Source: Anaerocolumna cellulosilytica
GTDB lineage: Bacteria > Bacillota > Clostridia > Lachnospirales > Lachnospiraceae
Direction: 5' to 3'
DNA length: 64,000 nt
Assembly: GCF_014218335.1 (NCBI RefSeq)
Contig: NZ_AP023367.1
Span: forward strand, 869,501-933,500
A model generated the notes under the pieces. The model was not told the DNA's origin, ran no database searches, and worked only from the letters and a program-made list of their open reading frames with translations. The position numbers were made by a program, and so were the translations under genes. Shown one piece after another: positions 1 through 64,000 of the stretch; position 1 is the first letter of the stretch; each line of letters starts with the position of its first letter.

Positions 1-1712
1 TTAAGGTTTCAAAGGATGCTAATTTAGAGCAAGGAAATAACATAATAACTGAAAGCAATAATACGGAAGAAAGCAGCATTCCTTCAGCAGAATTTATACA
101 GAAGGCTGATTCAAACAAAATTGACAGTAGAGCACAGTATTCATTTTCTATACGCGACAGTTTTACTTTTATCTGGGTAACGGGTTTCATAGTCTTTTTA
201 CTCTATCATTTAACAGCATATGTGTACCTTAAAGTAAAATTGAGACGATGGTGTATTTCATGTAAAGATGAAAAAATAGTACATGAATTTCAAACACTTT
301 GTATAGAAATGGGAATTACCCATAAGATAAACCTCTTAATTTGTAACCAAGTAAAATCCCCAATACTAATTGGGATTATTAAGCCTTGCATTATCTTACC
401 CACACAAGAATTTACTTTGGAACAATACCGCTTTATATTAAAACATGAATTAATTCATTATAAGCATCACGATTTACTGTATAAATTTATTTTATTGTTA
501 GCAAATGCTGTACACTGGTTTAACCCATTCGTACATTATATGGTGTATCTTGCTAATAACGTCATTGAATTATATTGTGATGAAAGATTAATTGCTGGCA
601 ACAATCTATCGTATCGTGAAAATTATAGTAAAACAATACTTCAGATAATGACTGGTACTGGGAAAAAGGATTATATCCTTCTTTCAACCGGTTTTAGCAG
701 CAGAAAGAAACAGTTAAAAAACCGTTTCTATCAGATAATGAATTCTAAACCAAGTAAAAAAGGGGTTGTATTTGTCGTAAGCATGATTTGTCTTATCTTA
801 GTTGCCGGTAATGTGATGGCCTGGTTTTTACCTGTTAAGAATGTTAATGCCGATCGGAAGGGTATGCTAAATAGTGCAGAAAATATAACTACTCTTTCTA
901 ACCTCCCACAAGATAGTGAGTCTGTCCCTGAGCCATTAGAAAAGGTAAACAATATATTAGTGGTTGGTATTGACGGGAATAACACGGAAGATTACTTGCG
1001 TGCAGACAGTATTTTAATGGTTAGTATAAATCCTGACACAAAAAAAGTATTCCTAACTTCATTTTTACGTGATATATATGTGGAGATACCACAACAAGGT
1101 AAACATAAATTAAGTATGGCTTTTGAATTAGGCGGTACCAATCTTATAAAGAACACCTTAGAAGAGAACTTTGGGATTACAATTGACCATACAATGACCA
1201 TACAAATGAAGGTCTTTGAAGATATTATTAATTCCATCGGCGGAGTAAGAATAACTTTAACAGAGAAAGAAGCAGACTTTCTTAATACTACTAATTACAT
1301 AACTGAAAAGAAAAACAGGAATGTAATTGCCGGAGAACAGATATTAAATGGTAATCAAGCACTTGGATATGTGCGTGTAAGTAAAGTACCTACCCTACAG
1401 GGAGAGCAAAATGACTTGGGTAGAACCCTGCGTTTAAAAGAAGTAGTATTGTCTGTCATTGAAGATTGCAGCAAAAAGGATATCAAGATACTGACACAGG
1501 TTGCCACAGATTTTATTTCTATTGTGTCGGCTGATTTAAGAATAGATAAAATAATTGAATGTTTTAATCTTGTAATGGAAGAGGATGTTACCATTCAAAA
1601 TTTAACGATTCCTGTAAAAGACTCTTACACACAGAACATTGAGAAGGGCAGGATTATCCTTGACATTGATTTAAAAGTAAACAGGAAGGAGTTGGAACAA
1701 ATCAATCAATAG
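1..1712 (+). CDS. M56 (BlaR1-like) membrane peptidase fused to an LCP domain, 5' partial
   Basis: The reading frame is open from base 3 to the stop at 1712, so the gene starts upstream of the window; the GTG at 222 is only an internal codon. A membrane segment (FIVFLLYHLTAYVYL) precedes a BlaR1/MecR1-type M56 metallopeptidase with HELIHYKHHD, which carries the HExxH zinc motif, and the downstream ELYCDERL. A second membrane segment (VVFVVSMICLILVAG) is followed not by the usual penicillin-sensor domain but by an LCP (LytR-CpsA-Psr) domain: ILVVGIDG, DSILMVSINP, LRDIYVEIP and SIGGVRITL. LCP proteins attach glycopolymers to peptidoglycan; M56 proteins are sensor proteases. A sensor or protease coupled to wall-polymer ligation is inferred. 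No BlaI-type repressor is visible, but it could lie upstream. Confidence 0.82.
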   Translation, partial: KVSKDANLEQGNNIITESNNTEESSIPSAEFIQKADSNKIDSRAQYSFSIRDSFTFIWVTGFIVFLLYHLTAYVYLKVKLRRWCISCKDEKIVHEFQTLCIEMGITHKINLLICNQVKSPILIGIIKPCIILPTQEFTLEQYRFILKHELIHYKHHDLLYKFILLLANAVHWFNPFVHYMVYLANNVIELYCDERLIAGNNLSYRENYSKTILQIMTGTGKKDYILLSTGFSSRKKQLKNRFYQIMNSKPSKKGVVFVVSMICLILVAGNVMAWFLPVKNVNADRKGMLNSAENITTLSNLPQDSESVPEPLEKVNNILVVGIDGNNTEDYLRADSILMVSINPDTKKVFLTSFLRDIYVEIPQQGKHKLSMAFELGGTNLIKNTLEENFGITIDHTMTIQMKVFEDIINSIGGVRITLTEKEADFLNTTNYITEKKNRNVIAGEQILNGNQALGYVRVSKVPTLQGEQNDLGRTLRLKEVVLSVIEDCSKKDIKILTQVATDFISIVSADLRIDKIIECFNLVMEEDVTIQNLTIPVKDSYTQNIEKGRIILDIDLKVNRKELEQINQ

Positions 1713-1942
1713 AAATAAAAAAATGTAGGGTATGTACTTTTTAGAATAATACCTGTAAAGATTGTTTTATATAAAGATAATGAATAATCCGGTTATTATA
1801 CTGCTTAAATTCCGGGGGTGTTCATTATCTTTTCTTTTGAAAATCTTTCTATTTTTCTTTCGTAATTTTTTATATTTATCTCCATGATTCTAAAGATAAT
1901 TATTTTATAATCATCTCAAATCATATAAATGAGGAGTAGGAT
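1713..1942 (+). promoter_or_regulatory. Intergenic region with a probable promoter for the glycolipid operon
   Basis: This AT-rich spacer separates the M56-LCP gene from the glucosyltransferase gene. A TATAAT hexamer at 1906-1911 lies about 30 bases before the ATG at 1943, and GAGGAG at 1930-1935 is a good ribosome binding site. No convincing -35 box was seen, so the promoter call is tentative. Confidence 0.35.
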
Positions 1943-3115
1943 ATGAAGATAAATATATTAACCGGAAGATTTGGAATGGGACATATAACCGTTGCAAAGG
2001 CCATAAAGGAACATATAAAAAATAGCTGTCCGAATGTCGAGGTCGAAGTTATTGACTGGTTTGATTATATATCACCAAAATTGGCGCAACAATATTATAT
2101 ATTTTTTGAACTAATTGTAAATAAAGGTTTCAGATTATACAATACACGCTATCGGTTATTGGAAAATATGAAAACAGATCAGAAGCCGGAATTGTATGGG
2201 TTTTTTAAGTGGCATTTTAAAAAATACATACAGGAACGGAAGCCGGACATGATTATATCAACGCTGCCATTATGTTCACAGCTTGCCTCCATGTATAAAG
2301 AAAAGAGCGGTTCGGCTACCCCGTTGATTACCTGTGTAACAGATATCACGGGGCATTCGGAGTGGATTAATAAGAATACGGATTATTATATGGTAGGCTC
2401 CTATATCGTTAGAGATAAGTTTATAAAGAAAGGGGTATCACCATATAAGATTTATGAAACGGGAATTCCGGTCAGAGCAGGGTTTAACCAAAATGAAAAA
2501 TTTACAGATTCAAACCACTATGGAAGAAGGCAAATACTCCTTATGGGCGGAGGTTTAGGAATACTTCCTGCTGAAAATGAGTTCTATCAAGACTTAGAGG
2601 GGTTGTCAAATGTAGATATTACAGTTATAACAGGGAAAAATGATATTTTATTTCAACAATTAGCAGGAAAATACAGAAACATTACTGTTTTGGGATATGT
2701 CCATAATGTTTATGATTATATGAAACAAGCGGATGTAGTTATTACGAAACCCGGAGGTGTAACAACCTTTGAAGCAATCCATGCAGAGTTACCCATCTTG
2801 AGTCTAACTCCCTTTTTACAACAGGAAATTCACAATGCTGCTTATATTGAAGTCATGAATATCGGTAAGGTTATAGACATGAAAGGCAAAGAGTTTATAC
2901 AGGAGATAAGAAGTATACTAGAGGAGGGGCATTTGGAGGAATATAAAAATAATATTTTGAAAATAAAGAGCGGCTTAAAAGAAAATATGGAATTTTTAAC
3001 CCAGCTTATAGAAGCATATACAATCGATAATATCAATAATACTACTTGCTTTTGTTCTGATGCAGACAAGAGAATGGAGGCGCTGATCAATGAAAAAATT
3101 AGTTTTAACCTTTGA
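1943..3115 (+). CDS. MGDG synthase / processive diacylglycerol glucosyltransferase family (GT28)
   Basis: This 390-residue enzyme resembles the UgtP/MGDG synthase family, which transfers a sugar from a nucleotide sugar onto diacylglycerol at the inner face of the membrane. The N terminus has the glycine-rich GRFGMGH loop and the family pattern of residues 10-100 (MGHITVAKAIKEHI). The C-terminal half has the nucleotide-binding signature of GT28 enzymes, KPGGVTTFEAIHAELPIL near residue 270. It overlaps the deacetylase gene by 26 bases, and the flippase-like gene follows, so the three are almost certainly one operon. The sugar donor cannot be read from sequence; the deacetylase next door makes an N-acetylated sugar possible, which is inference. 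Confidence 0.85.
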   Translation: MKINILTGRFGMGHITVAKAIKEHIKNSCPNVEVEVIDWFDYISPKLAQQYYIFFELIVNKGFRLYNTRYRLLENMKTDQKPELYGFFKWHFKKYIQERKPDMIISTLPLCSQLASMYKEKSGSATPLITCVTDITGHSEWINKNTDYYMVGSYIVRDKFIKKGVSPYKIYETGIPVRAGFNQNEKFTDSNHYGRRQILLMGGGLGILPAENEFYQDLEGLSNVDITVITGKNDILFQQLAGKYRNITVLGYVHNVYDYMKQADVVITKPGGVTTFEAIHAELPILSLTPFLQQEIHNAAYIEVMNIGKVIDMKGKEFIQEIRSILEEGHLEEYKNNILKIKSGLKENMEFLTQLIEAYTIDNINNTTCFCSDADKRMEALINEKISFNL

Positions 3116-3686
3116 TGATGGTCCGAATCCGTTATATACAGAAAAATTATTGGAGGTTTTAAATGCGCATAAAGTAAAAGCAACCTTTTTTGTAGTTACT
3201 AAAGATGCAATATGCAATCCAAAACTGATTGAACGCATGAAACAGGACGGGCATGAGATTGCGCTTCATTCCCTGGAACATAGGCATGCATTGTTAAGTG
3301 GTTATATCTATACTAAAAATGATTTTACAAAAAGTATTAAACTTTTAAAAATGTTAAATTGCAAAATTAGATTTTATCGACCGCCTTGGGGTGTAAGAAA
3401 CTTATATACTGCAAACTTTACGAAAAAACATAACCTGCACATGGTGCTTTGGGATGTTATGGTTGAGGATTGGAGAGTTAAAAATACGCCCGGAATACTG
3501 GCAAGCAGAATAAACAGAAAAGTTTTTGATGGTGCAATTATTTGCCTGCATGATGGAGGAGAAAGACATGGAGGAGATTATGGTGCACCTTTGCATATGA
3601 TAAAAGCCCTTCAGATGGTGTTACCCAAATTAAAGAAAGAGGGTTACGAGTTCGTAACAGTTGGAGAATATTTTGACAATGAATAA
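3090..3686 (+). CDS. NodB-type polysaccharide deacetylase, cytoplasmic
   Basis: This is a compact NodB homology domain (PF01522 type) of 198 residues with all five motifs: TFDDG at the N terminus, the metal-binding HSLEH, RPPWG, the DVMVEDW segment and ICLHDGG near the C terminus. It has no signal peptide or membrane anchor, unlike peptidoglycan or chitin deacetylases that work outside the cell. That places it in the cytoplasm, where it could remove an acetyl group from a glycolipid headgroup or precursor. It is overlapped by the glycosyltransferase gene upstream and by the flippase-like gene downstream (8 bases). The substrate is inferred from these neighbours only. Confidence 0.85.
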   Translation: MKKLVLTFDDGPNPLYTEKLLEVLNAHKVKATFFVVTKDAICNPKLIERMKQDGHEIALHSLEHRHALLSGYIYTKNDFTKSIKLLKMLNCKIRFYRPPWGVRNLYTANFTKKHNLHMVLWDVMVEDWRVKNTPGILASRINRKVFDGAIICLHDGGERHGGDYGAPLHMIKALQMVLPKLKKEGYEFVTVGEYFDNE

Positions 3687-4722
3687 GCAGATTATGAAGA
3701 CAAAAAAACAGGTGGCAGGAATTCTGATTCTGCTAGTATTAATTGCATTTACTTTTTGTATTTATTTACGGGATTATTCTTTACAAGAATTATTTAGAGC
3801 ATTGAAACAGGTTAATATGGTTTACCTTTTGGCAGGATTAGGAGCAATGTTTCTTTTTGTTCTATGCGAAGGAATGTGTATTTATTTGATTGTAAAAGAA
3901 CTAGGATATAAAACATCCTTTATAAGATGCTTTGAGTACTCAAATGCCGGTTTTTATTTTAGCTCCATTACACCCTCGTCCAGCGGAGGTCAGCCGGCAC
4001 AAATATATTTTATGAATAAGGATAATATTCCCCTTTCAGTATCCTCAATCACTATATTCTATGTGGTCTATGTATATCAGATAGTAATGATAGTCCAGGG
4101 TTTTATTATGGGAATTTTATGTAGTGGCACAGCGATTCAGTTTATTATGAAATTAAAATATCTGTTTTTATTTGGTATCATTGTAAATACGGCGGTAATA
4201 TTATTACTGTTTGGACTTATGTATTCTAAAAAATTTGTTCCTGCGTTAGTATCTATACTAGTTAGAATAGCGAATAAACTTCCCTTTTTTAATAAAAAAG
4301 CAGGAATAGAGAAAAAACTTACCAGCAGTTTGTCATCTTATCATGAAAAGGCTATGATATTAAGAAAGCATCCGAGATTATTTATAAAGGTCTTTGCGGT
4401 TACAATGATTCAGATGATTGCACTAAATATAGTTCCATCACTGGTTTATCTAGGGTTTGGAAACAGGGCAGACAACTTTTGGGACTTAATTACCTGTCAG
4501 TCATTGCTGACAATATCGGTTTCGGCAGTCCCCCTGCCGGGGGCAGAAGGGGTTTCGCAAAGTGGCTTTTTACAGGTATTTAATATATTCTTTCAAAAAG
4601 ATACAATGATTCTGGCAATGTTAATTCAGAGAGTATTGAGCTTTTACGTGCCTTTAATAATAAGCTTTTTACTATATATTTTTACTCAGTTACGGGTTAT
4701 AAGGACAAGTGAACACAGGTGA
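3679..4722 (+). CDS. Flippase-like / lysylphosphatidylglycerol synthase TM-region protein (UPF0104 family)
   Basis: This polytopic membrane protein of 347 residues resembles the integral-membrane half of MprF (PF03706) without the aminoacyltransferase domain. Family traits are the first helices, the conserved SSITPSSSGGQPAQ segment and SAVPLPGAEGVSQSGF. The start chosen is the ATG at 3679, preceded by GGAG at 3663, rather than an in-frame TTG at 3661. MprF membrane domains flip modified lipids to the outer leaflet. As last gene of the glycosyltransferase-deacetylase operon it may flip the lipid product; this is inference. Confidence 0.8.
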   Translation: MNKQIMKTKKQVAGILILLVLIAFTFCIYLRDYSLQELFRALKQVNMVYLLAGLGAMFLFVLCEGMCIYLIVKELGYKTSFIRCFEYSNAGFYFSSITPSSSGGQPAQIYFMNKDNIPLSVSSITIFYVVYVYQIVMIVQGFIMGILCSGTAIQFIMKLKYLFLFGIIVNTAVILLLFGLMYSKKFVPALVSILVRIANKLPFFNKKAGIEKKLTSSLSSYHEKAMILRKHPRLFIKVFAVTMIQMIALNIVPSLVYLGFGNRADNFWDLITCQSLLTISVSAVPLPGAEGVSQSGFLQVFNIFFQKDTMILAMLIQRVLSFYVPLIISFLLYIFTQLRVIRTSEHR

Positions 4723-4796
4723 TAATTCCCATTAACTTATTTATTCGATTTCCTTATAAAATCTTTATAATTAGCAGTTATACTAGTAGAAACAGG

Positions 4797-4932
4797 CAAC
4801 TGCGAAACAATCATTCTATGTGCGGAACCAGACAAAATCGTCAAAAACCGGTTCCAATGCAGTGGCAAGTCACCCTTATTTGGGTGATTTTGGCTATTTT
4901 CTTATACCAGATTAAGAGTTTCGTAATTGCCT
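4797..4932 (+). repeat. Dispersed ~140-bp structured repeat, copy A
   Basis: The stretch starts AACTGCGAAACAA and ends GAGTTTCGTAATTGC, so its ends are imperfect inverted repeats. Inside lie GGAACC...GGTTCC and CACCC...GGGTG hairpins and the shared string TGGCAAGTCACC. It aligns along its length with 58425-58567 and at its ends with 27636-27700. It sits between the flippase-like gene and the TraX gene. A 74-codon reading frame across it (4719-4943) has no family features and is treated as non-coding. Confidence 0.75.
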
Positions 4933-4963
4933 ACTGGTGTTAATTAGGAAAGGAGATTTTATA

Positions 4964-5794
4964 ATGGAATTAACAAAAAAGGGATTAACCGGTTTTCAAC
5001 TAAAGTATCTTGCAATGATTTTAATGGTACTTGACCACATTCATTATTTTTTTGAATTTACAGGTAAAATACCTATTTGGTTTACTATGCTTGGAAGGGT
5101 ATCCGCTCCACTTTTTTTATTTTGTGTTCTGGAGGGATTTATTCATACCCACAATAGGAAAAAATACTTTTTACAGATTTATAGCATTGCAATCGTAATG
5201 GGACTTATTATGTTTTCTTTTGTATTTTTCGGATTACAAAGGCCGGACGGGTTTTACCCCCAGAATCAAATGCTAGCAACACTTTCCATACTACTGGTTA
5301 TATTACAGGGAATTGATTGGTGTTCAAAAAAGCAGTGGGGAAAAGGATTGGCAGCAATTATTATTCCAATTATATTACCCTTCGTTGCAATTTTTATAGG
5401 CAGCAAGATAAATAGTGCATGGTTTGTCATTAATCTATTGAATTTTTCTATTTTACCATTACATACGTGGATAATGGATGGTGGTACTTACTTTATTTTT
5501 CAAGGGGTTTTAATGTATATCTTTCGTAAAAATCGTAAAGTACAGGCTTTCGTATTTGTTGCTTCAACGCTCATTTTATATGGTGTTCTGCCCCTTGTTA
5601 CCATGGAAGGAATCACTTTAGAAATCCTTCTTACCAAAGCTTTTGAATGGATGAGCATCTTTGCTGCTATTCCTATGTTGTTATATAATGGAGAACGAGG
5701 AAAGGGAAATAAGAAGTTCTTTTATTGGTTTTATCCGGGACATGTTTATGCTTTGTGTGCATTGTCGTACATTCTCTTTTATATGTTAAACTAA
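4964..5794 (+). CDS. TraX family membrane protein
   Basis: This polytopic protein of 276 residues has the TraX-family (PF05857) opening: GLTGFQLKYLAMILMVLDHI then GRVSAPLFLFCVLEGFIHT. TraX acetylates pilin in the F plasmid, but Firmicute members are chromosomal and their substrates are unknown; they are probably membrane acyltransferase-like proteins. The ATG at 4964 is preceded by AGGAAAGGAG at good spacing, so the upstream in-frame TTG at 4937 is rejected. It follows repeat copy A and is closed by the hairpin at 5808-5828, so it is probably a single-gene transcript. No conjugation gene lies near it. Confidence 0.8.
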   Translation: MELTKKGLTGFQLKYLAMILMVLDHIHYFFEFTGKIPIWFTMLGRVSAPLFLFCVLEGFIHTHNRKKYFLQIYSIAIVMGLIMFSFVFFGLQRPDGFYPQNQMLATLSILLVILQGIDWCSKKQWGKGLAAIIIPIILPFVAIFIGSKINSAWFVINLLNFSILPLHTWIMDGGTYFIFQGVLMYIFRKNRKVQAFVFVASTLILYGVLPLVTMEGITLEILLTKAFEWMSIFAAIPMLLYNGERGKGNKKFFYWFYPGHVYALCALSYILFYMLN

Positions 5795-5807
5795 TGTAAA
5801 TGGATTA

Positions 5808-5834
5808 GGGTGCTTTATAAGAGCATCCTTTTTA
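5808..5834 (+). terminator. Rho-independent terminator after the TraX gene
   Basis: GGGTGCT (5808-5814) pairs with AGCATCC (5822-5828), allowing one G-U pair, with a 7-base loop and a following T run (CTTTTT). Confidence 0.65.
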
Positions 5835-5999
5835 CATAAAAGAGATAGCGCACAGCGGTTCCTTTTGCTGAATCCGGAATGTGTGGCAGCTCAAAGTAAA
5901 AAAAGTTGTTCTTTTTTTTATTCCATGCTAAAATAATTTAGATATGTTACTGACTGATTACCAAAGAAAAAGTGAGTACTCTAATTAGGGGAGGAGACT

Positions 6000-6716
6000 A
6001 TGGCAGTATGGAATCCATGGAAAGGATGTCATAAAAAAAGCGATGGCTGCGCCAATTGTTATATCCACAGGGCAAATGACAGAAAAGGTATTGATACAGA
6101 TTATATTTATAAAACAGAAGATTTTTATAAGCCCATTGAAAAGGAAAAAAAGGGTAACTATAAAATGAAAAGCGGTCAGGAGGTTTTTCTTTGTTTTAAC
6201 AGTGATTTTCTGGTGGAGGAAGCAGATGAATGGCGTAAAGAAGTCTGGGAAATGATTAAATTGAGAAATGACTTACATTTTTTATTCCTAACCAAAAGAA
6301 TCGAGCGGTTCCTCATTGGACTGCCGGAAGACTATGGAGAAGGTTATGACCATGTTACGGTAAGCTGTACCATTGAAAATCAAAAAATGGCAGAAGAACG
6401 ACTGCCAATATTCCTAAAAATGCCTATAAAACATAAGCTCATTACCATACAGCCAATGCTGGAAAGCATTCATATACTTGATTATCTGGATAACACCATA
6501 GAAATGGTTGTTGTTGGAGGAGAATCCGGTAATGGAGTAAGACCCTTATATTATGACTGGGTACTTGATATCAGGGAACAATGTATTCAAAAGCGGGTGA
6601 ATTTTAATTTCAGACAAGTGGGTTCCCAATTCATAAAAGATGGGAAGACCTATAAAGTACAAAGGCAGTATTTATGCACCCAAGCAAGAAAAGCAGATAT
6701 AGAATACCGGGTATAA
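6000..6716 (+). CDS. DUF5131 / phage Gp37-Gp68 family protein
   Basis: This 238-residue protein begins with WNPWKGCHKKSDGCANCY, the cysteine-rich N-terminal signature of the Gp37/Gp68 family, followed by the conserved FLCFNSDFLVEEAD and LFLTKRIERF. The barrel-like pattern and the cysteines suggest a radical-SAM-like Fe-S fold, but no activity is established that I know of. GGGGAGGAG ends eight bases before the ATG. Members occur in phages and on chromosomes; nothing else here is phage-like. The unknown gene at 6773 begins 56 bases downstream and may be co-transcribed. Confidence 0.8.
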   Translation: MAVWNPWKGCHKKSDGCANCYIHRANDRKGIDTDYIYKTEDFYKPIEKEKKGNYKMKSGQEVFLCFNSDFLVEEADEWRKEVWEMIKLRNDLHFLFLTKRIERFLIGLPEDYGEGYDHVTVSCTIENQKMAEERLPIFLKMPIKHKLITIQPMLESIHILDYLDNTIEMVVVGGESGNGVRPLYYDWVLDIREQCIQKRVNFNFRQVGSQFIKDGKTYKVQRQYLCTQARKADIEYRV

Positions 6717-6772
6717 AACAGGCAGATTAAGAGACAACGGAAGAAATCAAAGATTGCAGATGGGAGCTAATT

Positions 6773-7417
6773 ATGAAACGATTTATATTTAGAGCACAGG
6801 TTAAAGACGAAATGGAAGAGAAGGCAAAGGCAGTTTTGCAGGAAGAAAATAAACCTAAGACTTTTATAGCCGAGGGTAAACTAATGACAGCAGCAGCCTT
6901 TTCCTGGGAAAAGAATATATTTTTGTATTATGAGTCTATAGAAGCGGAGATAAAGCCGGAGGAACTACTATGCAATATAGAAGCGTATCTTGTGGATTGG
7001 CCCGGACAGAAAGAGAATAGAAAATGGATACCTATGATAGATGTTTTTCATTTTAATGAACCGTTAAATGCAGAACACTGGAAGAGAAAAGAGCCGGTAG
7101 AAAGCAGAAAGGGAAGAGTAGCCCATTTAAAGCCTGAAATGATGGCTAGCTATATTTATTACCACTATCAATTGCAGGAAGAGCATGCCTTCCATGGTCC
7201 TAAATACGAAATCATCGCAATGCATGAAAATCTGTTATTTGGATATCAGGAATTTCCTGCTGTGGTTGAAGAACCGATAGTACCCAAAAAATTAAATACG
7301 AATGGAACACCTGCCAATTGGAATGATTCAAGAATGGATCTGCACTTTCAAGCCTGGGAAGATGGTCATTTGTATTTTAAGCATATTGATCAGATATTTG
7401 CATATTATATGGAGTAA
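6773..7417 (+). CDS. Hypothetical protein, 214 residues
   Basis: I do not recognise this family. The protein is soluble, with no signal peptide or membrane helix. It has a high content of aromatic and acidic residues, for example HFNEPLNAEHWKRKEP, YIYYHYQLQEEHAF and WEDGHLYFKHIDQIFAYYME. The ATG follows GGGAGCT at normal spacing. The N terminus (MKRFIFRAQV) could begin a ferredoxin-like barrel, but that is a guess. It is probably in the same transcript as the DUF5131 gene. Composition is like its neighbours. Confidence 0.6.
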   Translation: MKRFIFRAQVKDEMEEKAKAVLQEENKPKTFIAEGKLMTAAAFSWEKNIFLYYESIEAEIKPEELLCNIEAYLVDWPGQKENRKWIPMIDVFHFNEPLNAEHWKRKEPVESRKGRVAHLKPEMMASYIYYHYQLQEEHAFHGPKYEIIAMHENLLFGYQEFPAVVEEPIVPKKLNTNGTPANWNDSRMDLHFQAWEDGHLYFKHIDQIFAYYME

Positions 7418-7580
7418 TAGATTACTAGTATGCATTGTTCAATAACAAAAAATCTTTACCATATTAAATAAATATTGATTGTTATGTTAAAATATGCTAA
7501 ATTATGAAATATTTTATTACCTTTTGTAATATGTATTTAAAGAAAAATTAATGAAAATGCCTAAAAAGAAACACCTTTCT

Positions 7581-7590
7581 ATGGTATAAT
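7581..7590 (+). promoter_or_regulatory. Extended -10 promoter of the L,D-transpeptidase gene
   Basis: TGGTATAAT (7582-7590) is a textbook extended -10 element, TGn followed by TATAAT, about 40 bases before the ATG at 7631. No clear -35 box is present, as is usual for extended -10 promoters. GAAGGTG is the ribosome binding site. Confidence 0.6.
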
Positions 7591-7630
7591 CTACGTGTAA
7601 ATTTAAATAAGATAAAAAAGAAGGTGTAAA

Positions 7631-9157
7631 ATGGCAAATCATTCTGTAAATACAAATAAAAAGAAAAGTAAGAAATCTAAGATGAAAAAAAGGTTGATTC
7701 TTGTGGGAATCGGAATTTTTTCACCTCTATTGATTTTGTATCTATTTTTGGCTTTTTACTATAACACACATTTTTATAATAGAACCACAATCAATGGAAT
7801 TAATACCTCTAATTTGACCTTGGAAAATGCGGAAGAGTTAATATTGGCAGAAGTTAATACGTATGTCCTAGGTTTAGAAGGCAGAAATGGTATAAATGAC
7901 AGGATAGCGGCTTCCAGTATGGGGTTACATACCGTTTTTGACGGAGACTTGGGGGATTTGTTAAAAAAGCAAAATAGCTTTTTGTGGCCTATTTCATTAG
8001 TAAAAGCTCATGATATGGAATTAAAGGCAATCCTGAAGTTCGATGAGGAACTATTAAAAGCCCAGATAAAAAATCTAAAGTTTTTTCAAGAAGAAAATGT
8101 AATACCGCCTGTAGATGCTCATATATCAGAATATGGAGAAAACGGATTTGAAATAATTGCGGAAGATTTAGGGGCGAAGGTTGATGAAAATAAATTGTTT
8201 GAAGCTATGAAAGCAGCGATTCTCTCTTTGCAACCTTCTCTGTCTTTAGAAGAAGCAGACGCTTATGAAAAACCGGAGATAACTGCGGATTCCAAAGATT
8301 TATCAAAGGTTATGAATCAGTTAAAAAAGATAACCGGTGCTAAAATAACGTATGAATTCGGGGAAGACATCGAAGTACTCGACGGATCAAAAATCAGCCA
8401 ATGGCTGACGGTGGACGATGATTTAAATGTGCAGCTTAATGAAGCCGGTGTAAAAGAATATGTAGATTATATAGGTAAAACCTACAACTCCTTTGGCAGA
8501 ACCCGCTCTTTTATGACCTCTTATGGTAAAGAGGTAATTGTAAAAGGCGGGGATTATGGCTGGTGGTTAAACAGAACTAAGGAAGTGGAAGAATTAAAGA
8601 ACCTGATATTAAATGGTGAACAACTAATTAAGGAGCCGGTATATTATCAGACTGCTCAACAATATGGTAAAGATGATATCGGTAATACCTATGTGGAGGT
8701 AAATCTGACCGCACAGCATTTATTCTTTTACAAAGATGGAGAATTAGTTGTAGACGCTGAATTTGTATCCGGTAACCTTGCAAGAAATTACGGAACACCG
8801 ACTGGAACTTATCCGATTCAATATAAAGAAAACGATGCTATATTAAATGGTGAAGATTATTCAACACCCGTTAAATATTGGATGCCTTTTAATGGAAATA
8901 TTGGCTTCCATGATGCCAACTGGAGAAGTACATTTGGAGGTGTCATTTATAAGACCAGCGGTTCCCACGGCTGTATTAACATGCCTCCTGCAAAAGCTAA
9001 GATAATGTTTGAAAACATTAAACGCGGGGTTGCAGTTGTTGTGTATGAATTAGAAGGAACGGAGAACTACGGCAAAGATAAAGAGGATAAGGAGAAAGAA
9101 AAGACAACAAAAGAAGATAATGTGAATGGTACAGTTGATACATCACCGGCAAGGTAA
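7631..9157 (+). CDS. L,D-transpeptidase (YkuD) with peptidoglycan-binding-like region, membrane anchored
   Basis: The protein has 508 residues. A lysine-rich cytoplasmic N terminus leads into one membrane helix (residues about 24-46, ILVGIGIFSPLLILYLFLAF). The extracellular middle (about 50-320) resembles the PG_4-type domain that precedes many clostridial YkuD proteins. The catalytic YkuD domain follows, starting at about 355 (VNLTAQHLFFYKDGELV), with the motif SHGCINMP carrying the nucleophilic cysteine and an upstream GFHDA histidine. The enzyme forms 3-3 cross-links in peptidoglycan or attaches partners to it. The C-terminal 40 residues are a charged low-complexity tail. It is transcribed alone, between the promoter at 7582 and the terminator at 9231. 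Confidence 0.88.
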   Translation: MANHSVNTNKKKSKKSKMKKRLILVGIGIFSPLLILYLFLAFYYNTHFYNRTTINGINTSNLTLENAEELILAEVNTYVLGLEGRNGINDRIAASSMGLHTVFDGDLGDLLKKQNSFLWPISLVKAHDMELKAILKFDEELLKAQIKNLKFFQEENVIPPVDAHISEYGENGFEIIAEDLGAKVDENKLFEAMKAAILSLQPSLSLEEADAYEKPEITADSKDLSKVMNQLKKITGAKITYEFGEDIEVLDGSKISQWLTVDDDLNVQLNEAGVKEYVDYIGKTYNSFGRTRSFMTSYGKEVIVKGGDYGWWLNRTKEVEELKNLILNGEQLIKEPVYYQTAQQYGKDDIGNTYVEVNLTAQHLFFYKDGELVVDAEFVSGNLARNYGTPTGTYPIQYKENDAILNGEDYSTPVKYWMPFNGNIGFHDANWRSTFGGVIYKTSGSHGCINMPPAKAKIMFENIKRGVAVVVYELEGTENYGKDKEDKEKEKTTKEDNVNGTVDTSPAR

Positions 9158-9230
9158 TATAAAAGGCTTTTTCATAATAGCTAATAGAACAGATTTCTAT
9201 AGAATAGAAAAAAAATAAATAAACGAGAGG

Positions 9231-9261
9231 ATGCGACCACATTGCTGGTCGCATTTTTTGT
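9231..9261 (+). terminator. Rho-independent terminator after the L,D-transpeptidase gene
   Basis: ATGCGACCA (9231-9239) pairs perfectly with TGGTCGCAT (9246-9254), with a six-base loop and a run of six Ts. It lies just before the IS200 left end. Confidence 0.8.
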
Positions 9262-9328
9262 TGTATCCCGGTACAATAATACCACCTGCTATGCAGGTGG
9301 ATCCCAATTAGCTTAAGCTTCAAGTTAA

Positions 9329-9388
9329 AAACCTCCTATGCTATTATAAGTATAGGTTCGCCAACCGCACAAAAAGCATAGGAGGTTT
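9329..9388 (+). promoter_or_regulatory. Hairpin that sequesters the tnpA ribosome binding site
   Basis: Fourteen bases at 9329-9342 (AAACCTCCTATGCT) are perfectly complementary to 9375-9388 (AGCATAGGAGGTTT). The second arm contains the tnpA Shine-Dalgarno sequence GGAGG (9381-9385), nine bases before the ATG at 9395. In the folded mRNA the ribosome binding site is buried, consistent with the known low, translationally repressed expression of IS200 transposases. Confidence 0.75.
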
Positions 9389-9394
9389 ATCCAA

Positions 9395-9868
9395 ATGGAT
9401 ATGAATAGTTTAGCACATACGAAATGGGAATGTAAATACCATCTTGTTTTTGCACCAAAGTTTAGAAGGCAGATAATTTATGGAAAAATCAAACAAGATG
9501 TAGCTAGCATATTGAGTATGTTATGTAAAAGAAAAGGTATTGAAATAATTGAAGCAGAGTGTTGTAGAGATCATGTACATATGTTAGTAAGAATACCACC
9601 AAAGTATAGTGTCTCACAGATAATGGGTTATTTAAAAGGGAAAAGTTCGCTTATGATATTTGAAAGGCATGCGAATCTGAAGTATAAGTATGGGAACAGG
9701 CATTTCTGGTGTAGAGGATATTATGTAGATACGGTAGGCAAAAATGCAAAGAAAATACAAGAATATATTCAGAATCAAATACAAGAAGATTTACAGTATG
9801 ATCAAATGTCACTAAAGGAATATATTGACCCGTTCACGGGTGAGCCAGTAAAAGAAGGCAAGAAATAA
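9395..9868 (+). CDS. tnpA: IS200/IS605 family transposase TnpA
   Basis: A 157-residue Y1 transposase that cuts and joins single-stranded DNA at the IS ends. It shows the family opening WECKYHLVFAPKFRR, the metal-binding HUH motif as DHVHMLV near residue 67, and the C-terminal region with the catalytic tyrosine helix (about residues 115-130, YYVDTVGKNAKKIQEYIQNQ). The length is normal for IS200 and the frame is intact, so it is probably functional. Its ribosome binding site is hidden in the hairpin at 9329-9388. Confidence 0.92.
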   Translation: MDMNSLAHTKWECKYHLVFAPKFRRQIIYGKIKQDVASILSMLCKRKGIEIIEAECCRDHVHMLVRIPPKYSVSQIMGYLKGKSSLMIFERHANLKYKYGNRHFWCRGYYVDTVGKNAKKIQEYIQNQIQEDLQYDQMSLKEYIDPFTGEPVKEGKK

Positions 9869-10000
9869 AACCCTTTAGGGTTTGCCAGGGAAATAAGTGC
9901 GGCTGGCGGACTTTTTAGAGCGTCTTTAGACGCAAGCAGGGAAAAGCCCCTTATAGGGGCAGAACAAGCCACCGGCTAAGCCGGTGGTTCTGACTATAAA

Positions 10001-10303
10001 ATAAATGTATTCATCTAGTACAGATGGGATATTATAGGACAAAATGTAAAAAAATGAAAATAGACATTGAATTATACTTGTAAATATGGTAAAATATTGT
10101 ATATATTAGAAAAATAAGTATATATAATACAAATCTAGTATGTTATTACATATAATACTATAACATAAAAAAATAATTAACTATGTAGTACATTATTCCT
10201 GAAAAATGGAATTATCCGGGTTTTGTTTCCTTAGTACAAGCATACTCACAATAATAGAACCTAGGTCTTAGAAAGGAAAAGCAATTCAATTGCAACGCGT
10301 AAA
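10001..10303 (+). other. Untranslated region before the biosynthetic cluster
   Basis: No gene was found here. It is very AT-rich and holds the promoter at 10067-10095 and the inverted repeat at 10139-10167. Just before the radical SAM start, the purine-rich AGAAAGGAAAAG is followed by the small hairpin GCAATT-C-AATTGC (10281-10293), which would bring that weak ribosome binding site closer to the ATG at 10304. Confidence 0.4.
10067..10095 (+). promoter_or_regulatory. Promoter at the head of the biosynthetic cluster
   Basis: TTGAAT (10067-10072) and TAAAAT (10090-10095) are separated by 17 bases, and a TG dinucleotide one base before the -10 makes it an extended -10 as well. It points at the radical SAM gene and would give a leader of about 200 bases. 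That leader contains an 8-bp inverted repeat (TATGTTAT at 10139-10146, ATAACATA at 10160-10167) which could be an operator or a small hairpin. Confidence 0.6.
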
Positions 10304-11629
10304 ATGAGGCACTTATATAGGAATAAAGAGCATTATTATTTAATTGATACCTCGTATATGAAATTTTATAAAATACCGTACAAGCTTGAGAATCAGCTTA
10401 GTACATATACATTAGAAGAGTTAGATGATATTGCAAAAGATTTTACACTTCCTGCTACAGATAGCATACCCTTGACTGTTATCGAAGAGAATACAGAACA
10501 ATGTAACAGACTGATACTAAATTTGAGTGAATTGTGTAATTTAGCCTGTAGATATTGTTATGCTGAGGAGGGAAGTTATGGACAGGAGACTTGCAATAAG
10601 AATATGTCCTTAGAAACTCTTAAAAAAGTAGTAACAAGAGCTTGTAGGCTTTATCCCGGAGGAATTGGACAGATTCAATTTTTTGGTGGAGAGCCTTTAT
10701 TAAACAAACGTGTTCTATACTCAGCGGTAGAATGGATAAAGGAATATACAGAAGGGTTGGGGTTAAAATGCCCGTTGTTTACAATAGTTACGAACGGTAC
10801 ATTAATTGATGATGAATGTATTACATTATTCAATGAATATTTTTCGTCAGTCACCATAAGCCTGGATGGTTCAAAAGCAGTAAATGACGGTAAAAGAGTT
10901 TTTAAGGGTACACATAGTTCTGTTTTTGATAAGGTAGCAGAAACAATCAGGCGAATGAATGAAAGAGAAAGAAAATATTATATATGTATAGAAGGAACCA
11001 TACACGAAGGTCATATTCAAGAGTTTGAAGAGAAAAGTAGTATGGAATCCTACAAAGCACTATATCAATTAGACGTTGATATTATTCATATCAGTCCTCT
11101 TATAGGTCGTTCAGATGATAGTGGAGAAAGCAAGATAAATTACAATAAGTTCTTCGAGGAATGGGTGAAAGAAGAATTTAAGAATGGAGTAGGTGGTATA
11201 AAGACCAGAACGGTTGCTAATTTGCTTTATGCTGCTAAGCAGCATAAAACATTCGGAAATGGCTGTGGTGCGACCAATACTGATTTAGCATCAGATGTTA
11301 ACGGTGGGCTTTATCCTTGTTTTATGTTTATTGGAGGAAATGAATACTTTTTGGGAGATACAAAGGATTCCATTGAAGAACAGCGCCAAAGGATATATGA
11401 AGTTCGCCAATTATTGAAAGAAGCGAATAACAATACAGAGTGCAATAAATGTTGGGTAAAACCAGTCTGTGCCAAATCTTATGGACACTGCATTGGGTCC
11501 AGATATTTGTCCAATGGAAGTGTATCAAGACCGGAAAAAGAAATATGTAGTATAAGCAAATGCGTTATGGAGAATATTTTTGTTCAATCCTATGAAAAAT
11601 ACGGCATACGGAAAAGTGAGGAGGATTGA
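10304..11629 (+). CDS. Radical SAM/SPASM peptide maturase
   Basis: The enzyme has 441 residues. An N-terminal region of about 70 residues precedes the radical SAM core with CNLACRYCY, giving the CxxxCxxC iron-sulfur motif at Cys78, Cys82 and Cys85, and FFGGEPLLN as the GGEP motif. The C-terminal part is a cysteine-rich SPASM domain with NGCGA, YPCFMF, ECNKCWVKPVC, YGHC and a final CSISKC, enough to hold two auxiliary clusters. This layout is that of enzymes that make sulfur-to-carbon or carbon-carbon links in RiPP precursors. The probable substrates are the two peptides at 26747 and 26883, which end in CDC. The M50 gene overlaps or abuts its end. The weak ribosome binding site is unusual. Confidence 0.88.
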   Translation: MRHLYRNKEHYYLIDTSYMKFYKIPYKLENQLSTYTLEELDDIAKDFTLPATDSIPLTVIEENTEQCNRLILNLSELCNLACRYCYAEEGSYGQETCNKNMSLETLKKVVTRACRLYPGGIGQIQFFGGEPLLNKRVLYSAVEWIKEYTEGLGLKCPLFTIVTNGTLIDDECITLFNEYFSSVTISLDGSKAVNDGKRVFKGTHSSVFDKVAETIRRMNERERKYYICIEGTIHEGHIQEFEEKSSMESYKALYQLDVDIIHISPLIGRSDDSGESKINYNKFFEEWVKEEFKNGVGGIKTRTVANLLYAAKQHKTFGNGCGATNTDLASDVNGGLYPCFMFIGGNEYFLGDTKDSIEEQRQRIYEVRQLLKEANNNTECNKCWVKPVCAKSYGHCIGSRYLSNGSVSRPEKEICSISKCVMENIFVQSYEKYGIRKSEED

Positions 11630-11636
11630 TAAAAAA

Positions 11637-12848
11637 GTGAGCGGTGAAGTTATCCTAGAACAAGATGAATGGAAACCACATTTAAAAGAAAGTGTGTATA
11701 CCAATGATATATACTTAAATAAAGAAGGTAAGGGCAACTGGGTTGTTGGGGAATACGAATGTGATACTCAATTTACGTTACCAGCGTATCAAAAGGAGGC
11801 TTTCGATAATGTATGTACTCTGCTTGATGGGAAACATACAATTGTTGAAATTGCTGATTCGACAGGAATTCACAGCAAAGAGATTCTATCCATACTGCAA
11901 GTATTAAAGAGTAAGGGAATGCTAAGGGAGAAATATAGCGGAACCCAGACACGATTTAGTGAAGTGGATAATCTCTCTATAAAATTAATAAACTATCAGT
12001 TCAAGAATCATCTTAATTCTATAAAGAATAGAAAGATAGCAGCAGTACTTGTAAAAGGCATGCATATAATACTACTACTGAGTATACTTGTTTTTGTATA
12101 TTTAAACATTCGTAACAACTTTGCTGCATTTAACAACACAACATTGGAACGTTGGTTAAGTTTTGGTAAGAGTGAATCCAATCAATGGACCGGATATCTA
12201 TTAATTAATCTTGGAATGGTACTTATGTTTGTATTTCATGAATTAGGGCATGTAATATCCGGTGTTCACGCGGGAATACAGCCGGAAAAGTTTTCATTTG
12301 TGTTATATTTGGGTTTTATACCTATGTTTTATGTAAAAAATAAAAACATATATTCCTTGAAAAAGAAGGATTTTTTAAAGGTATTATTGGCAGGTTGTTA
12401 TGTAAACATAATATTATGTATTATATTTCTGGATTTCTATCTATTTACTGGAAGTGAAATATGTAAAACTCTTGCAATGTCTAATTTAAGGATATTTTTT
12501 ATTAATTTGTGGCCGTTGTCACTTAGTGATGGATACTTTATATTTTCGGTTTTATTTCGCCATCCCAATCTGAGATATAAATTTCACTACTTTATAGCTA
12601 AGCCCAAAATAATAAAAAAATATAACCGAATGGAAGTCCTCTATACATTCCTTTCAATGTTTATACTTGTCTTAACAATGAGTTTTGAAGTTACTTGGTT
12701 TATTGGCCTTTTTAATATTTCAGAACAATTAAAAGTAGTAATAGTTTCAGCAATTCTTTGTACATATATAATTGTTTTACATTTTTTGAATAAGAGAAAG
12801 TTTGAAATAAATCCATATGGTTCAGCAACAGTAGGGGTACAGTCTTAA
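11637..12848 (+). CDS. M50-family membrane metallopeptidase with PqqD/winged-helix-like N terminus
   Basis: This membrane protein has the zinc-protease motif HELGH inside a helix (MVLMFVFHELGHVISGVHAG), as in site-2-type M50 proteases, and a later LSDGYFIF segment supplying the third ligand position. The N-terminal 110 residues contain an FDNVCTLLDGKHTIVEIA stretch typical of PqqD-like peptide-recognition or winged-helix domains. M50 proteins of this type accompany radical SAM maturases in RiPP clusters such as yyd, where they are thought to process or release the peptide. The GTG at 11637 is chosen because AGGAGG lies at 11619-11624; the ATG at 11592 is an alternative with no clear ribosome site. 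It is likely the leader protease, by inference. Confidence 0.75.
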   Translation: MSGEVILEQDEWKPHLKESVYTNDIYLNKEGKGNWVVGEYECDTQFTLPAYQKEAFDNVCTLLDGKHTIVEIADSTGIHSKEILSILQVLKSKGMLREKYSGTQTRFSEVDNLSIKLINYQFKNHLNSIKNRKIAAVLVKGMHIILLLSILVFVYLNIRNNFAAFNNTTLERWLSFGKSESNQWTGYLLINLGMVLMFVFHELGHVISGVHAGIQPEKFSFVLYLGFIPMFYVKNKNIYSLKKKDFLKVLLAGCYVNIILCIIFLDFYLFTGSEICKTLAMSNLRIFFINLWPLSLSDGYFIFSVLFRHPNLRYKFHYFIAKPKIIKKYNRMEVLYTFLSMFILVLTMSFEVTWFIGLFNISEQLKVVIVSAILCTYIIVLHFLNKRKFEINPYGSATVGVQS

Positions 12849-12903
12849 CAACAAGTATAAAACAGAGTAAAAGGGAATTTAAATAATATAGTAAAGGAAG
12901 TTG

Positions 12904-15378
12904 ATGATGAAAAAGATACTACAGGTGCTAATAAACAAACGAAATAGTAAGGAGCATAAATTATTTTTATGTCTAATGACCGTAATTGTAACCAGCCTTA
13001 CTTTATTCACTGCCTTTAATGCACTTCCACTTCTAGAAGAATCCATTAAACAAGACTTACGCCAGACAACTGTAGGAGAAGCAGATTATGTTGTAACACC
13101 AAAAGAAAGTGCTCTTTTTGAAGTGCCTACTATAGAGAATGGAAAAAGTTTAAATATACTAGCGCTAGAAGGTGGTATTACAAAAGAGAGGTATGCCAAA
13201 GTATTTATTTGGGAACTTGATTATAGCAAGTTTCTTGAGGTATTTGGAAATACATATATGGAAAAGGGTGAGGTAACCCTTCCGGTAACTCTTAACGAAA
13301 ATCAAGTATTGATTATGCCAGATACCAGTGACAAGCTCAATATAAATGAAGGGGATTTGGTGGAGTTTACTGTCTATGGTCAGAAAATCTATGCAGAAGC
13401 GGTCATTGCTCCGCGAGACAATTTTTTTGTTAAAGCAAATGGAGAAGTTGTAGTGATGGGTGCGGAAATCTTACGTACGGCATTAGATATTAAGGAAAAT
13501 CAAGTGACCCTTTCATACATATATAAAACGGAGAAGGGAGCAGATATAAAAGCAAATCTGCAAAAGCAAAATAATGAAATCATTGTGAAAGAGGCAATAG
13601 ATCCTGAATATATATCTGCAAATATGACAACTTACTATGGGATTGATTTTCTGATACTCGTTTTTATTTTATTAATTGCCAGGGATATATTAAAGTCTAC
13701 TGGACTTATATATGTAACAGAACGTTCTCGTTTTATTGGTACTTTACGAAGTAATGGAGCTGAGAAAAGATTAATAGTTCGCCTGTTTTCCAACATAGGT
13801 ATTAAAGTTGCCCTTAAGGGAAGCTTATTTGGCATGATGATTGGTATGGCACTCCTAATAACCTTTGCCAGATTTGGAATTGGTCTAACGAATGTATTGC
13901 AAGCGATTGATATTATCTTTTTAGCCATTGCAGTAATTGGAACTGGGGCAGTTATGACTATCCTGAGTTTGCTAAGTTTTCAAAGGCCTGTTAAACAATT
14001 GCTCTGTAAATCTGACCGGTCATTACTGCTTGAAAATGTATCGGCGGAAATGCAGCATGAAAAAGAGCGTAAGATGGACTATATTTACTGTATCCTATTA
14101 CTTGTGTTTATTATCCTTTCTTTCTTTTTGTCCAGATGGGATATGGGGGCTGTTTTGCTATATGTAATTACTTTTACATTTATTTTAATTAAGAGTATGA
14201 AATATCTATTTCTTAAACTAAAAAAAACAATTCAGCAAAAAACAGGAAAAGGTCTTTTCTTGATTGCAGCTAAAAATGTAGGTACCAATGTGTATCTTAG
14301 AAAAACACTATCTTTGACAATAACGATATCCTTATTTATTACTATAATAGGTATACTCATATTCTCTGTATTAGATGCAATGACAAGTTTTTATAGGGAT
14401 TATAAGTCAGATGCATACATAAGAGTTGAAGATGGTAAGGGATTTTCAGATACCGAACTAGATAAAGTAGAAAGGCTTTCTGACATTACAGATACCTATT
14501 TGTATTATACAGGTAAGGTGACAATTGTAACGAAAGAGGATGAACGGCAGGTAAAAGTTGTGGGCCTTGATGATCCGATTGATTACAATGACAACTTTAT
14601 GAATTTGAATTTGGATTGGGTCAAAGGATTTGACATCGCTACTTTTACCCAGTCAAGAAATGCTATTTTAAGTGAGATACTATGTAATCGATTTGGGTTT
14701 CAATTGGGTGATACAGTTACTTTATATGATGGAGAAAGTCAAAAAGATTATTATATTGCAGGAATAACTCCTTCCTTACAAGAACTTGGCGATGCAATAT
14801 ATATATCAAGATATGACAGTGAATTTCTTGGTGGAAGTATTAAAAACGGTCTTTATCTAAAATGTACGAACATGGCTAATATGGAAGATAGTATAGAAAA
14901 TATACTTTATGAACGTACTTATACGTTTAAAGATGTAACTGAAATGAAACAGAATGATGTTACTAATGGTATGCAGATTATAATTTTCTTCGTTTCTTTT
15001 GCAACATTGGTAGGTATGGCAAGTATTACAGGCATCTACAGCAATTATAAGCTCAGTTATATGATGAGACGAAAAGAGTTTGCTATACTGGTCTCAACAG
15101 GGTACAGCAAAAAAAATATATTTCATATACTAATGGGTGAAATAACACTTATCAGTCTAATAGGATATCTAATTGGAATGTTAATCATGTGGGTGATTAA
15201 AAAGCCTTTAGAAAGTCTTATGAAATTCGTTGAACTGCCAATAGAGCTTAATTTGAGCGGATTGATATTTTTAGCCTTGTTTTTTGTTGTGTTAATCAAT
15301 ACTCTACTCAATATTGTATTGGCTCACAAGTCAAGTCAATTATCAGCAGAAGGTATAATAGAAGTATTGAAAAAATAA
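12904..15378 (+). CDS. FtsX-like ABC transporter permease
   Basis: This large permease (about 824 residues) has an N-terminal helix, a long extracytoplasmic domain and two FtsX/MacB-type membrane blocks. The first is at about residues 245-360 and the second at about 690-815. Two further helices and a second extracellular domain lie between them. That is the ten-helix, two-FtsX plan of BceB/LolCE-type transporters. Start: AAGGAAG precedes tandem ATGs at 12904 and 12907. It pairs with the ATPase at 15400. In a RiPP cluster such transporters export the product or protect the producer from it; which applies here is not decidable. Confidence 0.85.
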   Translation: MMKKILQVLINKRNSKEHKLFLCLMTVIVTSLTLFTAFNALPLLEESIKQDLRQTTVGEADYVVTPKESALFEVPTIENGKSLNILALEGGITKERYAKVFIWELDYSKFLEVFGNTYMEKGEVTLPVTLNENQVLIMPDTSDKLNINEGDLVEFTVYGQKIYAEAVIAPRDNFFVKANGEVVVMGAEILRTALDIKENQVTLSYIYKTEKGADIKANLQKQNNEIIVKEAIDPEYISANMTTYYGIDFLILVFILLIARDILKSTGLIYVTERSRFIGTLRSNGAEKRLIVRLFSNIGIKVALKGSLFGMMIGMALLITFARFGIGLTNVLQAIDIIFLAIAVIGTGAVMTILSLLSFQRPVKQLLCKSDRSLLLENVSAEMQHEKERKMDYIYCILLLVFIILSFFLSRWDMGAVLLYVITFTFILIKSMKYLFLKLKKTIQQKTGKGLFLIAAKNVGTNVYLRKTLSLTITISLFITIIGILIFSVLDAMTSFYRDYKSDAYIRVEDGKGFSDTELDKVERLSDITDTYLYYTGKVTIVTKEDERQVKVVGLDDPIDYNDNFMNLNLDWVKGFDIATFTQSRNAILSEILCNRFGFQLGDTVTLYDGESQKDYYIAGITPSLQELGDAIYISRYDSEFLGGSIKNGLYLKCTNMANMEDSIENILYERTYTFKDVTEMKQNDVTNGMQIIIFFVSFATLVGMASITGIYSNYKLSYMMRRKEFAILVSTGYSKKNIFHILMGEITLISLIGYLIGMLIMWVIKKPLESLMKFVELPIELNLSGLIFLALFFVVLINTLLNIVLAHKSSQLSAEGIIEVLKK

Positions 15379-15399
15379 AAGCAGATAGAAAGGAAGGCA

Positions 15400-16065
15400 A
15401 TGATGGAACTAATTAAAGCAGTAAATGTAAGAAAAACATATATAGCTGGAACCGTTGAGACAGAAGTAATTAGAGGGATAGATTTAACAATCAAAAAAGG
15501 GGAGTTTGTAACCATAACAGGTCCCTCGGGTTCAGGTAAAAGCACCTTGTTGTATCTATTAAGCGGAATGGAGCCGCTCTCAGAAGGAAAAGTTTTTTTA
15601 GAAAATGAGGATATCTCCTCTATGGATGATAAGAAGATATCTCTACTCAGAAGAAAAGATATAGCTTTTGTATTTCAATTTTATAACTTATTATCTGAAA
15701 TGAATGTAACAGATAATGTGCTATTGCCTTCTCTAATTCTGCCGGGAGCAATTAACACAAATAGAATAAAAGAAGTATTAAAGGTAGTGGGGCTGGAAAA
15801 GTATGAAAGATCTTATCCATATGAGCTTTCTGGTGGGCAACAACAAAGAGCTGCTATAGCACGAGCTATTTATTCCAATCCCAAAGTCATATTTGCAGAT
15901 GAGCCTACGGGTAATCTGGATTCTGAAAACAGTCAAAAGATAATGGATATATTTGTGAAAATCAACAAAGAACTTGGCACAACAATAGTAATGGTAACTC
16001 ATTCAGAGAAATTTGCGACCTTTGGTACACGTACGATTCAAATGGGGGATGGAAGAGTATGCTAG
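15400..16065 (+). CDS. ABC transporter ATP-binding protein, MacB/LolD type
   Basis: The 221-residue ATPase has Walker A GPSGSGKST, the Q-loop FVFQFYNLL, the signature LSGGQQQR, Walker B VIFADEPTGNLDSEN and the switch histidine VTHSEKFA. The short length and the EPTGNLD string are typical of the MacB/LolD/BceA group that pairs with FtsX-type permeases, here the gene just upstream. It overlaps the BtrH-like gene by seven bases, which suggests translational coupling. It energises export or self-protection for the cluster. Confidence 0.92.
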   Translation: MMELIKAVNVRKTYIAGTVETEVIRGIDLTIKKGEFVTITGPSGSGKSTLLYLLSGMEPLSEGKVFLENEDISSMDDKKISLLRRKDIAFVFQFYNLLSEMNVTDNVLLPSLILPGAINTNRIKEVLKVVGLEKYERSYPYELSGGQQQRAAIARAIYSNPKVIFADEPTGNLDSENSQKIMDIFVKINKELGTTIVMVTHSEKFATFGTRTIQMGDGRVC

Positions 16066-17162
16066 TTGATGGGATTCCCACTAGGGTGCGAATTGATTTT
16101 CATTATAATGAAATGCCTAGAGAGTTGGGAGATTGCAGGACGCAGGCTTTTTGTATGATATTAAACCACTATGGATACGAAATCACTGCGCAAGAGATAT
16201 TTGGTATTGGGAGCGGGCTTGATTTTCATATAAAAAATATAAACTATAACGGGTTTGACTTACCATTAATATCCGGCAGAAATTTTGATGCAGAAAATAA
16301 TTGCTGTAAAATCTTACAAATTCCATGTAAAGAGCAAACGCTTGTTTATAATTCGGATATTTCTTCAGGTAATTTGTGTTTTGACAGGGATATATTGGAG
16401 ATTTTAGTTGAGGGGCGACCCGTATTAATACAATGTGACGTTTACTATATGACCTATTTATCAGATATTAAGAGAAACCATAATCAATATCATATGATAA
16501 TTATACTAGGCTTTGACCTTGAAAGCAGGGAATTTACAGTTCTTGACAGCGTATCCGGTCAAGTTCATACAATCGCAATGTCACAGTTGTATATGTCTAT
16601 GTTTGAGAAGTATTATGGTGACGAAAAGGTTGGAATTTGGTATGACATAAAGCAGCCAGAAAATATCTGTAATCAAAGAAAACAAATAGATAAGTACATA
16701 GAATCTTTCATGAATCAAGGGAATTCAATTATAAAGAATGACGGATATCTGGAAGAAATAAAGAAATATATTGATTTCTTAAATCGTATCCGAGAGTGTG
16801 CAAAGCAAGGTTCAGTGAATCATGATAATTATCTGAAATTTATTTTGGAGATGAATTGTATTCTAATTCGAAAGCAGGATGAGTTAAATGGAAGTTGTTT
16901 TCGCCATTTATATGAAAAATATTTGAATGAAGTATCAACACATTTGTCTCTCAATAATGAACTATGGAATGATTTGGTAATGTATATACAGCAGTCAGAG
17001 GCTGCTTTTAAAGCCTTAAGCTTTAAGGTACGCTATTATAATGGAACGACCTATGAGAAATGCGAAATGTTTATCCAAAATCTGGAGAAAATCTATAAAG
17101 CAGAGAAAGAATTAGGAACAAAACTAATGAATATCAGGAGGAACTTACAGGATGAAAAATGA
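16059..17162 (+). CDS. BtrH-like acyltransferase (papain-fold N terminus)
   Basis: The 367-residue protein resembles the butirosin BtrH N-terminal family (PF14399). A likely papain-type triad is visible: Cys26 in GDCRTQAF, His145 in QYHMIIIL and Asp163 in VLDSV. The family patterns MPRELGDC, GIGSGLDFHI and PVLIQCDVYY surround them. BtrH moves an acyl group from an acyl carrier protein to an amine of an aminoglycoside. Here the next gene, overlapping by 11 bases, is an acyl carrier protein, so transfer of a carrier-bound chain to the peptide or to the NRPS amino acid is a reasonable inference. The C-terminal 170 residues are helical and unassigned. Confidence 0.8.
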   Translation: MLVDGIPTRVRIDFHYNEMPRELGDCRTQAFCMILNHYGYEITAQEIFGIGSGLDFHIKNINYNGFDLPLISGRNFDAENNCCKILQIPCKEQTLVYNSDISSGNLCFDRDILEILVEGRPVLIQCDVYYMTYLSDIKRNHNQYHMIIILGFDLESREFTVLDSVSGQVHTIAMSQLYMSMFEKYYGDEKVGIWYDIKQPENICNQRKQIDKYIESFMNQGNSIIKNDGYLEEIKKYIDFLNRIRECAKQGSVNHDNYLKFILEMNCILIRKQDELNGSCFRHLYEKYLNEVSTHLSLNNELWNDLVMYIQQSEAAFKALSFKVRYYNGTTYEKCEMFIQNLEKIYKAEKELGTKLMNIRRNLQDEK

Positions 17163-17460
17163 ACTGGAGAAAATTATAGGTGAGTTAAAAGTGATGTTAC
17201 AAGATAGGCTTATGCTGCCATTTGAGCCAGAGGAAATTGATGAAGATGCATTAATTTTTGAAGCAATTGATATTGAAGAAGCGAAAGATTATCCAAATCT
17301 TGGCTTAGACTCTGTGGATGGTTTAGAGATTATGGTAGGTATTCAGAACTTATATCATGTAAAACTAGATGCAGAAAAAAATCCACAGGCATATAAATCA
17401 GTAAGGACATTAGCGGAAGCCGTTTACAAGTTATTAGAGGAAAAGAAATGTGAGGCCTGA
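17152..17460 (+). CDS. Acyl carrier protein
   Basis: The 102-residue acidic protein has the carrier signature LGLDSVDGLEI with Ser54 as the phosphopantetheine site. It is longer than a typical FabC-type ACP by a 20-residue insertion before the serine (EEIDEDALIFEAIDIEEAKD). It overlaps the BtrH-like gene and is followed two bases later by the ketosynthase. The dedicated phosphopantetheinyl transferase at 24320 probably activates it. It would carry the growing polyketide or fatty chain. Confidence 0.9.
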   Translation: MKNELEKIIGELKVMLQDRLMLPFEPEEIDEDALIFEAIDIEEAKDYPNLGLDSVDGLEIMVGIQNLYHVKLDAEKNPQAYKSVRTLAEAVYKLLEEKKCEA

Positions 17461-17461
17461 T

Positions 17462-18706
17462 ATGTCAAAGCAGAATACAATATCTGTTGTAGTTACAGGG
17501 GTTGGTGCTGTAGCATCAAATGGAATGGATTCAAAAGAGTATTTTAAAAACTGTGCATTAGGTATTACAGGCATTTGTCCTAGCCGTATAATGGAGGAAT
17601 TTCATTATATGACTACATATGTTGGTGAAGTTCAGCTAGAGAAACCGCTTAGGTGGGAGGCTAAATTTCGTAAGATAGGCGAATTGGCATGTGATGAGAT
17701 GATGAAAGATGCGGGCGTAACCAAGGAAGACATAGAAGATTTGGGAGAACGTTCCGTGTTTAGTATGGCTTCAGCTAATGTTGGAAGCCTACGATTAGAG
17801 CCTCAACTACGATTAAAATATAAAATAGATACTGAGGGAGTCTCATATGAAATGAAGGAATACGAAAAAAATAATAGTATTCTTGATTTTAACTCAGCAG
17901 ATGGATATTATCATTTCAGTGAGAGGATGGGAATTCAAGGAACCATAATATCCTCAAATGCGGCATGTGCGTCAGGAACGCTTGCTATAGGTGAGGCGGT
18001 CCGTTTAATTAAAGCAGGATATGCAGATGTAGCAGTTGCCGCAGGTATCGATATCCTAAGTGATATAAGCCTAGCGGGATTTGACTGCATGAGCAATTTA
18101 AGCAAAGAACCGTGTAAGCCTTTTGACAAAAACAGAGAAGGAATTACGATAGGTGAAGGTGCAGCTTTTGTAATGTTAGAACGTGAAGAATATGCTATTA
18201 AAAGAGGGGCTAAAATATATGGAAGAATTGTTGGATTTTCTTCCATGAATGAAGCTTATCACGTTACTGCTCCTAATCCCAATGGAGAAGGTGCCTTCTT
18301 GTGTATGGACAATATACTAAAAAAGAGTGCCAACATTCAGGACAAATGCATATATATCAACACCCACGGAACTGGCACACTGGCTAATGATAGTATGGAA
18401 TTAAAAGCTATGGAACAGCTGGTACAGAAATATTCCTTAAATCATCTTTGGTTTTCTTCTACAAAGTCAATGATTGGTCACTGTCTTGGTGCAAGTGGAA
18501 GCTTAGAATTTGCATGTTCTATTATAGGTCTTTACGAAGGAAGGATGCCAATATCTATTTCAGTAGATACACCAATGGAATTCAATTCGGATAGGCTTAC
18601 ACTGGTTACGAACCAAGAAAAGTCCAGACCATATGATATGTTTCTATCAAATTCCTTTGCTTTTGCAGGAAATATGGCTTCTATAGGGGTAGAGAAGTAT
18701 GAATAA
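17462..18706 (+). CDS. Beta-ketoacyl-ACP synthase, KS-alpha type
   Basis: This FabF-like condensing enzyme has the complete Cys-His-His triad: the nucleophile Cys in SNAACASGT (about residue 169), His in INTHGTGTLAND and His in STKSMIGHCLGAS. It extends the ACP-bound chain by decarboxylative condensation. The ATG at 17462 follows TGAGG at seven bases; the GTG at 17450 is too early. It is followed by a dehydratase and by a second ketosynthase-fold protein without the cysteine, so it is the active half of a KS-alpha/KS-beta pair, as in type II polyketide and aryl-polyene systems. Confidence 0.92.
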   Translation: MSKQNTISVVVTGVGAVASNGMDSKEYFKNCALGITGICPSRIMEEFHYMTTYVGEVQLEKPLRWEAKFRKIGELACDEMMKDAGVTKEDIEDLGERSVFSMASANVGSLRLEPQLRLKYKIDTEGVSYEMKEYEKNNSILDFNSADGYYHFSERMGIQGTIISSNAACASGTLAIGEAVRLIKAGYADVAVAAGIDILSDISLAGFDCMSNLSKEPCKPFDKNREGITIGEGAAFVMLEREEYAIKRGAKIYGRIVGFSSMNEAYHVTAPNPNGEGAFLCMDNILKKSANIQDKCIYINTHGTGTLANDSMELKAMEQLVQKYSLNHLWFSSTKSMIGHCLGASGSLEFACSIIGLYEGRMPISISVDTPMEFNSDRLTLVTNQEKSRPYDMFLSNSFAFAGNMASIGVEKYE

Positions 18707-18723
18707 AAAAGAAGGATGGCGGC

Positions 18724-19164
18724 ATGGAAGTTAATATTTTGGAAGTTATGAAACACCGATATCCATTTCTTCTTGTGGATAAGGTAGTAGAGCATGCGTA
18801 TTACAAGTCTTCGAAAGTAATAAAAAATGTTACTTTTAATGAACCTTGGGTTCAAGGTCATTATCCGGGGCATCCTATTATGCCGGGGGTTCTGCTAATA
18901 GAAGCAATGGGACAAGCTAGTGGATTTATTATTATGGATTTAGATAATAAGCAGGCGAAAGCTCGATTTGGATACCTCACGAAGGTAGATAATGCAAAAT
19001 TTGTAAGACCGGTTTATCCTGGAGATCAATTGGTAATTGATTCGAAACTGTTAGAGAAGGTGGACAGTTATGTAAGGATAGAATCAACAGTTAGGGTTGA
19101 AGGCAGGGTGGCTGCAAAATGTAAGCTTACTTATATCTTAAGGGAGGAAGAGGATGAGTTGTAA
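18724..19164 (+). CDS. FabZ-type 3-hydroxyacyl-ACP dehydratase
   Basis: This 146-residue hotdog protein has the FabZ active-site string GHYPGHPIMPGVLLIEAMGQ, containing the catalytic histidine and glutamate, and the opening LEVMKHRYPFLLVDKV. It removes water from the 3-hydroxyacyl chain made by the neighbouring reductase to give a trans-2-enoyl chain. AGGATGGCGG precedes the ATG. No enoyl reductase is present in the cluster, so the double bonds made here would remain unless a housekeeping enzyme reduces them. Confidence 0.92.
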   Translation: MEVNILEVMKHRYPFLLVDKVVEHAYYKSSKVIKNVTFNEPWVQGHYPGHPIMPGVLLIEAMGQASGFIIMDLDNKQAKARFGYLTKVDNAKFVRPVYPGDQLVIDSKLLEKVDSYVRIESTVRVEGRVAAKCKLTYILREEEDEL

Positions 19165-20341
19165 TAGAATCTTTATAAGATGTATTGATGTAAAATCACC
19201 TGTAATTCCCGATGGGAGTGATTTTGAGGATACATTATTCCAACCGGAACAGTATTGGAGGGCTGAACGGCTGTTGGATTTAAAAGTATTGTTGAAACCT
19301 CATCTGAAGACTGTTCGAAGGATGAATCGTACGTCAAGTATGGCATATCTTTCTGCATCAGCCTTGATGGAAAAATCTGGTTTAGTAAAAGACGAATATG
19401 ATCCCTATCAGTTTGGTACGGTATTTTCAACTACAAATGCAAGCTATGAAAATGTGCTTCGTATTTTAAATACCCTTTATGAGGCAGGAAGAGAAGGTGT
19501 AAGTCCCATAGATTTTACATATTCAGTTGGGAATTCACTGATATCCGGTATTACTATGCAATACAATCTAAAAGGGCCCAGTACCATGCTTCCTATGTCA
19601 GAAGGATTACAGATTGCTAAAGTTATCTTGGAAGAAAACGATGCAAGTCGTATACTTGCAGGAACGTACAACATATGTTTGAGTGAAAATCTCGAGTATT
19701 ATAGACAGTTCAGCTATCTAAAAGGAGAAGAGAAGACATTTACAGGAATTTTGGAGAATGCCTGTGGAATGGTAATGAGAGAACAAGCAGTAAGTATGTT
19801 GTTAGAAAATGATAGTGTACATCCGGATGCAAAAGGTTGTTTTCTTTCTGGATTAGCTGTTAAGCGTAAGACAAAAACTAGTCAGACAAAAGCCGGTGAG
19901 TTTCATCAGGACTCAGCGTATGAGATGCACAGCATTTCAGAGTTGTCGGAGTTTCTAAGTAGTGATTTTGAAGAAACGATATCACTTGCACTATATGATG
20001 CCAACATTTTGGCAGAGGAAGTTGATGCAGTTTTTACTTGTGCCAGCGGACATCCAGGAATGGATTTTGCTGAATACGAGGCACTTGAAAGAAAAGTACC
20101 AAATGCAATAAGGGTATCCATACATGGAATATTCGGAGCAAACTTTGGCGGTAATTTTATGCTTAATTGTGCAGCAGCCGTGACTAGTTTAATGAAACAG
20201 AAACTTCCGCCATCTATGGGTGTTAAGGATACAAAGGGTAAGTTTACGATGCGTTCAGAAAGTAAAAAGATAAATACCATATTGGTGAATGGATATAATG
20301 AACTAGGCAATATAATAAGCGGGGTAATTCAATGGATCTAA
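19154..20341 (+). CDS. Ketosynthase-like chain length factor (KS-beta)
   Basis: The protein has the ketosynthase fold and length (395 residues) but is divergent. The segment aligned with the nucleophile of KS-alpha reads GPSTMLPMSEGLQIA, with methionine where the cysteine should be. The late histidine regions are also altered (CASGHPGMDFAEYEALE; GIFGANFGGNF). These changes are what distinguishes KS-beta or chain length factor from KS-alpha in type II systems. It should form a heterodimer with the product of the gene at 17462 and set chain length. It overlaps the dehydratase gene and the reductase gene by about 10 bases on each side. Confidence 0.82.
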   Translation: MSCNRIFIRCIDVKSPVIPDGSDFEDTLFQPEQYWRAERLLDLKVLLKPHLKTVRRMNRTSSMAYLSASALMEKSGLVKDEYDPYQFGTVFSTTNASYENVLRILNTLYEAGREGVSPIDFTYSVGNSLISGITMQYNLKGPSTMLPMSEGLQIAKVILEENDASRILAGTYNICLSENLEYYRQFSYLKGEEKTFTGILENACGMVMREQAVSMLLENDSVHPDAKGCFLSGLAVKRKTKTSQTKAGEFHQDSAYEMHSISELSEFLSSDFEETISLALYDANILAEEVDAVFTCASGHPGMDFAEYEALERKVPNAIRVSIHGIFGANFGGNFMLNCAAAVTSLMKQKLPPSMGVKDTKGKFTMRSESKKINTILVNGYNELGNIISGVIQWI

Positions 20342-21081
20342 ATTTATGTAATAAGGTGGTTCTCATAAGCGGAGGCAGCAGGGGGATTGGACAGGCTCTG
20401 TGTGATGCATTTGCACAAGAAAATTGCAGAGTGTATTTTTTTTATAAAAAAAATAAAACATTGGCGGAGGAAACGGTGGCTTCGGCAATGGAAAAATCAG
20501 CAAATGCATTTGTTAAGGGAATACAACTAGATATCACTGATGGCGCGGCCTGTGAAAATGCTGTACATGAGATACTGGATGTAGAAGGAAAGATAGATGT
20601 CTTAATTAATAATGCAGGAACTACTAAGGACGGACTATTTCTTTCACAGGAATTTGGAAAATGGGAATCCGTAATTCAAACCAATATTTTTGGAACTGTG
20701 AAATTAACCTCTCCTGTAGCCATGGCAATGTTTACTAAACGAAGTGGAAGCATTATTAATATTAGTTCTGTAGCAGGTCTTACAGGTGTGAAAGGACAAA
20801 CAAATTACTGTACATCAAAAGCGGGGCTTATTGGGTTGACAAAAGCCTTATCAAAGGAATTAGGATTAAAAAATATACGAGTGAATGCAATAGCGCCGGG
20901 ATATATTGAAACAGATATGACAAAAGGATTAAAAAATATGAATGAACTAAGTAAACTGATTCCCTTAAAAAGATTGGGATTACCTTCTGAGGTAGCAAAA
21001 ACAGCGGTTTTTCTTGCTTCAGAAGCAGCAAGCTATATTAATGGAGAGATAATAGTAGTAGATGGTGGATTAATTGCGTAG
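20332..21081 (+). CDS. 3-oxoacyl-ACP reductase, FabG/SDR family
   Basis: This short-chain dehydrogenase of 249 residues has the cofactor loop SGGSRGIGQAL, NNAGTT, the catalytic Ser in NISSVAG and the YCTSK tyrosine-lysine pair, then APGYIETDM and the C-terminal INGEIIVVDGGL. It reduces the 3-keto group after each condensation, probably with NADPH. It completes a keto-reducing and dehydrating cycle with the KS pair and FabZ homologue. It overlaps the KS-beta gene by 10 bases. Confidence 0.93.
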   Translation: MDLNLCNKVVLISGGSRGIGQALCDAFAQENCRVYFFYKKNKTLAEETVASAMEKSANAFVKGIQLDITDGAACENAVHEILDVEGKIDVLINNAGTTKDGLFLSQEFGKWESVIQTNIFGTVKLTSPVAMAMFTKRSGSIINISSVAGLTGVKGQTNYCTSKAGLIGLTKALSKELGLKNIRVNAIAPGYIETDMTKGLKNMNELSKLIPLKRLGLPSEVAKTAVFLASEAASYINGEIIVVDGGLIA

Positions 21082-21149
21082 CTATATCCCAAAACAATCT
21101 GGAAAACGAAAGATAAGCATTTAATACGATGGTAGGTGGTGGGGAATCA

Positions 21150-24100
21150 ATGCATACAAAAGAATATTTTAAGCTTGGAATTTCAGGTGTTTTTCAAATG
21201 GCTGTCGAGAAGTATAAAAATCAACCGGCTGTAACGGGTCTGTCAGGCACTATGACCTATAAGGAATTAGATGATATGTCTTCACGTTTAGCATCTCGAT
21301 TGCTGCGTCTTGATGGTTGGTCGGAAGATATTGTAACTGCGGTAGACGTTTCCAAAGATAACGGCGCAATTATATTACTTTTAGCTATTTATAAAGCACA
21401 CGGAATCTTTCTTCCAATTCCACGGTCTTGCCCGCAAAAGCGTTTGGTAAGTATGACTGAGCAGGGAGAAGCAAAAATTCTAATAACAGATTCAGCAGAA
21501 AGAGCAGAAAGTATAGTACAGTATATTCAAACAGTATATTTACAGGACATAATGAAAGATTTGTCAAAGGAGGAGCCCTATAAATCTGCGTTAGAAGATA
21601 AAAGAGGAGAGGCTTTGGCATACATTATTTTTACTTCTGGATCTACCGGAAAACCAAAAGGTATTATGGTATCTCAACAAAGCGTAGTTCATATTGCCTA
21701 TACCTGTTATAGTAGATTCTTTGGACTTTCAGAGGAAGCTGAATTTGAACAACTGCAGGGACTTACGAAGGAATACCTAAAAATGGGTGTCCTTTCAGAT
21801 TTTAGCTTTGATCCAAGTGTAGTTCAAATTTATATGGCACTATTTTTCGGACACTGTATTGTACTGATTACTGAAGAAATAAAGCGATCCCAATGGGAAT
21901 TATCAAATTACTGGAGGAAATATCAGGTAGATGTATGTGAAATTACACCAACCCATTTGAAGCATATACTACAGTATTTTAATAAAAGAGATGAGGAATT
22001 GTATCTTCCACAAATCATTATTTCGGTTGGAGAACCTTTACCTTTAAAATTATTGAAAGATGTTTTTGGACTTGGAAAAATAGGTGTAAAAAAGGTAATC
22101 AATGCCTACGGACCAACTGAGGTGTGTGTATATTCTCATGCAAGAGTGTATTCGTACGAAGAAGTAGATTACATTAATGAGATATCAATTGGCAGACCAT
22201 TAAAGGGTTATGAGGTTTACCTATTAAACCATAAAAAAGAAGATGTTAAAGAAGGGGAAGTGGGTGAAATTTATATCCACAGTCCGTATCTGTCGCTTGG
22301 ATATATAAATAATGAAGATATGACAAAAAAAACTTTTCTAAAAGTCCACAATTCTGACCATCGGATGTATAAAACCAATGACCTGGGTATTATTAAAAAA
22401 GATGGTGAATATTTATGTTTGGGGCGTTCTGATGATCAGATTAAGATTCGAGGACATAGAATCGAACTGGGAGAAATAGAAAATGTCCTAAAGGAATATG
22501 GTGATTTTTCAGATATACGTGTACTTGCAAAGGAAGATGATAATCAACAAAAACACATCATTGCTTTTTACTTGGGAGAGGGTAAGGATGAAAAGGAGCT
22601 TAAAGGTACTTTTAAGAATTACTTGCCGGAATATATGATACCAAATCGGTTTATTCGTCTAAATCATATTCCTATTAATGCAAATGGTAAGATTAATAGG
22701 CAGGAATTACTTCAGATGATTGAAGTAAACAGCAGTTTGCCTCTTATCCGTACAAAGCAAAGCCTGGTAGAAATATGCCGGGAAATTATTAAATGTAATA
22801 CCTTAACTGGGACAGATAACTTTTTTGACAATGGTGCGACTTCTTTAGAAGTATTTATACTGAATACAAGAGTGTTTCATGAGTGGGGAGTTGTACTTGA
22901 AAATAAAGATATTTATCAGAGTGAGACAATATGGCAGATACAAAAATTAATTGAAGACAAGCTTTTAATCTCTAAGGAGAACTATGGGGAAACGTCTGAG
23001 AATTTAGCAGATTCAGAGATGGTTAAGGCAACGGAATTCCAATGTAAAATAATTAGAAGTGAAAACAGAGTTTACAAGAACAGAAAATTGGAAGACAGCA
23101 ATAAAACTTCGGAAATGCCACCTTACAATGTCGTATACAAAATCACACATTCACAATATATAGACAATGAAAAGTTAGAGAATGCCATAGACAAGATGAT
23201 AAAAAGGCATCGTATTCTACGCAGCAGTTTTTTGGTTAAGGATGGGGTAGTTTACATCAGGGCCGAAAAAGAAGGAAAAATTGATTTTTCTTATCTTATG
23301 GTAGAAAATATAAATAAGCTGGATTTGTCTGCATATACACATGAATTTCGTTTCAATTCTTTACCTTTGTTTCAAATTGTTTTATTTGAGGATAGGCAGC
23401 GAGAACAGGAAATAGTATTAAATCTTCATCACGGAATCTTTGACTACCTTTCTTTATCTGTATTCATAAATGAATTGTTTCGATTGTATTATCAAATTCC
23501 AATGAAACTGCCAGATAGCGATTTTTTCGAATATAGAAAACAATATATACAGGCTGATAAGACAAGACTGAATGAGTTTTGGAAACAGTATATGCGTAAC
23601 AGACCGCTGAGTGTAGGATTTCAAGGGAACGGTGAAAATCAAAGATTGAAAGTGAAAAAGCAAGAAAAATTCAAATGTCTGCAACGAAACTATGACGTGA
23701 CCGTCATGAATACTATGAAGGAATTATGTATTCGAGAAAAAATTAGTATGTTTACCCTAACTTCTGTGATTTTGGCACAAATATTAAGTGACTGGGAAAA
23801 TCAACAAGAGTTTTGCATTGGTACTATACTTCATGGGAGAATGAGTAATGTTCCTGGAGTTAGTAGTATGATTGGGTTATTTGCTGAATTAATGCCATTG
23901 CGTTATATAATATACACAAATGAAAGCTTGAGAACCAAACTACAAAGGCATCAGAAATATTTGGAAGATGTATTGGAGCATCAAGGGCTGGGGATGAATG
24001 AATTATATATGCTCCAGGATTATGAAGAACGTTTTAAAGGGGATTACTTTAAACTGATAATTAATTATCATACGGATTTTTCGTGTAACCTTCCTAATGG

Positions 24101-24323
24101 AATGGGCTTTGTAATAGCAGAAGAGATAGGACAGTATCCAGAGGAAGTACCATTATATATTCAGATTAGAGAATACAAGGATGGTATTAATTTTCACTTA
24201 ATATATGCTGCATCTATTTATAAAAAAGAAGATATCGAGCGTATTATGAATGACTACTCTAACTGTTTAACAAACTGGATAGAAATACTTCAAACAGAGC
24301 CACAGGATAGAAAAACCGTATGA
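21150..24323 (+). CDS. NRPS module with A-T-C domain order
   Basis: This protein of about 1057 residues starts with an adenylation domain (to about residue 530): FTSGSTGKPKG, NAYGPTE, YKTNDLG, GRSDDQIKIRGHRIELGE and NANGKINRQEL. A carrier domain follows with DNGATSLEVF, then a condensation domain (about 630-1040) with LHHGIFDYLS, which keeps HHxxxD but has Tyr in place of the usual Gly. The Asp in FSFDPSV, which pairs with the substrate amino group in most A domains, is kept, so an alpha-amino acid is likely. By alignment to GrsA the pocket reads roughly D-P-V-E-I-V-A-V-Y-K, which I cannot assign. No thioesterase domain is present. The ATG at 21150 is preferred over 21129. Confidence 0.88.
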   Translation: MHTKEYFKLGISGVFQMAVEKYKNQPAVTGLSGTMTYKELDDMSSRLASRLLRLDGWSEDIVTAVDVSKDNGAIILLLAIYKAHGIFLPIPRSCPQKRLVSMTEQGEAKILITDSAERAESIVQYIQTVYLQDIMKDLSKEEPYKSALEDKRGEALAYIIFTSGSTGKPKGIMVSQQSVVHIAYTCYSRFFGLSEEAEFEQLQGLTKEYLKMGVLSDFSFDPSVVQIYMALFFGHCIVLITEEIKRSQWELSNYWRKYQVDVCEITPTHLKHILQYFNKRDEELYLPQIIISVGEPLPLKLLKDVFGLGKIGVKKVINAYGPTEVCVYSHARVYSYEEVDYINEISIGRPLKGYEVYLLNHKKEDVKEGEVGEIYIHSPYLSLGYINNEDMTKKTFLKVHNSDHRMYKTNDLGIIKKDGEYLCLGRSDDQIKIRGHRIELGEIENVLKEYGDFSDIRVLAKEDDNQQKHIIAFYLGEGKDEKELKGTFKNYLPEYMIPNRFIRLNHIPINANGKINRQELLQMIEVNSSLPLIRTKQSLVEICREIIKCNTLTGTDNFFDNGATSLEVFILNTRVFHEWGVVLENKDIYQSETIWQIQKLIEDKLLISKENYGETSENLADSEMVKATEFQCKIIRSENRVYKNRKLEDSNKTSEMPPYNVVYKITHSQYIDNEKLENAIDKMIKRHRILRSSFLVKDGVVYIRAEKEGKIDFSYLMVENINKLDLSAYTHEFRFNSLPLFQIVLFEDRQREQEIVLNLHHGIFDYLSLSVFINELFRLYYQIPMKLPDSDFFEYRKQYIQADKTRLNEFWKQYMRNRPLSVGFQGNGENQRLKVKKQEKFKCLQRNYDVTVMNTMKELCIREKISMFTLTSVILAQILSDWENQQEFCIGTILHGRMSNVPGVSSMIGLFAELMPLRYIIYTNESLRTKLQRHQKYLEDVLEHQGLGMNELYMLQDYEERFKGDYFKLIINYHTDFSCNLPNGMGFVIAEEIGQYPEEVPLYIQIREYKDGINFHLIYAASIYKKEDIERIMNDYSNCLTNWIEILQTEPQDRKTV

Positions 24324-25048
24324 TGAACACACTTAAAAATGGATCTATCTATTTGATGAATATTGAAACTATTAGTGAAAGAGAATGGGAATTCTATTAT
24401 TCTAAGATAAATCTCCTTCCCATAGTATGTCAGAAGAAAATAAAAAATATCAAATACCCGCAAAAACAAAAGCTTAGTTTAATGGGATGGCTTATGCATA
24501 AATTTTTACTGTCAGAAAGATGTAAAGATGTAAAGGAGTCGGAGTTAGTATTTAATAAAGAAGGGAAACCATTTCATAAAAACTCAAAGTGGCAATTTAA
24601 TATTAGTCACAGCTATCCATGGGTATGCTTGGGAATATCCTGTTCCAGTATAGGAATTGATATAGAGTCTAAATTTGTTTCAGAACCAGAGAAAGTTTTA
24701 GAGATATTTTCAGCTGATGAAAGAAATTGGATTCAAGTAAAAAGTAATAACAGTACTGAAAAAATGAAGTATTATATACAGTGTTTGTGGAGTGCAAAAG
24801 AAGCCTGGCTGAAATATTTAGGAACTGGTTTTTCAACTCAAAATACAGAGCTACCATTTGCCCTTGAGGAAGGGGAATTGATTCATCATTACATAAAAAA
24901 AGATGAGACAAAGGTATATTTGCACCAGACACCTGTTAAGAGGGGTTCTGTTTTAAGTGTTTGTCTTGAGTTCCAAGAGTATACGATTGAGTATCTAACG
25001 GGTAATCAAGTAAAGAGTTATATTGAAAAGGAGCAGTTACTGTGTTAA
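24320..25048 (+). CDS. Sfp-type 4'-phosphopantetheinyl transferase
   Basis: The 242-residue protein has the family magnesium-binding motif IGIDIE, the second motif WSAKEAWLKYLGTGF and the preceding FNISHSYPWVCLGIS. It transfers phosphopantetheine from coenzyme A to carrier serines. Substrates nearby are the ACP at 17152 and the carrier domain of the NRPS, which it overlaps by four bases (ATGA). Having its own Sfp-type enzyme supports the view that this locus is a complete, self-contained biosynthetic cluster. Confidence 0.92.
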   Translation: MMNTLKNGSIYLMNIETISEREWEFYYSKINLLPIVCQKKIKNIKYPQKQKLSLMGWLMHKFLLSERCKDVKESELVFNKEGKPFHKNSKWQFNISHSYPWVCLGISCSSIGIDIESKFVSEPEKVLEIFSADERNWIQVKSNNSTEKMKYYIQCLWSAKEAWLKYLGTGFSTQNTELPFALEEGELIHHYIKKDETKVYLHQTPVKRGSVLSVCLEFQEYTIEYLTGNQVKSYIEKEQLLC

Positions 25049-25560
25049 TTCCTACATATGTTACAGAACATACCGTCAAATTTTCAGAATGTAATTATTA
25101 TGGTATGGCATCTAATTACACTTATATGTGCTGGTTCGAAGATGCGCGATTATTAATAAGTGAGGTAGCAGGCATACAAGGTTTCTTTTATAAAGAACAT
25201 CGTAGTAATAAAGAGGCAGATGAAACCATTAATAAGACAAAAGAGTATTTTACAATGCCTGTGTTACAAAATAGATTATATAATTTTAGAGAGTTGGCTT
25301 TTGGAACAAAAATTCTAGTTCACACTTGGTTAGAGGAACCAACGAGCGCCTATACTACTTTTAATCATTGTATCACTTCAAAGGATAGAACTATTAAATA
25401 CGCTGCATGTGAAGCACAAATAGGATTGATGGGAGAAAAAAGCGGACTGATGTTGGATATGCCAAAAGAAATGTACCGACTTATAGCTGATTTTATTCAA
25501 ACTATTAGAGATACAAAGAATCCATCTCTTCTGGAGGTAACCAATGAAGAATGGTTTTAA
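25042..25560 (+). CDS. Hotdog-fold thioesterase-like protein 1 (catalytic Asp changed)
   Basis: The 172-residue protein matches the 4HBT/FadM group at FSECNYYGMASNYTYMCWFEDAR. In active 4HBT enzymes this stretch reads like FGDCDPAG with a catalytic aspartate; here that position appears to be Asn (ECNYYG). It is therefore either inactive, a binding partner or a different lyase or transferase. The start is a GTG overlapping the end of the phosphopantetheinyl transferase gene. It overlaps the second hotdog gene by 17 bases, so the two products may form a heteromer. Confidence 0.7.
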   Translation: MLIPTYVTEHTVKFSECNYYGMASNYTYMCWFEDARLLISEVAGIQGFFYKEHRSNKEADETINKTKEYFTMPVLQNRLYNFRELAFGTKILVHTWLEEPTSAYTTFNHCITSKDRTIKYAACEAQIGLMGEKSGLMLDMPKEMYRLIADFIQTIRDTKNPSLLEVTNEEWF

Positions 25561-25900
25561 TGAACACTACAAGTACGAGGTAGGTTTTGGTGATTGTGAT
25601 GCTTATCAGATAGCGCATAATGCTAGATATGTACAATGGTTTGAGCAGGGTATATACAAACATTTTATGGCTGATGCGGATAATCTTTTAAAAGAAAAAA
25701 GACTGATAATTACGGAGGTTAGGTATCGATATTTACATGCTGTTAAATATGGAGATAAAATAAATATCCTTACAGAAATAGAGAAAGATAAGGACGATGA
25801 AAAATTATATAAGTTTTATCAAAGAATAATAAAGGAAGAACCAAAAAAGATAGTAAGCATATGCAAAGGGGCTGTCAGGTTAGAAGAAAAAACAACCTAG
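25544..25900 (+). CDS. Hotdog-fold thioesterase-like protein 2 (4HBT family)
   Basis: This short protein (118 residues) keeps the expected aspartate in FGDCDAYQIAHNARYVQWFEQG, the 4HBT/FadM active-site region. It probably hydrolyses an acyl thioester, releasing or editing chains from the ACP. It overlaps its degenerate paralogue upstream, and the ribosome binding site (TGGAGG) lies inside the upstream gene. Its substrate in this cluster would be the acyl-ACP or a misprimed carrier; this is inference. Confidence 0.75.
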   Translation: MKNGFNEHYKYEVGFGDCDAYQIAHNARYVQWFEQGIYKHFMADADNLLKEKRLIITEVRYRYLHAVKYGDKINILTEIEKDKDDEKLYKFYQRIIKEEPKKIVSICKGAVRLEEKTT

Positions 25901-25943
25901 TATAGGCAGTTTTCAGACATACAAGAAGATAAGAGGAGAAAAT

Positions 25944-26684
25944 ATGCATATTTTATTACTAAACTCCAGTATAAAAAAGAAAAAAAGCAGAAGCCTTACC
26001 ATTGCACATTCCTTCATCGAAGGGCTTAAAGTAAATGAAGAGATTAAGGAACAAATTGAGGTTGAAGAAGTCTGTCTTTATGAAAAAAATATTAAGGAAT
26101 GCCTTTGTTGCTATTACTGCTGGAGAGAGGATTCGGAAGGAAATTGTATACAAAAAGACGACATGAGTGAATTACTAATGAAATATATAAGTTATGACAT
26201 TGTAATATGGAGTTTCCCACTTCTCTTTTATGGTTTTCCGGCAGTAATGAAGAAATTTATTGAACGTTCTTTGCCCCTCTATACATCTCATAAATACGTA
26301 GAGGGTAATGAATATATTCAGGCACGTCGCTATACTAAGCTAGTAGATAGAAGGGAACTATTTATATCTACATGTGGTTTACCTGTTCGCAATAATAATT
26401 ATGAACCTGTTGATGAAATGCTTCGTCTAATGTTCCATGATAAGGCAGAACGGATATATTGTACACAAGGCACTTTATTTGAAGAGAAAAGATTTGATAA
26501 AATTGTAAATCGATATTTACTTGCGGTAAAAGAAGCCGGAAGATATTACTCTTTGGAAGATGGAATACTTCCAAAATATAAAGATAGGCTATCACAACCC
26601 TTTTTACCAGAAGAGTTATATGCAGATGCAGCTAATCATAATAAAACATGGCTGAATCGGCAAAATGTAAATAGTCTTAATTAG
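25944..26684 (+). CDS. NAD(P)H-dependent FMN reductase / flavodoxin-fold flavoprotein
   Basis: The 246-residue protein has the flavodoxin-like opening MHILLLNSSIKKKKSRSLTIA, the cysteine-rich CLCCYYCWREDSEGNC and the SFPLLFYGFPAVMKKFIER flavin loop typical of the FMN_red/iron-sulfur flavoprotein group. It may supply electrons to the radical SAM enzyme or carry out a redox tailoring step. It sits between the hotdog genes and the precursor peptides in the same direction. The cysteines could bind a 4Fe-4S cluster; only the pattern is seen. Confidence 0.78.
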   Translation: MHILLLNSSIKKKKSRSLTIAHSFIEGLKVNEEIKEQIEVEEVCLYEKNIKECLCCYYCWREDSEGNCIQKDDMSELLMKYISYDIVIWSFPLLFYGFPAVMKKFIERSLPLYTSHKYVEGNEYIQARRYTKLVDRRELFISTCGLPVRNNNYEPVDEMLRLMFHDKAERIYCTQGTLFEEKRFDKIVNRYLLAVKEAGRYYSLEDGILPKYKDRLSQPFLPEELYADAANHNKTWLNRQNVNSLN

Positions 26685-26746
26685 ATAGGAAGGACTACTC
26701 TGTACTATGAGTCTTACATATATACATATACGAAAGGAGAGATAAA

Positions 26747-26851
26747 ATGAATAGTATCGATTTAAAATTAGAAGAAGCAGAATTCAATTTTAATGTGGAA
26801 GATCTGGAAGAAGTAATTACACCAGGAAGTGGCTTTGGCTGCGATTGTTAA
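26747..26851 (+). CDS. RiPP precursor peptide 1
   Basis: A 34-residue peptide with a strong ribosome binding site (GAAAGGAGAG). The N-terminal part (MNSIDLKLEEAEFNFNVEDL) is acidic and probably helical, as expected for a leader. The C-terminal 11 residues are ITPGSGFGCDC. The downstream paralogue keeps that C-terminal block exactly, with scattered conservative changes in the leader (S3N, D5E, L6V, A11L, D19E, E22D). This is the conservation pattern of leader plus core. The cysteines are the obvious radical SAM targets. It lies at the end of an operon that starts with a SPASM maturase. No known precursor family was recognised. Confidence 0.82.
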   Translation: MNSIDLKLEEAEFNFNVEDLEEVITPGSGFGCDC

Positions 26852-26882
26852 TAATGATTTAAAATTCTAAGGAGGGAATGCC

Positions 26883-26990
26883 ATGAATAATATTGAGGTA
26901 AAACTAGAAGAACTGGAATTTAACTTCAACGTAGAAGAACTAGAAGATGTAATCACACCAGGAAGTGGATTTGGTTGCGATTGTAACTAA
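26883..26990 (+). CDS. RiPP precursor peptide 2
   Basis: A 35-residue paralogue of the peptide at 26747, separated from it by 31 bases and with its own ribosome binding site (AAGGAGGGAAT). It opens MNNIEVKLEELEFNFNVEEL and ends ITPGSGFGCDCN, one residue longer. At the DNA level the two copies differ mostly at third codon positions, so selection is acting on the peptide. It is the last gene of the biosynthetic operon, about 130 bases before the terminator at 27122. Confidence 0.82.
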   Translation: MNNIEVKLEELEFNFNVEELEDVITPGSGFGCDCN

Positions 26991-27121
26991 TTTCCTGAAA
27001 TATTAATATCCTTATAGACTTGCTTTACTGCTTATAAAAGGTAGTCCTAACCTTGATTCATAGTACGATTTATAAATTGTATTTATATAATTATTTTGAA
27101 TTGGGAAAGCAAGTTCAATAT

Positions 27122-27178
27122 AATAACTGTTCATAGAATTATTGATGACCCAAAATTCTATGAACAGTTATTTTTTAA
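27122..27178. terminator. Bidirectional terminator ending the biosynthetic cluster
   Basis: AATAACTGTTCATAGAATT (27122-27140) pairs perfectly over 19 bp with 27154-27172, with a 13-base loop and T runs on the plus strand. The convergent VOC gene ends at 27175, so the hairpin can serve both strands. Confidence 0.85.
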
Positions 27179-27600
27179 TATTCTTCTTCAGGGTCCCAGA
27201 CAGACCAGGCACCCTCTAGTAAATTGTTGTCACAATCCCTGAAATAAAAATATTTCGCTTCATTTTCTCCAAGTACCTGAATGTCCTCTACTTGCACATG
27301 CTTACTCTTTAAATAAGAATGGGTATATTCTATATCGGGGCAGTAAAGGGCAAGAACAGGAAATGCTTGTCCTTCTCTGGTAATTTCTAACCGTTTGGTA
27401 TCGGTACTTTCTACCAACAAAACGGCAACGGCATGTTTCGCTGTGGAGTGAAGTACAGCAACGTGGGAATTACCTCTATCAATAAAGGTATTGATTAATT
27501 TAAAATCTAGGTGGGAGGTGTACCATTTAATTGCTTCATTGAGATTGGAAGTGGGTATATAGACATGTCCAATCTTAGAAATGAGTCGTTTTTTATCCAT
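27175..27600 (-). CDS. VOC family (glyoxalase/bleomycin resistance-like) protein
   Basis: The 141-residue protein begins ISKIGHVYIPTSNLNEAIKWYTSHLDF, the standard start of a vicinal oxygen chelate domain, and ends with FYFRDCDNNLLEGAW, containing the last metal-ligand glutamate. It has two beta-alpha-beta-beta-beta repeats of one small VOC protein. Members are lyases, dioxygenases or resistance proteins; nothing here selects one. It converges on the biosynthetic cluster and ends at the shared terminator. GAAAGGAAT precedes the start. Confidence 0.8.
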   Translation of the reverse strand: MDKKRLISKIGHVYIPTSNLNEAIKWYTSHLDFKLINTFIDRGNSHVAVLHSTAKHAVAVLLVESTDTKRLEITREGQAFPVLALYCPDIEYTHSYLKSKHVQVEDIQVLGENEAKYFYFRDCDNNLLEGAWSVWDPEEEY

Positions 27601-27635
27601 AGATATATTCCTTTCAGTAAATGAATTGTATTAGT

Positions 27636-27700
27636 CAATTGTCAAAACTGTTATTTTGTGTAACTCTACACCTATCGTTTCACAATCATCTAAATGAATT
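27636..27700 (+). repeat. Dispersed repeat, copy C (internally deleted)
   Basis: The left part (CAATTGTCAAAACTGTTATT, then TTGTG) matches the left end of copy B at 58427, and the right part (ACACCTATCGTTTCACAATC then ATCTAAATGAATTA) matches its right end. The hairpin core present in copies A and B, about 85 bases, is missing. It is a solo-end or deletion derivative. A nearby inverted repeat, TATCGTCCT (27798) with AGGACGATA (27832), is separate. Confidence 0.65.
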
Positions 27701-27961
27701 ATATAGTCATGTAAAGACCTTCTTTTATAAGAATAGCATAATTTTATTATTTTTGGTACTAAAGTTATTGATAAAATTTATGCAAAGGGTGCCGTTGTAT
27801 CGTCCTTAAATTAACCGAACCAATTACTTGCAGGACGATATACTAGTTTATAAGGGTAATCCTTCAAAAAGTTAGAAATTCTTAAGTAGTATTCTGGCAT
27901 ATACTGTTTTATAATTGAACTAGGGTGACATAGTCTAGAAAAACTTACGGAGGAAATTAAT
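27701..27961 (+). promoter_or_regulatory. Region upstream of signal peptidase I
   Basis: No gene was found. It holds the 9-bp inverted repeat TATCGTCCT/AGGACGATA (27798-27840) and an AT-rich TTATAATTG near 27910 that could be a -10. ACGGAGGAAATTA before the ATG at 27962 is a strong ribosome binding site. Confidence 0.35.
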
Positions 27962-28570
27962 ATGAAGTATAAAATCCTATTAAAAACTGCATTAAACTGG
28001 GTTGGAATGGCGGCCTTTGTTTTCATCTTATCCATGTTTTTGCAAAGTGAGGTATTTGCAAGTCCTACAGTAGACCAAAGCTCGATGGAGAACACTTTAT
28101 ATCCCAAGCAGCGTATGATTGTAGACAAGTTAAGTTATAACTTTACAGAGCCAGACAGAGGTGATATTGTCATATTCCTACGGAATGGTGAAAAGGGCAG
28201 TATAGTAGATGAAATGCTTCGTAACATGGAGTTATTTACCAATCGGTTTGTAAAAAATGAAGAAATTGAAATCAAACATGAAATGCTAGTAAAGAGAGCT
28301 ATAGGTGTAGCAGGAGATGTGGTGGACATTAAAGACGGTTTAGTATATATCAACGGTGAAGCACTGGATGAACCTTATGCAAAAGGGGTAACCTTTCCGG
28401 GTAAGGTTTCAATGCCGATTACGGTAGGAGAAGACCAGCTGTTTGTCTTAGGGGATAATAGAGAAGTAAGTATAGACAGCAGAGATTTTGGATTGGTAGA
28501 TTATGACCAGTTGGAAGGAAAAGCTGTTTTTCGAATTGCTCCTCTTAATAAGATAGGAATACTAAAGTAA
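27962..28570 (+). CDS. lepB: Signal peptidase I (S26 family)
   Basis: The 202-residue protein has one N-terminal membrane helix (residues about 10-32) and the S26A boxes: VDQSSMENTL with the catalytic serine, KRAIGVAGDVV with the catalytic lysine, and the late GDNREVSIDSRDFG. It removes signal peptides outside the membrane. The serine box starts with D-Q-S rather than the usual G-x-S, a modest departure. It stands alone, between repeat copy C and its own terminator at 28696. It need not serve the biosynthetic cluster, whose peptides lack signal sequences. Confidence 0.9.
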   Translation: MKYKILLKTALNWVGMAAFVFILSMFLQSEVFASPTVDQSSMENTLYPKQRMIVDKLSYNFTEPDRGDIVIFLRNGEKGSIVDEMLRNMELFTNRFVKNEEIEIKHEMLVKRAIGVAGDVVDIKDGLVYINGEALDEPYAKGVTFPGKVSMPITVGEDQLFVLGDNREVSIDSRDFGLVDYDQLEGKAVFRIAPLNKIGILK

Positions 28571-28695
28571 TACATAGAGACATACCTATATCAAATCCTG
28601 GAAACGGTAAGGGAATATATAGCCTTTACTTGCTACCGGGATTTTGAACATTACAAGGGCAATGTCTTTGTATACAGGAATGGAGGAGTAAATAG

Positions 28696-28735
28696 AAAAT
28701 GCAAATGATAGTGGATATCATTTGCATTTTGTTTT
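28696..28735 (+). terminator. Terminator after signal peptidase I
   Basis: AAAATGCAAATGAT (28696-28709) pairs perfectly with ATCATTTGCATTTT (28717-28730), with a 7-base loop and a following T-rich stretch. The 125 bases before it (28571-28695) hold further inverted segments (CGGTA/TACCG and ACATT/AATGT) but no gene. Confidence 0.75.
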
Positions 28736-28771
28736 ATAATAAAAATAATAGTTCAGAAAGGGCGTGGCGTC

Positions 28772-29740
28772 ATGGTAAGGAATTCATATGCATTTAATCT
28801 TACGCAGTTTGGTTTTTTGGTGAAGGAAAAGAATGACAGTACGGTTCTTTATGAAGTAAAATCTGATAAAGGTTATGGACAGATACATGTATGCAGCCTG
28901 TTTCCCGGTATTGAGATTTATTATAGTAATTTTAATACTACCTATGACTTTTCAGGAAAGTTTGTTTTAAATAACTTTATAGAAATAAGCTATATTTATG
29001 AAGGAGTATACGAATTTGAACTGCGGGATAACCGGTGCATTTATGCGGGAGAGGGTGAAATAATAGCCCTTCGTAATATCTTTGAATCTGTAAGTTCACG
29101 CTTTCCCCAAAAACTATTTAAAGGTTTTAGTATTATGATTGATATGCACACGGTAAATACAACATTATGTCAGTATTTCAATAACTTTTTGATAGACATG
29201 AACCACATAGCTGATAAACTATGCAAAGAAAGTAATATATATATAATGAAAGGCAGCAGCGGTATAAAAGAGATACTGGACAAGATTTATCTGTCTGACC
29301 CTATGCAGCAGGCCGCTTATATCCGGATTAAAGTATTGGAGCTGCTGCATATTCTGGATAACCAGAATCTGGATTCAATGAGGTATAAATGTAATTATTA
29401 TGAAAAAGATACAGTCTTAAAAGTAAAACATGTTAAGGAGCATTTAACAGCAGAATTATCGGAACATATAACCATAGAGCAGCTGGCAAAAGAGCATTAC
29501 ATAACCTTAACTATGTTAAAAAATTGTTTTAAGGATATCTATGGTCTTCCGCCTTATGAATATCTCAAAAAAATTAGAATGAACCAAGCAGCGGCATTCA
29601 TTAAAACAGGAAAATATTCAATTGGCGAAATAGCAAGTATGACCGGATATCAGAATGCAAGTAAGTTTTCTGGTGCCTTTAAGGATGTAATGGGGGTCAC
29701 ACCCAGAGATTACAAGAAAAGTTACAGAACGGAATCTTAA
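28772..29740 (+). CDS. AraC family transcriptional regulator of the adjacent ABC pair
   Basis: The 322-residue regulator has an N-terminal sensing domain of about 220 residues with no recognised ligand pocket. A C-terminal AraC/XylS double helix-turn-helix follows (EHITIEQLAKEHYITLTMLK, YGLPPYEYLKKIRMNQAA, IGEIASMTGYQNASKFSGAF and GVTPRDYKK). The N-terminal style resembles the regulators that accompany paired ABC half-transporters of the YbtP/YbtQ type. Between it and those genes lie direct repeats and an extended -10 element, so it is likely their activator. Confidence 0.88.
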   Translation: MVRNSYAFNLTQFGFLVKEKNDSTVLYEVKSDKGYGQIHVCSLFPGIEIYYSNFNTTYDFSGKFVLNNFIEISYIYEGVYEFELRDNRCIYAGEGEIIALRNIFESVSSRFPQKLFKGFSIMIDMHTVNTTLCQYFNNFLIDMNHIADKLCKESNIYIMKGSSGIKEILDKIYLSDPMQQAAYIRIKVLELLHILDNQNLDSMRYKCNYYEKDTVLKVKHVKEHLTAELSEHITIEQLAKEHYITLTMLKNCFKDIYGLPPYEYLKKIRMNQAAAFIKTGKYSIGEIASMTGYQNASKFSGAFKDVMGVTPRDYKKSYRTES

Positions 29741-29759
29741 CTTAGATTTGTCTGGCTGA

Positions 29760-29813
29760 TTGGAGTAATACACCTTTTTGGAGTAGAAATATAAATCGTC
29801 TTTATGTTAGAAT
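29760..29813 (+). promoter_or_regulatory. Putative AraC-activated promoter of the ABC pair
   Basis: TTGGAGTA occurs at 29760-29767 and again at 29778-29785, 18 bases apart, directly upstream of an extended -10 (TGTTAGAAT, 29805-29813) that lacks a good -35 box. This is the usual arrangement for AraC-type activation. The predicted transcript would start at about 29820. Confidence 0.5.
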
Positions 29814-29816
29814 GCT

Positions 29817-29848
29817 GAATAGTTAGACTTATCTAACTATTCTTTTTT
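29817..29848 (+). terminator. Hairpin with T run between AraC and ABC genes
   Basis: GAATAGTTAG (29817-29826) pairs with CTAACTATTC (29833-29842), followed by six Ts. It can terminate the AraC transcript. For a transcript starting at the promoter at 29805 it would form the extreme 5' end and might instead stabilise the mRNA. AATTGCGAAAC at 29950-29960, downstream, matches the end of the dispersed repeat. Confidence 0.65.
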
Positions 29849-30030
29849 TATGCGAATAGGATTGGCTGAACTAACAGAATATGCAGACCGCATATTTTAG
29901 CAGACTTAGACTAGGTTTGATGAGGTGTAATGTCTGTAAGTATATTAGACAATTGCGAAACGTTGTCTTTGAAGGCAGGAAGTTGAGCGCAATCACCTAT
30001 TATAAATATAAACAAAAGGAGTTATTTGGT

Positions 30031-31854
30031 ATGAACAAAGAAAGAAATACCGGTCCTAAAACCGGAATGGCAAGGCTTTTAGAACTTGCTGCTACCAAGA
30101 AGCCTTTGGTAATCAGTTCAGTCATATTGTCGGTACTGGCTTCCGTTGCTTCTTTTATTCCCTACATAGCAATTTATAATGTAGTTAGGGAAATCATGGG
30201 GGTGTATCCGGACTATTCAAAACTGCGAGCCGGAACAATTATAGGATATGGCTGGATAGCCTTTGGTGGTATTATCGGAAATATAGTACTGTATTTTGCG
30301 GCGCTGATGTGTTCTCATTTTGCAGCTTTTGGTACTCTTTATGAGCTAAAGGTTAACTTTGCTTCTCATCTGGCAAAGCTGCCTCTTGGTTTTCATCTTA
30401 TGACCGGAAGCGGTAAGCTAAGAAAAGTGATGGACGAAAACATAGAAAAAATTGAAGGCTTTATTGCACACCAGCTACCGGATATTGTTGCAGCTTTTGT
30501 TGCACCTGTCGTTATGGTAATTATTCTGCTTAGTGTGGATTATCGGTTCGGTCTGGCAGCCTTACTTGGAATAATGATAGGCTTTATCATACAGTTTAGA
30601 GCCTACGGCAATGATGGTGCGAAAGAAATGATGAATAAATACCAAAATTCCCTGGAGGATATGAACAATGCGTCCGTTGAATACATTCGTGGTATTACAG
30701 TCGTAAAAGCATTTAAACAGACGGTATATTCCTTCCGCAGACTGCATGAAACCATTAAAGGTTATACGGATTTAGTTATACCCTATACCTTAAGCTGGGA
30801 AAATTACATGTCCGGTTTTTCAACCATAGTAAATAATATTTATTTATTTATCCTTCCGGTGGGTATCTTGATTGGAATGAAGACAAAGGACTTTAAAAGC
30901 TTTGCCATTACTTTTATTTTTTATCTGATTTTTGTTCCGGCCATATCTTCAATCATGCTTAAAATTATGTATGTAACCTCCAATAGTATGCAGATTATAA
31001 ATGGTGTGGAGCGAATGGATGAAGTATTAAACACAAACCCTTTGCCGGCTGCTGTACAATCAGGCAAGAGCCAGGGTTCGGATATCACCTTTGAAAAGGT
31101 ATCCTTTTCGTATCAAGAGGATTCTGAAACAAAAGCTCTAAACAATGTGTCCTTTCATGCCGGGCAAGGGCAGATAACAGCAGTAGTAGGGCCTTCTGGG
31201 GGAGGTAAAAGCACCATCGCTCATTTAATTCCACGTTTCTTTGATGTAACAGAGGGAAGTATAAAAATCGGAGGAGTGGATATTAGGGAGATGGAGCTTT
31301 CTAATCTTATGGATAAGGTAAGTTTTGTATTCCAAGATGTGTTTCTATTTAAGCAAAGTATTATGGATAATATTAGAATTGGTAATCTAAAGGCGACAAA
31401 GGAACAGATTATAGAAGCTGCTAAAGCTGCCCGGTGCCATGAATTTATAGAAAAACTGCCCCAGGGTTACCAGACGGTTATTGGTTCTAAAGGGGTTCAT
31501 TTATCCGGCGGAGAGCGGCAAAGGCTTGTAATCGCAAGAGCAATTGTAAAAGATGCGCCTATTATTGTTCTGGATGAGGCCACCGCCTTTGCAGATCCTG
31601 AAAACGAGTATCTGATTCAAAAGGCATTTGAGCGTCTTATGAAGAAGAAAACAGTGATAATCATAGCCCACAGGCTTTCTACCATACGCAGTGCCAGCAA
31701 TATTCTGGTAATGGATCAGGGGGTGTTGGTGGAGGAGGGAAATCATGAAGCTTTGATTGCTAAAAAAGGCAAGTATTTTGAGATGTGGCAGATGTACACA
31801 AAATCCCTGGACTGGAAGATGGGAAAGGCAAAGGAGGCAGAAAACCATGCGTAG
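30031..31854 (+). CDS. ABC transporter, fused membrane and ATPase domains (subunit 1)
   Basis: This half-transporter of 607 residues has six predicted membrane helices (residues about 20-340) and a C-terminal ATPase with GPSGGGKST, LSGGERQR and IIVLDEATAFADPENE. The ATG at 30031 follows AAAAGGAG and is preferred over an in-frame start at 29881 that would add an unrelated basic extension. It overlaps its partner by eight bases. The pair resembles the YbtP/YbtQ/IrtAB group found with AraC regulators, which move siderophores or related compounds. Substrate and direction are unproven. Confidence 0.88.
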   Translation: MNKERNTGPKTGMARLLELAATKKPLVISSVILSVLASVASFIPYIAIYNVVREIMGVYPDYSKLRAGTIIGYGWIAFGGIIGNIVLYFAALMCSHFAAFGTLYELKVNFASHLAKLPLGFHLMTGSGKLRKVMDENIEKIEGFIAHQLPDIVAAFVAPVVMVIILLSVDYRFGLAALLGIMIGFIIQFRAYGNDGAKEMMNKYQNSLEDMNNASVEYIRGITVVKAFKQTVYSFRRLHETIKGYTDLVIPYTLSWENYMSGFSTIVNNIYLFILPVGILIGMKTKDFKSFAITFIFYLIFVPAISSIMLKIMYVTSNSMQIINGVERMDEVLNTNPLPAAVQSGKSQGSDITFEKVSFSYQEDSETKALNNVSFHAGQGQITAVVGPSGGGKSTIAHLIPRFFDVTEGSIKIGGVDIREMELSNLMDKVSFVFQDVFLFKQSIMDNIRIGNLKATKEQIIEAAKAARCHEFIEKLPQGYQTVIGSKGVHLSGGERQRLVIARAIVKDAPIIVLDEATAFADPENEYLIQKAFERLMKKKTVIIIAHRLSTIRSASNILVMDQGVLVEEGNHEALIAKKGKYFEMWQMYTKSLDWKMGKAKEAENHA

Positions 31855-33598
31855 TTTAAAAGACATACAAATCCTTACGGATAAGGGGTATGAAGATTTA
31901 AAGAAGGCAATAACTGCCTGCACGATAACCAATCTCTCTCTTATGCTGCCCTTTGGTATTACTATTCAGGTTTTTGGTGAGATGCTAAAGCCCTTTTTAG
32001 GAGAAGAAATCTCTTGGAAAAAGATGTGGTTGTTATTCGGGCTTGGTGTTGCAGCAGCTATTCTGGTATTCATTGCTAATAAGAATGACTATAAAAAGAC
32101 ATATGTAGCCTCCTATAAGGAGTCAGAAGCAACCAGAGTACGGGTGGCAGAGCACATCAGAAAACTGCCTATGAGCTTTTTTAATTCCAAAGATTTATCC
32201 GAGCTTACAACCAATATTATGGGGGATTGTGCAACCACGGAGCATGTATTAAGCCATGTCATTCCTCAGCTTTGTGCCAACGGTATTTCTATGACTCTGG
32301 TATGCATAATGCTGGCTTTCTTTGAGTGGAGACTGGCCTTGACTGTATTTATTACCGTGCCCATTGCTTTCTTGATTATATTAGGCAGTAAGAAACTACA
32401 GGATAAACTTAGCCAGAAGCATATAGAAGCGAAACTGAAAGCTTCGGATCAGGTGCAGGAGTATCTGGAAGGTATTAAGGTTATCAAAGCCTGCGGATTG
32501 GATGGTGAAAAATTCTCAGCACTGGACAATGCACTTAAAGTAATGATGAAGATGGCAATTCGTATGGAAGTTGTAACCGGAATTTTTGTAACTGGAGCCC
32601 AGATGATTGTACAGGCAGGAGTAGGTTTAACTGTATTTACAGGTACCTATCTGCTGACAGGGGGGGAAATAGAATTAATACCTTTACTTATGTTTTTCTT
32701 GATTGTTGTGAGGATATATGGTCCTATCTTGGTAGAATTAACACTATTACCAGAACTTTTATATCTTCAGATGTCAACAAAACGTATGAGGACGTTAATG
32801 TCTACTCCGATTATGACAGGAGACGGAGAAAAGCAGATAAAGGACTTTACCATACAACTTAATAATATATCGTTCCGTTATAACCATACAGAAGAAAATA
32901 ATCAGGCGGTTATAAAGAATATGACAGCGACTATTCCTTCTGGGAAAATTACTGCGCTGGTTGGCCCTTCCGGTTGCGGAAAAAGTACGGTCTCCAAATT
33001 AATCGCCAGGTTCTGGGATGTAGATACCGGCAGTATTACCATAGGAGGAGTGAATATAAAGACCCTTGATCCAGAACACCTTATGGGGTATATGTCCTTT
33101 GTATTTCAGGATGTAGTACTGTTTCATGATACAATTTATAACAATATCCGTATCGGTAATCTAAATGCAACCAAAGAACAGGTAACGGAAGCCGCCAAAG
33201 CCGCCAACTGTGATTCATTTATCGACAGATTGCCTGGGGGCTATGATACAGTGCTTGGAGAAAACGGGGGCACTTTATCCGGTGGAGAACGCCAGCGTAT
33301 ATCCATAGCCAGAGCATTGTTAAAGAATGCACCTATTGTCTTGTTAGATGAAGCCACGGCTTCTTTGGATCCGGAGAATGAGGTCTATATACAGGAGGCT
33401 ATATCGAGGCTGATTGAAGGGAAAACGGTTATAGTAATAGCACACAGACTTAGAACAGTAGTTACTGCCGACAAAATTATCGTATTGCAGGAAGGAGAAA
33501 TTTTAGAGGAAGGAATCCACGAAATTCTAATTAAGAAAAAGGGGCTCTATGAGCACCTGTATCATATACAGCAGGAAAGCTTAGGCTGGAGTGTATAG
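31847..33598 (+). CDS. ABC transporter, fused membrane and ATPase domains (subunit 2)
   Basis: The partner half-transporter (about 583 residues) has an N-terminal six-helix domain and an ATPase with GPSGCGKST, LSGGERQR and IVLLDEATASLDPENE. The ATG at 31847 follows AAAGGAGGCAG within the end of the upstream gene; an earlier frame start at 31757 is rejected. Both ATPase sites look intact, unlike heterodimeric exporters with one degenerate site. The strong inverted repeat downstream closes the operon. Confidence 0.88.
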   Translation: MRSLKDIQILTDKGYEDLKKAITACTITNLSLMLPFGITIQVFGEMLKPFLGEEISWKKMWLLFGLGVAAAILVFIANKNDYKKTYVASYKESEATRVRVAEHIRKLPMSFFNSKDLSELTTNIMGDCATTEHVLSHVIPQLCANGISMTLVCIMLAFFEWRLALTVFITVPIAFLIILGSKKLQDKLSQKHIEAKLKASDQVQEYLEGIKVIKACGLDGEKFSALDNALKVMMKMAIRMEVVTGIFVTGAQMIVQAGVGLTVFTGTYLLTGGEIELIPLLMFFLIVVRIYGPILVELTLLPELLYLQMSTKRMRTLMSTPIMTGDGEKQIKDFTIQLNNISFRYNHTEENNQAVIKNMTATIPSGKITALVGPSGCGKSTVSKLIARFWDVDTGSITIGGVNIKTLDPEHLMGYMSFVFQDVVLFHDTIYNNIRIGNLNATKEQVTEAAKAANCDSFIDRLPGGYDTVLGENGGTLSGGERQRISIARALLKNAPIVLLDEATASLDPENEVYIQEAISRLIEGKTVIVIAHRLRTVVTADKIIVLQEGEILEEGIHEILIKKKGLYEHLYHIQQESLGWSV

Positions 33599-33644
33599 GA
33601 ATACAGTATAAAAGCTAGAAGAGTCAGAAAAAATATCATTTTGA

Positions 33645-33705
33645 AGGGCTGAGCAAACCTTAAGGTTATATGATTTAAAAACTTAGGGTCTGCTCAGCCC
33701 TTTTA
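33645..33705 (+). terminator. Terminator after the ABC pair
   Basis: AGGGCTGAGCA (33645-33655) pairs perfectly with TGCTCAGCCCT (33691-33701), followed by TTTAG. The loop of 35 bases is long, but the stem is strong. Confidence 0.7.
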
Positions 33706-33949
33706 GATTGTGAATGATTTACACAAGTGGAGCAGGTTTCTTGGAAATAAAAGATATATAGGATATAGGAGATGTAACTTCTTTTAGGATATGCTTTACA
33801 TCCTCTAAGGGGTTATATTATAATGAGCCTAACAAAATAGAAGCTTCGTTGCTAAAGATGCAGTAAAGTACCAGACCTCCTGAGAAGGAAGAAGAGGTAA
33901 TGAAGGTTAATAATACTGCCAAGGCGACAGGTTTGAAAGAGTGACCGGA
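33706..33949 (+). other. Structured leader before the HD-domain gene
   Basis: About 240 bases without a gene. CAGACCT near 33871 could pair with AGGTTTG near 33930, enclosing CCTC...GAGG and CTGCC...GGCGACAG stretches. This looks like a multi-stem RNA leader just before the HD-domain start. I could not match it to a known riboswitch class. A TATATTATAATG string near 33816 may be a -10. Confidence 0.3.
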
Positions 33950-34483
33950 ATGAAAATCAGACGCCCAAAATTAAAAGCAGATAACAGCCTGTTCCATGAA
34001 ATTCTAAGAGACGTGTGCTTAACTACAAGGGTTATAGAGTCGGGACAGTTTATACAACATGGCAATACATCCGTATTAGAGCATAGTATACTTGTAGCAT
34101 ATGTAAGCTACCGGGTAGCGCTAAAACTTAAACTGCCAGTAAAACATAGAGAATTAATCAGAGGAGCACTGCTGCATGATTATTTTTTATACGATTGGCA
34201 TGAAAAAGATAAAAACCATAGACTTCATGGCTTTTATCATCCTTTTACAGCATTACGAAATGCAGAAAGAGATGTTAAGCTAACTGCAATTGAAAGGGAT
34301 ATTATAAAAAAGCATATGTTTCCCTTAACACTGATACCGCCCAGACATATGGAAAGCCTGTTGGTATGCCTGGTTGATAAGTTCTGTGCAACTTGTGAAA
34401 CGCTCTATATCACAAGCAGAGACGATAAGTTCTGGTTAAAAAAAGCAGTGGTGTACAGCAGAGCAAGAAATAGAGTTACGTAG
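33950..34483 (+). CDS. HD-domain phosphohydrolase-like protein
   Basis: The 177-residue protein has the HD signature: His in LEHSILVAYVSYRVA, the HD pair in RGALLHDYFLYDWH, then HGFYHPFTALRNA and IIKKHMFPLT. This is a short, single-domain HD protein like those found in many Clostridia. Substrates of the group are phosphate esters or nucleotides, and none can be named here. Two starts are possible, GTG 33941 or ATG 33950; the ATG is chosen because its spacing from GAAAGAG is better. A structured leader precedes it. Confidence 0.8.
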   Translation: MKIRRPKLKADNSLFHEILRDVCLTTRVIESGQFIQHGNTSVLEHSILVAYVSYRVALKLKLPVKHRELIRGALLHDYFLYDWHEKDKNHRLHGFYHPFTALRNAERDVKLTAIERDIIKKHMFPLTLIPPRHMESLLVCLVDKFCATCETLYITSRDDKFWLKKAVVYSRARNRVT

Positions 34484-34586
34484 ATTGAAATATACGTTGT
34501 ATATTAATCTTCCGATTGCCATATAGCAGGCAAATGTGGCACTGCAATGAAAGAGTATAGGTTGTATTAACCTATATAATATTATA

Positions 34587-35369
34587 TTATCTGGAATAAC
34601 TCCGGTATTGGGAAGGGGTTATCCCTTCGAATTTCTTAAACTGTCTCATAAAGTGAAGTTCGTTGTCATAACCGCAAAGTTCAGCAATCACCCTTATGGA
34701 CATATCTGTTGTTTTTAGATAAAACTTAGCACGGAGAATACGAGCCTGAATTACCTCCTGTATACAGGAAATCTTAAAAAAGTGCTTATAAAGATGCTGA
34801 AAATAGGAAATGCTTAAGTTCATATAATCTGCCATGCTCTGTGCGGACCACTTTTTTTGAGGCGTGTTGTGGATTTCATTTCGCAGCTGATTCATTTTTG
34901 TAATATATTTCTGGTCACCGGAAGCGTTTCGATTTAACGCAATCTGAGAATCTAAACTAAACAAAAGTGTACGCATTAGAGTATCTTTTATTGCATCCTT
35001 ATGCTTTGACGGAGTATTACTTTCTTGTACCAATTGTCTAACATAAGCTGACAAATGGCTGATAAAGGGCAGGTAAACCGGTTGATTAAAGGGAATGTTC
35101 AGCGTATCTAAAAGACAGGGTTCATCTTTAAAGTCAAAGTGTATCCAATCATCATTATAAAAACCCATATTAGAACCATAATGTGTATAGGTATTTTTAT
35201 CAAACAGAATCGCCATGTTAGGTTCTGTCACAATCATTTTTCCCTTTATTTCAAATAACGCATCAGTTTTGACAAGCAGTAAAATATAGTTAGGAACTCC
35301 GGTTTTACGAATGATACGAAATCCGGTTTTATGTCTGGAATCATGTCCGCAGTTAGTGACTGTTATCAT
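34587..35369 (-). CDS. AraC family transcriptional regulator, divergent from GH88
   Basis: The regulator (260 residues) has a cupin-like AraC sensing domain (KTDALFEIKGKMIVTEPNMA) and a C-terminal AraC helix-turn-helix pair ending IRVIAELCGYDNELHFMRQF and GITPSQYRS. The ATG at 35369 follows GGGAGCT on the minus strand and is preferred to an upstream in-frame start at 35423. It is transcribed away from the GH88 gene, with 275 bases between them, so it probably senses an oligosaccharide and controls that gene. Confidence 0.85.
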   Translation of the reverse strand: MITVTNCGHDSRHKTGFRIIRKTGVPNYILLLVKTDALFEIKGKMIVTEPNMAILFDKNTYTHYGSNMGFYNDDWIHFDFKDEPCLLDTLNIPFNQPVYLPFISHLSAYVRQLVQESNTPSKHKDAIKDTLMRTLLFSLDSQIALNRNASGDQKYITKMNQLRNEIHNTPQKKWSAQSMADYMNLSISYFQHLYKHFFKISCIQEVIQARILRAKFYLKTTDMSIRVIAELCGYDNELHFMRQFKKFEGITPSQYRSYSR

Positions 35370-35643
35370 AAGTAGCTCCCATCTGCAACCTTTGGTTAAG
35401 ACCCTTAGGCGCGTAAATAGCAAGGGGTTAAATAGAATTTATTTAACCGCAGCTTCTGTCTTTCACTAAAAAACCTCTGACTCAAAGCAGAATATATCAG
35501 TTTATAACATTCTAAGGCATTGTGATACAAAAGTCAAAGCTTTATGATATAGAATAAGGATAGCAGATCCGGTAAATACAACCGAAGGCTTACTAGAGAA
35601 TGAATGTATCCTTTCGGGCATTTAGATAGGAGGAATTAAAAGA
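35370..35643. promoter_or_regulatory. Divergent promoter region between AraC and GH88
   Basis: No gene was found in these 274 bases between two divergent starts. GGAGGAATTAAA is the GH88 ribosome binding site. TATAGAATAAGG near 35550 could contain a -10 for GH88. Operators were not identified. Confidence 0.35.
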
Positions 35644-36807
35644 ATGAATAATTTGCTACAAGAAAAAGACCAGCGGTGGCTTGAGGAAACAAGAAATAAG
35701 ATTGTTGAAAAAATGAGATGGGTTAGTGAAAAATCCAGAGATAAGATTCCCTACACAACCATAAATGGGGAGCATGATGACAAGAGCAGGAAAGACGTTA
35801 CCTGGAATCAGGATGACGGAATCAATTGGTGGACAAATGGTTTTTGGGGTGGTATGATGTGGCAGCTATACCATGAAACCGGTGAGGAAAAATTTGCAAA
35901 GATTGCTAAAATATCTGTAGAAAAGCTAGATCAGTGCTTTGTTGAGTATTATGGACTACATCACGATGTTGGCTTTATGTGGCTTCCAACGGCAGTAGCA
36001 GATTACCGAATTACCGGTAATATAGATTCCAGAAGACGTGGACTTCATGCTGCTAATTTACTGGCCGGACGCTTTAATCCAGTAGGAAAGTTTATCAGAG
36101 CCTGGAATGATAATGACAGAAATGATACCAGAGGTTGGGCAATTATTGACTGTTTGTTTAATATTCCTTTGCTTTATTGGGCAACAGAAGAAACGAAGGA
36201 TCCAAGATTTAAGCAAATTGCCATGATGCATGCAGATACTGCTATGGAACATTTTATTAGACCGGACGGTTCTTCCAATCATATCATAGAATTTGATCTT
36301 GATAATGGTCAGGTAGTCAAAACATATGGAGGGCAGGGGTATGAAAACGGTTCTGCTTGGACAAGAGGTCAGTCCTGGGCGATGTATGGATTTATTCTAA
36401 GTTACATACATACAGGGAAGATAGAGTATCTTGATACAGCCAAAAGAGTAGCGCATTATTTTATTGCTAATATTCCCGAAAGCGGTATAATTCCGGTTGA
36501 TTTCAGGCAGCCAAAAGAGCCGGCATGGGAGGATTCTACGGCAGCAGCTATCGCCGCCGGTGCTCTTATAGAAATTGCAAAACAGGTTGGGGAATTGGAG
36601 CAGGATATGTATATAAATGCTGCCCTTAAGCTTTTAAAAACTTTATCAGAGAAAAGATGTGACTGGACGACTGCTATCGATTCTATTGTACAAAATTGTT
36701 CCAGTGCGTATCATGTAAAAGAACATCACATGTCTATTATATACGGTGATTATTACTTTATGGAAGCGATTTTTAAATTAAAGGGAAATGATATATTCTT
36801 GTGGTAG
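35644..36807 (+). CDS. GH88 unsaturated glucuronyl hydrolase
   Basis: The 387-residue alpha/alpha-barrel protein matches GH88 enzymes: WWTNGFWGGMMWQLY near residue 60, the HHDVGFMWL segment, WNDNDRNDTRGWAIID around the probable catalytic Asp, YENGSAWTRGQSWAMYGF and WEDSTAAAIAAGALIE. It cleaves delta-4,5-unsaturated uronic acid from oligosaccharides made by polysaccharide lyases. There is no signal peptide, so it acts inside the cell on imported oligosaccharides. The AraC gene beside it is probably its regulator. No lyase gene lies in this window. Confidence 0.88.
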   Translation: MNNLLQEKDQRWLEETRNKIVEKMRWVSEKSRDKIPYTTINGEHDDKSRKDVTWNQDDGINWWTNGFWGGMMWQLYHETGEEKFAKIAKISVEKLDQCFVEYYGLHHDVGFMWLPTAVADYRITGNIDSRRRGLHAANLLAGRFNPVGKFIRAWNDNDRNDTRGWAIIDCLFNIPLLYWATEETKDPRFKQIAMMHADTAMEHFIRPDGSSNHIIEFDLDNGQVVKTYGGQGYENGSAWTRGQSWAMYGFILSYIHTGKIEYLDTAKRVAHYFIANIPESGIIPVDFRQPKEPAWEDSTAAAIAAGALIEIAKQVGELEQDMYINAALKLLKTLSEKRCDWTTAIDSIVQNCSSAYHVKEHHMSIIYGDYYFMEAIFKLKGNDIFLW

Positions 36808-36976
36808 CATGGCCTCGTGTACCGTCCGGTTATCAGCGGAATTGCAACCCTTGAGCGTGTTTGAAATCCATTCCGGAACAAGGCATTTTGGTTCACTCTC
36901 ATGAAAAAGTTAGCAATTTAGTGAAATATGGTTTATAATTATGGAGAATAAAATAAATCAGGAACGGAGAAAACTT

Positions 36977-37936
36977 ATGGAGAGTGCAACAAAACACAAG
37001 CCAACCAAAGAAATTCTTGAACAAATGACAGCAGCAGCTTTTCCTGACAGCAAAGTAATTGACATTCACGAACTTAAAGAAGGGTTTTTTAATGCAGCCT
37101 ACCGAATTAAGCTATCTGATAACCGGGAGGTAGTGCTTAAAATAGCTCCGCCGGAAGGTACCACGGTTATGACCCATGAAAAGAATATAATGTACAGTGA
37201 AGTACATTCTATGAAGATGATACAACGTGTTACAAAGGTGCCGGTTGCTAAGATACTTTTTTATGATAACAGCAAATCTATATGTAATGCAGAATACTTC
37301 TTTATGGAAAAGCTTTCCGGGGAAAGTTTCAGTAGTATTAAAGATACCTTAGACGAGAAGGATAAAAAACAGATACAATATATGACCGGAAGATATAATG
37401 CAGAGCTAAACCGCGTAACCGGTACGAAATTCGGATATTACGGGCAAAGCGATAAGCAGGGAGAAGAGTGGTTTACCGTATTTAGAAGCATGATTATGGA
37501 TACGATTCAGGATGCAGACCATTTATCCATTGATTTACATATGAAGCCTGAAACGATATTGGAATTGCTGGAGCAGGATAAGCCATATTTTTTAGAAGTC
37601 GTAACACCAAAATTTGTGCACTGGGATCTTTGGGCTGGTAATGTATTTGTAGAAAATAATCAGGTGACGGGATTAATAGATTTTGAACGTTGCTTATGGG
37701 GGGATGAGCTCATAGAGGTTGGTTTCCGTTCTAACTATCAGGATAAGGATTTTCTAAAAGGGTATGGTTTAGAACAATTCTCTGAAAGCCAGAAGATAAG
37801 AATTAAATGGTATGATGTATATCTATTTTTAATTGTCGTACTGGAAACAGACTATCGAAAGTATGATACAAGGGATACGTATCATTATGCAATTAATAAT
37901 CTTAAAAAATGTATAGAACAGATAAAGCTGCGTTGA
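36977..37936 (+). CDS. Aminoglycoside phosphotransferase family (APH/choline kinase-like) protein
   Basis: This kinase-fold protein has VLKIAPP with the ATP-binding lysine, the Brenner-type catalytic loop VHWDLWAGNVFV and the metal-binding LIDFERCLWGDELIEVGF. It phosphorylates a small hydroxylated substrate; many clostridial members are not resistance genes. The ATG at 36977 follows GGAG at seven bases; the ATG at 36941 has no ribosome site. Nothing ties it to the sugar genes around it. Confidence 0.82.
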   Translation: MESATKHKPTKEILEQMTAAAFPDSKVIDIHELKEGFFNAAYRIKLSDNREVVLKIAPPEGTTVMTHEKNIMYSEVHSMKMIQRVTKVPVAKILFYDNSKSICNAEYFFMEKLSGESFSSIKDTLDEKDKKQIQYMTGRYNAELNRVTGTKFGYYGQSDKQGEEWFTVFRSMIMDTIQDADHLSIDLHMKPETILELLEQDKPYFLEVVTPKFVHWDLWAGNVFVENNQVTGLIDFERCLWGDELIEVGFRSNYQDKDFLKGYGLEQFSESQKIRIKWYDVYLFLIVVLETDYRKYDTRDTYHYAINNLKKCIEQIKLR

Positions 37937-37987
37937 AATTAAGAATACATTTTCACGGGTACAAGAATTTTAACTACGCTTAAACAG

Positions 37988-38053
37988 AACTCTATGATTT
38001 CCTATAACGTACTGTCTTGAATTCAGTGCCAAGGAAAACATAGAGTTTCTTTT
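37988..38053. terminator. Bidirectional terminator between the phosphotransferase and cooS
   Basis: AACTCTATG (37988-37996) and the adjacent TTTCCT pair with AGGAAA and CATAGAGTT (38039-38047), followed by TCTTTT. The stem lies between convergent genes. Confidence 0.7.
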
Positions 38054-38090
38054 ACAGTTATCCGCCTAAATTGCAGCAGCTCTATTCAGG

Positions 38091-39974
38091 TTACAGCCCA
38101 AGAGCATTTCTTTTATCCTCAATAATTCCTTCTAACAGGTCAGCCGTTTTTAATACATCGTCTTCAATAATTAACTGTCCGCCAGTTAAAGATATCATAT
38201 CTTCAGTTAATACCTTGGTAACAACTTCACTGCCTGTAGTAAAGGGGGGAAGAGCAAGATGGAGCGGAAGACCAAGTGCAAGGCCAAAGGAGCCGTCTGC
38301 TAATGCCTGTTCCTCTAACCATTGGGGAGCAGATAGAACAAGTGGTAGCTGAGGTATATCAATACCCAGAGTCTCTGCAAGTTCAGAAGCAACCAGTTCC
38401 AGTCTGCCGATTGCCAGACATGGTCCAAAGTTAAGTACCGGAGGTATACCAAGACTCTCACAAACAGCTCGTAAGCTGTCTCCGGCAAGAGAAGCTGCTT
38501 TGGCGGACATAAGACCGACATTCTCAAGACCTCCGCTGGAGCAACCGGCAGAAAGAATAAGGATATCTCTTTTGATTAATTCCTTTGCCAGTTCAACTGT
38601 GAATACATCATGCCCTTTTGCAGTTAAATTGGAACATCCCACAATTCCTGCAATACCCTTTATTTTACCACTTGCCAGCAGGTCGATTAACGGCTTCCAG
38701 TCACCGCCCAGGAATTCTCTTAAAGAGCCTTCACTAACTCCGGTTAGGACATCTTCATCACCATGGTTTTTCAGTTCTTTAATAGCTACGGAAGGCCGCC
38801 TTTCTTCATAGCTTTTTAAAGCTTTCGTAATAATGTGCTCCATTAATTCAGTATTGTCTTCCTCAAAGCTATATGCGTTATGGTCGGCATTGGATTTCTT
38901 TGCCACATCATCAATACATATCATAGAAACCATGAATTCATTGGCTATTGGTTCAATACCAGGGAGGGTACAGTTAAACTCCGAGACAATCATATCTATG
39001 GCGCCGGTTGCAATAACTGCCTCACTGGTAAAGTTGTTACCGGCATGGCCGGAGAATACCTCACTGCAATGTTCCCCACGAAGTTGTAAATCCTGACCGA
39101 CGCAGGTACAGCCAATGAGACGAAATCCCTTTGCACCTACTGCTTTTGCACGATTCGTAATTTCCTCCTCTATTAGTCTATCCTGTAGGTAGGAGAACAT
39201 AGAATGTTGATGCCCAGTAAGCATAATGTTAATAAATCCGGAATCAATAACCCGTAGACCAACAGGAGCAGTCCTTAACACAGGAGCACCTAGAATAACA
39301 TCATTTAAAAGATTTGTCAGGGTTAAACCATACAGACCCGTTGAGATACCCAGACGAAGACAATGTAAAAGCATATTTAGCGGGTCACTGTTGAGATTTG
39401 TAGAGGTCTTCACAACTCCGTCAAATACCTCTGATTTCGCTCCCCCAGGCAGAATTTTAAGCTCCTGCCATTTTTTAAATCTGGGAGCGGTGGCAAGTTT
39501 TTCTACCAGTTCCATCTGCTCAAAAGAAGGCTTGTAAAGGTCGGCTAATACTTTATCAGCTACCAGATTGGCAAGGGCTTTCTCATCCCTTCCTTTAATT
39601 CCAAAAATATCCGCTAATTTATGTAAGGTTTCGACACTTTTTAATTTCCCTTTTGCCGCATAAAGTTTTAAGTTTCTGGCTGCATTCTCAACGATGTGAA
39701 TATAACAGCCGGAACCTGCGGAAACTGCTCTTAAGAAATTTCTTGCGACAATCGTATCTGCAGTAGCACCACATACTCCCTTGGGAGAAGACGGTGTGAT
39801 TTTACAAGGACCGTTTGCACATAATTTACAACAGATTCCCTGTAGCCCGAAGCGACATTTGGATTTTTGAGTTTCTACCCGGTGATGGGAGGTATCCACA
39901 CCTAAATCGGTGATAAATTCACTCAGCATGGTATCTGCTGATGGACAGGTTTTACAAGTTGATAATTCTGACAT
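38091..39974 (-). CDS. CO-dehydrogenase catalytic subunit-like protein (CooS family, divergent)
   Basis: The 627-residue protein has the CooS N terminus: CKTCPSAD, then KCRFGLQGICCKLCANGPCKI, which ligates the D and B clusters. Later cysteines of the C cluster are visible: GIAGIVGCSNL, ILSAGCSSGG and LNFGPCLAIGR, plus EFNCTLPG and SMICIDD. The region that carries the C-cluster histidine in studied enzymes (RHG near GIP) is rewritten here as LRGEHCSEVFSGHAGNNF, so CO oxidation is uncertain. No CooF, CooC or acetyl-CoA synthase genes lie nearby. A strong AGGAGG precedes the start, and the operator at 40022 links it to the Rrf2 gene. Confidence 0.85.
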   Translation of the reverse strand: MSELSTCKTCPSADTMLSEFITDLGVDTSHHRVETQKSKCRFGLQGICCKLCANGPCKITPSSPKGVCGATADTIVARNFLRAVSAGSGCYIHIVENAARNLKLYAAKGKLKSVETLHKLADIFGIKGRDEKALANLVADKVLADLYKPSFEQMELVEKLATAPRFKKWQELKILPGGAKSEVFDGVVKTSTNLNSDPLNMLLHCLRLGISTGLYGLTLTNLLNDVILGAPVLRTAPVGLRVIDSGFINIMLTGHQHSMFSYLQDRLIEEEITNRAKAVGAKGFRLIGCTCVGQDLQLRGEHCSEVFSGHAGNNFTSEAVIATGAIDMIVSEFNCTLPGIEPIANEFMVSMICIDDVAKKSNADHNAYSFEEDNTELMEHIITKALKSYEERRPSVAIKELKNHGDEDVLTGVSEGSLREFLGGDWKPLIDLLASGKIKGIAGIVGCSNLTAKGHDVFTVELAKELIKRDILILSAGCSSGGLENVGLMSAKAASLAGDSLRAVCESLGIPPVLNFGPCLAIGRLELVASELAETLGIDIPQLPLVLSAPQWLEEQALADGSFGLALGLPLHLALPPFTTGSEVVTKVLTEDMISLTGGQLIIEDDVLKTADLLEGIIEDKRNALGL

Positions 39975-40021
39975 TTTAATATCCTCCTTAAAATAAATAA
40001 TAATCTTTATTGGGGTATTCT

Positions 40022-40046
40022 AAAGTATACCAATTTGGTATACTTT
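40022..40046. promoter_or_regulatory. Rrf2-type operator upstream of cooS
   Basis: AAAGTATACCA (40022-40032) and TGGTATACTTT (40036-40046) form a perfect 11-bp palindrome with a 3-base centre. It is 48 bases upstream of the cooS start and probably overlaps its -10. The same TATACCA-N3-TGGTATA core occurs upstream of the Rrf2 gene. Confidence 0.75.
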
Positions 40047-40070
40047 ATCCTTGGATAGAACTGCTGTAAA

Positions 40071-40098
40071 AATATGATACTTTTGAAAGTATCATATT
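40071..40098 (-). terminator. Terminator after the Rrf2 gene
   Basis: AATATGATACTTT (40071-40083) is fully complementary to AAAGTATCATATT (40086-40098). On the minus strand it follows the Rrf2 stop codon at once and is followed by a T run. Confidence 0.65.
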
Positions 40099-40099
40099 T

Positions 40100-40558
40100 T
40101 CACAGCAGCTCTACGGCAATCTCATTAGGAGCTGGTGTATCAGTTCTGTTCCTATTCTGAAGCATAGTCTTAAAAGTAACTTTCTGAAGGTCTGTTTCCA
40201 ACTGCTTTTGTATCTTATGCATCTCGTAATGTATGTTACAGATAGCACCCTGGTTTAGAGCACAATAAGCTTTATCATACAGGCAGCGGTTGACATATAT
40301 GGGACCGTCAATTACCTCAATGACATCTTTCATAGAGATATCCTCCGGCTTTTTTGCCAGAGAGTATCCACCATGGGCACCTCGGTAGGAATACAGAATA
40401 CCTGCCATGGCAAGCTTTCGTAAGAGCTTTAGCAAAAAACGGAGAGGAATATATAAAGTTTCTGAGATAACTTTAGCTTCAACTCTTTCCTCCATACCCT
40501 TCTCGGAAAGGAACAGAATAACTCTTAACGCATAGTCGCATTCTTGTGTAATCCCCAT
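40100..40558 (-). CDS. Rrf2 family transcriptional regulator
   Basis: The 152-residue protein has the Rrf2 winged-helix domain: ECDYALRVILFLSEKG, ISETLYIPLRFLLKLLRKLAMAGIL and GAHGGYSLAKKPEDISMKDVIEVIDGP. Three cysteines lie in the sensing region (NRCLYDKAYCALNQGAIC), spaced like those that hold a 2Fe-2S cluster in IscR-type members. It is read in the same direction as cooS and shares with it a 17-bp palindrome, so it probably represses both in response to redox state, iron, NO or CO. The effector is inferred from family only. Confidence 0.88.
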   Translation of the reverse strand: MGITQECDYALRVILFLSEKGMEERVEAKVISETLYIPLRFLLKLLRKLAMAGILYSYRGAHGGYSLAKKPEDISMKDVIEVIDGPIYVNRCLYDKAYCALNQGAICNIHYEMHKIQKQLETDLQKVTFKTMLQNRNRTDTPAPNEIAVELL

Positions 40559-40612
40559 AATTAATCTCCATTCATAGATAATTCTGTCAGTTAGGGTTCT
40601 ATATATGTATTG

Positions 40613-40629
40613 TATACCATAATGGTATA
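40613..40629. promoter_or_regulatory. Rrf2-type operator upstream of the regulator itself
   Basis: TATACCA (40613-40619), a 3-base spacer and TGGTATA (40623-40629) repeat the core of the cooS operator at 40026-40042. It is about 55 bases upstream of the regulator's ATG, pointing to autoregulation. Confidence 0.7.
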
Positions 40630-41021
40630 GTTTAAATTTACTATAAAATAATTAAAATGTAAATACCTAAGTGGAAATTTATTTTTGATTTTTATTTGGA
40701 TAAAAATAGTTTAAATAGTTACTAAAATAGAAATCGAGTATCAAAAGCCTAGTTTTTCTTGTTGCTGTGGCAAGGTACAAGCCCAAAGCCTTATGTTTGG
40801 ATTTTCTTTCTGGATTGTACCATTTGCCAGCATAAATATTCTAAAAAGGCTTGTAGTACTTAAATCTAAGTATGCGGTAACTATTAAGAAGTTAAAAAGA
40901 ATTTTGCACTTACATCGAAAAATAGTACAAATTAAAGATACGATTAGGGGACTCATTGAAAAGCCGTTTTTTCTAAACTATAATAAGCGCAACAGATAGA
41001 TTTTAACAGGAGGAGATAGGC
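40630..41021 (+). other. Intergenic region before the GH106-like gene
   Basis: About 390 bases with no supported gene. A 68-codon frame (40793-40999) has no ribosome binding site or family features. A TTGCAC at 40903 with an AT-rich stretch downstream could be a weak promoter. AACAGGAGGAGATAGGC is the ribosome binding site for the gene at 41022. No operator for the local AraC protein was identified. Confidence 0.4.
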
Positions 41022-44000
41022 ATGTTAAAGGAATTTAAACACCCGGGAAGACAGTACCGTCCCATTCCCTTTTGGTCTTGGAACGATGAGCTGCAAAAGG
41101 AGGAACTGAACCGCCAGATTGAGGAGATGTCAACAGCCGGCCTTGGAGGATACTTTATGCATGGCAGAAGCGGGCTAAAAGTAGAGTATCTGGGTAAAAA
41201 CTGGTGTGATTGTATTGAGGAAGGGGTCAAAAAAGGGAAAGAAACAGGTATGCATGCCTGGATATATGACGATGAAGGATGGCCCAGTGGTTTTGCAGGG
41301 GGAATTGTCAATGGAATGGCAGAGGCATACCAGGCAAAATATATGACAGCAGAAGTGCTGCAACATCCGAAAGAGCTTGCAAGGGAAGAGATTCTGGGTG
41401 CATATTCACTTTACGGAAAGGACTCATATACATTTGTAGAAGATACTGATTTTAGCCGGTTTGAGAGTCTGCTGGTAATCCGCAGAAGGGTTCAGCCCTA
41501 CTATATTGATGTTATGAGTAAAGAAGCAATTGATGCCTTCTTAAAGGTTACCCACCAGGTATATTATGACAGGTTTGGTGAGGAATTCGGAAAAACCATG
41601 AAGGGGTTTTTTACCGATGAGCCTCGGTTTACCTGTAAAATGGGTCAGCTTCCCTGGTCGGACGGATTAAGGGAGGAATTTCATAAAAGATATGAGTATG
41701 ATTTAATAGAATACCTGCCTTGCTTGTTTTATGAATACTCTGAGTTTGAGAAGGTGCGCTATGACTTTCACAGGTTGGTAAATGATTTGTTTGTAACCAA
41801 TTACATGAAGAATATGTATGATTGGTGTGAGGAACATAACTGCTATGTGACCGGACATATTATGATGGAAGAAACTATATTCAGTCAGATGTCTACCACC
41901 GGAGGGGTGATGCCCTTTTATGAATATGAACACATACCAGGTATTGATTGGTTAAGACGCCGAATTGAAACACCTGTAATTGGTAAGCAGGTAAGTTCCG
42001 TGGCCAGCCAGCTTGGAAGAAAACAAGTATTAACAGAATCTTTCGCTTTAACAGGGTGGAATGTGTCCTTTGAGGAACTAAAGTGGATTATGGAATGGCA
42101 GTATGTGAACGGCGTGAATCTATTGTGCCAGCATTTGCAGGCGTATTCCTTAAAAGGCTCAAGAAAGAGGGATTATCCACCATCATTATTCTTACAGCAG
42201 AGCTGGTGGAGTGAATATAAGAACTTCAATGATTATGCAGGACGTTTAGGTGCTGTATTATCGGCTGGAAAGGAAGAAGCTGTATTCTTAGTCCTTCATC
42301 CTATGAGAAGCGGTTATATTACCTTTGACGGAACCCGGACGGAAAGGTTAATAGCTTTGGATCAGGAATTTTGTAAACTTTCGACGGAACTTTCTGCCCT
42401 CCATATTAGTTATCACTACGGAGATGAAACCATAATCAGCAAATACGGAAGAATTCATAACAATCTGTTTCAGGTTGGAGAAATGTCATACCGGGGGGTT
42501 ATTCTGCCTACCATGTATACAATAGATGAAATAACCTTAAAGCTTTTGCTTACCTTTCTATCAAAAGGGGGAAAGGTGGTATCAATCGGTGAGTTCCCGG
42601 ACTATACCAATGGCAGCAGAAAGGACTTAGAGGAATTAAGGAATAAGGTAATCAGACGAAAGACTTCCGATATTTTAAGGTATTGTAAGGATACTGCCTT
42701 ACAGACAGTAAGTATTACCGGAACGAATGGAGAAGAAGCAAACATCGCCTGCCAGATTAGAGAGACTGGGGAAGGAACGTTGTTATTCCTTGTCAATCAC
42801 AGCCAGGAAAAGACCAGTCAGGTTACGGTTACAGTACTTGGAAAAGCAGGGGTCCCCCTTAAGTTAATAGGGGAAACCGGAGAAACAGAAGGAATGGCAT
42901 ACACCAAAGGAAGTAATACAACATTTGAATTAACGTTTGAGCCAATGCAGTCTCATCTGGTGTACCTACAGGAGGAAGTCAAAACAGAGGATGTTTCAAC
43001 ATGTTTTAATACATCGGTAATTCTGCCGGCCGGCACCGATTGGGACATAAAAGAGATGGGGCATAATTCTTTAACTCTTGACATATGTACCTGTATTATT
43101 GATGGAAATGAAACGATAGGGCCAATTCCGGCAATTAAATTGATGAAGAGACTTCTGGATTTAAAGAGAAGCTGTGATATAGAACTACGCTATGAATTTT
43201 ATGTAGATATGGATTTACAAAATAATGAGAACTTATTTTTGTGTCTGGAGGATGCAAATCGCTATGATATCACTGTTAATGGGGAAGTAATTGATAAAAC
43301 ACAAAGCAGTTATTGGAAAGATAAAGCCTTTGTTAGACTAGCCATAAAATCCCATGTTCAAAACGGTCAGAATGTGATTGTACTAAAGGGGAGATTTGAG
43401 CAAAAACAAAAGGTGTATGATGTATTGTACGGAGAGAATGTTTACGAAACAGAATTAAATAAACTCACCTATGACATGGAGATCGAAGCCGTATACATAA
43501 CAGGGGACTTTGGTGTATACAGCCAGACGGCATTTTTACCGGCAGGGCGTAATACAGTCCAGACAGAAGGTCCTTTTGTTATCAAGGAGATGCCTAAGCA
43601 TTTTACCCATACTAATTTTACAACCCAAGGGCTTTTATTCTTTGGAGAAACTCTCACCATCACAAAACAGATACGAATAAATAAGAATTCAGAAGAGTTC
43701 AGGAATAAAAATATTATACTTCATTATGGTAAACAAAATGCTCCGGTGGTACAGCTTTTTGTCAATGGAAAATTCGTTAAAACCTCCCTGTGGGCACCTT
43801 ACAAAGCAGATATTACATCAGAAATAATAGAGGGAGAAAATGAAATTACTTTTGTTCTGTATGCATCTAACAGAAACCTTCTTGGGCCCCATCATCATAC
43901 GAAGGGAGAATGCTACAATGTAGGACCAAGCAGTTTTACGGGTGAATGGAGCTGGGTAGAGAGGGAATCAGAAGCCGACGGAACCGACCTTGGTGACCGC

Positions 44001-44063
44001 AGTAAGAATTACTGGATGGATGCTTACAGTTTTGTAGCCTTTGGACTAAATAAGGATAGTTAG
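41022..44063 (+). CDS. Large GH106-like glycoside hydrolase
   Basis: The 1013-residue protein begins with PFWSWNDELQKEELNRQIEEM then GLGGYFMHGRSGL and AWIYDDEGWPSGFAGG, patterns of GH106-type alpha-L-rhamnosidases and their relatives. The C-terminal third has beta-rich, sugar-binding-like domains (FVNGKFVKTSLWAPYKADIT). No signal peptide is present, so it acts inside the cell on imported oligosaccharides. An AraC gene follows 44 bases later, then a dehydrogenase and three further glycosidases, all in the same direction. Rhamnosidase activity is likely but not certain. Confidence 0.75.
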   Translation: MLKEFKHPGRQYRPIPFWSWNDELQKEELNRQIEEMSTAGLGGYFMHGRSGLKVEYLGKNWCDCIEEGVKKGKETGMHAWIYDDEGWPSGFAGGIVNGMAEAYQAKYMTAEVLQHPKELAREEILGAYSLYGKDSYTFVEDTDFSRFESLLVIRRRVQPYYIDVMSKEAIDAFLKVTHQVYYDRFGEEFGKTMKGFFTDEPRFTCKMGQLPWSDGLREEFHKRYEYDLIEYLPCLFYEYSEFEKVRYDFHRLVNDLFVTNYMKNMYDWCEEHNCYVTGHIMMEETIFSQMSTTGGVMPFYEYEHIPGIDWLRRRIETPVIGKQVSSVASQLGRKQVLTESFALTGWNVSFEELKWIMEWQYVNGVNLLCQHLQAYSLKGSRKRDYPPSLFLQQSWWSEYKNFNDYAGRLGAVLSAGKEEAVFLVLHPMRSGYITFDGTRTERLIALDQEFCKLSTELSALHISYHYGDETIISKYGRIHNNLFQVGEMSYRGVILPTMYTIDEITLKLLLTFLSKGGKVVSIGEFPDYTNGSRKDLEELRNKVIRRKTSDILRYCKDTALQTVSITGTNGEEANIACQIRETGEGTLLFLVNHSQEKTSQVTVTVLGKAGVPLKLIGETGETEGMAYTKGSNTTFELTFEPMQSHLVYLQEEVKTEDVSTCFNTSVILPAGTDWDIKEMGHNSLTLDICTCIIDGNETIGPIPAIKLMKRLLDLKRSCDIELRYEFYVDMDLQNNENLFLCLEDANRYDITVNGEVIDKTQSSYWKDKAFVRLAIKSHVQNGQNVIVLKGRFEQKQKVYDVLYGENVYETELNKLTYDMEIEAVYITGDFGVYSQTAFLPAGRNTVQTEGPFVIKEMPKHFTHTNFTTQGLLFFGETLTITKQIRINKNSEEFRNKNIILHYGKQNAPVVQLFVNGKFVKTSLWAPYKADITSEIIEGENEITFVLYASNRNLLGPHHHTKGECYNVGPSSFTGEWSWVERESEADGTDLGDRSKNYWMDAYSFVAFGLNKDS

Positions 44064-44107
44064 GAACTGGTCAGGTACAAATACTTAGACGGCTTAAAAA
44101 CGGAGGG

Positions 44108-45016
44108 ATGGAATTGAACTATATTCGGGAACATTTTCGTTTTGAAGAAGGCTTTCGGTTCCAGCTATTTGAAACAAACGCCAGACAGGATACCATCCAT
44201 TGTCACGATTGTCTTGAAATCAATTATGTCAAGCATGGAAAGGGACATTATATCATAGAGCAGCAGATGTATCCCATTGAACCAGGTGATATTTTCATTA
44301 TAAACAATGCAGAACGGCATATGGCAGTACATGGTGAGGATTTTACTATTATGGTGCTGGTATTTGACAGCCGGTTTGTGTGGGAAAACCCCAAGGAATA
44401 TGACTATCTGGAACCTTTTTTTAATCGGAATACGCAGTTTTCTAATCGTATTCCGGGTGGAAATGAACATTATTTGGAACTTTGTGAACACCTGTTTAAG
44501 ATAAACAAAGAATACCGGGAGAAAAAAGAGGGCTGGCAATTGGTGGTAAAGGCGGCAGTACTGCTGTTTCTGGCAATCCTCTACCGCTACTGCAAGGCAA
44601 ACCATGAGCTTGGAGGAGAAGGTAAGAACATCTATAGGCAATATGAGAGGATGAATCCTGTTCTTGACTATATTCAGGAAAATTATAGAGAGCAGATTGT
44701 ACTTGAGGATTTGGCGAAGCGGGCGATGTTAAATAAGACCTATATGTGTACTTTCTTTAAGGAGGTTATGGATATGACCATTTTTGAATATATCCAGAAG
44801 GTACGAATTAACCATAGCTGCCGACTTTTGCGAACTACGGAAGAATCTATCACGGAGATTGCTCTGCTCTCGGGGTACAATGGTTTATCCTATTTTAACC
44901 GTGCCTTTAAGGAATTGTTGGGGGTGACCCCAAAACAGTACCGAAAAAAATCCAAAGATAGTGCAAGTATTGCGAAATTAAGAGAAAGCAAAGAAGCAGG
45001 AGAATTGTTAAGATAA
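44108..45016 (+). CDS. AraC family regulator of the glycosidase locus
   Basis: The regulator has an N-terminal cupin domain (HCHDCLEINYVKHGKGHYII and IEPGDIFIINNAERH) and a C-terminal AraC helix-turn-helix pair (QIVLEDLAKRAMLNKTYMC, ITEIALLSGYNGLSYFNRAF, GVTPKQYRK). GGAGGG lies immediately before the ATG at 44108; a TTG at 44114, six bases beyond it, may be the true start. It sits inside the glycosidase run and probably activates it in response to a sugar. Confidence 0.87.
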   Translation: MELNYIREHFRFEEGFRFQLFETNARQDTIHCHDCLEINYVKHGKGHYIIEQQMYPIEPGDIFIINNAERHMAVHGEDFTIMVLVFDSRFVWENPKEYDYLEPFFNRNTQFSNRIPGGNEHYLELCEHLFKINKEYREKKEGWQLVVKAAVLLFLAILYRYCKANHELGGEGKNIYRQYERMNPVLDYIQENYREQIVLEDLAKRAMLNKTYMCTFFKEVMDMTIFEYIQKVRINHSCRLLRTTEESITEIALLSGYNGLSYFNRAFKELLGVTPKQYRKKSKDSASIAKLRESKEAGELLR

Positions 45017-45197
45017 AAGTATAAAATGCAATGTAAGCTATAGATTGGTTTATATAGTGAGAAACTTAAGACAAGTTTAATTGCCGGCATAACGGCAGAA
45101 TAAGTTGAGAAGAAAAGCATTTTTCAACCGGCAAAAAGCACAGAGGGTGCTTTTCGTTCAGTATTTGTAGCCGCTGAAGCGGCAGATGGAGGTTATT

Positions 45198-46280
45198 ATG
45201 AGCAAAAAATGGAATTTAGGTGTGTTGGGACTTGGAGAAGGAAGAAGCATTATATCAGCAGCACAAAGGAGTGAGTTATGGACATTGGGTAATATTTGTG
45301 ACTTAAATGAAGAGTTGTGTAAGGAAAGATGCCAGGAATTTGGCTTTTCAAAGTATACCCTAAGTTACGAAGAAATGTTACAGGATAAGGACATTGACGT
45401 AATCGGTATCTATACTCCTGACCAACTCCATGCAAAACATATAAAAATGGCATTAGAAGCCGGAAAGCATGTAATATGTACGAAACCATTAATGGTATCC
45501 TTAGACGAGGCTAATGAACTGTTAGAAGTGCAGAGAAGAACAGGAAAGGCTGTATTCGTGGGACAGAGTTCCAGATATTTTGAGCCAATCAAGCGACAGA
45601 GAGAAGACTACGACGCAGGAAAACACGGGGAATTAGATTCCATAGAAACCCACTATATCAGTGATGCCAGATGGTTTTTAGAAAAAAACTGGAGTCATCA
45701 GGCAGGTTTTTCCTGGATGTACAATTTTATGATTCATGCAGTCGATTTGGCAGCCTGGTATTTACCAGATATAGAGGATGTATATGGTGTTGGAGTAACC
45801 AGTGAAAATACAAAAGCCTATAACTTAACGGTACCGGATACCATGAAATTCATACTAAAGGATAAAAACGGAAGAAGTGCCGCAGTAAATGGGATCTATG
45901 CCCTGCCGACCCTTGGAAGTGCTGTAGAACAATCTATTAGCTGTACTTTAAGAGGGACTAAGGGTATCAGCCGTTCCGGCTATCCCAAACTAAAATATTA
46001 TACGAATTTCCAGCCGATTCAAAAAACAGCAGAGCTGCATACCTATGATGAAAAACATCCTTATTATTTCCGTTTTGAACAGGAAAGTCATCACGCAGGA
46101 GAGTACCAGAACTATATTGAATACTTTGCACAATGTATGAATAACGGAGCGACTCCAAAGCCTGACTTGACCGAAGGAATTCACACACTTGCTATTATGG
46201 AAGCGATGGAGGAATCCATGAAGACAGGAATGGTAACAAAGATTTCGGAAGTACTTAAGAGAAGGAATATAAGCCTATGA
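45198..46280 (+). CDS. Gfo/Idh/MocA family oxidoreductase
   Basis: The 360-residue protein has an N-terminal Rossmann fold (LGVLGLGEGRSIISAA), the DVIGIYTPDQLHAKHI strand-helix, and VICTKPLMVSLDEANELL, where the usual EKP motif reads TKP with lysine kept. It is an NAD(P)-dependent enzyme on sugars or sugar acids. GGAGG at 45188-45192 fits the ATG at 45198 rather than the ATG at 45186. The stop overlaps the next start (ATGA), so it is coupled to the glycosidase at 46277 and may act on its product. Confidence 0.87.
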   Translation: MSKKWNLGVLGLGEGRSIISAAQRSELWTLGNICDLNEELCKERCQEFGFSKYTLSYEEMLQDKDIDVIGIYTPDQLHAKHIKMALEAGKHVICTKPLMVSLDEANELLEVQRRTGKAVFVGQSSRYFEPIKRQREDYDAGKHGELDSIETHYISDARWFLEKNWSHQAGFSWMYNFMIHAVDLAAWYLPDIEDVYGVGVTSENTKAYNLTVPDTMKFILKDKNGRSAAVNGIYALPTLGSAVEQSISCTLRGTKGISRSGYPKLKYYTNFQPIQKTAELHTYDEKHPYYFRFEQESHHAGEYQNYIEYFAQCMNNGATPKPDLTEGIHTLAIMEAMEESMKTGMVTKISEVLKRRNISL

Positions 46281-49018
46281 TAAATAGTTCGTTAAATAAT
46301 TTAAAACAAGTAACCATTATTCAGGGACAAAAGGATAAAAAGAGATTACAGTTTGCCATTAAGAAGCTTTCAGAAGTACTAGCAGCATTAGGTTTTGAAG
46401 TAACCTATGTTAAGGAAGAAACTCTTAAAGGTTACAATAACTACAGGGAATTACAGGGAGAAAAGATATATATAGGCTGTAAAGAGGATACTTTTACAAC
46501 CTGGCTGACGGAGAAAGAGCTATTAATCTATCATTCTTTTATACCGGAGGGAGAGGGATTTTACCTTGGTACCTGTCCGGCAAGGTTAACTGTAGTATCC
46601 GGCGGCTCTGATACGGGAGCGTTATATGGCACTTTGGAACTGATAGAGAGAATTGAAGAAGAGGCAATGATACCCAGGGAACTTGCTTTTTATGATAAAC
46701 CTGCATTTAAGTTAAGAGGTCCGTCTCTTGGTCTTCAATTGACAAAAATTGAACCGCCCAGATTAACTTATGAATACCCAATAACGCCCGGACGTTTTCC
46801 TTGGTTTTATGACAAAGCCATGTGGCAGGAATTCCTTGATATGATGTTAAAGGAAAGGTGTAATATCCTTTATATCTGGAGTGGACATCCCTTTTCCTCC
46901 TTAGTAAAGGTAGCGGATTATCCGGAAGCGTTAGAAGTATCGGAGGAGGATTACCAATTAAATCATGAAGTATTTGCCTGGTTGACAGAGGAATGTGACA
47001 AAAGGGGTATCTGGGTAGTATTAAAATTCTATAACATACATATCCCCTATCCCTTTGCAAAGCATCATAACCTGGAGCTTCTTCAAAGCAAGATAACACC
47101 ATTAGTAGCGGATTATACAGCAAAATCTATCATCGAATTCATTAAGGCATTTCCAAATATCGGACTTATGGTATGCTTAGGGGAAGCTTTACGAGGAAAT
47201 CAAAATAAAACAGAATGGTTTGTAGATACTATTCTTCCGGCAGTAAAAGAGGGAATCAAACAGGCAGGCATAAAAGAAGAACCGCCCATTATCTTGAGAG
47301 GTCATGATTGTGATCCGGTAGATGCTATGAATAAGGCTGTGCAAAGCTATTCCAATCTTTATACCATGTGGAAATACAATGGAGAGAGCTTAACAACCTA
47401 TTATCCCAAGGGAAACTGGCAAAAAATTCACCAGTCCTTAAGCAACCTTGGGACAACACACATAATCAATGTGCATATATTAGCGGATTTAGAACCCTTC
47501 CGTTTTCAAGCACCGTTCTTTATCCAAAAATGCGTGCAGGCATCCAAGAACCGCCTGGGAGCCAACGGCTTACATTTATATCCTCTATTTTACTGGGATT
47601 GGCCTTATTCACCGGATAAGACAGAACCTCGTCTAAAACAGTTAGATAGAGATTACATCTGGTTTAAAGCATGGTTTCGGTATGCCTGGAACCCTGACAG
47701 GGATGAAAGAGATGAGAAAAGATACTGGGCGGAAGTATATGCAAAGTATTACGGCACGAATTTAGAAGGCGGAAGACTTTTGATGGAAGCTATGGAAAGT
47801 GCCGGAGAATGTGCACCTAAAATTCTTGGCAGAATCGGGATTACAGAAGGTAACAGACAGACCCTAAGTCTTGGTATGTCCATGAGTCAGTTAACCAATG
47901 TAACCAGATACCGCCCTAATAAAGAACTTTGGTATTCCGTAGCGCGTACCGGAGAACAGCCGGAGGACTATATTGAGAAAGAGCTAAACGGGGAAACTCA
48001 TTTTGGAGAAACACCTTATGATATGATTTCAGATGTATCCTACTTTGCAAAGCGAGCTTTCGACAAATGCGAAGAGGCAAAGGTGCATTTCTCGCCAGAC
48101 AATCAGGAATTCTTAAGAATCTGTAAGGATGTAAAAGCGATTTACCTGATGAGTGAAAGCTATAATGAAAAGCTTAAAGGGGCTATGAAAATACTAAAAT
48201 ACAAATACACAATGGATTCGAACTGTATGGGGGATATAAGCTTGCTTCAGGAAGCACTTCCATATATGGAGAACAGTTTATCTCTTTACAGGCAGCTGGC
48301 ACAGCTTACAGAGGAAACCTATCTCTATGCCAACAGCATGCAGACACCCCAGCGTAAAATACCATTTCCTAACGGAGAAACCTATGGACATTGGATACAG
48401 TGTCTGCCGGAATATGAAAAAGAGCTTTGTAATTACAAAGAGCACCTTAAGAACTTAGAAAATGGTATACTTCCGGGAAATACAGAGGAGAACACAGACC
48501 ATATAACAGCTCTTTCAGAGGTACCTTTTGCGCTATTATCACCAACCTGCGAGACCTATACCATAGAGAAGAAAAACAGTGTTTTTACAGACTGTGAGTT
48601 TAAGATTCAAAACCTTGCCCCCGAAATCACCGGTCTTACCGGAATTCGCCTTGGTCTTGGAGAAGCCATTGAAAAAGGTGTTACCGTACAGATAGAACTT
48701 TCCGAAGACAGCCAGATACTGATAGGTTATATGAAAGCAAAGGGAGTGGAGTGGTTACAGGTGCCGGATTTAGAAACCAACACCCATGCCGATGACAGAG
48801 GTGGTCTCTCACCAGTCTATACCAATGCCTTAAAGGCAGAAGGCTGTCCTCCCATTGACATTCATGCTTTCCAGTATGAGAAGGGAACGCATGAAATCTA
48901 TCTTGGCACTGGAGCCTTTGTGATTGCAGGTGTTGTACCAAAGGCTGTAAAGCTGGTACCAAGAAATGCAGGTTTGGCAGGAGAAGGACTGGATACTTTA
49001 GACTGGTTGTACGAATAG
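46277..49018 (+). CDS. Large putative glycosidase, alpha-glucuronidase/GH20b-like layout
   Basis: The 913-residue protein opens with an alpha/beta domain like those before the barrel in GH20, GH67 and GH115 enzymes (SGGSDTGALYGTLELIERI near residue 115). A barrel-like region follows: FKLRGPSLGLQL, WQEFLDMMLKERCNILYIWSG, ECDKRGIWVVLKFYNIHIPYP, LMVCLGEALRGN and LHLYPLFYWDWPYS. The C-terminal part is beta-rich. I cannot place it in a numbered family. Acidic residues in GEALRG and YWDWPYS are candidate catalytic residues. It is coupled to the Gfo/Idh gene and lacks a signal peptide. Confidence 0.55.
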   Translation: MINSSLNNLKQVTIIQGQKDKKRLQFAIKKLSEVLAALGFEVTYVKEETLKGYNNYRELQGEKIYIGCKEDTFTTWLTEKELLIYHSFIPEGEGFYLGTCPARLTVVSGGSDTGALYGTLELIERIEEEAMIPRELAFYDKPAFKLRGPSLGLQLTKIEPPRLTYEYPITPGRFPWFYDKAMWQEFLDMMLKERCNILYIWSGHPFSSLVKVADYPEALEVSEEDYQLNHEVFAWLTEECDKRGIWVVLKFYNIHIPYPFAKHHNLELLQSKITPLVADYTAKSIIEFIKAFPNIGLMVCLGEALRGNQNKTEWFVDTILPAVKEGIKQAGIKEEPPIILRGHDCDPVDAMNKAVQSYSNLYTMWKYNGESLTTYYPKGNWQKIHQSLSNLGTTHIINVHILADLEPFRFQAPFFIQKCVQASKNRLGANGLHLYPLFYWDWPYSPDKTEPRLKQLDRDYIWFKAWFRYAWNPDRDERDEKRYWAEVYAKYYGTNLEGGRLLMEAMESAGECAPKILGRIGITEGNRQTLSLGMSMSQLTNVTRYRPNKELWYSVARTGEQPEDYIEKELNGETHFGETPYDMISDVSYFAKRAFDKCEEAKVHFSPDNQEFLRICKDVKAIYLMSESYNEKLKGAMKILKYKYTMDSNCMGDISLLQEALPYMENSLSLYRQLAQLTEETYLYANSMQTPQRKIPFPNGETYGHWIQCLPEYEKELCNYKEHLKNLENGILPGNTEENTDHITALSEVPFALLSPTCETYTIEKKNSVFTDCEFKIQNLAPEITGLTGIRLGLGEAIEKGVTVQIELSEDSQILIGYMKAKGVEWLQVPDLETNTHADDRGGLSPVYTNALKAEGCPPIDIHAFQYEKGTHEIYLGTGAFVIAGVVPKAVKLVPRNAGLAGEGLDTLDWLYE

Positions 49019-49135
49019 AGGAAGGTCTATTATAATTCGGGAGTCAAGAACCCTGCTTTTTATATTGAACCTGCAACTCGCTCAAAGTCAAAAGACTCAT
49101 GTTTCAATTTCAATGTATAAAAGGGAGGAACAGGA

Positions 49136-50479
49136 ATGGACAAAAAGCAGCCAAGGGAAATGACAGGCGCAGAACTAAAATCCATGTTGAAAAGCAGTAT
49201 TAATTTTAAAAGCCTTGGAGGCTTAAAAAGCCCGGAACTAAAACTTTCACCGGAAGACCTTACATGGTGGCGGGATGCGAAAATCGGAATGTTCTTTCAC
49301 TGGGGACTTTATTCTATCTTAGGCAGAGGGGAATGGGCAAGATTTAACGAACAGATTCCTAAGGATGAATATGAAGCACTTGCAGAGGAATTTAATCCTA
49401 AAGATTTTTCAATGAAGGAATTAACAGGACTTGCTAAAGACTTTGGAGCAAAATACATGGTTATGGTAACAAGACACCATGACGGTTTTGCCCTCTGGGA
49501 CAGTCCCGGCAGTTATGAAGGGTTTACAAGCTATAATACCGGCTCAAAACGAGACTTTGTAAAGGAATATACAGAAGCTTGCAGAGAAGACGGTCTGAAG
49601 GTGGGCGTGTATTATTCCCCTATGGACTGGCGTTTTCCGGGATATTTTGACCCGGAAGGGCTGCCGGACAATGCCCTTTTAATGAAAAAGCAATGCTATG
49701 ATCAGGTGAGGGAATTATGCAGTAATTACGGACAGATAGATATTATGTGGTATGACGGGGGCTGGCTTGCCCACAAAGGCAGTGATACCTCTAGTGCTTG
49801 GTTCTGGGAACCTATTAAACTAAATAAAATCGTCCGTGAATATAATCCAAAAACTATAATCAATCCCCGCTCCGGTTGGGAAGGAGATTTCTACTGTGAT
49901 GAAGGCTCACATGAAATCAAAGGAGGCATAATACCGGTACCCTGGGAAAAGAACATGTGTGTATGCAGCGGAAGCTCCTGGGGCTGGATGGCAGAAGATC
50001 CTGTATCAGACTTTGACTGGTTAATACAGATGATGGTGAATGTTGTATGCCGTGATGGTAACTGGCTGGTGAATGTTGCCCCGGATAAGAATGGAAAGTT
50101 ATCCGAAGAGGTTACAAGCCGTATCAGGGAAATCGGACAGTGGTTGGCAAAGAACGGAGAAAGTATATACAGCACCAGGGGAGGCCCTATGGAGCCTGTA
50201 GATGGAGTGTACGGAACTACTTACAGAGAGAATAACATCTATCTGCATGTACTTGACCGTCAAGCATTTGCTAAGCTTTCTCTTCCGGGTATCACCCATA
50301 AGATACTTTCTTGTGAAACTCTTGATGGGGTAAGCTGTTTCTTTACACAGAACACAAATCAGGTAAAGATAGAGCTTCCCAATCTACCGGAGGCACCGGA
50401 TTATATTATAAAACTTACTCTGGATGCCAAGGTAGAGAAAAATGAGGACAGTCAGATTTATTTTACTGGGAAAGAGTAA
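49136..50479 (+). CDS. Alpha-L-fucosidase, GH29
   Basis: The 447-residue enzyme has GH29 features: WWRDAKIGMFFHWGLYSI, VTRHHDGFALWDSP, VGVYYSPMDWRFP and IDIMWYDGGW, whose aspartate is the expected nucleophile, then NPRSGWEGDFYCDEG. A C-terminal beta domain follows. It has no signal peptide, pointing to fucose removal from oligosaccharides in the cytoplasm. GGGAGGAACAGG precedes the start. It lies between the large glycosidase and the GH42 gene in one direction with short gaps. Confidence 0.9.
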   Translation: MDKKQPREMTGAELKSMLKSSINFKSLGGLKSPELKLSPEDLTWWRDAKIGMFFHWGLYSILGRGEWARFNEQIPKDEYEALAEEFNPKDFSMKELTGLAKDFGAKYMVMVTRHHDGFALWDSPGSYEGFTSYNTGSKRDFVKEYTEACREDGLKVGVYYSPMDWRFPGYFDPEGLPDNALLMKKQCYDQVRELCSNYGQIDIMWYDGGWLAHKGSDTSSAWFWEPIKLNKIVREYNPKTIINPRSGWEGDFYCDEGSHEIKGGIIPVPWEKNMCVCSGSSWGWMAEDPVSDFDWLIQMMVNVVCRDGNWLVNVAPDKNGKLSEEVTSRIREIGQWLAKNGESIYSTRGGPMEPVDGVYGTTYRENNIYLHVLDRQAFAKLSLPGITHKILSCETLDGVSCFFTQNTNQVKIELPNLPEAPDYIIKLTLDAKVEKNEDSQIYFTGKE

Positions 50480-50523
50480 GAGAATAAGCCTGTAGCTTAA
50501 GATTTACAGGTAGCGGAAAGGAC

Positions 50524-52572
50524 ATGGTTAATAATATGTATTATGGCGTTTCTTATTACCCGGAACATAAAACAAAAGAAGAACTGACACATGACATGAA
50601 TCTTCTGAAAGAATCAGGAATTAATACCGTAAGAATGGGGGAATTTGCCTGGTGCAGATTTGAACCTATTGAAGGCGAATATTACTTTGAATGGCTTGAT
50701 GAAGTGGTGGAGGAATTAGGGAAGTGCGGAATCAAAACGATTGTCTGTACCCCTACGGCCTGCCCTCCTGCCTGGCTGGTAGAAAAACATCCCGACCTAT
50801 TATATATGGATAACCGGGGAATAAGAAGACCCTTTGGAGGACGGAGACATTATTGTTACAATCATAAAGCTTATAGAGAATACTCAAGACGCATTGCAGA
50901 GGAAATCGGTAAGCATTATGGGCAGAATCCATATGTAGCAGGCTTTCAGTTAGATAATGAGCCGGCACAGGAGGGCACTGGAAGATGTACCTGTCCGGTA
51001 TGCCGGGAAAAATTCAGAAACTGGCTGATGGTAAAATACAAAACGATAGAAGCATTCAATCAGCGCAGCGGTGGTATCTTCTGGTCACAGGAATATAACT
51101 CCTTTCAACAGATAAATCCTCCGGTGAATACTATAGAAGTAGGAGCTATGCAGTCTATTAATGCTTTTTATGAGAATCCTACGATTCGTCTGGAATTTGA
51201 AAGGTTCTCCAGTGACAGCCAGATAGAATATCAGGATATTCAGACAGAAATCCTAAGAGCTTATACAGCTCTGCCTATCACCACCAATGGCACGGGACTG
51301 GCAACCAACAGCATCGATTATTACAAAAGTACAAAAGCCTTAAGTAATTATGCTTTTGACTATTATCCCGGTTTAAGGAATCAGGCAGTCGATTCCTTTC
51401 CTTATGCCTTTGCCAGAGGGGTTAAGGAGGGAGCACCTTTTTGGGTACTTGAATTCATGTCAGGCGGCGGGCACCGCTTAAGCGGTTCTGGCAGATTACA
51501 GCCAAATCCCGGTGCCTTAAAGCAGGCAGTCATGCAAAGCTTTGCCCATGGCGCAGATATGATGCTGCACTTTCAATTCAGAAGCTTTCCCATAGGAGCG
51601 GAACAACTTAATTACGCCATCGTTGACTTAGACGGAGTGCCTCGGAGAAGGTACTTTGAAATGAAGGATACGGCGCAGGAATTAAAGCAGCTTGAGAAAC
51701 TAGGAGCCGCAGAATTTAGGAACCAAGCAGCCATCTGCTTTGATTATGATACCCACTGGGCACTACGTATAAAACCGGTAAATGACCCGGTATATCATTA
51801 CTTAAATTATTGTACTGCCTTTTACCAAAGGTTAAGTGAAGCAGGGGTAAATGCCGACGTAATATCCTTAGAACAGAACTTTAATAAGTATAAGCTTTTA
51901 ATTCTGCCCTCTGCCTTTCTTCTTGACAAAAAATACCGGAAGAAATTAAAGGACTACGTAAAGCATGGAGGAATTTTAATTGCTACGTTCTTAACCAGTG
52001 TAAAAAATGAAGATAATGTAGGCTATACAGAAACCCTTCCGGCAGGACTAACAGACCTTTTTGGAGTTAGTGTAGAGGAGGTGGAGCCGGTTTTTGACAG
52101 GAACAAAACCTCCGTCAGGCTGACAACAAAGGCCGGCTATAAAGATAGTGCCGACAGTATGTGGAGTGAACTGTTAGCAGCTACAGAAGACAAAACTGCT
52201 TTGTTCATGGCTTCCTATCTGGAAGATTATAAAACCGGAGCGGGTGTATTTTCAAAGAATGCATACGGAGAAGGCTTTGCTTATTACCTGGGAACAGAAC
52301 TGGACAAAGAGACCATGAGGGATTTTCTTACAGAGGTATGTACGGAACATGGATTATTTAAAAACCCTATAACTGCCAAAGGAGCAGGAGAGGGATTAGA
52401 AGTAGTTCATCGGACTTATGAAGGGAAGGACTTATATTATATCTTTAATTTTAGTGGTAAGGAGTTAAAGATTGATTGTCCCGGATGTTACAGGGATTGT
52501 GTAAGCAAAGAAAAAATAACCGATAGCTGTGTGATAGAAAGAAGTGGGTATAGAGTGTTACTTACGGAGTAG
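50524..52572 (+). CDS. Beta-galactosidase, GH42
   Basis: The 682-residue enzyme starts YYGVSYYPEH, with GINTVRMGEFAWCRFEP typical of GH42. The acid/base Glu is in GFQLDNEPA and the nucleophile in FWVLEFMSGG. A four-cysteine zinc-like knot is suggested by GRCTCPVCREKF and the earlier cysteines, as in several GH42 proteins. The trimerisation and C-terminal beta domains are present. It removes terminal beta-galactose (or alpha-arabinose in some members). No signal peptide. It ends the glycosidase run, followed by a strong terminator. Confidence 0.9.
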   Translation: MVNNMYYGVSYYPEHKTKEELTHDMNLLKESGINTVRMGEFAWCRFEPIEGEYYFEWLDEVVEELGKCGIKTIVCTPTACPPAWLVEKHPDLLYMDNRGIRRPFGGRRHYCYNHKAYREYSRRIAEEIGKHYGQNPYVAGFQLDNEPAQEGTGRCTCPVCREKFRNWLMVKYKTIEAFNQRSGGIFWSQEYNSFQQINPPVNTIEVGAMQSINAFYENPTIRLEFERFSSDSQIEYQDIQTEILRAYTALPITTNGTGLATNSIDYYKSTKALSNYAFDYYPGLRNQAVDSFPYAFARGVKEGAPFWVLEFMSGGGHRLSGSGRLQPNPGALKQAVMQSFAHGADMMLHFQFRSFPIGAEQLNYAIVDLDGVPRRRYFEMKDTAQELKQLEKLGAAEFRNQAAICFDYDTHWALRIKPVNDPVYHYLNYCTAFYQRLSEAGVNADVISLEQNFNKYKLLILPSAFLLDKKYRKKLKDYVKHGGILIATFLTSVKNEDNVGYTETLPAGLTDLFGVSVEEVEPVFDRNKTSVRLTTKAGYKDSADSMWSELLAATEDKTALFMASYLEDYKTGAGVFSKNAYGEGFAYYLGTELDKETMRDFLTEVCTEHGLFKNPITAKGAGEGLEVVHRTYEGKDLYYIFNFSGKELKIDCPGCYRDCVSKEKITDSCVIERSGYRVLLTE

Positions 52573-52591
52573 TTTCATTTCATATAAAAAT

Positions 52592-52640
52592 AAAAGCAGC
52601 AGAGTGATTTTAGTAGGAAAATTACTCTGCTGCTTTTTGT
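52592..52640. terminator. Bidirectional terminator after GH42
   Basis: AAAAGCAGCAGAGT (52592-52605) pairs perfectly with ACTCTGCTGCTTTT (52623-52636), and inner bases extend the stem. T runs follow on both strands. It separates the glycosidase run from the convergent HxlR gene. Confidence 0.82.
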
Positions 52641-52661
52641 AACGTCTGATTGTCTTCTGAT

Positions 52662-53003
52662 TTATTTATTTTGATTCTTTGCGCCCCATTCGCATAATCC
52701 TTCCAAAACAGGTAAGAGCGTTTCTGCCTTAGCGGTCAGACGGTACTCAACTTTAGGAGGAATTTGGGGATACTCTTTTCGGTCTATCAAGCCGTCTAAT
52801 TCCAATTCTTTTAGTTGCGAACTCAATACTTTAAATGTAATCGAGCCAATTTGCCTTTTTAGGTCATTAAAGCGGACTGGCTGATTTTCTGCCAAAAGGT
52901 ATATGATAACCATTTTCCATTTACCGCCAATCACTGACAAGGTGTATCCAAAAGGTGTATCTTTAATATTTTTTACTTGTCCCTTATATGCAGACATTCC
53001 CAT
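52662..53003 (-). CDS. HxlR family transcriptional regulator
   Basis: The 113-residue protein has the HxlR winged-helix pattern: PFGYTLSVIGGKWKMVIIYLL, RFNDLKRQIGSITFKVLSSQLKELELDGLI and PPKVEYRLTAKAETLLPVLEGLCEWG. Unlike redox-sensing members it has no cysteine near the N terminus in the standard place, so the signal is unknown. It is divergent from the RidA-like gene at 53109, with a palindrome between them, and probably controls that gene and itself. Confidence 0.87.
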   Translation of the reverse strand: MGMSAYKGQVKNIKDTPFGYTLSVIGGKWKMVIIYLLAENQPVRFNDLKRQIGSITFKVLSSQLKELELDGLIDRKEYPQIPPKVEYRLTAKAETLLPVLEGLCEWGAKNQNK

Positions 53004-53023
53004 AACTGACGCTATCCTTTCTA

Positions 53024-53052
53024 ATAGTACCTTACAATGATGTGCGTACTAT
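53024..53052. promoter_or_regulatory. Palindrome between HxlR and RidA-like genes
   Basis: ATAGTAC (53024-53030) and GTACTAT (53046-53052) form 7-bp inverted arms with a 15-base centre, between the two divergent starts. It is a plausible HxlR operator; spacing and position are the only evidence. Confidence 0.45.
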
Positions 53053-53108
53053 ATTTCTATTCCCAGTCTTGTTATACTGAATTTACTTTAAAGCAGAGGA
53101 GAGAAAAA

Positions 53109-53492
53109 ATGGCTAACATTAAAACTTATAATCATAATCTTTGGGATCATGGCATTTCCCAAGCCTACAGCGTTAATGGCACAATCTATATCTCTGGGCA
53201 ATTTTCCCACGATTTGGAGGGCACATTTATAGGCGAGGGTGATATTGAAATGCAATCTCGCCAGACATTTAAAAATATCGACCAGGTGCTAGCGGAATTT
53301 GGTGTCACGAAATACAACCTCGCTTATGTGGAAATTTATCTGGCCGATGCTAGTAATCACTCGGATTCCGTCATTAAGTTGTTTAAGGAATACTTAGGAC
53401 AGCACCGTCCGGCGGGAACACTTGTAGGAGTGCCGTACTTTGCTTTTCCGGCACAATTAATTGAAATAAGTGCTGTCGCATATATAAACTAA
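53109..53492 (+). CDS. RidA/YjgF family protein lacking the usual catalytic arginine
   Basis: The 127-residue protein has the family fold markers: DHGISQAYSVNGTIYISGQ, TFKNIDQVLAEFGVTKYNLAYVEIYL and LIEISAVAYI at the C terminus. In RidA enamine/imine deaminases an arginine follows proline-alanine in the late loop; here the loop reads RPAGTLVGV, with glycine instead. It is therefore probably not a classical deaminase but another Rid subfamily. GAGGAGAG precedes the ATG at 53109. It is divergent from the HxlR gene. Confidence 0.8.
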   Translation: MANIKTYNHNLWDHGISQAYSVNGTIYISGQFSHDLEGTFIGEGDIEMQSRQTFKNIDQVLAEFGVTKYNLAYVEIYLADASNHSDSVIKLFKEYLGQHRPAGTLVGVPYFAFPAQLIEISAVAYIN

Positions 53493-53501
53493 CGTATAAA
53501 G

Positions 53502-53540
53502 TAATCCCTACCGGGCAGTCAGGTGGGGATTATTTTTTAT
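53502..53540 (+). terminator. Terminator after the RidA-like gene
   Basis: TAATCCCTACC (53502-53512) pairs with GGTGGGGATTA (53522-53532) with one mismatch, followed by TTTTTT. Confidence 0.65.
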
Positions 53541-53912
53541 TTTATAGGAAAGTGCTCCGCATATCCTATAAAATAAAAGCCCTCCGGGGGATCGCAAATA
53601 CGCTGATAAGGAAATTATTGCTATGCAAACGCGCAACGCAAGAGAGTTCGCATGCGAGCTCTCTGTTCTAAGAACATCAAAGGTTTCTGCTGTTTATATA
53701 GGAAAATTATACTCTATAATAGTTAAGAAAACAATGAATTTGAAATGGCAACTTTACAAAAGTTATGTTCCTTACTTATTATAAAAGCTCCGAAACGGCA
53801 GAATATTACCGTTTCGGAGCTTTGTATATAGATTGCTTGTCTTTCCTTATTCAGGTCAAGTATCATAGAATAAATCTTATCAAGTTTAAGTTTTCAACGT
53901 TGGGTTGCGTTC
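53541..53912. other. Intergenic region with a strong hairpin
   Basis: No gene was found in these 370 bases. The main element is a 15-bp perfect stem, AAAGCTCCGAAACGG (53784-53798) with CCGTTTCGGAGCTTT (53809-53823), probably the terminator of the minus-strand AraC-lipoprotein gene that ends at 53913. A short CATGCGAGCTCTC stretch near 53652 is also partly self-complementary. Confidence 0.6.
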
Positions 53913-54902
53913 TTAATTACTTGGGGCAGTTCCCAACATAGAATCAAGAACTAAATCTAACTGGGCATTCATAGTTAAGATATCATTAAACCAAAACATA
54001 TTAGTAGGAGCTTCGATAAGTTGATTTTCCTTTACTGCCGGAAGGTTCTTCCAAATCTCATTATTCTCTAATTCACCTAAGGAACCATTCACAAGAATAT
54101 AATCACCGGCATATTCATTGATTACTTCATAAGATAATTCCACACTTCCGTTTTTGGCATACTTGCTGTCACTCATTGCCTCTTGTAATTTATCAGGCAC
54201 CTTAAAGTCTAGCAGGTCATAAATTAACTTGGCACCTCTTCCAAACCAGGAAGCCGAGAGAACACCCTCCTCCCTATTCTGAATACACAAGACGCTCTTA
54301 TCACTTAATCCATTGTCAGCAAGCTGCTGCTTTGTATCAGCTATTTTATTTTCAAAGTCCTGAATCAGTTCTTCTGCCTTGTCTGAACGGTTTAGTACTT
54401 CTCCAAAAAAACGAAGTCTTTCTTGATAATCCATTGAAAAATAGTCGCGGGCTAAGGTAGGGGCAATTTTTGAAAGAGATTGATAAACCGCTTCATCTTC
54501 GGTATTCCATAAAATCAGATCAGGGTCAAGTGCCATAATCTCTTCCTCATTTATGGAAAACGCATCAATGACTGTAATCTCTTGTGCCTGATTTTCAAAG
54601 ATTGCGTCATCATTGAAAGAGGTTGCAACAGGTGTCACTCCAAGTGCCAGTAAATCTCCTTGTACAAAAATAACGACCACTCGCTCAGGGTTAGCTGGTA
54701 TCTCCACATCTCCGTAGTCCATATGAATGGTTTTCGTGCCTTCTTCCACCGGCTCAGTATTCTCTGTTTCCTGTGCTGTAGCTGCTGCCGTGGGGGTTGG
54801 TGCCGTATCGTTTTTATTTGTTGTAGTTGTGCTGCATGCCGTAAGCAGCAGAAGGGAAAGCATTGCCGCCACAACCATTGTACTTCTTATTTGTTTTAAC
54901 AT
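53913..54902 (-). CDS. Internal start: solute-binding lipoprotein made from the 3' half
   Basis: The ATG at 54902 lies in frame inside the AraC-lipoprotein gene and is preceded, eight bases away, by AGGAG (54911-54915). The product (329 residues) begins MLKQIRSTMVVAAMLSLLLL followed by TACST, a full lipoprotein signal peptide with the lipobox cysteine 23 residues in. Such a signal makes sense only at an N terminus. The palindrome GTCAAG-N5-CTTGAC at 54930-54946, just upstream, could be an operator or part of a promoter. Independent translation is inferred from these signals. Confidence 0.6.
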   Translation of the reverse strand: MLKQIRSTMVVAAMLSLLLLTACSTTTTNKNDTAPTPTAAATAQETENTEPVEEGTKTIHMDYGDVEIPANPERVVVIFVQGDLLALGVTPVATSFNDDAIFENQAQEITVIDAFSINEEEIMALDPDLILWNTEDEAVYQSLSKIAPTLARDYFSMDYQERLRFFGEVLNRSDKAEELIQDFENKIADTKQQLADNGLSDKSVLCIQNREEGVLSASWFGRGAKLIYDLLDFKVPDKLQEAMSDSKYAKNGSVELSYEVINEYAGDYILVNGSLGELENNEIWKNLPAVKENQLIEAPTNMFWFNDILTMNAQLDLVLDSMLGTAPSN

Positions 54903-55871
54903 AGAAGTTGCTCCTTTTCTCTTAAGTTCGTCAAGTCTAACTTGACTCTCCTCATTATACGGAAAAGGAATGAGATTTGTAAGGTCATTATCTCTCAAGT
55001 AATGCGACATGTTCTCTCTATAGGCATGGGGAGTGATACCTATATTCTTTGAAAACATCCGCTGTAGATTGCGTTCATCCTGAAAACCGCAAAAATCAGC
55101 AATTTCACCAATGGATGCCTGACTGTTTTGAAGCAGCTTCATAGCCGCTGTTAAGCGTGTGTCGATCAGATACTTTTGAGGACTTTTCCCGGTTTGCTGT
55201 TTAAAGCTGCGATGAAAGTGACTGTAACTGATACCAAGCATTGAGGACAATTCATTAATAGAAATTGGCTCCATATAATATCGCTCAAGATATTGCCTTG
55301 CCATTATAATGACGTCCGGTTCGAAGATATGGATACTGCCTTGCTCCAACTCCTCATACACTTCATAGATAAAACGATAAAAGGCGGCTTTTCCATAAAA
55401 TAAATTCAGTGGTGTTGCCCCTTTCCATTTTTCAAACATATTTCTCAATTCTTCTGAAAAGAAGATGGGATTCTTTGGGACAAAGCCGTATTGCTGGCGG
55501 AAGGGATTTACTTGTTCTAACAGCCGGATATATTCACTTTTGTGAAAGGAGGGTTCTACAGCCTTATAAAGTACCAGATAGTACTCCAGCCAATCACATC
55601 GAGGCTGTATAGTCAATTCTGTTCCTTTCCCTCCATGGAACAGACCGAAGCGCTCAACACTATAGGCAGTGTCATTTAAGAATACTTCCCCTTTACCACC
55701 AGTGAAAAGGAAGGCACTGGCAGGAAGTAGGTAGCTGCGAACAGATTCCTCCTGAGATATTAAGTTATGACGTATATCAATAAGAGAGATAGCTGACCGG
55801 TTTAAAATCTGGATAGCAGCGGCAAAGCTCTCTCTGGAAAACAGTTTCTCTTTTTCATTAAATTTATCCAT
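53913..55871 (-). CDS. AraC regulator fused in frame to an iron-type solute-binding lipoprotein
   Basis: One open frame of 652 residues. Residues 1-300 are an AraC-type regulator with a double helix-turn-helix (EPISINELSSMLGISYSHFH, IGEIADFCGFQDERNLQRMF, GITPHAYREN). From residue 324 follows a complete lipoprotein: a signal sequence with the lipobox LLTAC, a Thr/Ala-rich linker, then a periplasmic-binding domain of the siderophore/Fe class (ANPERVVVIFVQGDLLALGV, ALDPDLILWN). The fusion recalls Bacillus Btr, which joins an AraC regulator and a binding domain, but there no lipoprotein signal separates them. A ribosome binding site just before residue 324 suggests that the second half is also made alone (see 53913-54902). 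It is likely an iron-uptake regulator and binding protein. Confidence 0.85.
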   Translation of the reverse strand: MDKFNEKEKLFSRESFAAAIQILNRSAISLIDIRHNLISQEESVRSYLLPASAFLFTGGKGEVFLNDTAYSVERFGLFHGGKGTELTIQPRCDWLEYYLVLYKAVEPSFHKSEYIRLLEQVNPFRQQYGFVPKNPIFFSEELRNMFEKWKGATPLNLFYGKAAFYRFIYEVYEELEQGSIHIFEPDVIIMARQYLERYYMEPISINELSSMLGISYSHFHRSFKQQTGKSPQKYLIDTRLTAAMKLLQNSQASIGEIADFCGFQDERNLQRMFSKNIGITPHAYRENMSHYLRDNDLTNLIPFPYNEESQVRLDELKRKGATSMLKQIRSTMVVAAMLSLLLLTACSTTTTNKNDTAPTPTAAATAQETENTEPVEEGTKTIHMDYGDVEIPANPERVVVIFVQGDLLALGVTPVATSFNDDAIFENQAQEITVIDAFSINEEEIMALDPDLILWNTEDEAVYQSLSKIAPTLARDYFSMDYQERLRFFGEVLNRSDKAEELIQDFENKIADTKQQLADNGLSDKSVLCIQNREEGVLSASWFGRGAKLIYDLLDFKVPDKLQEAMSDSKYAKNGSVELSYEVINEYAGDYILVNGSLGELENNEIWKNLPAVKENQLIEAPTNMFWFNDILTMNAQLDLVLDSMLGTAPSN

Positions 55872-56246
55872 AGAGGAAACTCCTTTTGTGACGGATTATG
55901 CTATTAGTTAGAAAAGACTAACTTGGTTTAGTATAGCACAGTTGCTTAGATTTGTACATGGGGGAGCGAAGTATCTAGAAGTATCTAATATTTGGTTGAA
56001 TGGGGTTTTTGATTAATTTTGGATGCTAGGTTCAATTTTAAGGATAATAGTAATATTGTGTTGAAAAATAGAGGAAAACAAGTGTTTTTGGTATATTAAT
56101 ATTAATAACAGCAAGTAAAAGTTTTACAAAATAAGAAATATATTGTAAAATAAATCTGCATATGAAAAGATTTAAAGAGAGGAGTAGATTTTTATTAATG
56201 TAACTAATTAACCTTAATAAGCGATTATATGTAAAGGAGACGAACT
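55872..56246. promoter_or_regulatory. Divergent region between the AraC-lipoprotein gene and the secreted-protein gene
   Basis: No gene was found in these 375 bases. AGTTAG (55906-55911) and CTAACT (55918-55923) form an inverted repeat about 40 bases upstream of the AraC start. The octamer CTAACTTG at 55918-55925 recurs at 54937-54944 before the internal lipoprotein start, which may mark regulator sites. Upstream of the secreted-protein gene, AAAGGAGACGAACT is the ribosome binding site. Confidence 0.45.
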
Positions 56247-57254
56247 ATGAAGAAAATAGTATTTAAAAGACTAATGTCATTAGTAATTTGTGTAATCTTA
56301 CTGTTTAGTATTACTGCAAATCATGTAAATGCAGCAGAGGCTGATAAAATACAGTATTTAAGTGAAAAGATTAGTACAGCAGTTGAATCGGGTACTCCAC
56401 CAGAAGAAGTTTTAGAAAATTTAAGTATTTCAGAAGTACAGGTATTGATTGATAAATATAAGTCATACGGTAATTCTGAGGCATCTTATTTTTCAGAAGA
56501 GGTCCAAAATCATCCAGAAGTTAAAATAATTGATGATTTAGCCGATGAATATTATGATTATTACATGGAACATGGTACATTTCCGGAGGAAGTAAATCTG
56601 GATAAGGATTATAGCAATCAGATAGAAGCAGATGTGGTAATATCAAGTTTTGCCAGTAGTGATTACTCTATTTTTATGAGAGACTTAGGTTATACCTTTA
56701 CCATTCAGCAAATAGCAGCGCAGTTGGTGCAAATAGGTTCATATATAGGAATTGGCAGTGCATTAGCGTTTCTAGATTTAGCGGCTTTAATAGTTGGTAT
56801 GGGACTGCTTACCTTTACGTATGTAGCAATAGCATATTCTGCAGTAGCTGTTGGTGCAAACAATCTAATTCTTAGGTGGTATACGAGAGAAGCAAATAAT
56901 TTACTAAATGCCAGAACGACAACAGCAGCTGTTATAGCTGAGAAAGAACAAGGTACTGAGTACTGGGAGGCATATTTAGTTGATTACGCTGGACAAGGTG
57001 GTATAAGGGTGACAAGAGCAATCACACAGACGGATGCATTAGTCATAATAGCTCAGAATTCATCTTATAGAAGCGTATTTACCTTTGATTTCGGGCATGC
57101 AGCTTATATTGCTACAGTGGCTTCTCCAATATATGGATTTACCATGGATAATCCTCATAAACCAGAGAAACGATTTAATATGTATCATGTACATGCAAAT
57201 ATAGCTCCACAAACATCTGGTAACACGCACATATTTTATATACCAGGTAATTAG
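56247..57254 (+). CDS. Secreted toxin-like protein with hydrophobic central segment
   Basis: The 335-residue protein starts with a signal peptide (residues 1-30, likely cut near NHVNA). A charged, helical region to about 150 follows, then a strongly hydrophobic block (about 160-215, IGSALAFLDLAALIVGMGLL and TFTYVAIAYSAVAVGA), and a C-terminal domain ending HVHANIAPQTSGNTHIFYIPG. I do not recognise the family with confidence; the layout recalls SAR2788-type putative toxins. The C-terminal histidines may be functional. The gene for a cytoplasmic protein begins 11 bases after its stop, as in toxin-immunity pairs, which is inference. Confidence 0.55.
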   Translation: MKKIVFKRLMSLVICVILLFSITANHVNAAEADKIQYLSEKISTAVESGTPPEEVLENLSISEVQVLIDKYKSYGNSEASYFSEEVQNHPEVKIIDDLADEYYDYYMEHGTFPEEVNLDKDYSNQIEADVVISSFASSDYSIFMRDLGYTFTIQQIAAQLVQIGSYIGIGSALAFLDLAALIVGMGLLTFTYVAIAYSAVAVGANNLILRWYTREANNLLNARTTTAAVIAEKEQGTEYWEAYLVDYAGQGGIRVTRAITQTDALVIIAQNSSYRSVFTFDFGHAAYIATVASPIYGFTMDNPHKPEKRFNMYHVHANIAPQTSGNTHIFYIPGN

Positions 57255-57265
57255 AAGGTGAAACA

Positions 57266-57973
57266 ATGCAAAATTTAGAATACAAATATGTAAATTTCTT
57301 ATTACATAATATTACTTCATTAAATAAGGAATTCCGAGAAGGATATGAATTATATAATGAGAAGCACCCTCAAGAATCGAAATATGAATTTTATTTTGAT
57401 TATGAGTTAGCCCAGTTTATGGCAAAGCTGCTTCAACAAGGAAATCACTTTAAGTGTCCACCTCATGAAGAATTAGAGAAGTTATTTCAGTATACACAGA
57501 TGGTATCTTATTTTCAAAATATAGAAAGGTTAAAATATCAGGGAGAAAACTTATTAAAGTTAATTGATGAACCAAATGTGTATTTGAATAAGCTTTCTGA
57601 ATACTGTTTCTCAGACAGCATATTGGTAAAATTCATGATACACAAAGACACCTGTACCTTTTTTTTTGAGAATGCTTTAGTATATGGAAATAAAGATAAT
57701 TGGGATGATGAGGATTATATTATTAAAGGAGAGAACTTAAAATTTCATTTTGAAGGTGTTAAGGATATGAAATTTAGTGGCTCCTTTGATTTAAAATATC
57801 TTCAGCATAGCAGGGGATATGAATGGGAGCATGATAAAGTATCTGATGGACGGTATCGCTTGGCAATATTATGTATTGCAAGTTATGAGCACTTTATCAT
57901 TGAGTTTACGTATTCAACGGTTCGTATCACCCCTTTTGATTATGAGAATTTTAGAGTCCGGTTTCAAGGATAG
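57266..57973 (+). CDS. Hypothetical cytoplasmic protein, possible immunity partner
   Basis: The 235-residue protein has no signal peptide or membrane segment and I recognise no family. The N-terminal half is helical and charged (LNKEFREGYELYNEKHPQES); the C-terminal half is rich in aromatic beta-type strands (YEHFIIEFTYSTVRITPF). It starts 11 bases after the secreted toxin-like gene, with its own GAAGGTG ribosome site, so the two are co-transcribed. An immunity role is possible from position only. Confidence 0.5.
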   Translation: MQNLEYKYVNFLLHNITSLNKEFREGYELYNEKHPQESKYEFYFDYELAQFMAKLLQQGNHFKCPPHEELEKLFQYTQMVSYFQNIERLKYQGENLLKLIDEPNVYLNKLSEYCFSDSILVKFMIHKDTCTFFFENALVYGNKDNWDDEDYIIKGENLKFHFEGVKDMKFSGSFDLKYLQHSRGYEWEHDKVSDGRYRLAILCIASYEHFIIEFTYSTVRITPFDYENFRVRFQG

Positions 57974-57974
57974 T

Positions 57975-58008
57975 AGTGTGAAGTTAAAAGGTAATTTCAC
58001 ACTTTGAT
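57975..58008 (+). terminator. Terminator after the toxin-like pair
   Basis: AGTGTGAA (57975-57982) pairs with TTCACACT (57996-58003), followed by TTG. The stem is short but perfect and lies right after the stop codon at 57973. Confidence 0.55.
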
Positions 58009-58163
58009 TGGTGGCAGTGTCGCACCTGCAAGTAGACGTGGCATGCAATGGAAGCTAGTGTAAAATGAAAGGAGATTTCACAGAGTAAATTTAGTTCTGC
58101 AAGTAAAATGGCAGATATGTAGGCTAGTAATGAATATGATTGACTTGTATAAAAGTGTTTTAG

Positions 58164-58206
58164 AGCCGTCTATCTTCAGAATCAATTGAAGATAGACGGC
58201 TTTTAT
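58164..58206 (+). terminator. Strong isolated terminator hairpin
   Basis: AGCCGTCTATCTTCA (58164-58178) pairs perfectly with TGAAGATAGACGGCT (58187-58201), with an 8-base loop and TTTATTTAT. No gene ends close by, so it may end a small RNA or a longer read-through transcript from the toxin-like pair. Confidence 0.75.
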
Positions 58207-58424
58207 TTATGACCTCATATGGGAACATTACCCTATTTATCTTTGACGTTTTTTGTCATATGCTAAGTAATTATACCAAATTTTACAAAAACTAAGGAAG
58301 AATTGTAAAATGCGCTTCAAAAGCAGAATTCATAAAGGAAAAGCTTAACACATGGAGCATAAAGCAATAAAATTTAATATCCATATCATACATTTGATTA
58401 AAGTTAAATTGATGTAAATATTAG

Positions 58425-58567
58425 ATAATTGCGAAACTGTTATTTTATGTGTCGGAGCCAGTCAAAATCACCAAAAACAGGTTCCGATGCGGTGGCAAGT
58501 CACCTTTATTTTGGTGATTTTGCCTACTTCCAACCTCTAGACCTATCGTTTCGCAATTCTCTAAATG
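58425..58567 (+). repeat. Dispersed ~140-bp structured repeat, copy B
   Basis: The stretch starts AATTGCGAAACTGTTATT and ends ATCGTTTCGCAATTCTC, imperfect inverted ends. It shares with copy A (4797-4932) the strings GGTTCC, TGGCAAGTCACC and the hairpin CACC...GGTG, and with copy C (27636-27700) both ends. The right end runs into ATGGATTAGGG, also seen near 5800. Confidence 0.75.
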
Positions 58568-58628
58568 GATTAGGGCTTTTGACACCCTAATCATCAATAT
58601 AACTATAGAAAAAAGGAGTAAATCTACT

Positions 58629-60017
58629 ATGCACGAAGCTATTACCAGTGGAGAAATTAAAGTCTCGCCCTTTGATTTTATATCCATTCAGAAATTAAAA
58701 ATAACAGCAGGTATTAATGAACACAGCTCTTTATATTTGGTAGGACTTCTTCCAGATACGCAGAAGGATAAAGACTTATATACGGATCATGAAACGCCAA
58801 TCGTTGTATCAATCGAGTCACAATTACAAAGTAAAACAATTTTTTGCGGGATGATAACAGAGATTAAAGTGACAGCCGTTGCGAATTATTATGAGCTTCA
58901 TGTAAAAGCAAAAAGTTATACCTATTTAATGGATATAAAAAAGCATAAGCGTTCTTTCCAAGATGTGCAGTTGTCCTGGCATCAACTAATACGTCAGATT
59001 GTAAAAACATATCCACAGGGGTCTTGTATTTTTAATACAGAGGAGGAAGCAACCAAACGGATATGGGTGCAATATTCTGAAACAGATTGGGAATTCATAA
59101 AAAGAGTTGCTTCCTATTATCACCTTGGATTGTTTCCATACATATCACAAACTGGAACCAGATTTTATATAGGTGCGACAGAGTACGGAAATCAAACAAT
59201 CGATAGTAAAGAGTATATGGCGGTAAGTCAGTTGGAACAATTTGAGTATATGAAGGAACATGAAAAACTGAATGTAAAAGAAGCGGATTACCTTATGTAT
59301 ACCCTGAAAAGCAATGAATTTATAGAACTAGGGGAGAAGGTTCAGTTTAAGAAAAAGAGCTATTATAATCAAAGCCTAACCTATCAGCTAGTGAATGGAG
59401 TAGTGGAAAATACATATGTATTGGTAAAAAAGAATGGATTGAAACAGCCCAGAAGCTACGGGAACAAATTAACAGGAGTATCTATAGAAGGAAAAGTACT
59501 TGCTGTATCAGGGGATAAGGTTAAGGTTCATCTAGAGATTGATAAGGAGCAAAACAAAAGTACTGCACATTGGTTTCCGTATTCTACACCCGCAGCCTCC
59601 CCGGATGGAAGCGGGTGGTATTTTATGCCGGAGGTAAAGGATTCGGTTCGGGTATATTTTCCTGGCAATGAAGAAAATGAAGCATTTGCAATCAGCAGTA
59701 TTCGAGAAACAGGCGGAAATCCTGAGGTGAAATATATTCAGACAATTTATGATAAAAAAGTTATGTTTACGAAGGATAGTGTTATCATATCCGCAGATGG
59801 ACAAGCCACTGTTACCTTAAGTAAAAATGGCGGAATCTCCATATCGGGCGGAAGTATAAGTATCAACGCAAGTCAATCCATTACTATGAGGTCAGAAGAT
59901 ACGATGAACATTTCCGCAGCAGACAGTGTGACCCTTCAAAGTGACCAGGGTGGTAAAGTAATCTTAAATGACAGCGGGGAAATTAAATTAAACGGTACGG
60001 AAGTAAAAATTAATTAG
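58629..60017 (+). CDS. VgrG-like / phage gpD-type spike protein 1
   Basis: The 462-residue protein has the gp27-like part (residues about 1-290), with VQYSETDWEFIKRVASYYH, a hallmark of VgrG and late-control gpD proteins. A gp5-like OB fold follows (about 300-385), with DKVKVHLEIDKEQNKSTAHWFPYSTPA and GWYFMPEVKDSVRVYFPGNEE. The C terminus is a beta-helix with SISINASQSITMRSEDTMNI. Such proteins form the spike of contractile injection systems. A PAAR-like protein follows at once, then a paralogue. No sheath or tube gene is visible; more genes probably lie right of the window. Confidence 0.88.
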   Translation: MHEAITSGEIKVSPFDFISIQKLKITAGINEHSSLYLVGLLPDTQKDKDLYTDHETPIVVSIESQLQSKTIFCGMITEIKVTAVANYYELHVKAKSYTYLMDIKKHKRSFQDVQLSWHQLIRQIVKTYPQGSCIFNTEEEATKRIWVQYSETDWEFIKRVASYYHLGLFPYISQTGTRFYIGATEYGNQTIDSKEYMAVSQLEQFEYMKEHEKLNVKEADYLMYTLKSNEFIELGEKVQFKKKSYYNQSLTYQLVNGVVENTYVLVKKNGLKQPRSYGNKLTGVSIEGKVLAVSGDKVKVHLEIDKEQNKSTAHWFPYSTPAASPDGSGWYFMPEVKDSVRVYFPGNEENEAFAISSIRETGGNPEVKYIQTIYDKKVMFTKDSVIISADGQATVTLSKNGGISISGGSISINASQSITMRSEDTMNISAADSVTLQSDQGGKVILNDSGEIKLNGTEVKIN

Positions 60018-60029
60018 GGGGAAATGGGT

Positions 60030-60404
60030 ATGGCAATAGCCTATGTGGTGGATGGCGCAACCATTCAATGCTCTTTTGGGATAGGAGAGAGCAAATTAAA
60101 TAAAACCATAGACAATAAGGTTAAGATTCATGATCAAACCATTCTAACGGTGGCAGATAATCAGCCTTTTACGAATATTAAACCCTTTTCTGCCTGCACT
60201 TGTAAGAAAAATCCTGCTGTAATGGCAGGGGAGGAAGCATCCTTAACCTGTAATCCTAACATTTGCATGAAATGGACAAAAGGAAAAACAGATATTACGG
60301 TGAATGAAGGGTGTGTTCTCGTTAGTGAAAGTACAATATTTTGTATCTATGGCGGAAAGATAGAGATAACAGATGACGGACAAAGAAAGGGTAGTGCAAG
60401 TTAA
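60030..60404 (+). CDS. PAAR-like protein (DUF4280 family)
   Basis: The protein (124 residues) has the DUF4280 pattern: AIAYVVDGATIQCSFGIGES, the cysteine-rich middle FSACTCKKNPAVMAG and SLTCNPNICMKW, and the C-terminal LVSESTIFCIYGGKIEI. PAAR-like proteins sharpen the VgrG tip and carry effectors. Tandem ATGs exist at 60024 and 60030; AGGGGG at 60016-60021 fits the second. It overlaps the second VgrG-like gene by one base. Confidence 0.88.
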   Translation: MAIAYVVDGATIQCSFGIGESKLNKTIDNKVKIHDQTILTVADNQPFTNIKPFSACTCKKNPAVMAGEEASLTCNPNICMKWTKGKTDITVNEGCVLVSESTIFCIYGGKIEITDDGQRKGSAS

Positions 60405-61831
60405 TGAAATATGAGAATTTACAAATTAAGTTACCCTTTGAGGTATTGCAGATTCATTCGATTTCCTTTGATGCAAAACTGAATAAGCATAGCCTGTGCT
60501 GTATAGAAGCTCTCATTGAGGAAGATAAAGCGGAAGAGTATTTCCGTCAAGATAATTACGGTAAGAGTATGAAAGTTAGTACCCCGGATGAGGTCATTTT
60601 TGCCGGAAAATGCAGGAAGCTTCGTATCCTATACCGTGATCACAGTGCTATATTGGAAGTTCAGGCAGTGTCCTATACCTATGAGCTGGATATAAGGGAG
60701 CACAGCCGTGTATTTATGGATACCGGTATGACCTATAAAGAATTGATTCAATCCGTTTTGCAGCCTTATGGGAGAGCAGAGTGTGTCAATACTCCCCAGA
60801 AGGAGGCTAAGTTAGAGCAAGTGATTGTGCAATATAAGGAAACAGACTGGGAATTTCTAAAACGTATAGGAAGTCATTTTGGAAGGGTATTAGTAGCAGA
60901 TTCTAAGGAAAAAGCAATTCGGTTTTATTTTGGCTTGCCGGATAAGAATATACCAATTGAGTCCCAAAATACAGTAAAGAAAAGCATTGCAGACTTTTAT
61001 GCATTCCGTAACAGGAAGAGCTTATCAAATGAAAAAACGAATCAAAATCATTTTCTTAGGTGGAGCGTTGAAAGCAAACAATATATCCCTTTAGGTATGC
61101 AATTGATATTTGAGGGAAAAAAGGCTGCAGTAACTAAAATTCATATGAAAAGTAAGCAGGGAGAAGTCATATATAACTATTCCTTGCAGATTGTATCAGG
61201 AATAAAGAAAAGTTATCAAAGCAATTCGAAAATAAAGGGCGTTAGCTTAGAAGCCATTGTTAAGAAAGTACATAAAAATAGCATGCAGGTACATTTTTGT
61301 ATGGGTGATGCTTACGATGACAAGGAGGGCAATGCCTGGTTTCCTTATGTCAGGGAGACGGGAGATTTTTACTACATGCCTGCATCAGAAAGCAAAGTAC
61401 ATATTTACTTTCCCACGGAACATGAGGAGATGGCTTATGTAACCCATTGTTTACACACCGCAGATAAGGCAGCACCTAATTATAATAGAATAGCGGAGCC
61501 GGCGAACAAATCCTTATCCACAAAAGAGGGGCAAGCACTGCTATTGACGAAAGATGCGATAACTGTTTCAGGAAATCAGGAGAATCAGGTACAACTGACC
61601 CTAGGTAAGAACGGTACAGTTTCTGTGAAGGGAAAGACTATAACCCTACAGTCAACCCAGACATTTCACTTAGGTAATCCAAAGCCATATCACGTTGTGT
61701 CAAATAAAGGAAAGGTAAAGAGTATAGAGATATCTGCGAAAAAAGAAATTATTCTTAGCAGCGGTGCCGGTCAGATGATTGAGTTAAGGGATGAAGCACA
61801 TATGTATGGAATTGTTCGGATCAATGAGTAA
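60404..61831 (+). CDS. VgrG-like / phage gpD-type spike protein 2
   Basis: The 475-residue paralogue of the protein at 58629 shares VQYKETDWEFLKRIGSHFGR, the OB-fold segment NAWFPYVRETGDFYYMPASE then VHIYFPTEHEEM, and a beta-rich C terminus with ISAKKEIILSSGAG. It is as complete as copy 1 but diverged along its length, so the two are old duplicates and may carry different cargo or form a mixed spike. It is in one transcript with the PAAR-like gene before it and the Imm11-like gene after it. Confidence 0.85.
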   Translation: MKYENLQIKLPFEVLQIHSISFDAKLNKHSLCCIEALIEEDKAEEYFRQDNYGKSMKVSTPDEVIFAGKCRKLRILYRDHSAILEVQAVSYTYELDIREHSRVFMDTGMTYKELIQSVLQPYGRAECVNTPQKEAKLEQVIVQYKETDWEFLKRIGSHFGRVLVADSKEKAIRFYFGLPDKNIPIESQNTVKKSIADFYAFRNRKSLSNEKTNQNHFLRWSVESKQYIPLGMQLIFEGKKAAVTKIHMKSKQGEVIYNYSLQIVSGIKKSYQSNSKIKGVSLEAIVKKVHKNSMQVHFCMGDAYDDKEGNAWFPYVRETGDFYYMPASESKVHIYFPTEHEEMAYVTHCLHTADKAAPNYNRIAEPANKSLSTKEGQALLLTKDAITVSGNQENQVQLTLGKNGTVSVKGKTITLQSTQTFHLGNPKPYHVVSNKGKVKSIEISAKKEIILSSGAGQMIELRDEAHMYGIVRINE

Positions 61832-61844
61832 ACGGGAGAAGTCT

Positions 61845-62372
61845 ATGAAATTTTATGAAGTGATGCAGGATAAGAGGGAAATATATAACTATGTAATCGA
61901 AAAAGTCGAGTGGGATACCAGCAGTTCAGAGCCTTTTGGGATAGGAGATTTTAAAGGAAGCTATGATAGTTTACCTGATTTATTTATCTTTGGTAATGAA
62001 TGTTATGTCTCAGCAGAATTAAAAGAAATCATGGAGATGTACACGACAGAAGCAAAATATCGCATTGTAATATTTAGCAATAAAGAAGAATCCATACAAA
62101 AAGAGTGTTATCTGGTAATCGCACCTGAAATTGATGCTTTGGGTGAGAAAACCACGTATTTAAAAAATGGGTGGATAGACAAAAAAGTATTTCATAGAGG
62201 TAAAATCGGGGAGTACAAACTATTCGACCTGGAAGAAAATGACCCAGGCGGCTTTCGGAAGAAGCATTTATACATTCATTTAGACCTTGTAGAAAGTATA
62301 TTGCGAAGAAAATTGTGGGGGATGGAGTTTAAAGAACTTATGATGGAGGAATATAGTGGCTTTTCAAGATGA
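61845..62372 (+). CDS. Imm11-like (DUF1629 group) protein
   Basis: The 175-residue protein has the Imm11-type pattern: MKFYEVMQDKREI at the start, LPDLFIFGNECYVSAELKEIMEM in the middle and HLYIHLDLVESILRRKLWGMEF near the end. Imm11 proteins are immunity or effector-associated proteins in polymorphic toxin loci. The ATG at 61845 follows CGGGAGAAG and is preferred to the start at 61791 inside the VgrG-like gene. It overlaps the next gene by 17 bases. The toxin it might neutralise is not in the window. Confidence 0.65.
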   Translation: MKFYEVMQDKREIYNYVIEKVEWDTSSSEPFGIGDFKGSYDSLPDLFIFGNECYVSAELKEIMEMYTTEAKYRIVIFSNKEESIQKECYLVIAPEIDALGEKTTYLKNGWIDKKVFHRGKIGEYKLFDLEENDPGGFRKKHLYIHLDLVESILRRKLWGMEFKELMMEEYSGFSR

Positions 62373-62922
62373 AAGTATTGCAAAGATTCAAAAGTATACC
62401 AGGTTAATAAGACAAAAACAGGAGAAAGGGAAGGACACAAAGGCATCAGAGCCTGCGTTGCTCCCCATCTACGAATATGAAGAAATACAAGTCTTCCATC
62501 ATAGCATAAGTTTATCCTTGCCAAAACAGTTTTTTGATGAAAAGCTTGCCATTGAAAACAAATATCTGTGGTCTAAAAATAAGGAGTTGGCTATGGTTTT
62601 ATCAAAGCAGGCACTGGAGGGTGAGGAAATACAGATAGAGCAATTGAAAAATACCATGGAAACTGAATTAAAGAAAAACGATATTTATGTTGAATTGGAA
62701 GAGTTTCAGGAAGTGCAAGAGGAGCTTTTACGAAAAATCACCATAGCTTGCCGGATGCCCACTACCGCCGGATATATGTATCAAACCCAACTTTATCTGA
62801 TTGGTCATAAGGACTGGGTTAACTTAACCATTACCTGTGTAGAAAAGAAAAAATATCTATATTCAGAAATGATAGCTTATATCCAGCAGCATATCAAAGT
62901 TGAGTTTCCTAACGAGAGTTAA
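62356..62922 (+). CDS. DcrB/DUF1795-like protein, possible effector chaperone (Eag type)
   Basis: The 188-residue protein resembles the DcrB/DUF1795 group: IQVFHHSISLSLPKQFFDEK, a central helix-rich part and MYQTQLYLIGHKDWVNLTI then CVEKKKYLYSEMIAYI. In Gram-negative type VI systems Eag chaperones with this fold hold the membrane helices of PAAR-linked effectors. Its place beside VgrG-like and PAAR-like genes fits that. The start is a GTG with a TGGAGG ribosome site. The chaperone role is inferred. Confidence 0.6.
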   Translation: MAFQDESIAKIQKYTRLIRQKQEKGKDTKASEPALLPIYEYEEIQVFHHSISLSLPKQFFDEKLAIENKYLWSKNKELAMVLSKQALEGEEIQIEQLKNTMETELKKNDIYVELEEFQEVQEELLRKITIACRMPTTAGYMYQTQLYLIGHKDWVNLTITCVEKKKYLYSEMIAYIQQHIKVEFPNES

Positions 62923-62949
62923 ACAACAGGAGTTGTAGAAAGGTGGCGG

Positions 62950-63927
62950 ATGGAACGAAAGATGAATCACTTAGAAGAGCAGTACTATCAAACAGAGATG
63001 AAGCCAGTCTTACAGGAGGTTCAAAAGGAGCTATTAAAGAAGCTGGTAGAACAGGAAGAACAGCTAAAAAAGCAAACTTTCCAATCAATTGAAGCTCTTT
63101 CTGAAAAAATAAGAGCTGTGCAAAATCAACAGGAATATAAAGTGGCTTTTCTTCACTTTACACCCTTGCAAATCGGATTCTGGCAAGATACCTATGAGAT
63201 TGCGGTAACTGCATATAGTAAGGCTTGGTATCAGGAAACCGGAGTTCATGAATCCTATTATGTTCCCTATCTTTACGAAAAGCTTACAGAAAGCAAAGTG
63301 GAATTCAGAAAAAGCATCCAGAAATATGTAGGGAAAATAAGAAAAAGTTCTATTGATTATTATTTATTAGAGGAGTACTACTCATATAATCAATACTTTA
63401 TTTATTTTTTCATGAAATGGTTTCTCCAATTGGAGGAAGCGGAGTGCTTTCAGAAGCTTCCTAAGGAAAGTAATGTCTTGGTGACCTGGGGAGCTTATAA
63501 GGATAAAGCAAGAATTGTATATGCCTATGACGAATCAGAAAAAAGCCAGGAAATGTTTCATCAGCTCTTGTTAAAACAAGATCCTGCAAAGCTATTGTTT
63601 ACCAACTGGAACGGCATGGAGATACAACATGCGGTAGTGGAATATAAGAATATGTCAGGAATCTCCTTTAAGAAGACAAGGTTACAGGATATAAAGTTTG
63701 AGCAAAGCTTTTTGGTAGGGGCAAATTTTAAGAACAGTGAGCTTAAGGATTGCACTTTTGTGAATTGTGATTTAAAGATGAGTGATTTTACAGGTTGTAC
63801 GTTATGGCAGGTTTGCTTTATAAACTGTGAGTTAACGGAAGTTCTTTGGAAGGATGCGGTATTTCACGATGTAGAGGTACAAACAGGGGAGAGTGTTAAG
63901 AAGATTCAGGAGGAGAGGTATGTTTAG
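62950..63927 (+). CDS. Pentapeptide-repeat protein of the injection-type locus
   Basis: The 325-residue protein has a helical, charged N terminus (residues 1-65). A central region with aromatic residues follows (ESYYVPYLYEKLTESKVEF), then a C-terminal pentapeptide-repeat helix (about 235-310), with A/S/C-x-F-type steps in GANFKNSELKDCTFVNCDL then KMSDFTGCTL. Pentapeptide proteins are common beside VgrG/PAAR genes in polymorphic toxin loci, where some are adaptors. The function is unknown here. It starts 27 bases after the chaperone-like gene. Confidence 0.7.
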   Translation: MERKMNHLEEQYYQTEMKPVLQEVQKELLKKLVEQEEQLKKQTFQSIEALSEKIRAVQNQQEYKVAFLHFTPLQIGFWQDTYEIAVTAYSKAWYQETGVHESYYVPYLYEKLTESKVEFRKSIQKYVGKIRKSSIDYYLLEEYYSYNQYFIYFFMKWFLQLEEAECFQKLPKESNVLVTWGAYKDKARIVYAYDESEKSQEMFHQLLLKQDPAKLLFTNWNGMEIQHAVVEYKNMSGISFKKTRLQDIKFEQSFLVGANFKNSELKDCTFVNCDLKMSDFTGCTLWQVCFINCELTEVLWKDAVFHDVEVQTGESVKKIQEERYV

Positions 63928-63945
63928 GGAGAGGGGGGAAGAAGA

Positions 63946-64000
63946 ATGCTTACAGGTAGTTTAGCACTTGCCTTGTTATGCGTGGCTGTCGTTGTCATAG
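63946..64000 (+). CDS. Partial gene, hydrophobic N terminus (3' truncated by window)
   Basis: An ATG at 63946, with a GAGGGGGGAAGAAG ribosome site, opens a frame that stays open to the window end. The 18 residues read MLTGSLALALLCVAVVVI, a signal peptide or membrane anchor. It is probably the next membrane component or effector of the injection-type locus. No further call is possible. Confidence 0.45.
   Translation, partial: MLTGSLALALLCVAVVVI

Follow-up and report, generated by a model that had tools for sequence, protein, structure and literature searches.

Does a locus that sets genes for a ribosomal peptide beside genes for an acyl chain make one molecule or two? The question is raised by a block of genes in the window, by which we mean the whole stretch of 64,000 nucleotides analysed here.

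Organization of the gene block

Seventeen co-directional genes occupy positions 10304-26990 of the + strand, and all those named lie in open frames. Every gene listed by the earlier note (radical SAM, M50, FtsX, BtrH, ACP, KS-alpha/beta, FabG, FabZ, PPTase, NRPS and precursors) was recovered, and to these are added two 4HBT thioesterases, a Flavodoxin_2/FMN_red protein and a LolD-like ATPase paired with the FtsX permease. The features are as follows.

10304..11629, +, radical SAM/SPASM peptide maturase, 441 aa, with CxxxCxxC and SPASM cysteines
11580..12848, +, membrane metalloprotease, N-terminal RRE-like domain fused to an M50/site-2-protease domain
12901..15378, +, FtsX/MacB-type permease, 825 aa, predicted export
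15400..16065, +, LolD/FtsE-type ABC ATPase
16059..17162, +, BtrH-type acyltransferase, putative link between the halves, with C26-H145-D163 as likely triad
17152..17460, +, acyl carrier protein (DSVD)
17450..18706, +, KS-alpha, Cys-His-His intact
18724..19164, +, FabZ-type dehydratase
19154..20341, +, KS-beta, chain-length-factor-like, lacking the catalytic Cys and both His
20332..21081, +, FabG-type ketoreductase
21129..24323, +, NRPS module in adenylation-carrier-condensation (A-T-C) order, carrier Ser and HHxxxD kept
24320..25048, +, 4'-phosphopantetheinyl transferase (PPTase)
25042..25560, +, hotdog (4HBT) thioesterase 1
25544..25900, +, hotdog (4HBT) thioesterase 2
25944..26684, +, Flavodoxin_2/NADPH-FMN-reductase-like protein, present in all five clusters described below
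26691..27066, +, long-range inverted repeats flanking the precursors (26691-26698/27041-27048 and 26702-26710/27058-27066)
26747..26851, +, precursor peptide 1, 34 aa, C-terminal end VITPGSGFGCDC
26883..26990, +, precursor peptide 2, 35 aa, C-terminal end VITPGSGFGCDCN
27122..27172, +, terminator-like stem, 19-bp perfect arms, then four Ts

If the start codons are taken as listed, neighbouring genes share 4-17 nt at 8 of the 16 junctions; a TTG start would add a ninth overlap, of 50 nt, between the radical SAM and M50 genes. The BtrH gene overlaps both of its neighbours, the ATPase gene by 7 nt and the ACP gene by 11 nt.

The 19-bp terminator placed earlier at 27122 was found again: its arms (27122-27140 and 27154-27172) are 100% complementary, and its fold has a z of -8.2, with none of 200 shuffles equally stable. 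The terminator scan gave no entry for this stem, which has a 13-nt loop against the scan's loop limit of 8. By contrast, the promoter proposed at 10067 (TTGAAT-17-TAAAAT with a TG, 9 of 12 matches) is no better than chance, since 87 promoter-like sites were counted in 9800-27300 where shuffled sequences gave 77.1 (sd 7.8), and this site was rejected as evidence. Regarding the inverted repeats around the precursors, a 15-nt version is seen in genome G689, and a matching motif occurs in two of the five clusters.

Conservation of the two halves

The gene order of the cluster is common to five genomes, that of the window and four more, in one of which it is split across contigs, and each of the four further genomes encodes at least one precursor ending in TPGxGFGCxC. 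In a set of 68 genomes from one Clostridium genus, three have a close KS-beta relative, and it is these three that have a close relative of the maturase; the count is made without correction for relatedness. The halves also diverge coherently across the five clusters; part of this identity correlation stems from the close pair DSM 8431 and SIG252 (79-92% identity per gene). FtsX, BtrH and the precursors were left out of both sets, as were the PPTase, the thioesterases and the reductase (not in all five clusters or not aligned). The five clusters are a small sample. The co-occurrence check suggested by the earlier note thus finds the halves kept together, and gene order, coherent divergence and co-occurrence support the view that both form one conserved unit.

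The same note had reasoned that the halves would be simply neighbours if relatives carried either one alone. For the acyl half this was not seen, as KS-beta searches returned no close relative without the peptide half. For the peptide half it was, though only in a weak sense, in distant relatives with maturases at most 37% identical: a similar set stands without acyl genes in Bifidobacterium bohemicum L033, and radical SAM-M50 pairs occur in L012, L034 and L035. Co-conservation could alternatively reflect two products under one control. The PKS/NRPS half would then yield an N-acyl amino acid or amide, which BtrH releases onto a small amine, while a separate peptide would come from the radical SAM half; the two would act jointly, for instance as the two components of an antimicrobial or a signal. 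The free-standing peptide half fits this reading, an N-acyl amino acid might need no more than an A-T-C NRPS and a type II PKS, and two BtrH genes of genome G620 belong to a butirosin-like set in which no peptide was recognised. Yet close KS-beta relatives were met only alongside the peptide half, the cluster has a single exporter, and a further BtrH of G620 adjoins RiPP precursors in 20 kb of sequence that gave neither a PKS nor an ACP match; we consider two products unlikely.

Other BtrH loci, in seven genomes of the phylum and in G620 and G718, were tried as further hybrids and rejected. No KS or ACP match was found near BtrH in any of the seven other genomes of the phylum with BtrH at 1e-6; among these loci, L091 has a radical SAM gene weakly matched some 8 kb away, L092 a general FabG-like match, and others AMP-ligase-like or ABC-ATPase matches. 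The butirosin-like set of G620 and the single BtrH of G718, beside unrelated genes on a 3.9-kb contig, were set aside likewise. Neither the maturase nor BtrH had a close relative in the plasmid collection: the 65 records for the former were all below 60% identity, and the 5 for the latter reached 23.9% at most. It should be noted that contigs were scanned for relatives with two exact 7-residue patterns, so that relatives may have been missed, and that in the large samples, which overlap and were not summed, at most five candidates were scored per genome.

A type II polyketide synthase with one NRPS module

In all five clusters KS-alpha keeps Cys-His-His, KS-beta has none of the three residues and an ACP is present, as in type II PKS systems. 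No separate enoyl reductase gene lies among the 17. A host enoyl reductase could act, so the operon does not fix the nature of the chain, which could be a polyene or saturated. The PPTase gave no tblastn match in the three Clostridium clusters (three of the five), and the two thioesterases were not found in one of the five.

The carrier domain of the NRPS module scores 14.4 bits in Pfam, under the cut-off, and its Ser is invariant in all five clusters. Read by eye at the GrsA positions, the adenylation code looks like D-P-V-E/D-I/V-V-A-V-Y (window and G689), to which no amino acid was confidently assigned. It is not obvious where such a module would fit into a simple transfer of an acyl group to a peptide. 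Type II PKSs are known to supply starters to NRPSs, as in cinnamoyl-capped peptides (skyllamycin) and polyene systems (ishigamide). There, as here, KS-alpha/KS-beta, KR, DH and ACP without ER feed amide formation, whereas in the window the peptide is ribosomal and the NRPS is one A-T-C module.

Precursor peptides, maturase and protease

Both precursors of the window end in TPGSGFGCDC, and each is preceded by a ribosome-binding-like AAGGAG. The 10 precursors of the five genomes share eight core positions that never vary; in 360 pairwise comparisons of the codons there, the first and second codon positions showed 0 differences each and the third showed 163, and this confinement to the third position indicates that the precursors are real genes. 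One further precursor, the second of SIG252, runs into the contig end and lacks an ATG start; it was kept outside the ten, and intact copies are found in the other genomes. The ten full precursors thus combine an encoded leader and core beside a maturase with strict coding selection, as expected of RiPP precursors. A class-wide search gave precursor matches in 3 of 291 genomes, namely the window's own genome and two weak ones (20.0 and 18.4 bits) inside long frames, which were taken as chance.

The best NCBIfam match of the maturase is PapB (NF047865), at 166.8 bits against a curated cut-off of 340, and the maturases of the three relatives scanned score 156.8-221.1 bits, also under it. PapB/ranthipeptide maturases are therefore the closest match, yet the core carries CxC and not the CxxxD-type repeats that we associate with ranthipeptides. 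Between the two cysteines stands D, A or N, which weakens a PapB-like Cys-Asp thioether as a candidate.

The protease carries HELGH and DG motifs. Peptidase_M50 was matched in six of six relatives, the window member scoring 25.2 bits, slightly under the Pfam cut-off of 27.2. Comparison with the daptide and YydH/LiaK (epipeptide) M50 proteases of NCBIfam gave 54.4 and 39.0 bits, below the curated cut-offs of 300 and 225. A structure model of modest quality (71.3, pTM 0.63) places three strands and three helices, which we take to be the PqqD-like arrangement of an RRE, at about residues 31-120, a region without a match to Pfam PqqD.

The precursors are very short, come mostly in two or three similar copies and have an almost invariant core. 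Such carrier-like features would also suit a scaffold, on which an acyl-aminoacyl unit is attached, modified and released as a small product while the peptide is recycled, much as in pearlins; the A-T-C NRPS could hand an amino acid to a peptide amine. In pearlins, attachment is at the peptide C-terminus. Here, however, the peptides end in a conserved CxC, none of the genes was recognised as a PEARL-type ligase, and the gene set includes a leader protease and an exporter, so that we regard a scaffold as improbable.

The BtrH-type enzyme

The earlier note had placed a BtrH-type acyltransferase between the two halves, and its predicted fold agrees with this. BtrH_N (PF14399), the Pfam domain shared with BtrH of butirosin, scores 65.8 bits against a gathering score of 29.7, and all six members match at E 0.01. 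The DarH acyltransferase family (NF053550, cut-off 300 bits) gives only 68.8 bits for the window and 48.7-104.5 for the four relatives scanned. The one good structure model of five (the others are at 65.6 or lower) aligns along almost all of its length with CtaG, CcbD and AziU3, at a sequence identity of only 6-10% in the structural alignments. A Cys-His-Asp triad accompanies this fold, likely C26-H145-D163 with the spacing of CtaG; the assignment is by spacing only, because H141 and D153 are invariant too. We take CtaG, CcbD and AziU3 to be carrier-protein acyltransferases that pass an acyl group from a carrier protein to an amine, presumably in the pathways to closthioamide, celesticetin and azinomycin, respectively, as BtrH does for butirosin. 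To our knowledge, none of these four acts on a ribosomal peptide. The model points to a transferase that depends on a carrier protein, an enzyme of the type suited to joining both halves.

The BtrH_N fold is papain-like, and Peptidase_C39_2 matches four of the six members (best E 4.3e-6; the window, at 21.6 bits, lies under the cut-off of 24). The protein might on these grounds be a leader-removing peptidase; the acyl chain would then be attached by the NRPS condensation domain, if it is attached at all. This seems very improbable to us, as the near-full-length structural matches stand well above those to C39 peptidases, and the cluster already has its M50 protease, whose motifs are intact and which bears an RRE-like domain.

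A proposed pathway

We consider it probable that the block encodes a single pathway to an acyl- or acyl-aminoacyl-capped, radical-SAM-modified ribosomal peptide. From the observed gene content, conservation, active-site residues, core coding selection and predicted folds of BtrH and the protease, we infer this product, the chemical steps, their order and the attachment site. The radical SAM enzyme would modify one or both conserved cysteines of the TPGxGFGCxC core, probably to a thioether, while the acidic leader is still attached. The RRE-like domain of the M50 protease may hold the leader, with cleavage by the protease expected close to VxTPG. An acyl chain, left unreduced or reduced in part, would be assembled by KS-alpha/KS-beta, ACP, FabG and FabZ, and the NRPS would load one amino acid, perhaps joined to that chain. 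From its carrier, the acyl or acyl-aminoacyl group would move to the cysteine of the BtrH-type enzyme and on to a peptide amine. Since the last 20 residues of every precursor are free of lysine, this amine is most likely the new N-terminus, and N-terminal capping is predicted. LolD/FtsX would export the finished product.

Relation to known lipidated RiPPs

The earlier note had limited known hybrids to lanthipeptide enzymes, modular PKSs and GNATs. In the available text of PMC13060382, microvionin and the goadvionins are class III lanthipeptides bearing an N-terminal lipid, and GNATs acylate ornithine or lysine side chains in selidamides and nostolysamides. The limit is too narrow for the lipoavitides (Ren et al. 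2024, Nat. Chem.), whose title, as cited there, names 'non-modular fatty acid synthases', and for the DAG-RiPPs, lipidated via the lipoprotein pathway according to the accessible part of a preprint (PMC12636315).

As these sources present them, lipoavitides and microvionin/goadvionins share with the window a ribosomal peptide, an acyl chain and expected N-terminal acylation, and lipoavitides, by title, non-modular acyl synthases as well. The window differs in having a radical SAM enzyme rather than a lanthipeptide synthetase, a BtrH-type enzyme rather than a GNAT, and an additional NRPS module and KS-beta; the Pfam lists of the 17 genes include neither a lanthipeptide synthetase nor a GNAT. 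Selidamides and nostolysamides, as described there, are acylated RiPPs too, but on side chains, and DAG-RiPPs, non-lanthipeptide lipidated RiPPs like the predicted product, take their lipid from the lipoprotein pathway and not from a dedicated PKS. Titles and abstract openings in open-licence PMC describe no radical SAM/BtrH/type II PKS hybrid, and other print may differ.

More tentatively, and with somewhat less than even confidence, we suggest that three logics meet in one molecule: a CtaG/CcbD-like transferase would join a type II polyketide (polyene-like) chain and an NRPS-loaded amino acid to the N-terminus of a radical-SAM-crosslinked ribosomal peptide. The hybrid may have arisen by steps, from the peptide half alone (Bifidobacterium) through the addition of BtrH (G620) to the full set of the five genomes, an evolutionary series that, if true, would lead from a plain RiPP to a triple hybrid. 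The TPGxGFGCxC motif adjoining BtrH offers a simple search key, and the attachment site predicted from the cluster is testable. If the product is real, it would represent a further route to lipopeptides and a new transferase for peptide N-termini.

Organization of the gene block

The host genome is a single contig of 5.43 Mb, and the cluster lies in it as a block of co-directional genes.

Features of the cluster and its upstream flank (window coordinates)
9395-9868: IS200-type transposase, directly upstream of the cluster
9969-9987: short G+C-rich hairpin, immediately before the cluster
10304-26990, + strand: block, in order maturase (radical SAM/SPASM), M50 protease, FtsX, LolD-type ATPase, BtrH, ACP, KS-alpha, FabZ
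continued to 26990, + strand: KS-beta, FabG, A-T-C NRPS, PPTase, two hotdog thioesterases, flavodoxin-like reductase, two precursors

With the listed start codons, neighbouring genes overlap by 4-17 nt at 8 of the 16 junctions, including both flanks of BtrH, the proposed acyltransferase between the peptide and acyl halves; the two halves are therefore not separated by a gap. The 19-bp terminator proposed in the earlier note was recovered as a perfect 19-bp stem followed by four Ts that closes the block; the promoter placed at 10067 did not rise above chance. The host genome as a whole gave 40 ketosynthase matches, mostly within open frames of more than 1000 aa, and several large modular PKS regions lie beyond this cluster (C1, 1.80-1.85, 2.39-2.47 and 4.43-4.54 Mb).

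Conservation of the two halves

The BtrH search matched nine of 391 genomes of the class: the host itself, genome G689 (strong, 50%) and seven weaker ones. At the G689 locus, all 15 larger proteins (15/15) follow the order of the window at 40-73% identity and are followed by three precursors. Scanning the genome_contigs collection (84,980 species) with two short patterns, taken from a two-sequence maturase alignment, yielded six loci, three of them from Clostridium (42-53%). In Clostridium DSM 8431 and SIG253 the run that starts with the maturase and reaches FabG and the NRPS is arranged as in the window, with the reductase next; SIG253 has its precursors upstream of the maturase and not at the end of the block. 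The SIG252 cluster is split over two contigs, one with the maturase end and the other with the stretch from FtsX to the precursors. The remaining three loci (27-29%) carry a maturase, an M50-like match and an ABC ATPase, and no PKS match was found in the 11-21 kb of sequence per locus.

Among 68 genomes of one Clostridium genus, three passed the 1e-60 threshold with a maturase profile built from the window and G689 only. The same three exceeded 500 bits with a KS-beta profile, which included their own sequences, and nothing else in the 68 exceeded 84 bits. In a phylum sample, KS-beta at 1e-30 recovered 1 of 378 genomes, the host itself, no more than five candidates being scored in each genome. 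The ketosynthase pair of PDB 9s5h (chains B and C) ranks high against both ketosynthase profiles, at 236 bits for KS-alpha and 57 bits for KS-beta.

Two gene sets, maturase/M50/ATPase and six PKS/NRPS genes, were compared by mean identity over ten genome pairs. Their values were correlated (r = 0.988); 1 of 120 relabelings reached this figure, and one close genome pair contributes part of it. As a point against the hybrid reading, the PPTase was not found in three of the five clusters, nor the thioesterases in that of SIG253.

Precursor peptides

The two window precursors are MNSIDLKLEEAEFNFNVEDLEEVITPGSGFGCDC and MNNIEVKLEELEFNFNVEELEDVITPGSGFGCDCN. Ten full precursors from the five genomes have T-P-G-x-G-F-G-C-x-C in common. 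Eight positions of the core are invariant, and 360 pairwise codon comparisons made there gave 163 third-position differences and none at first or second positions. Long-range inverted repeats enclose the precursor genes in the window (26691-27066) and at the G689 locus L028 (9476-9490 and 9999-10013). Both contain the AGGACTAC/GTAGTCCT motif, perfect over 15 nt in G689; it was not seen at the DSM 8431, SIG253 or cut SIG252 loci. These repeats may serve to protect the precursor mRNA or to set it apart.

Simpler relatives and origin

Genome G620, of the same genus as G689, carries BtrH (20% in the alignment), a maturase (37%), M50, an ATPase and an FtsX-type permease.

Peptide locus of G620
L029 9445-17760: BtrH with radical SAM, M50 and LolD/FtsX

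Five near-identical precursor frames end there in TPACGGGCG[A/G]GC, with one more short Cys-containing frame, and neither PKS nor ACP matches were found in the 20 kb read. This set is possibly a simpler acylated RiPP system drawing on a host acyl donor. Two further BtrH homologues of G620, neither of which matched the DarH model, lie at a second locus (L111, contig C6); as read from frames, they belong to a butirosin-like set that includes AMP ligase, decarboxylase and ATP-grasp-like genes. In Bifidobacterium bohemicum, a 37-aa frame with the ending SPATGGGCGGLC is accompanied by an ATPase, a maturase and an M50-like gene, and there was no BtrH match. This small RiPP system (L033 6082-12001) is flanked on both sides by copies of one transposase and is probably mobile.

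Peptide halves standing alone, which at similar loci the earlier note would have read as a sign of mere neighbourhood, do exist in distant relatives (maturase at most 37% identical), and this type of peptide system therefore occurs without the acyl genes. Two products under common control would be expected to leave nearly the same genomic trace as one. Mainly because BtrH accompanies precursors in the G620 arrangement, and because of its predicted fold, we moderately favour a single product. In a side-by-side comparison of the five and two loci, BtrH first and the acyl genes later look like additions to the peptide system.

Searches of 14 same-genus genomes gave one weak BtrH match (22%) and otherwise none, and M50 matched 6 of 299 family genomes (host 941.8 bits, next best 58.8). 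This rarity, together with the adjoining IS200-type transposase, suggests that the cluster may have been gained horizontally.

Relation to known lipidated RiPPs

As excerpted from PMC13060382, microvionin, goadvionins, lipoavitides, selidamides and nostolysamides are all lanthipeptides; DAG-RiPPs, in the excerpt of a preprint (PMC12636315), have lipoprotein-type lipidation. A 2024 article title by Ren et al. (cited in PMC13060382) shows non-modular fatty acid synthases to be known for RiPPs already, so that the acyl half is not novel in principle. Among titles and abstract starts of the open-licence PMC articles retrieved, none was found to describe such an acyl half combined with a radical SAM enzyme, transfer of the BtrH type and an NRPS module. 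The cluster may be classed with the lipidated RiPPs, with a putative product.
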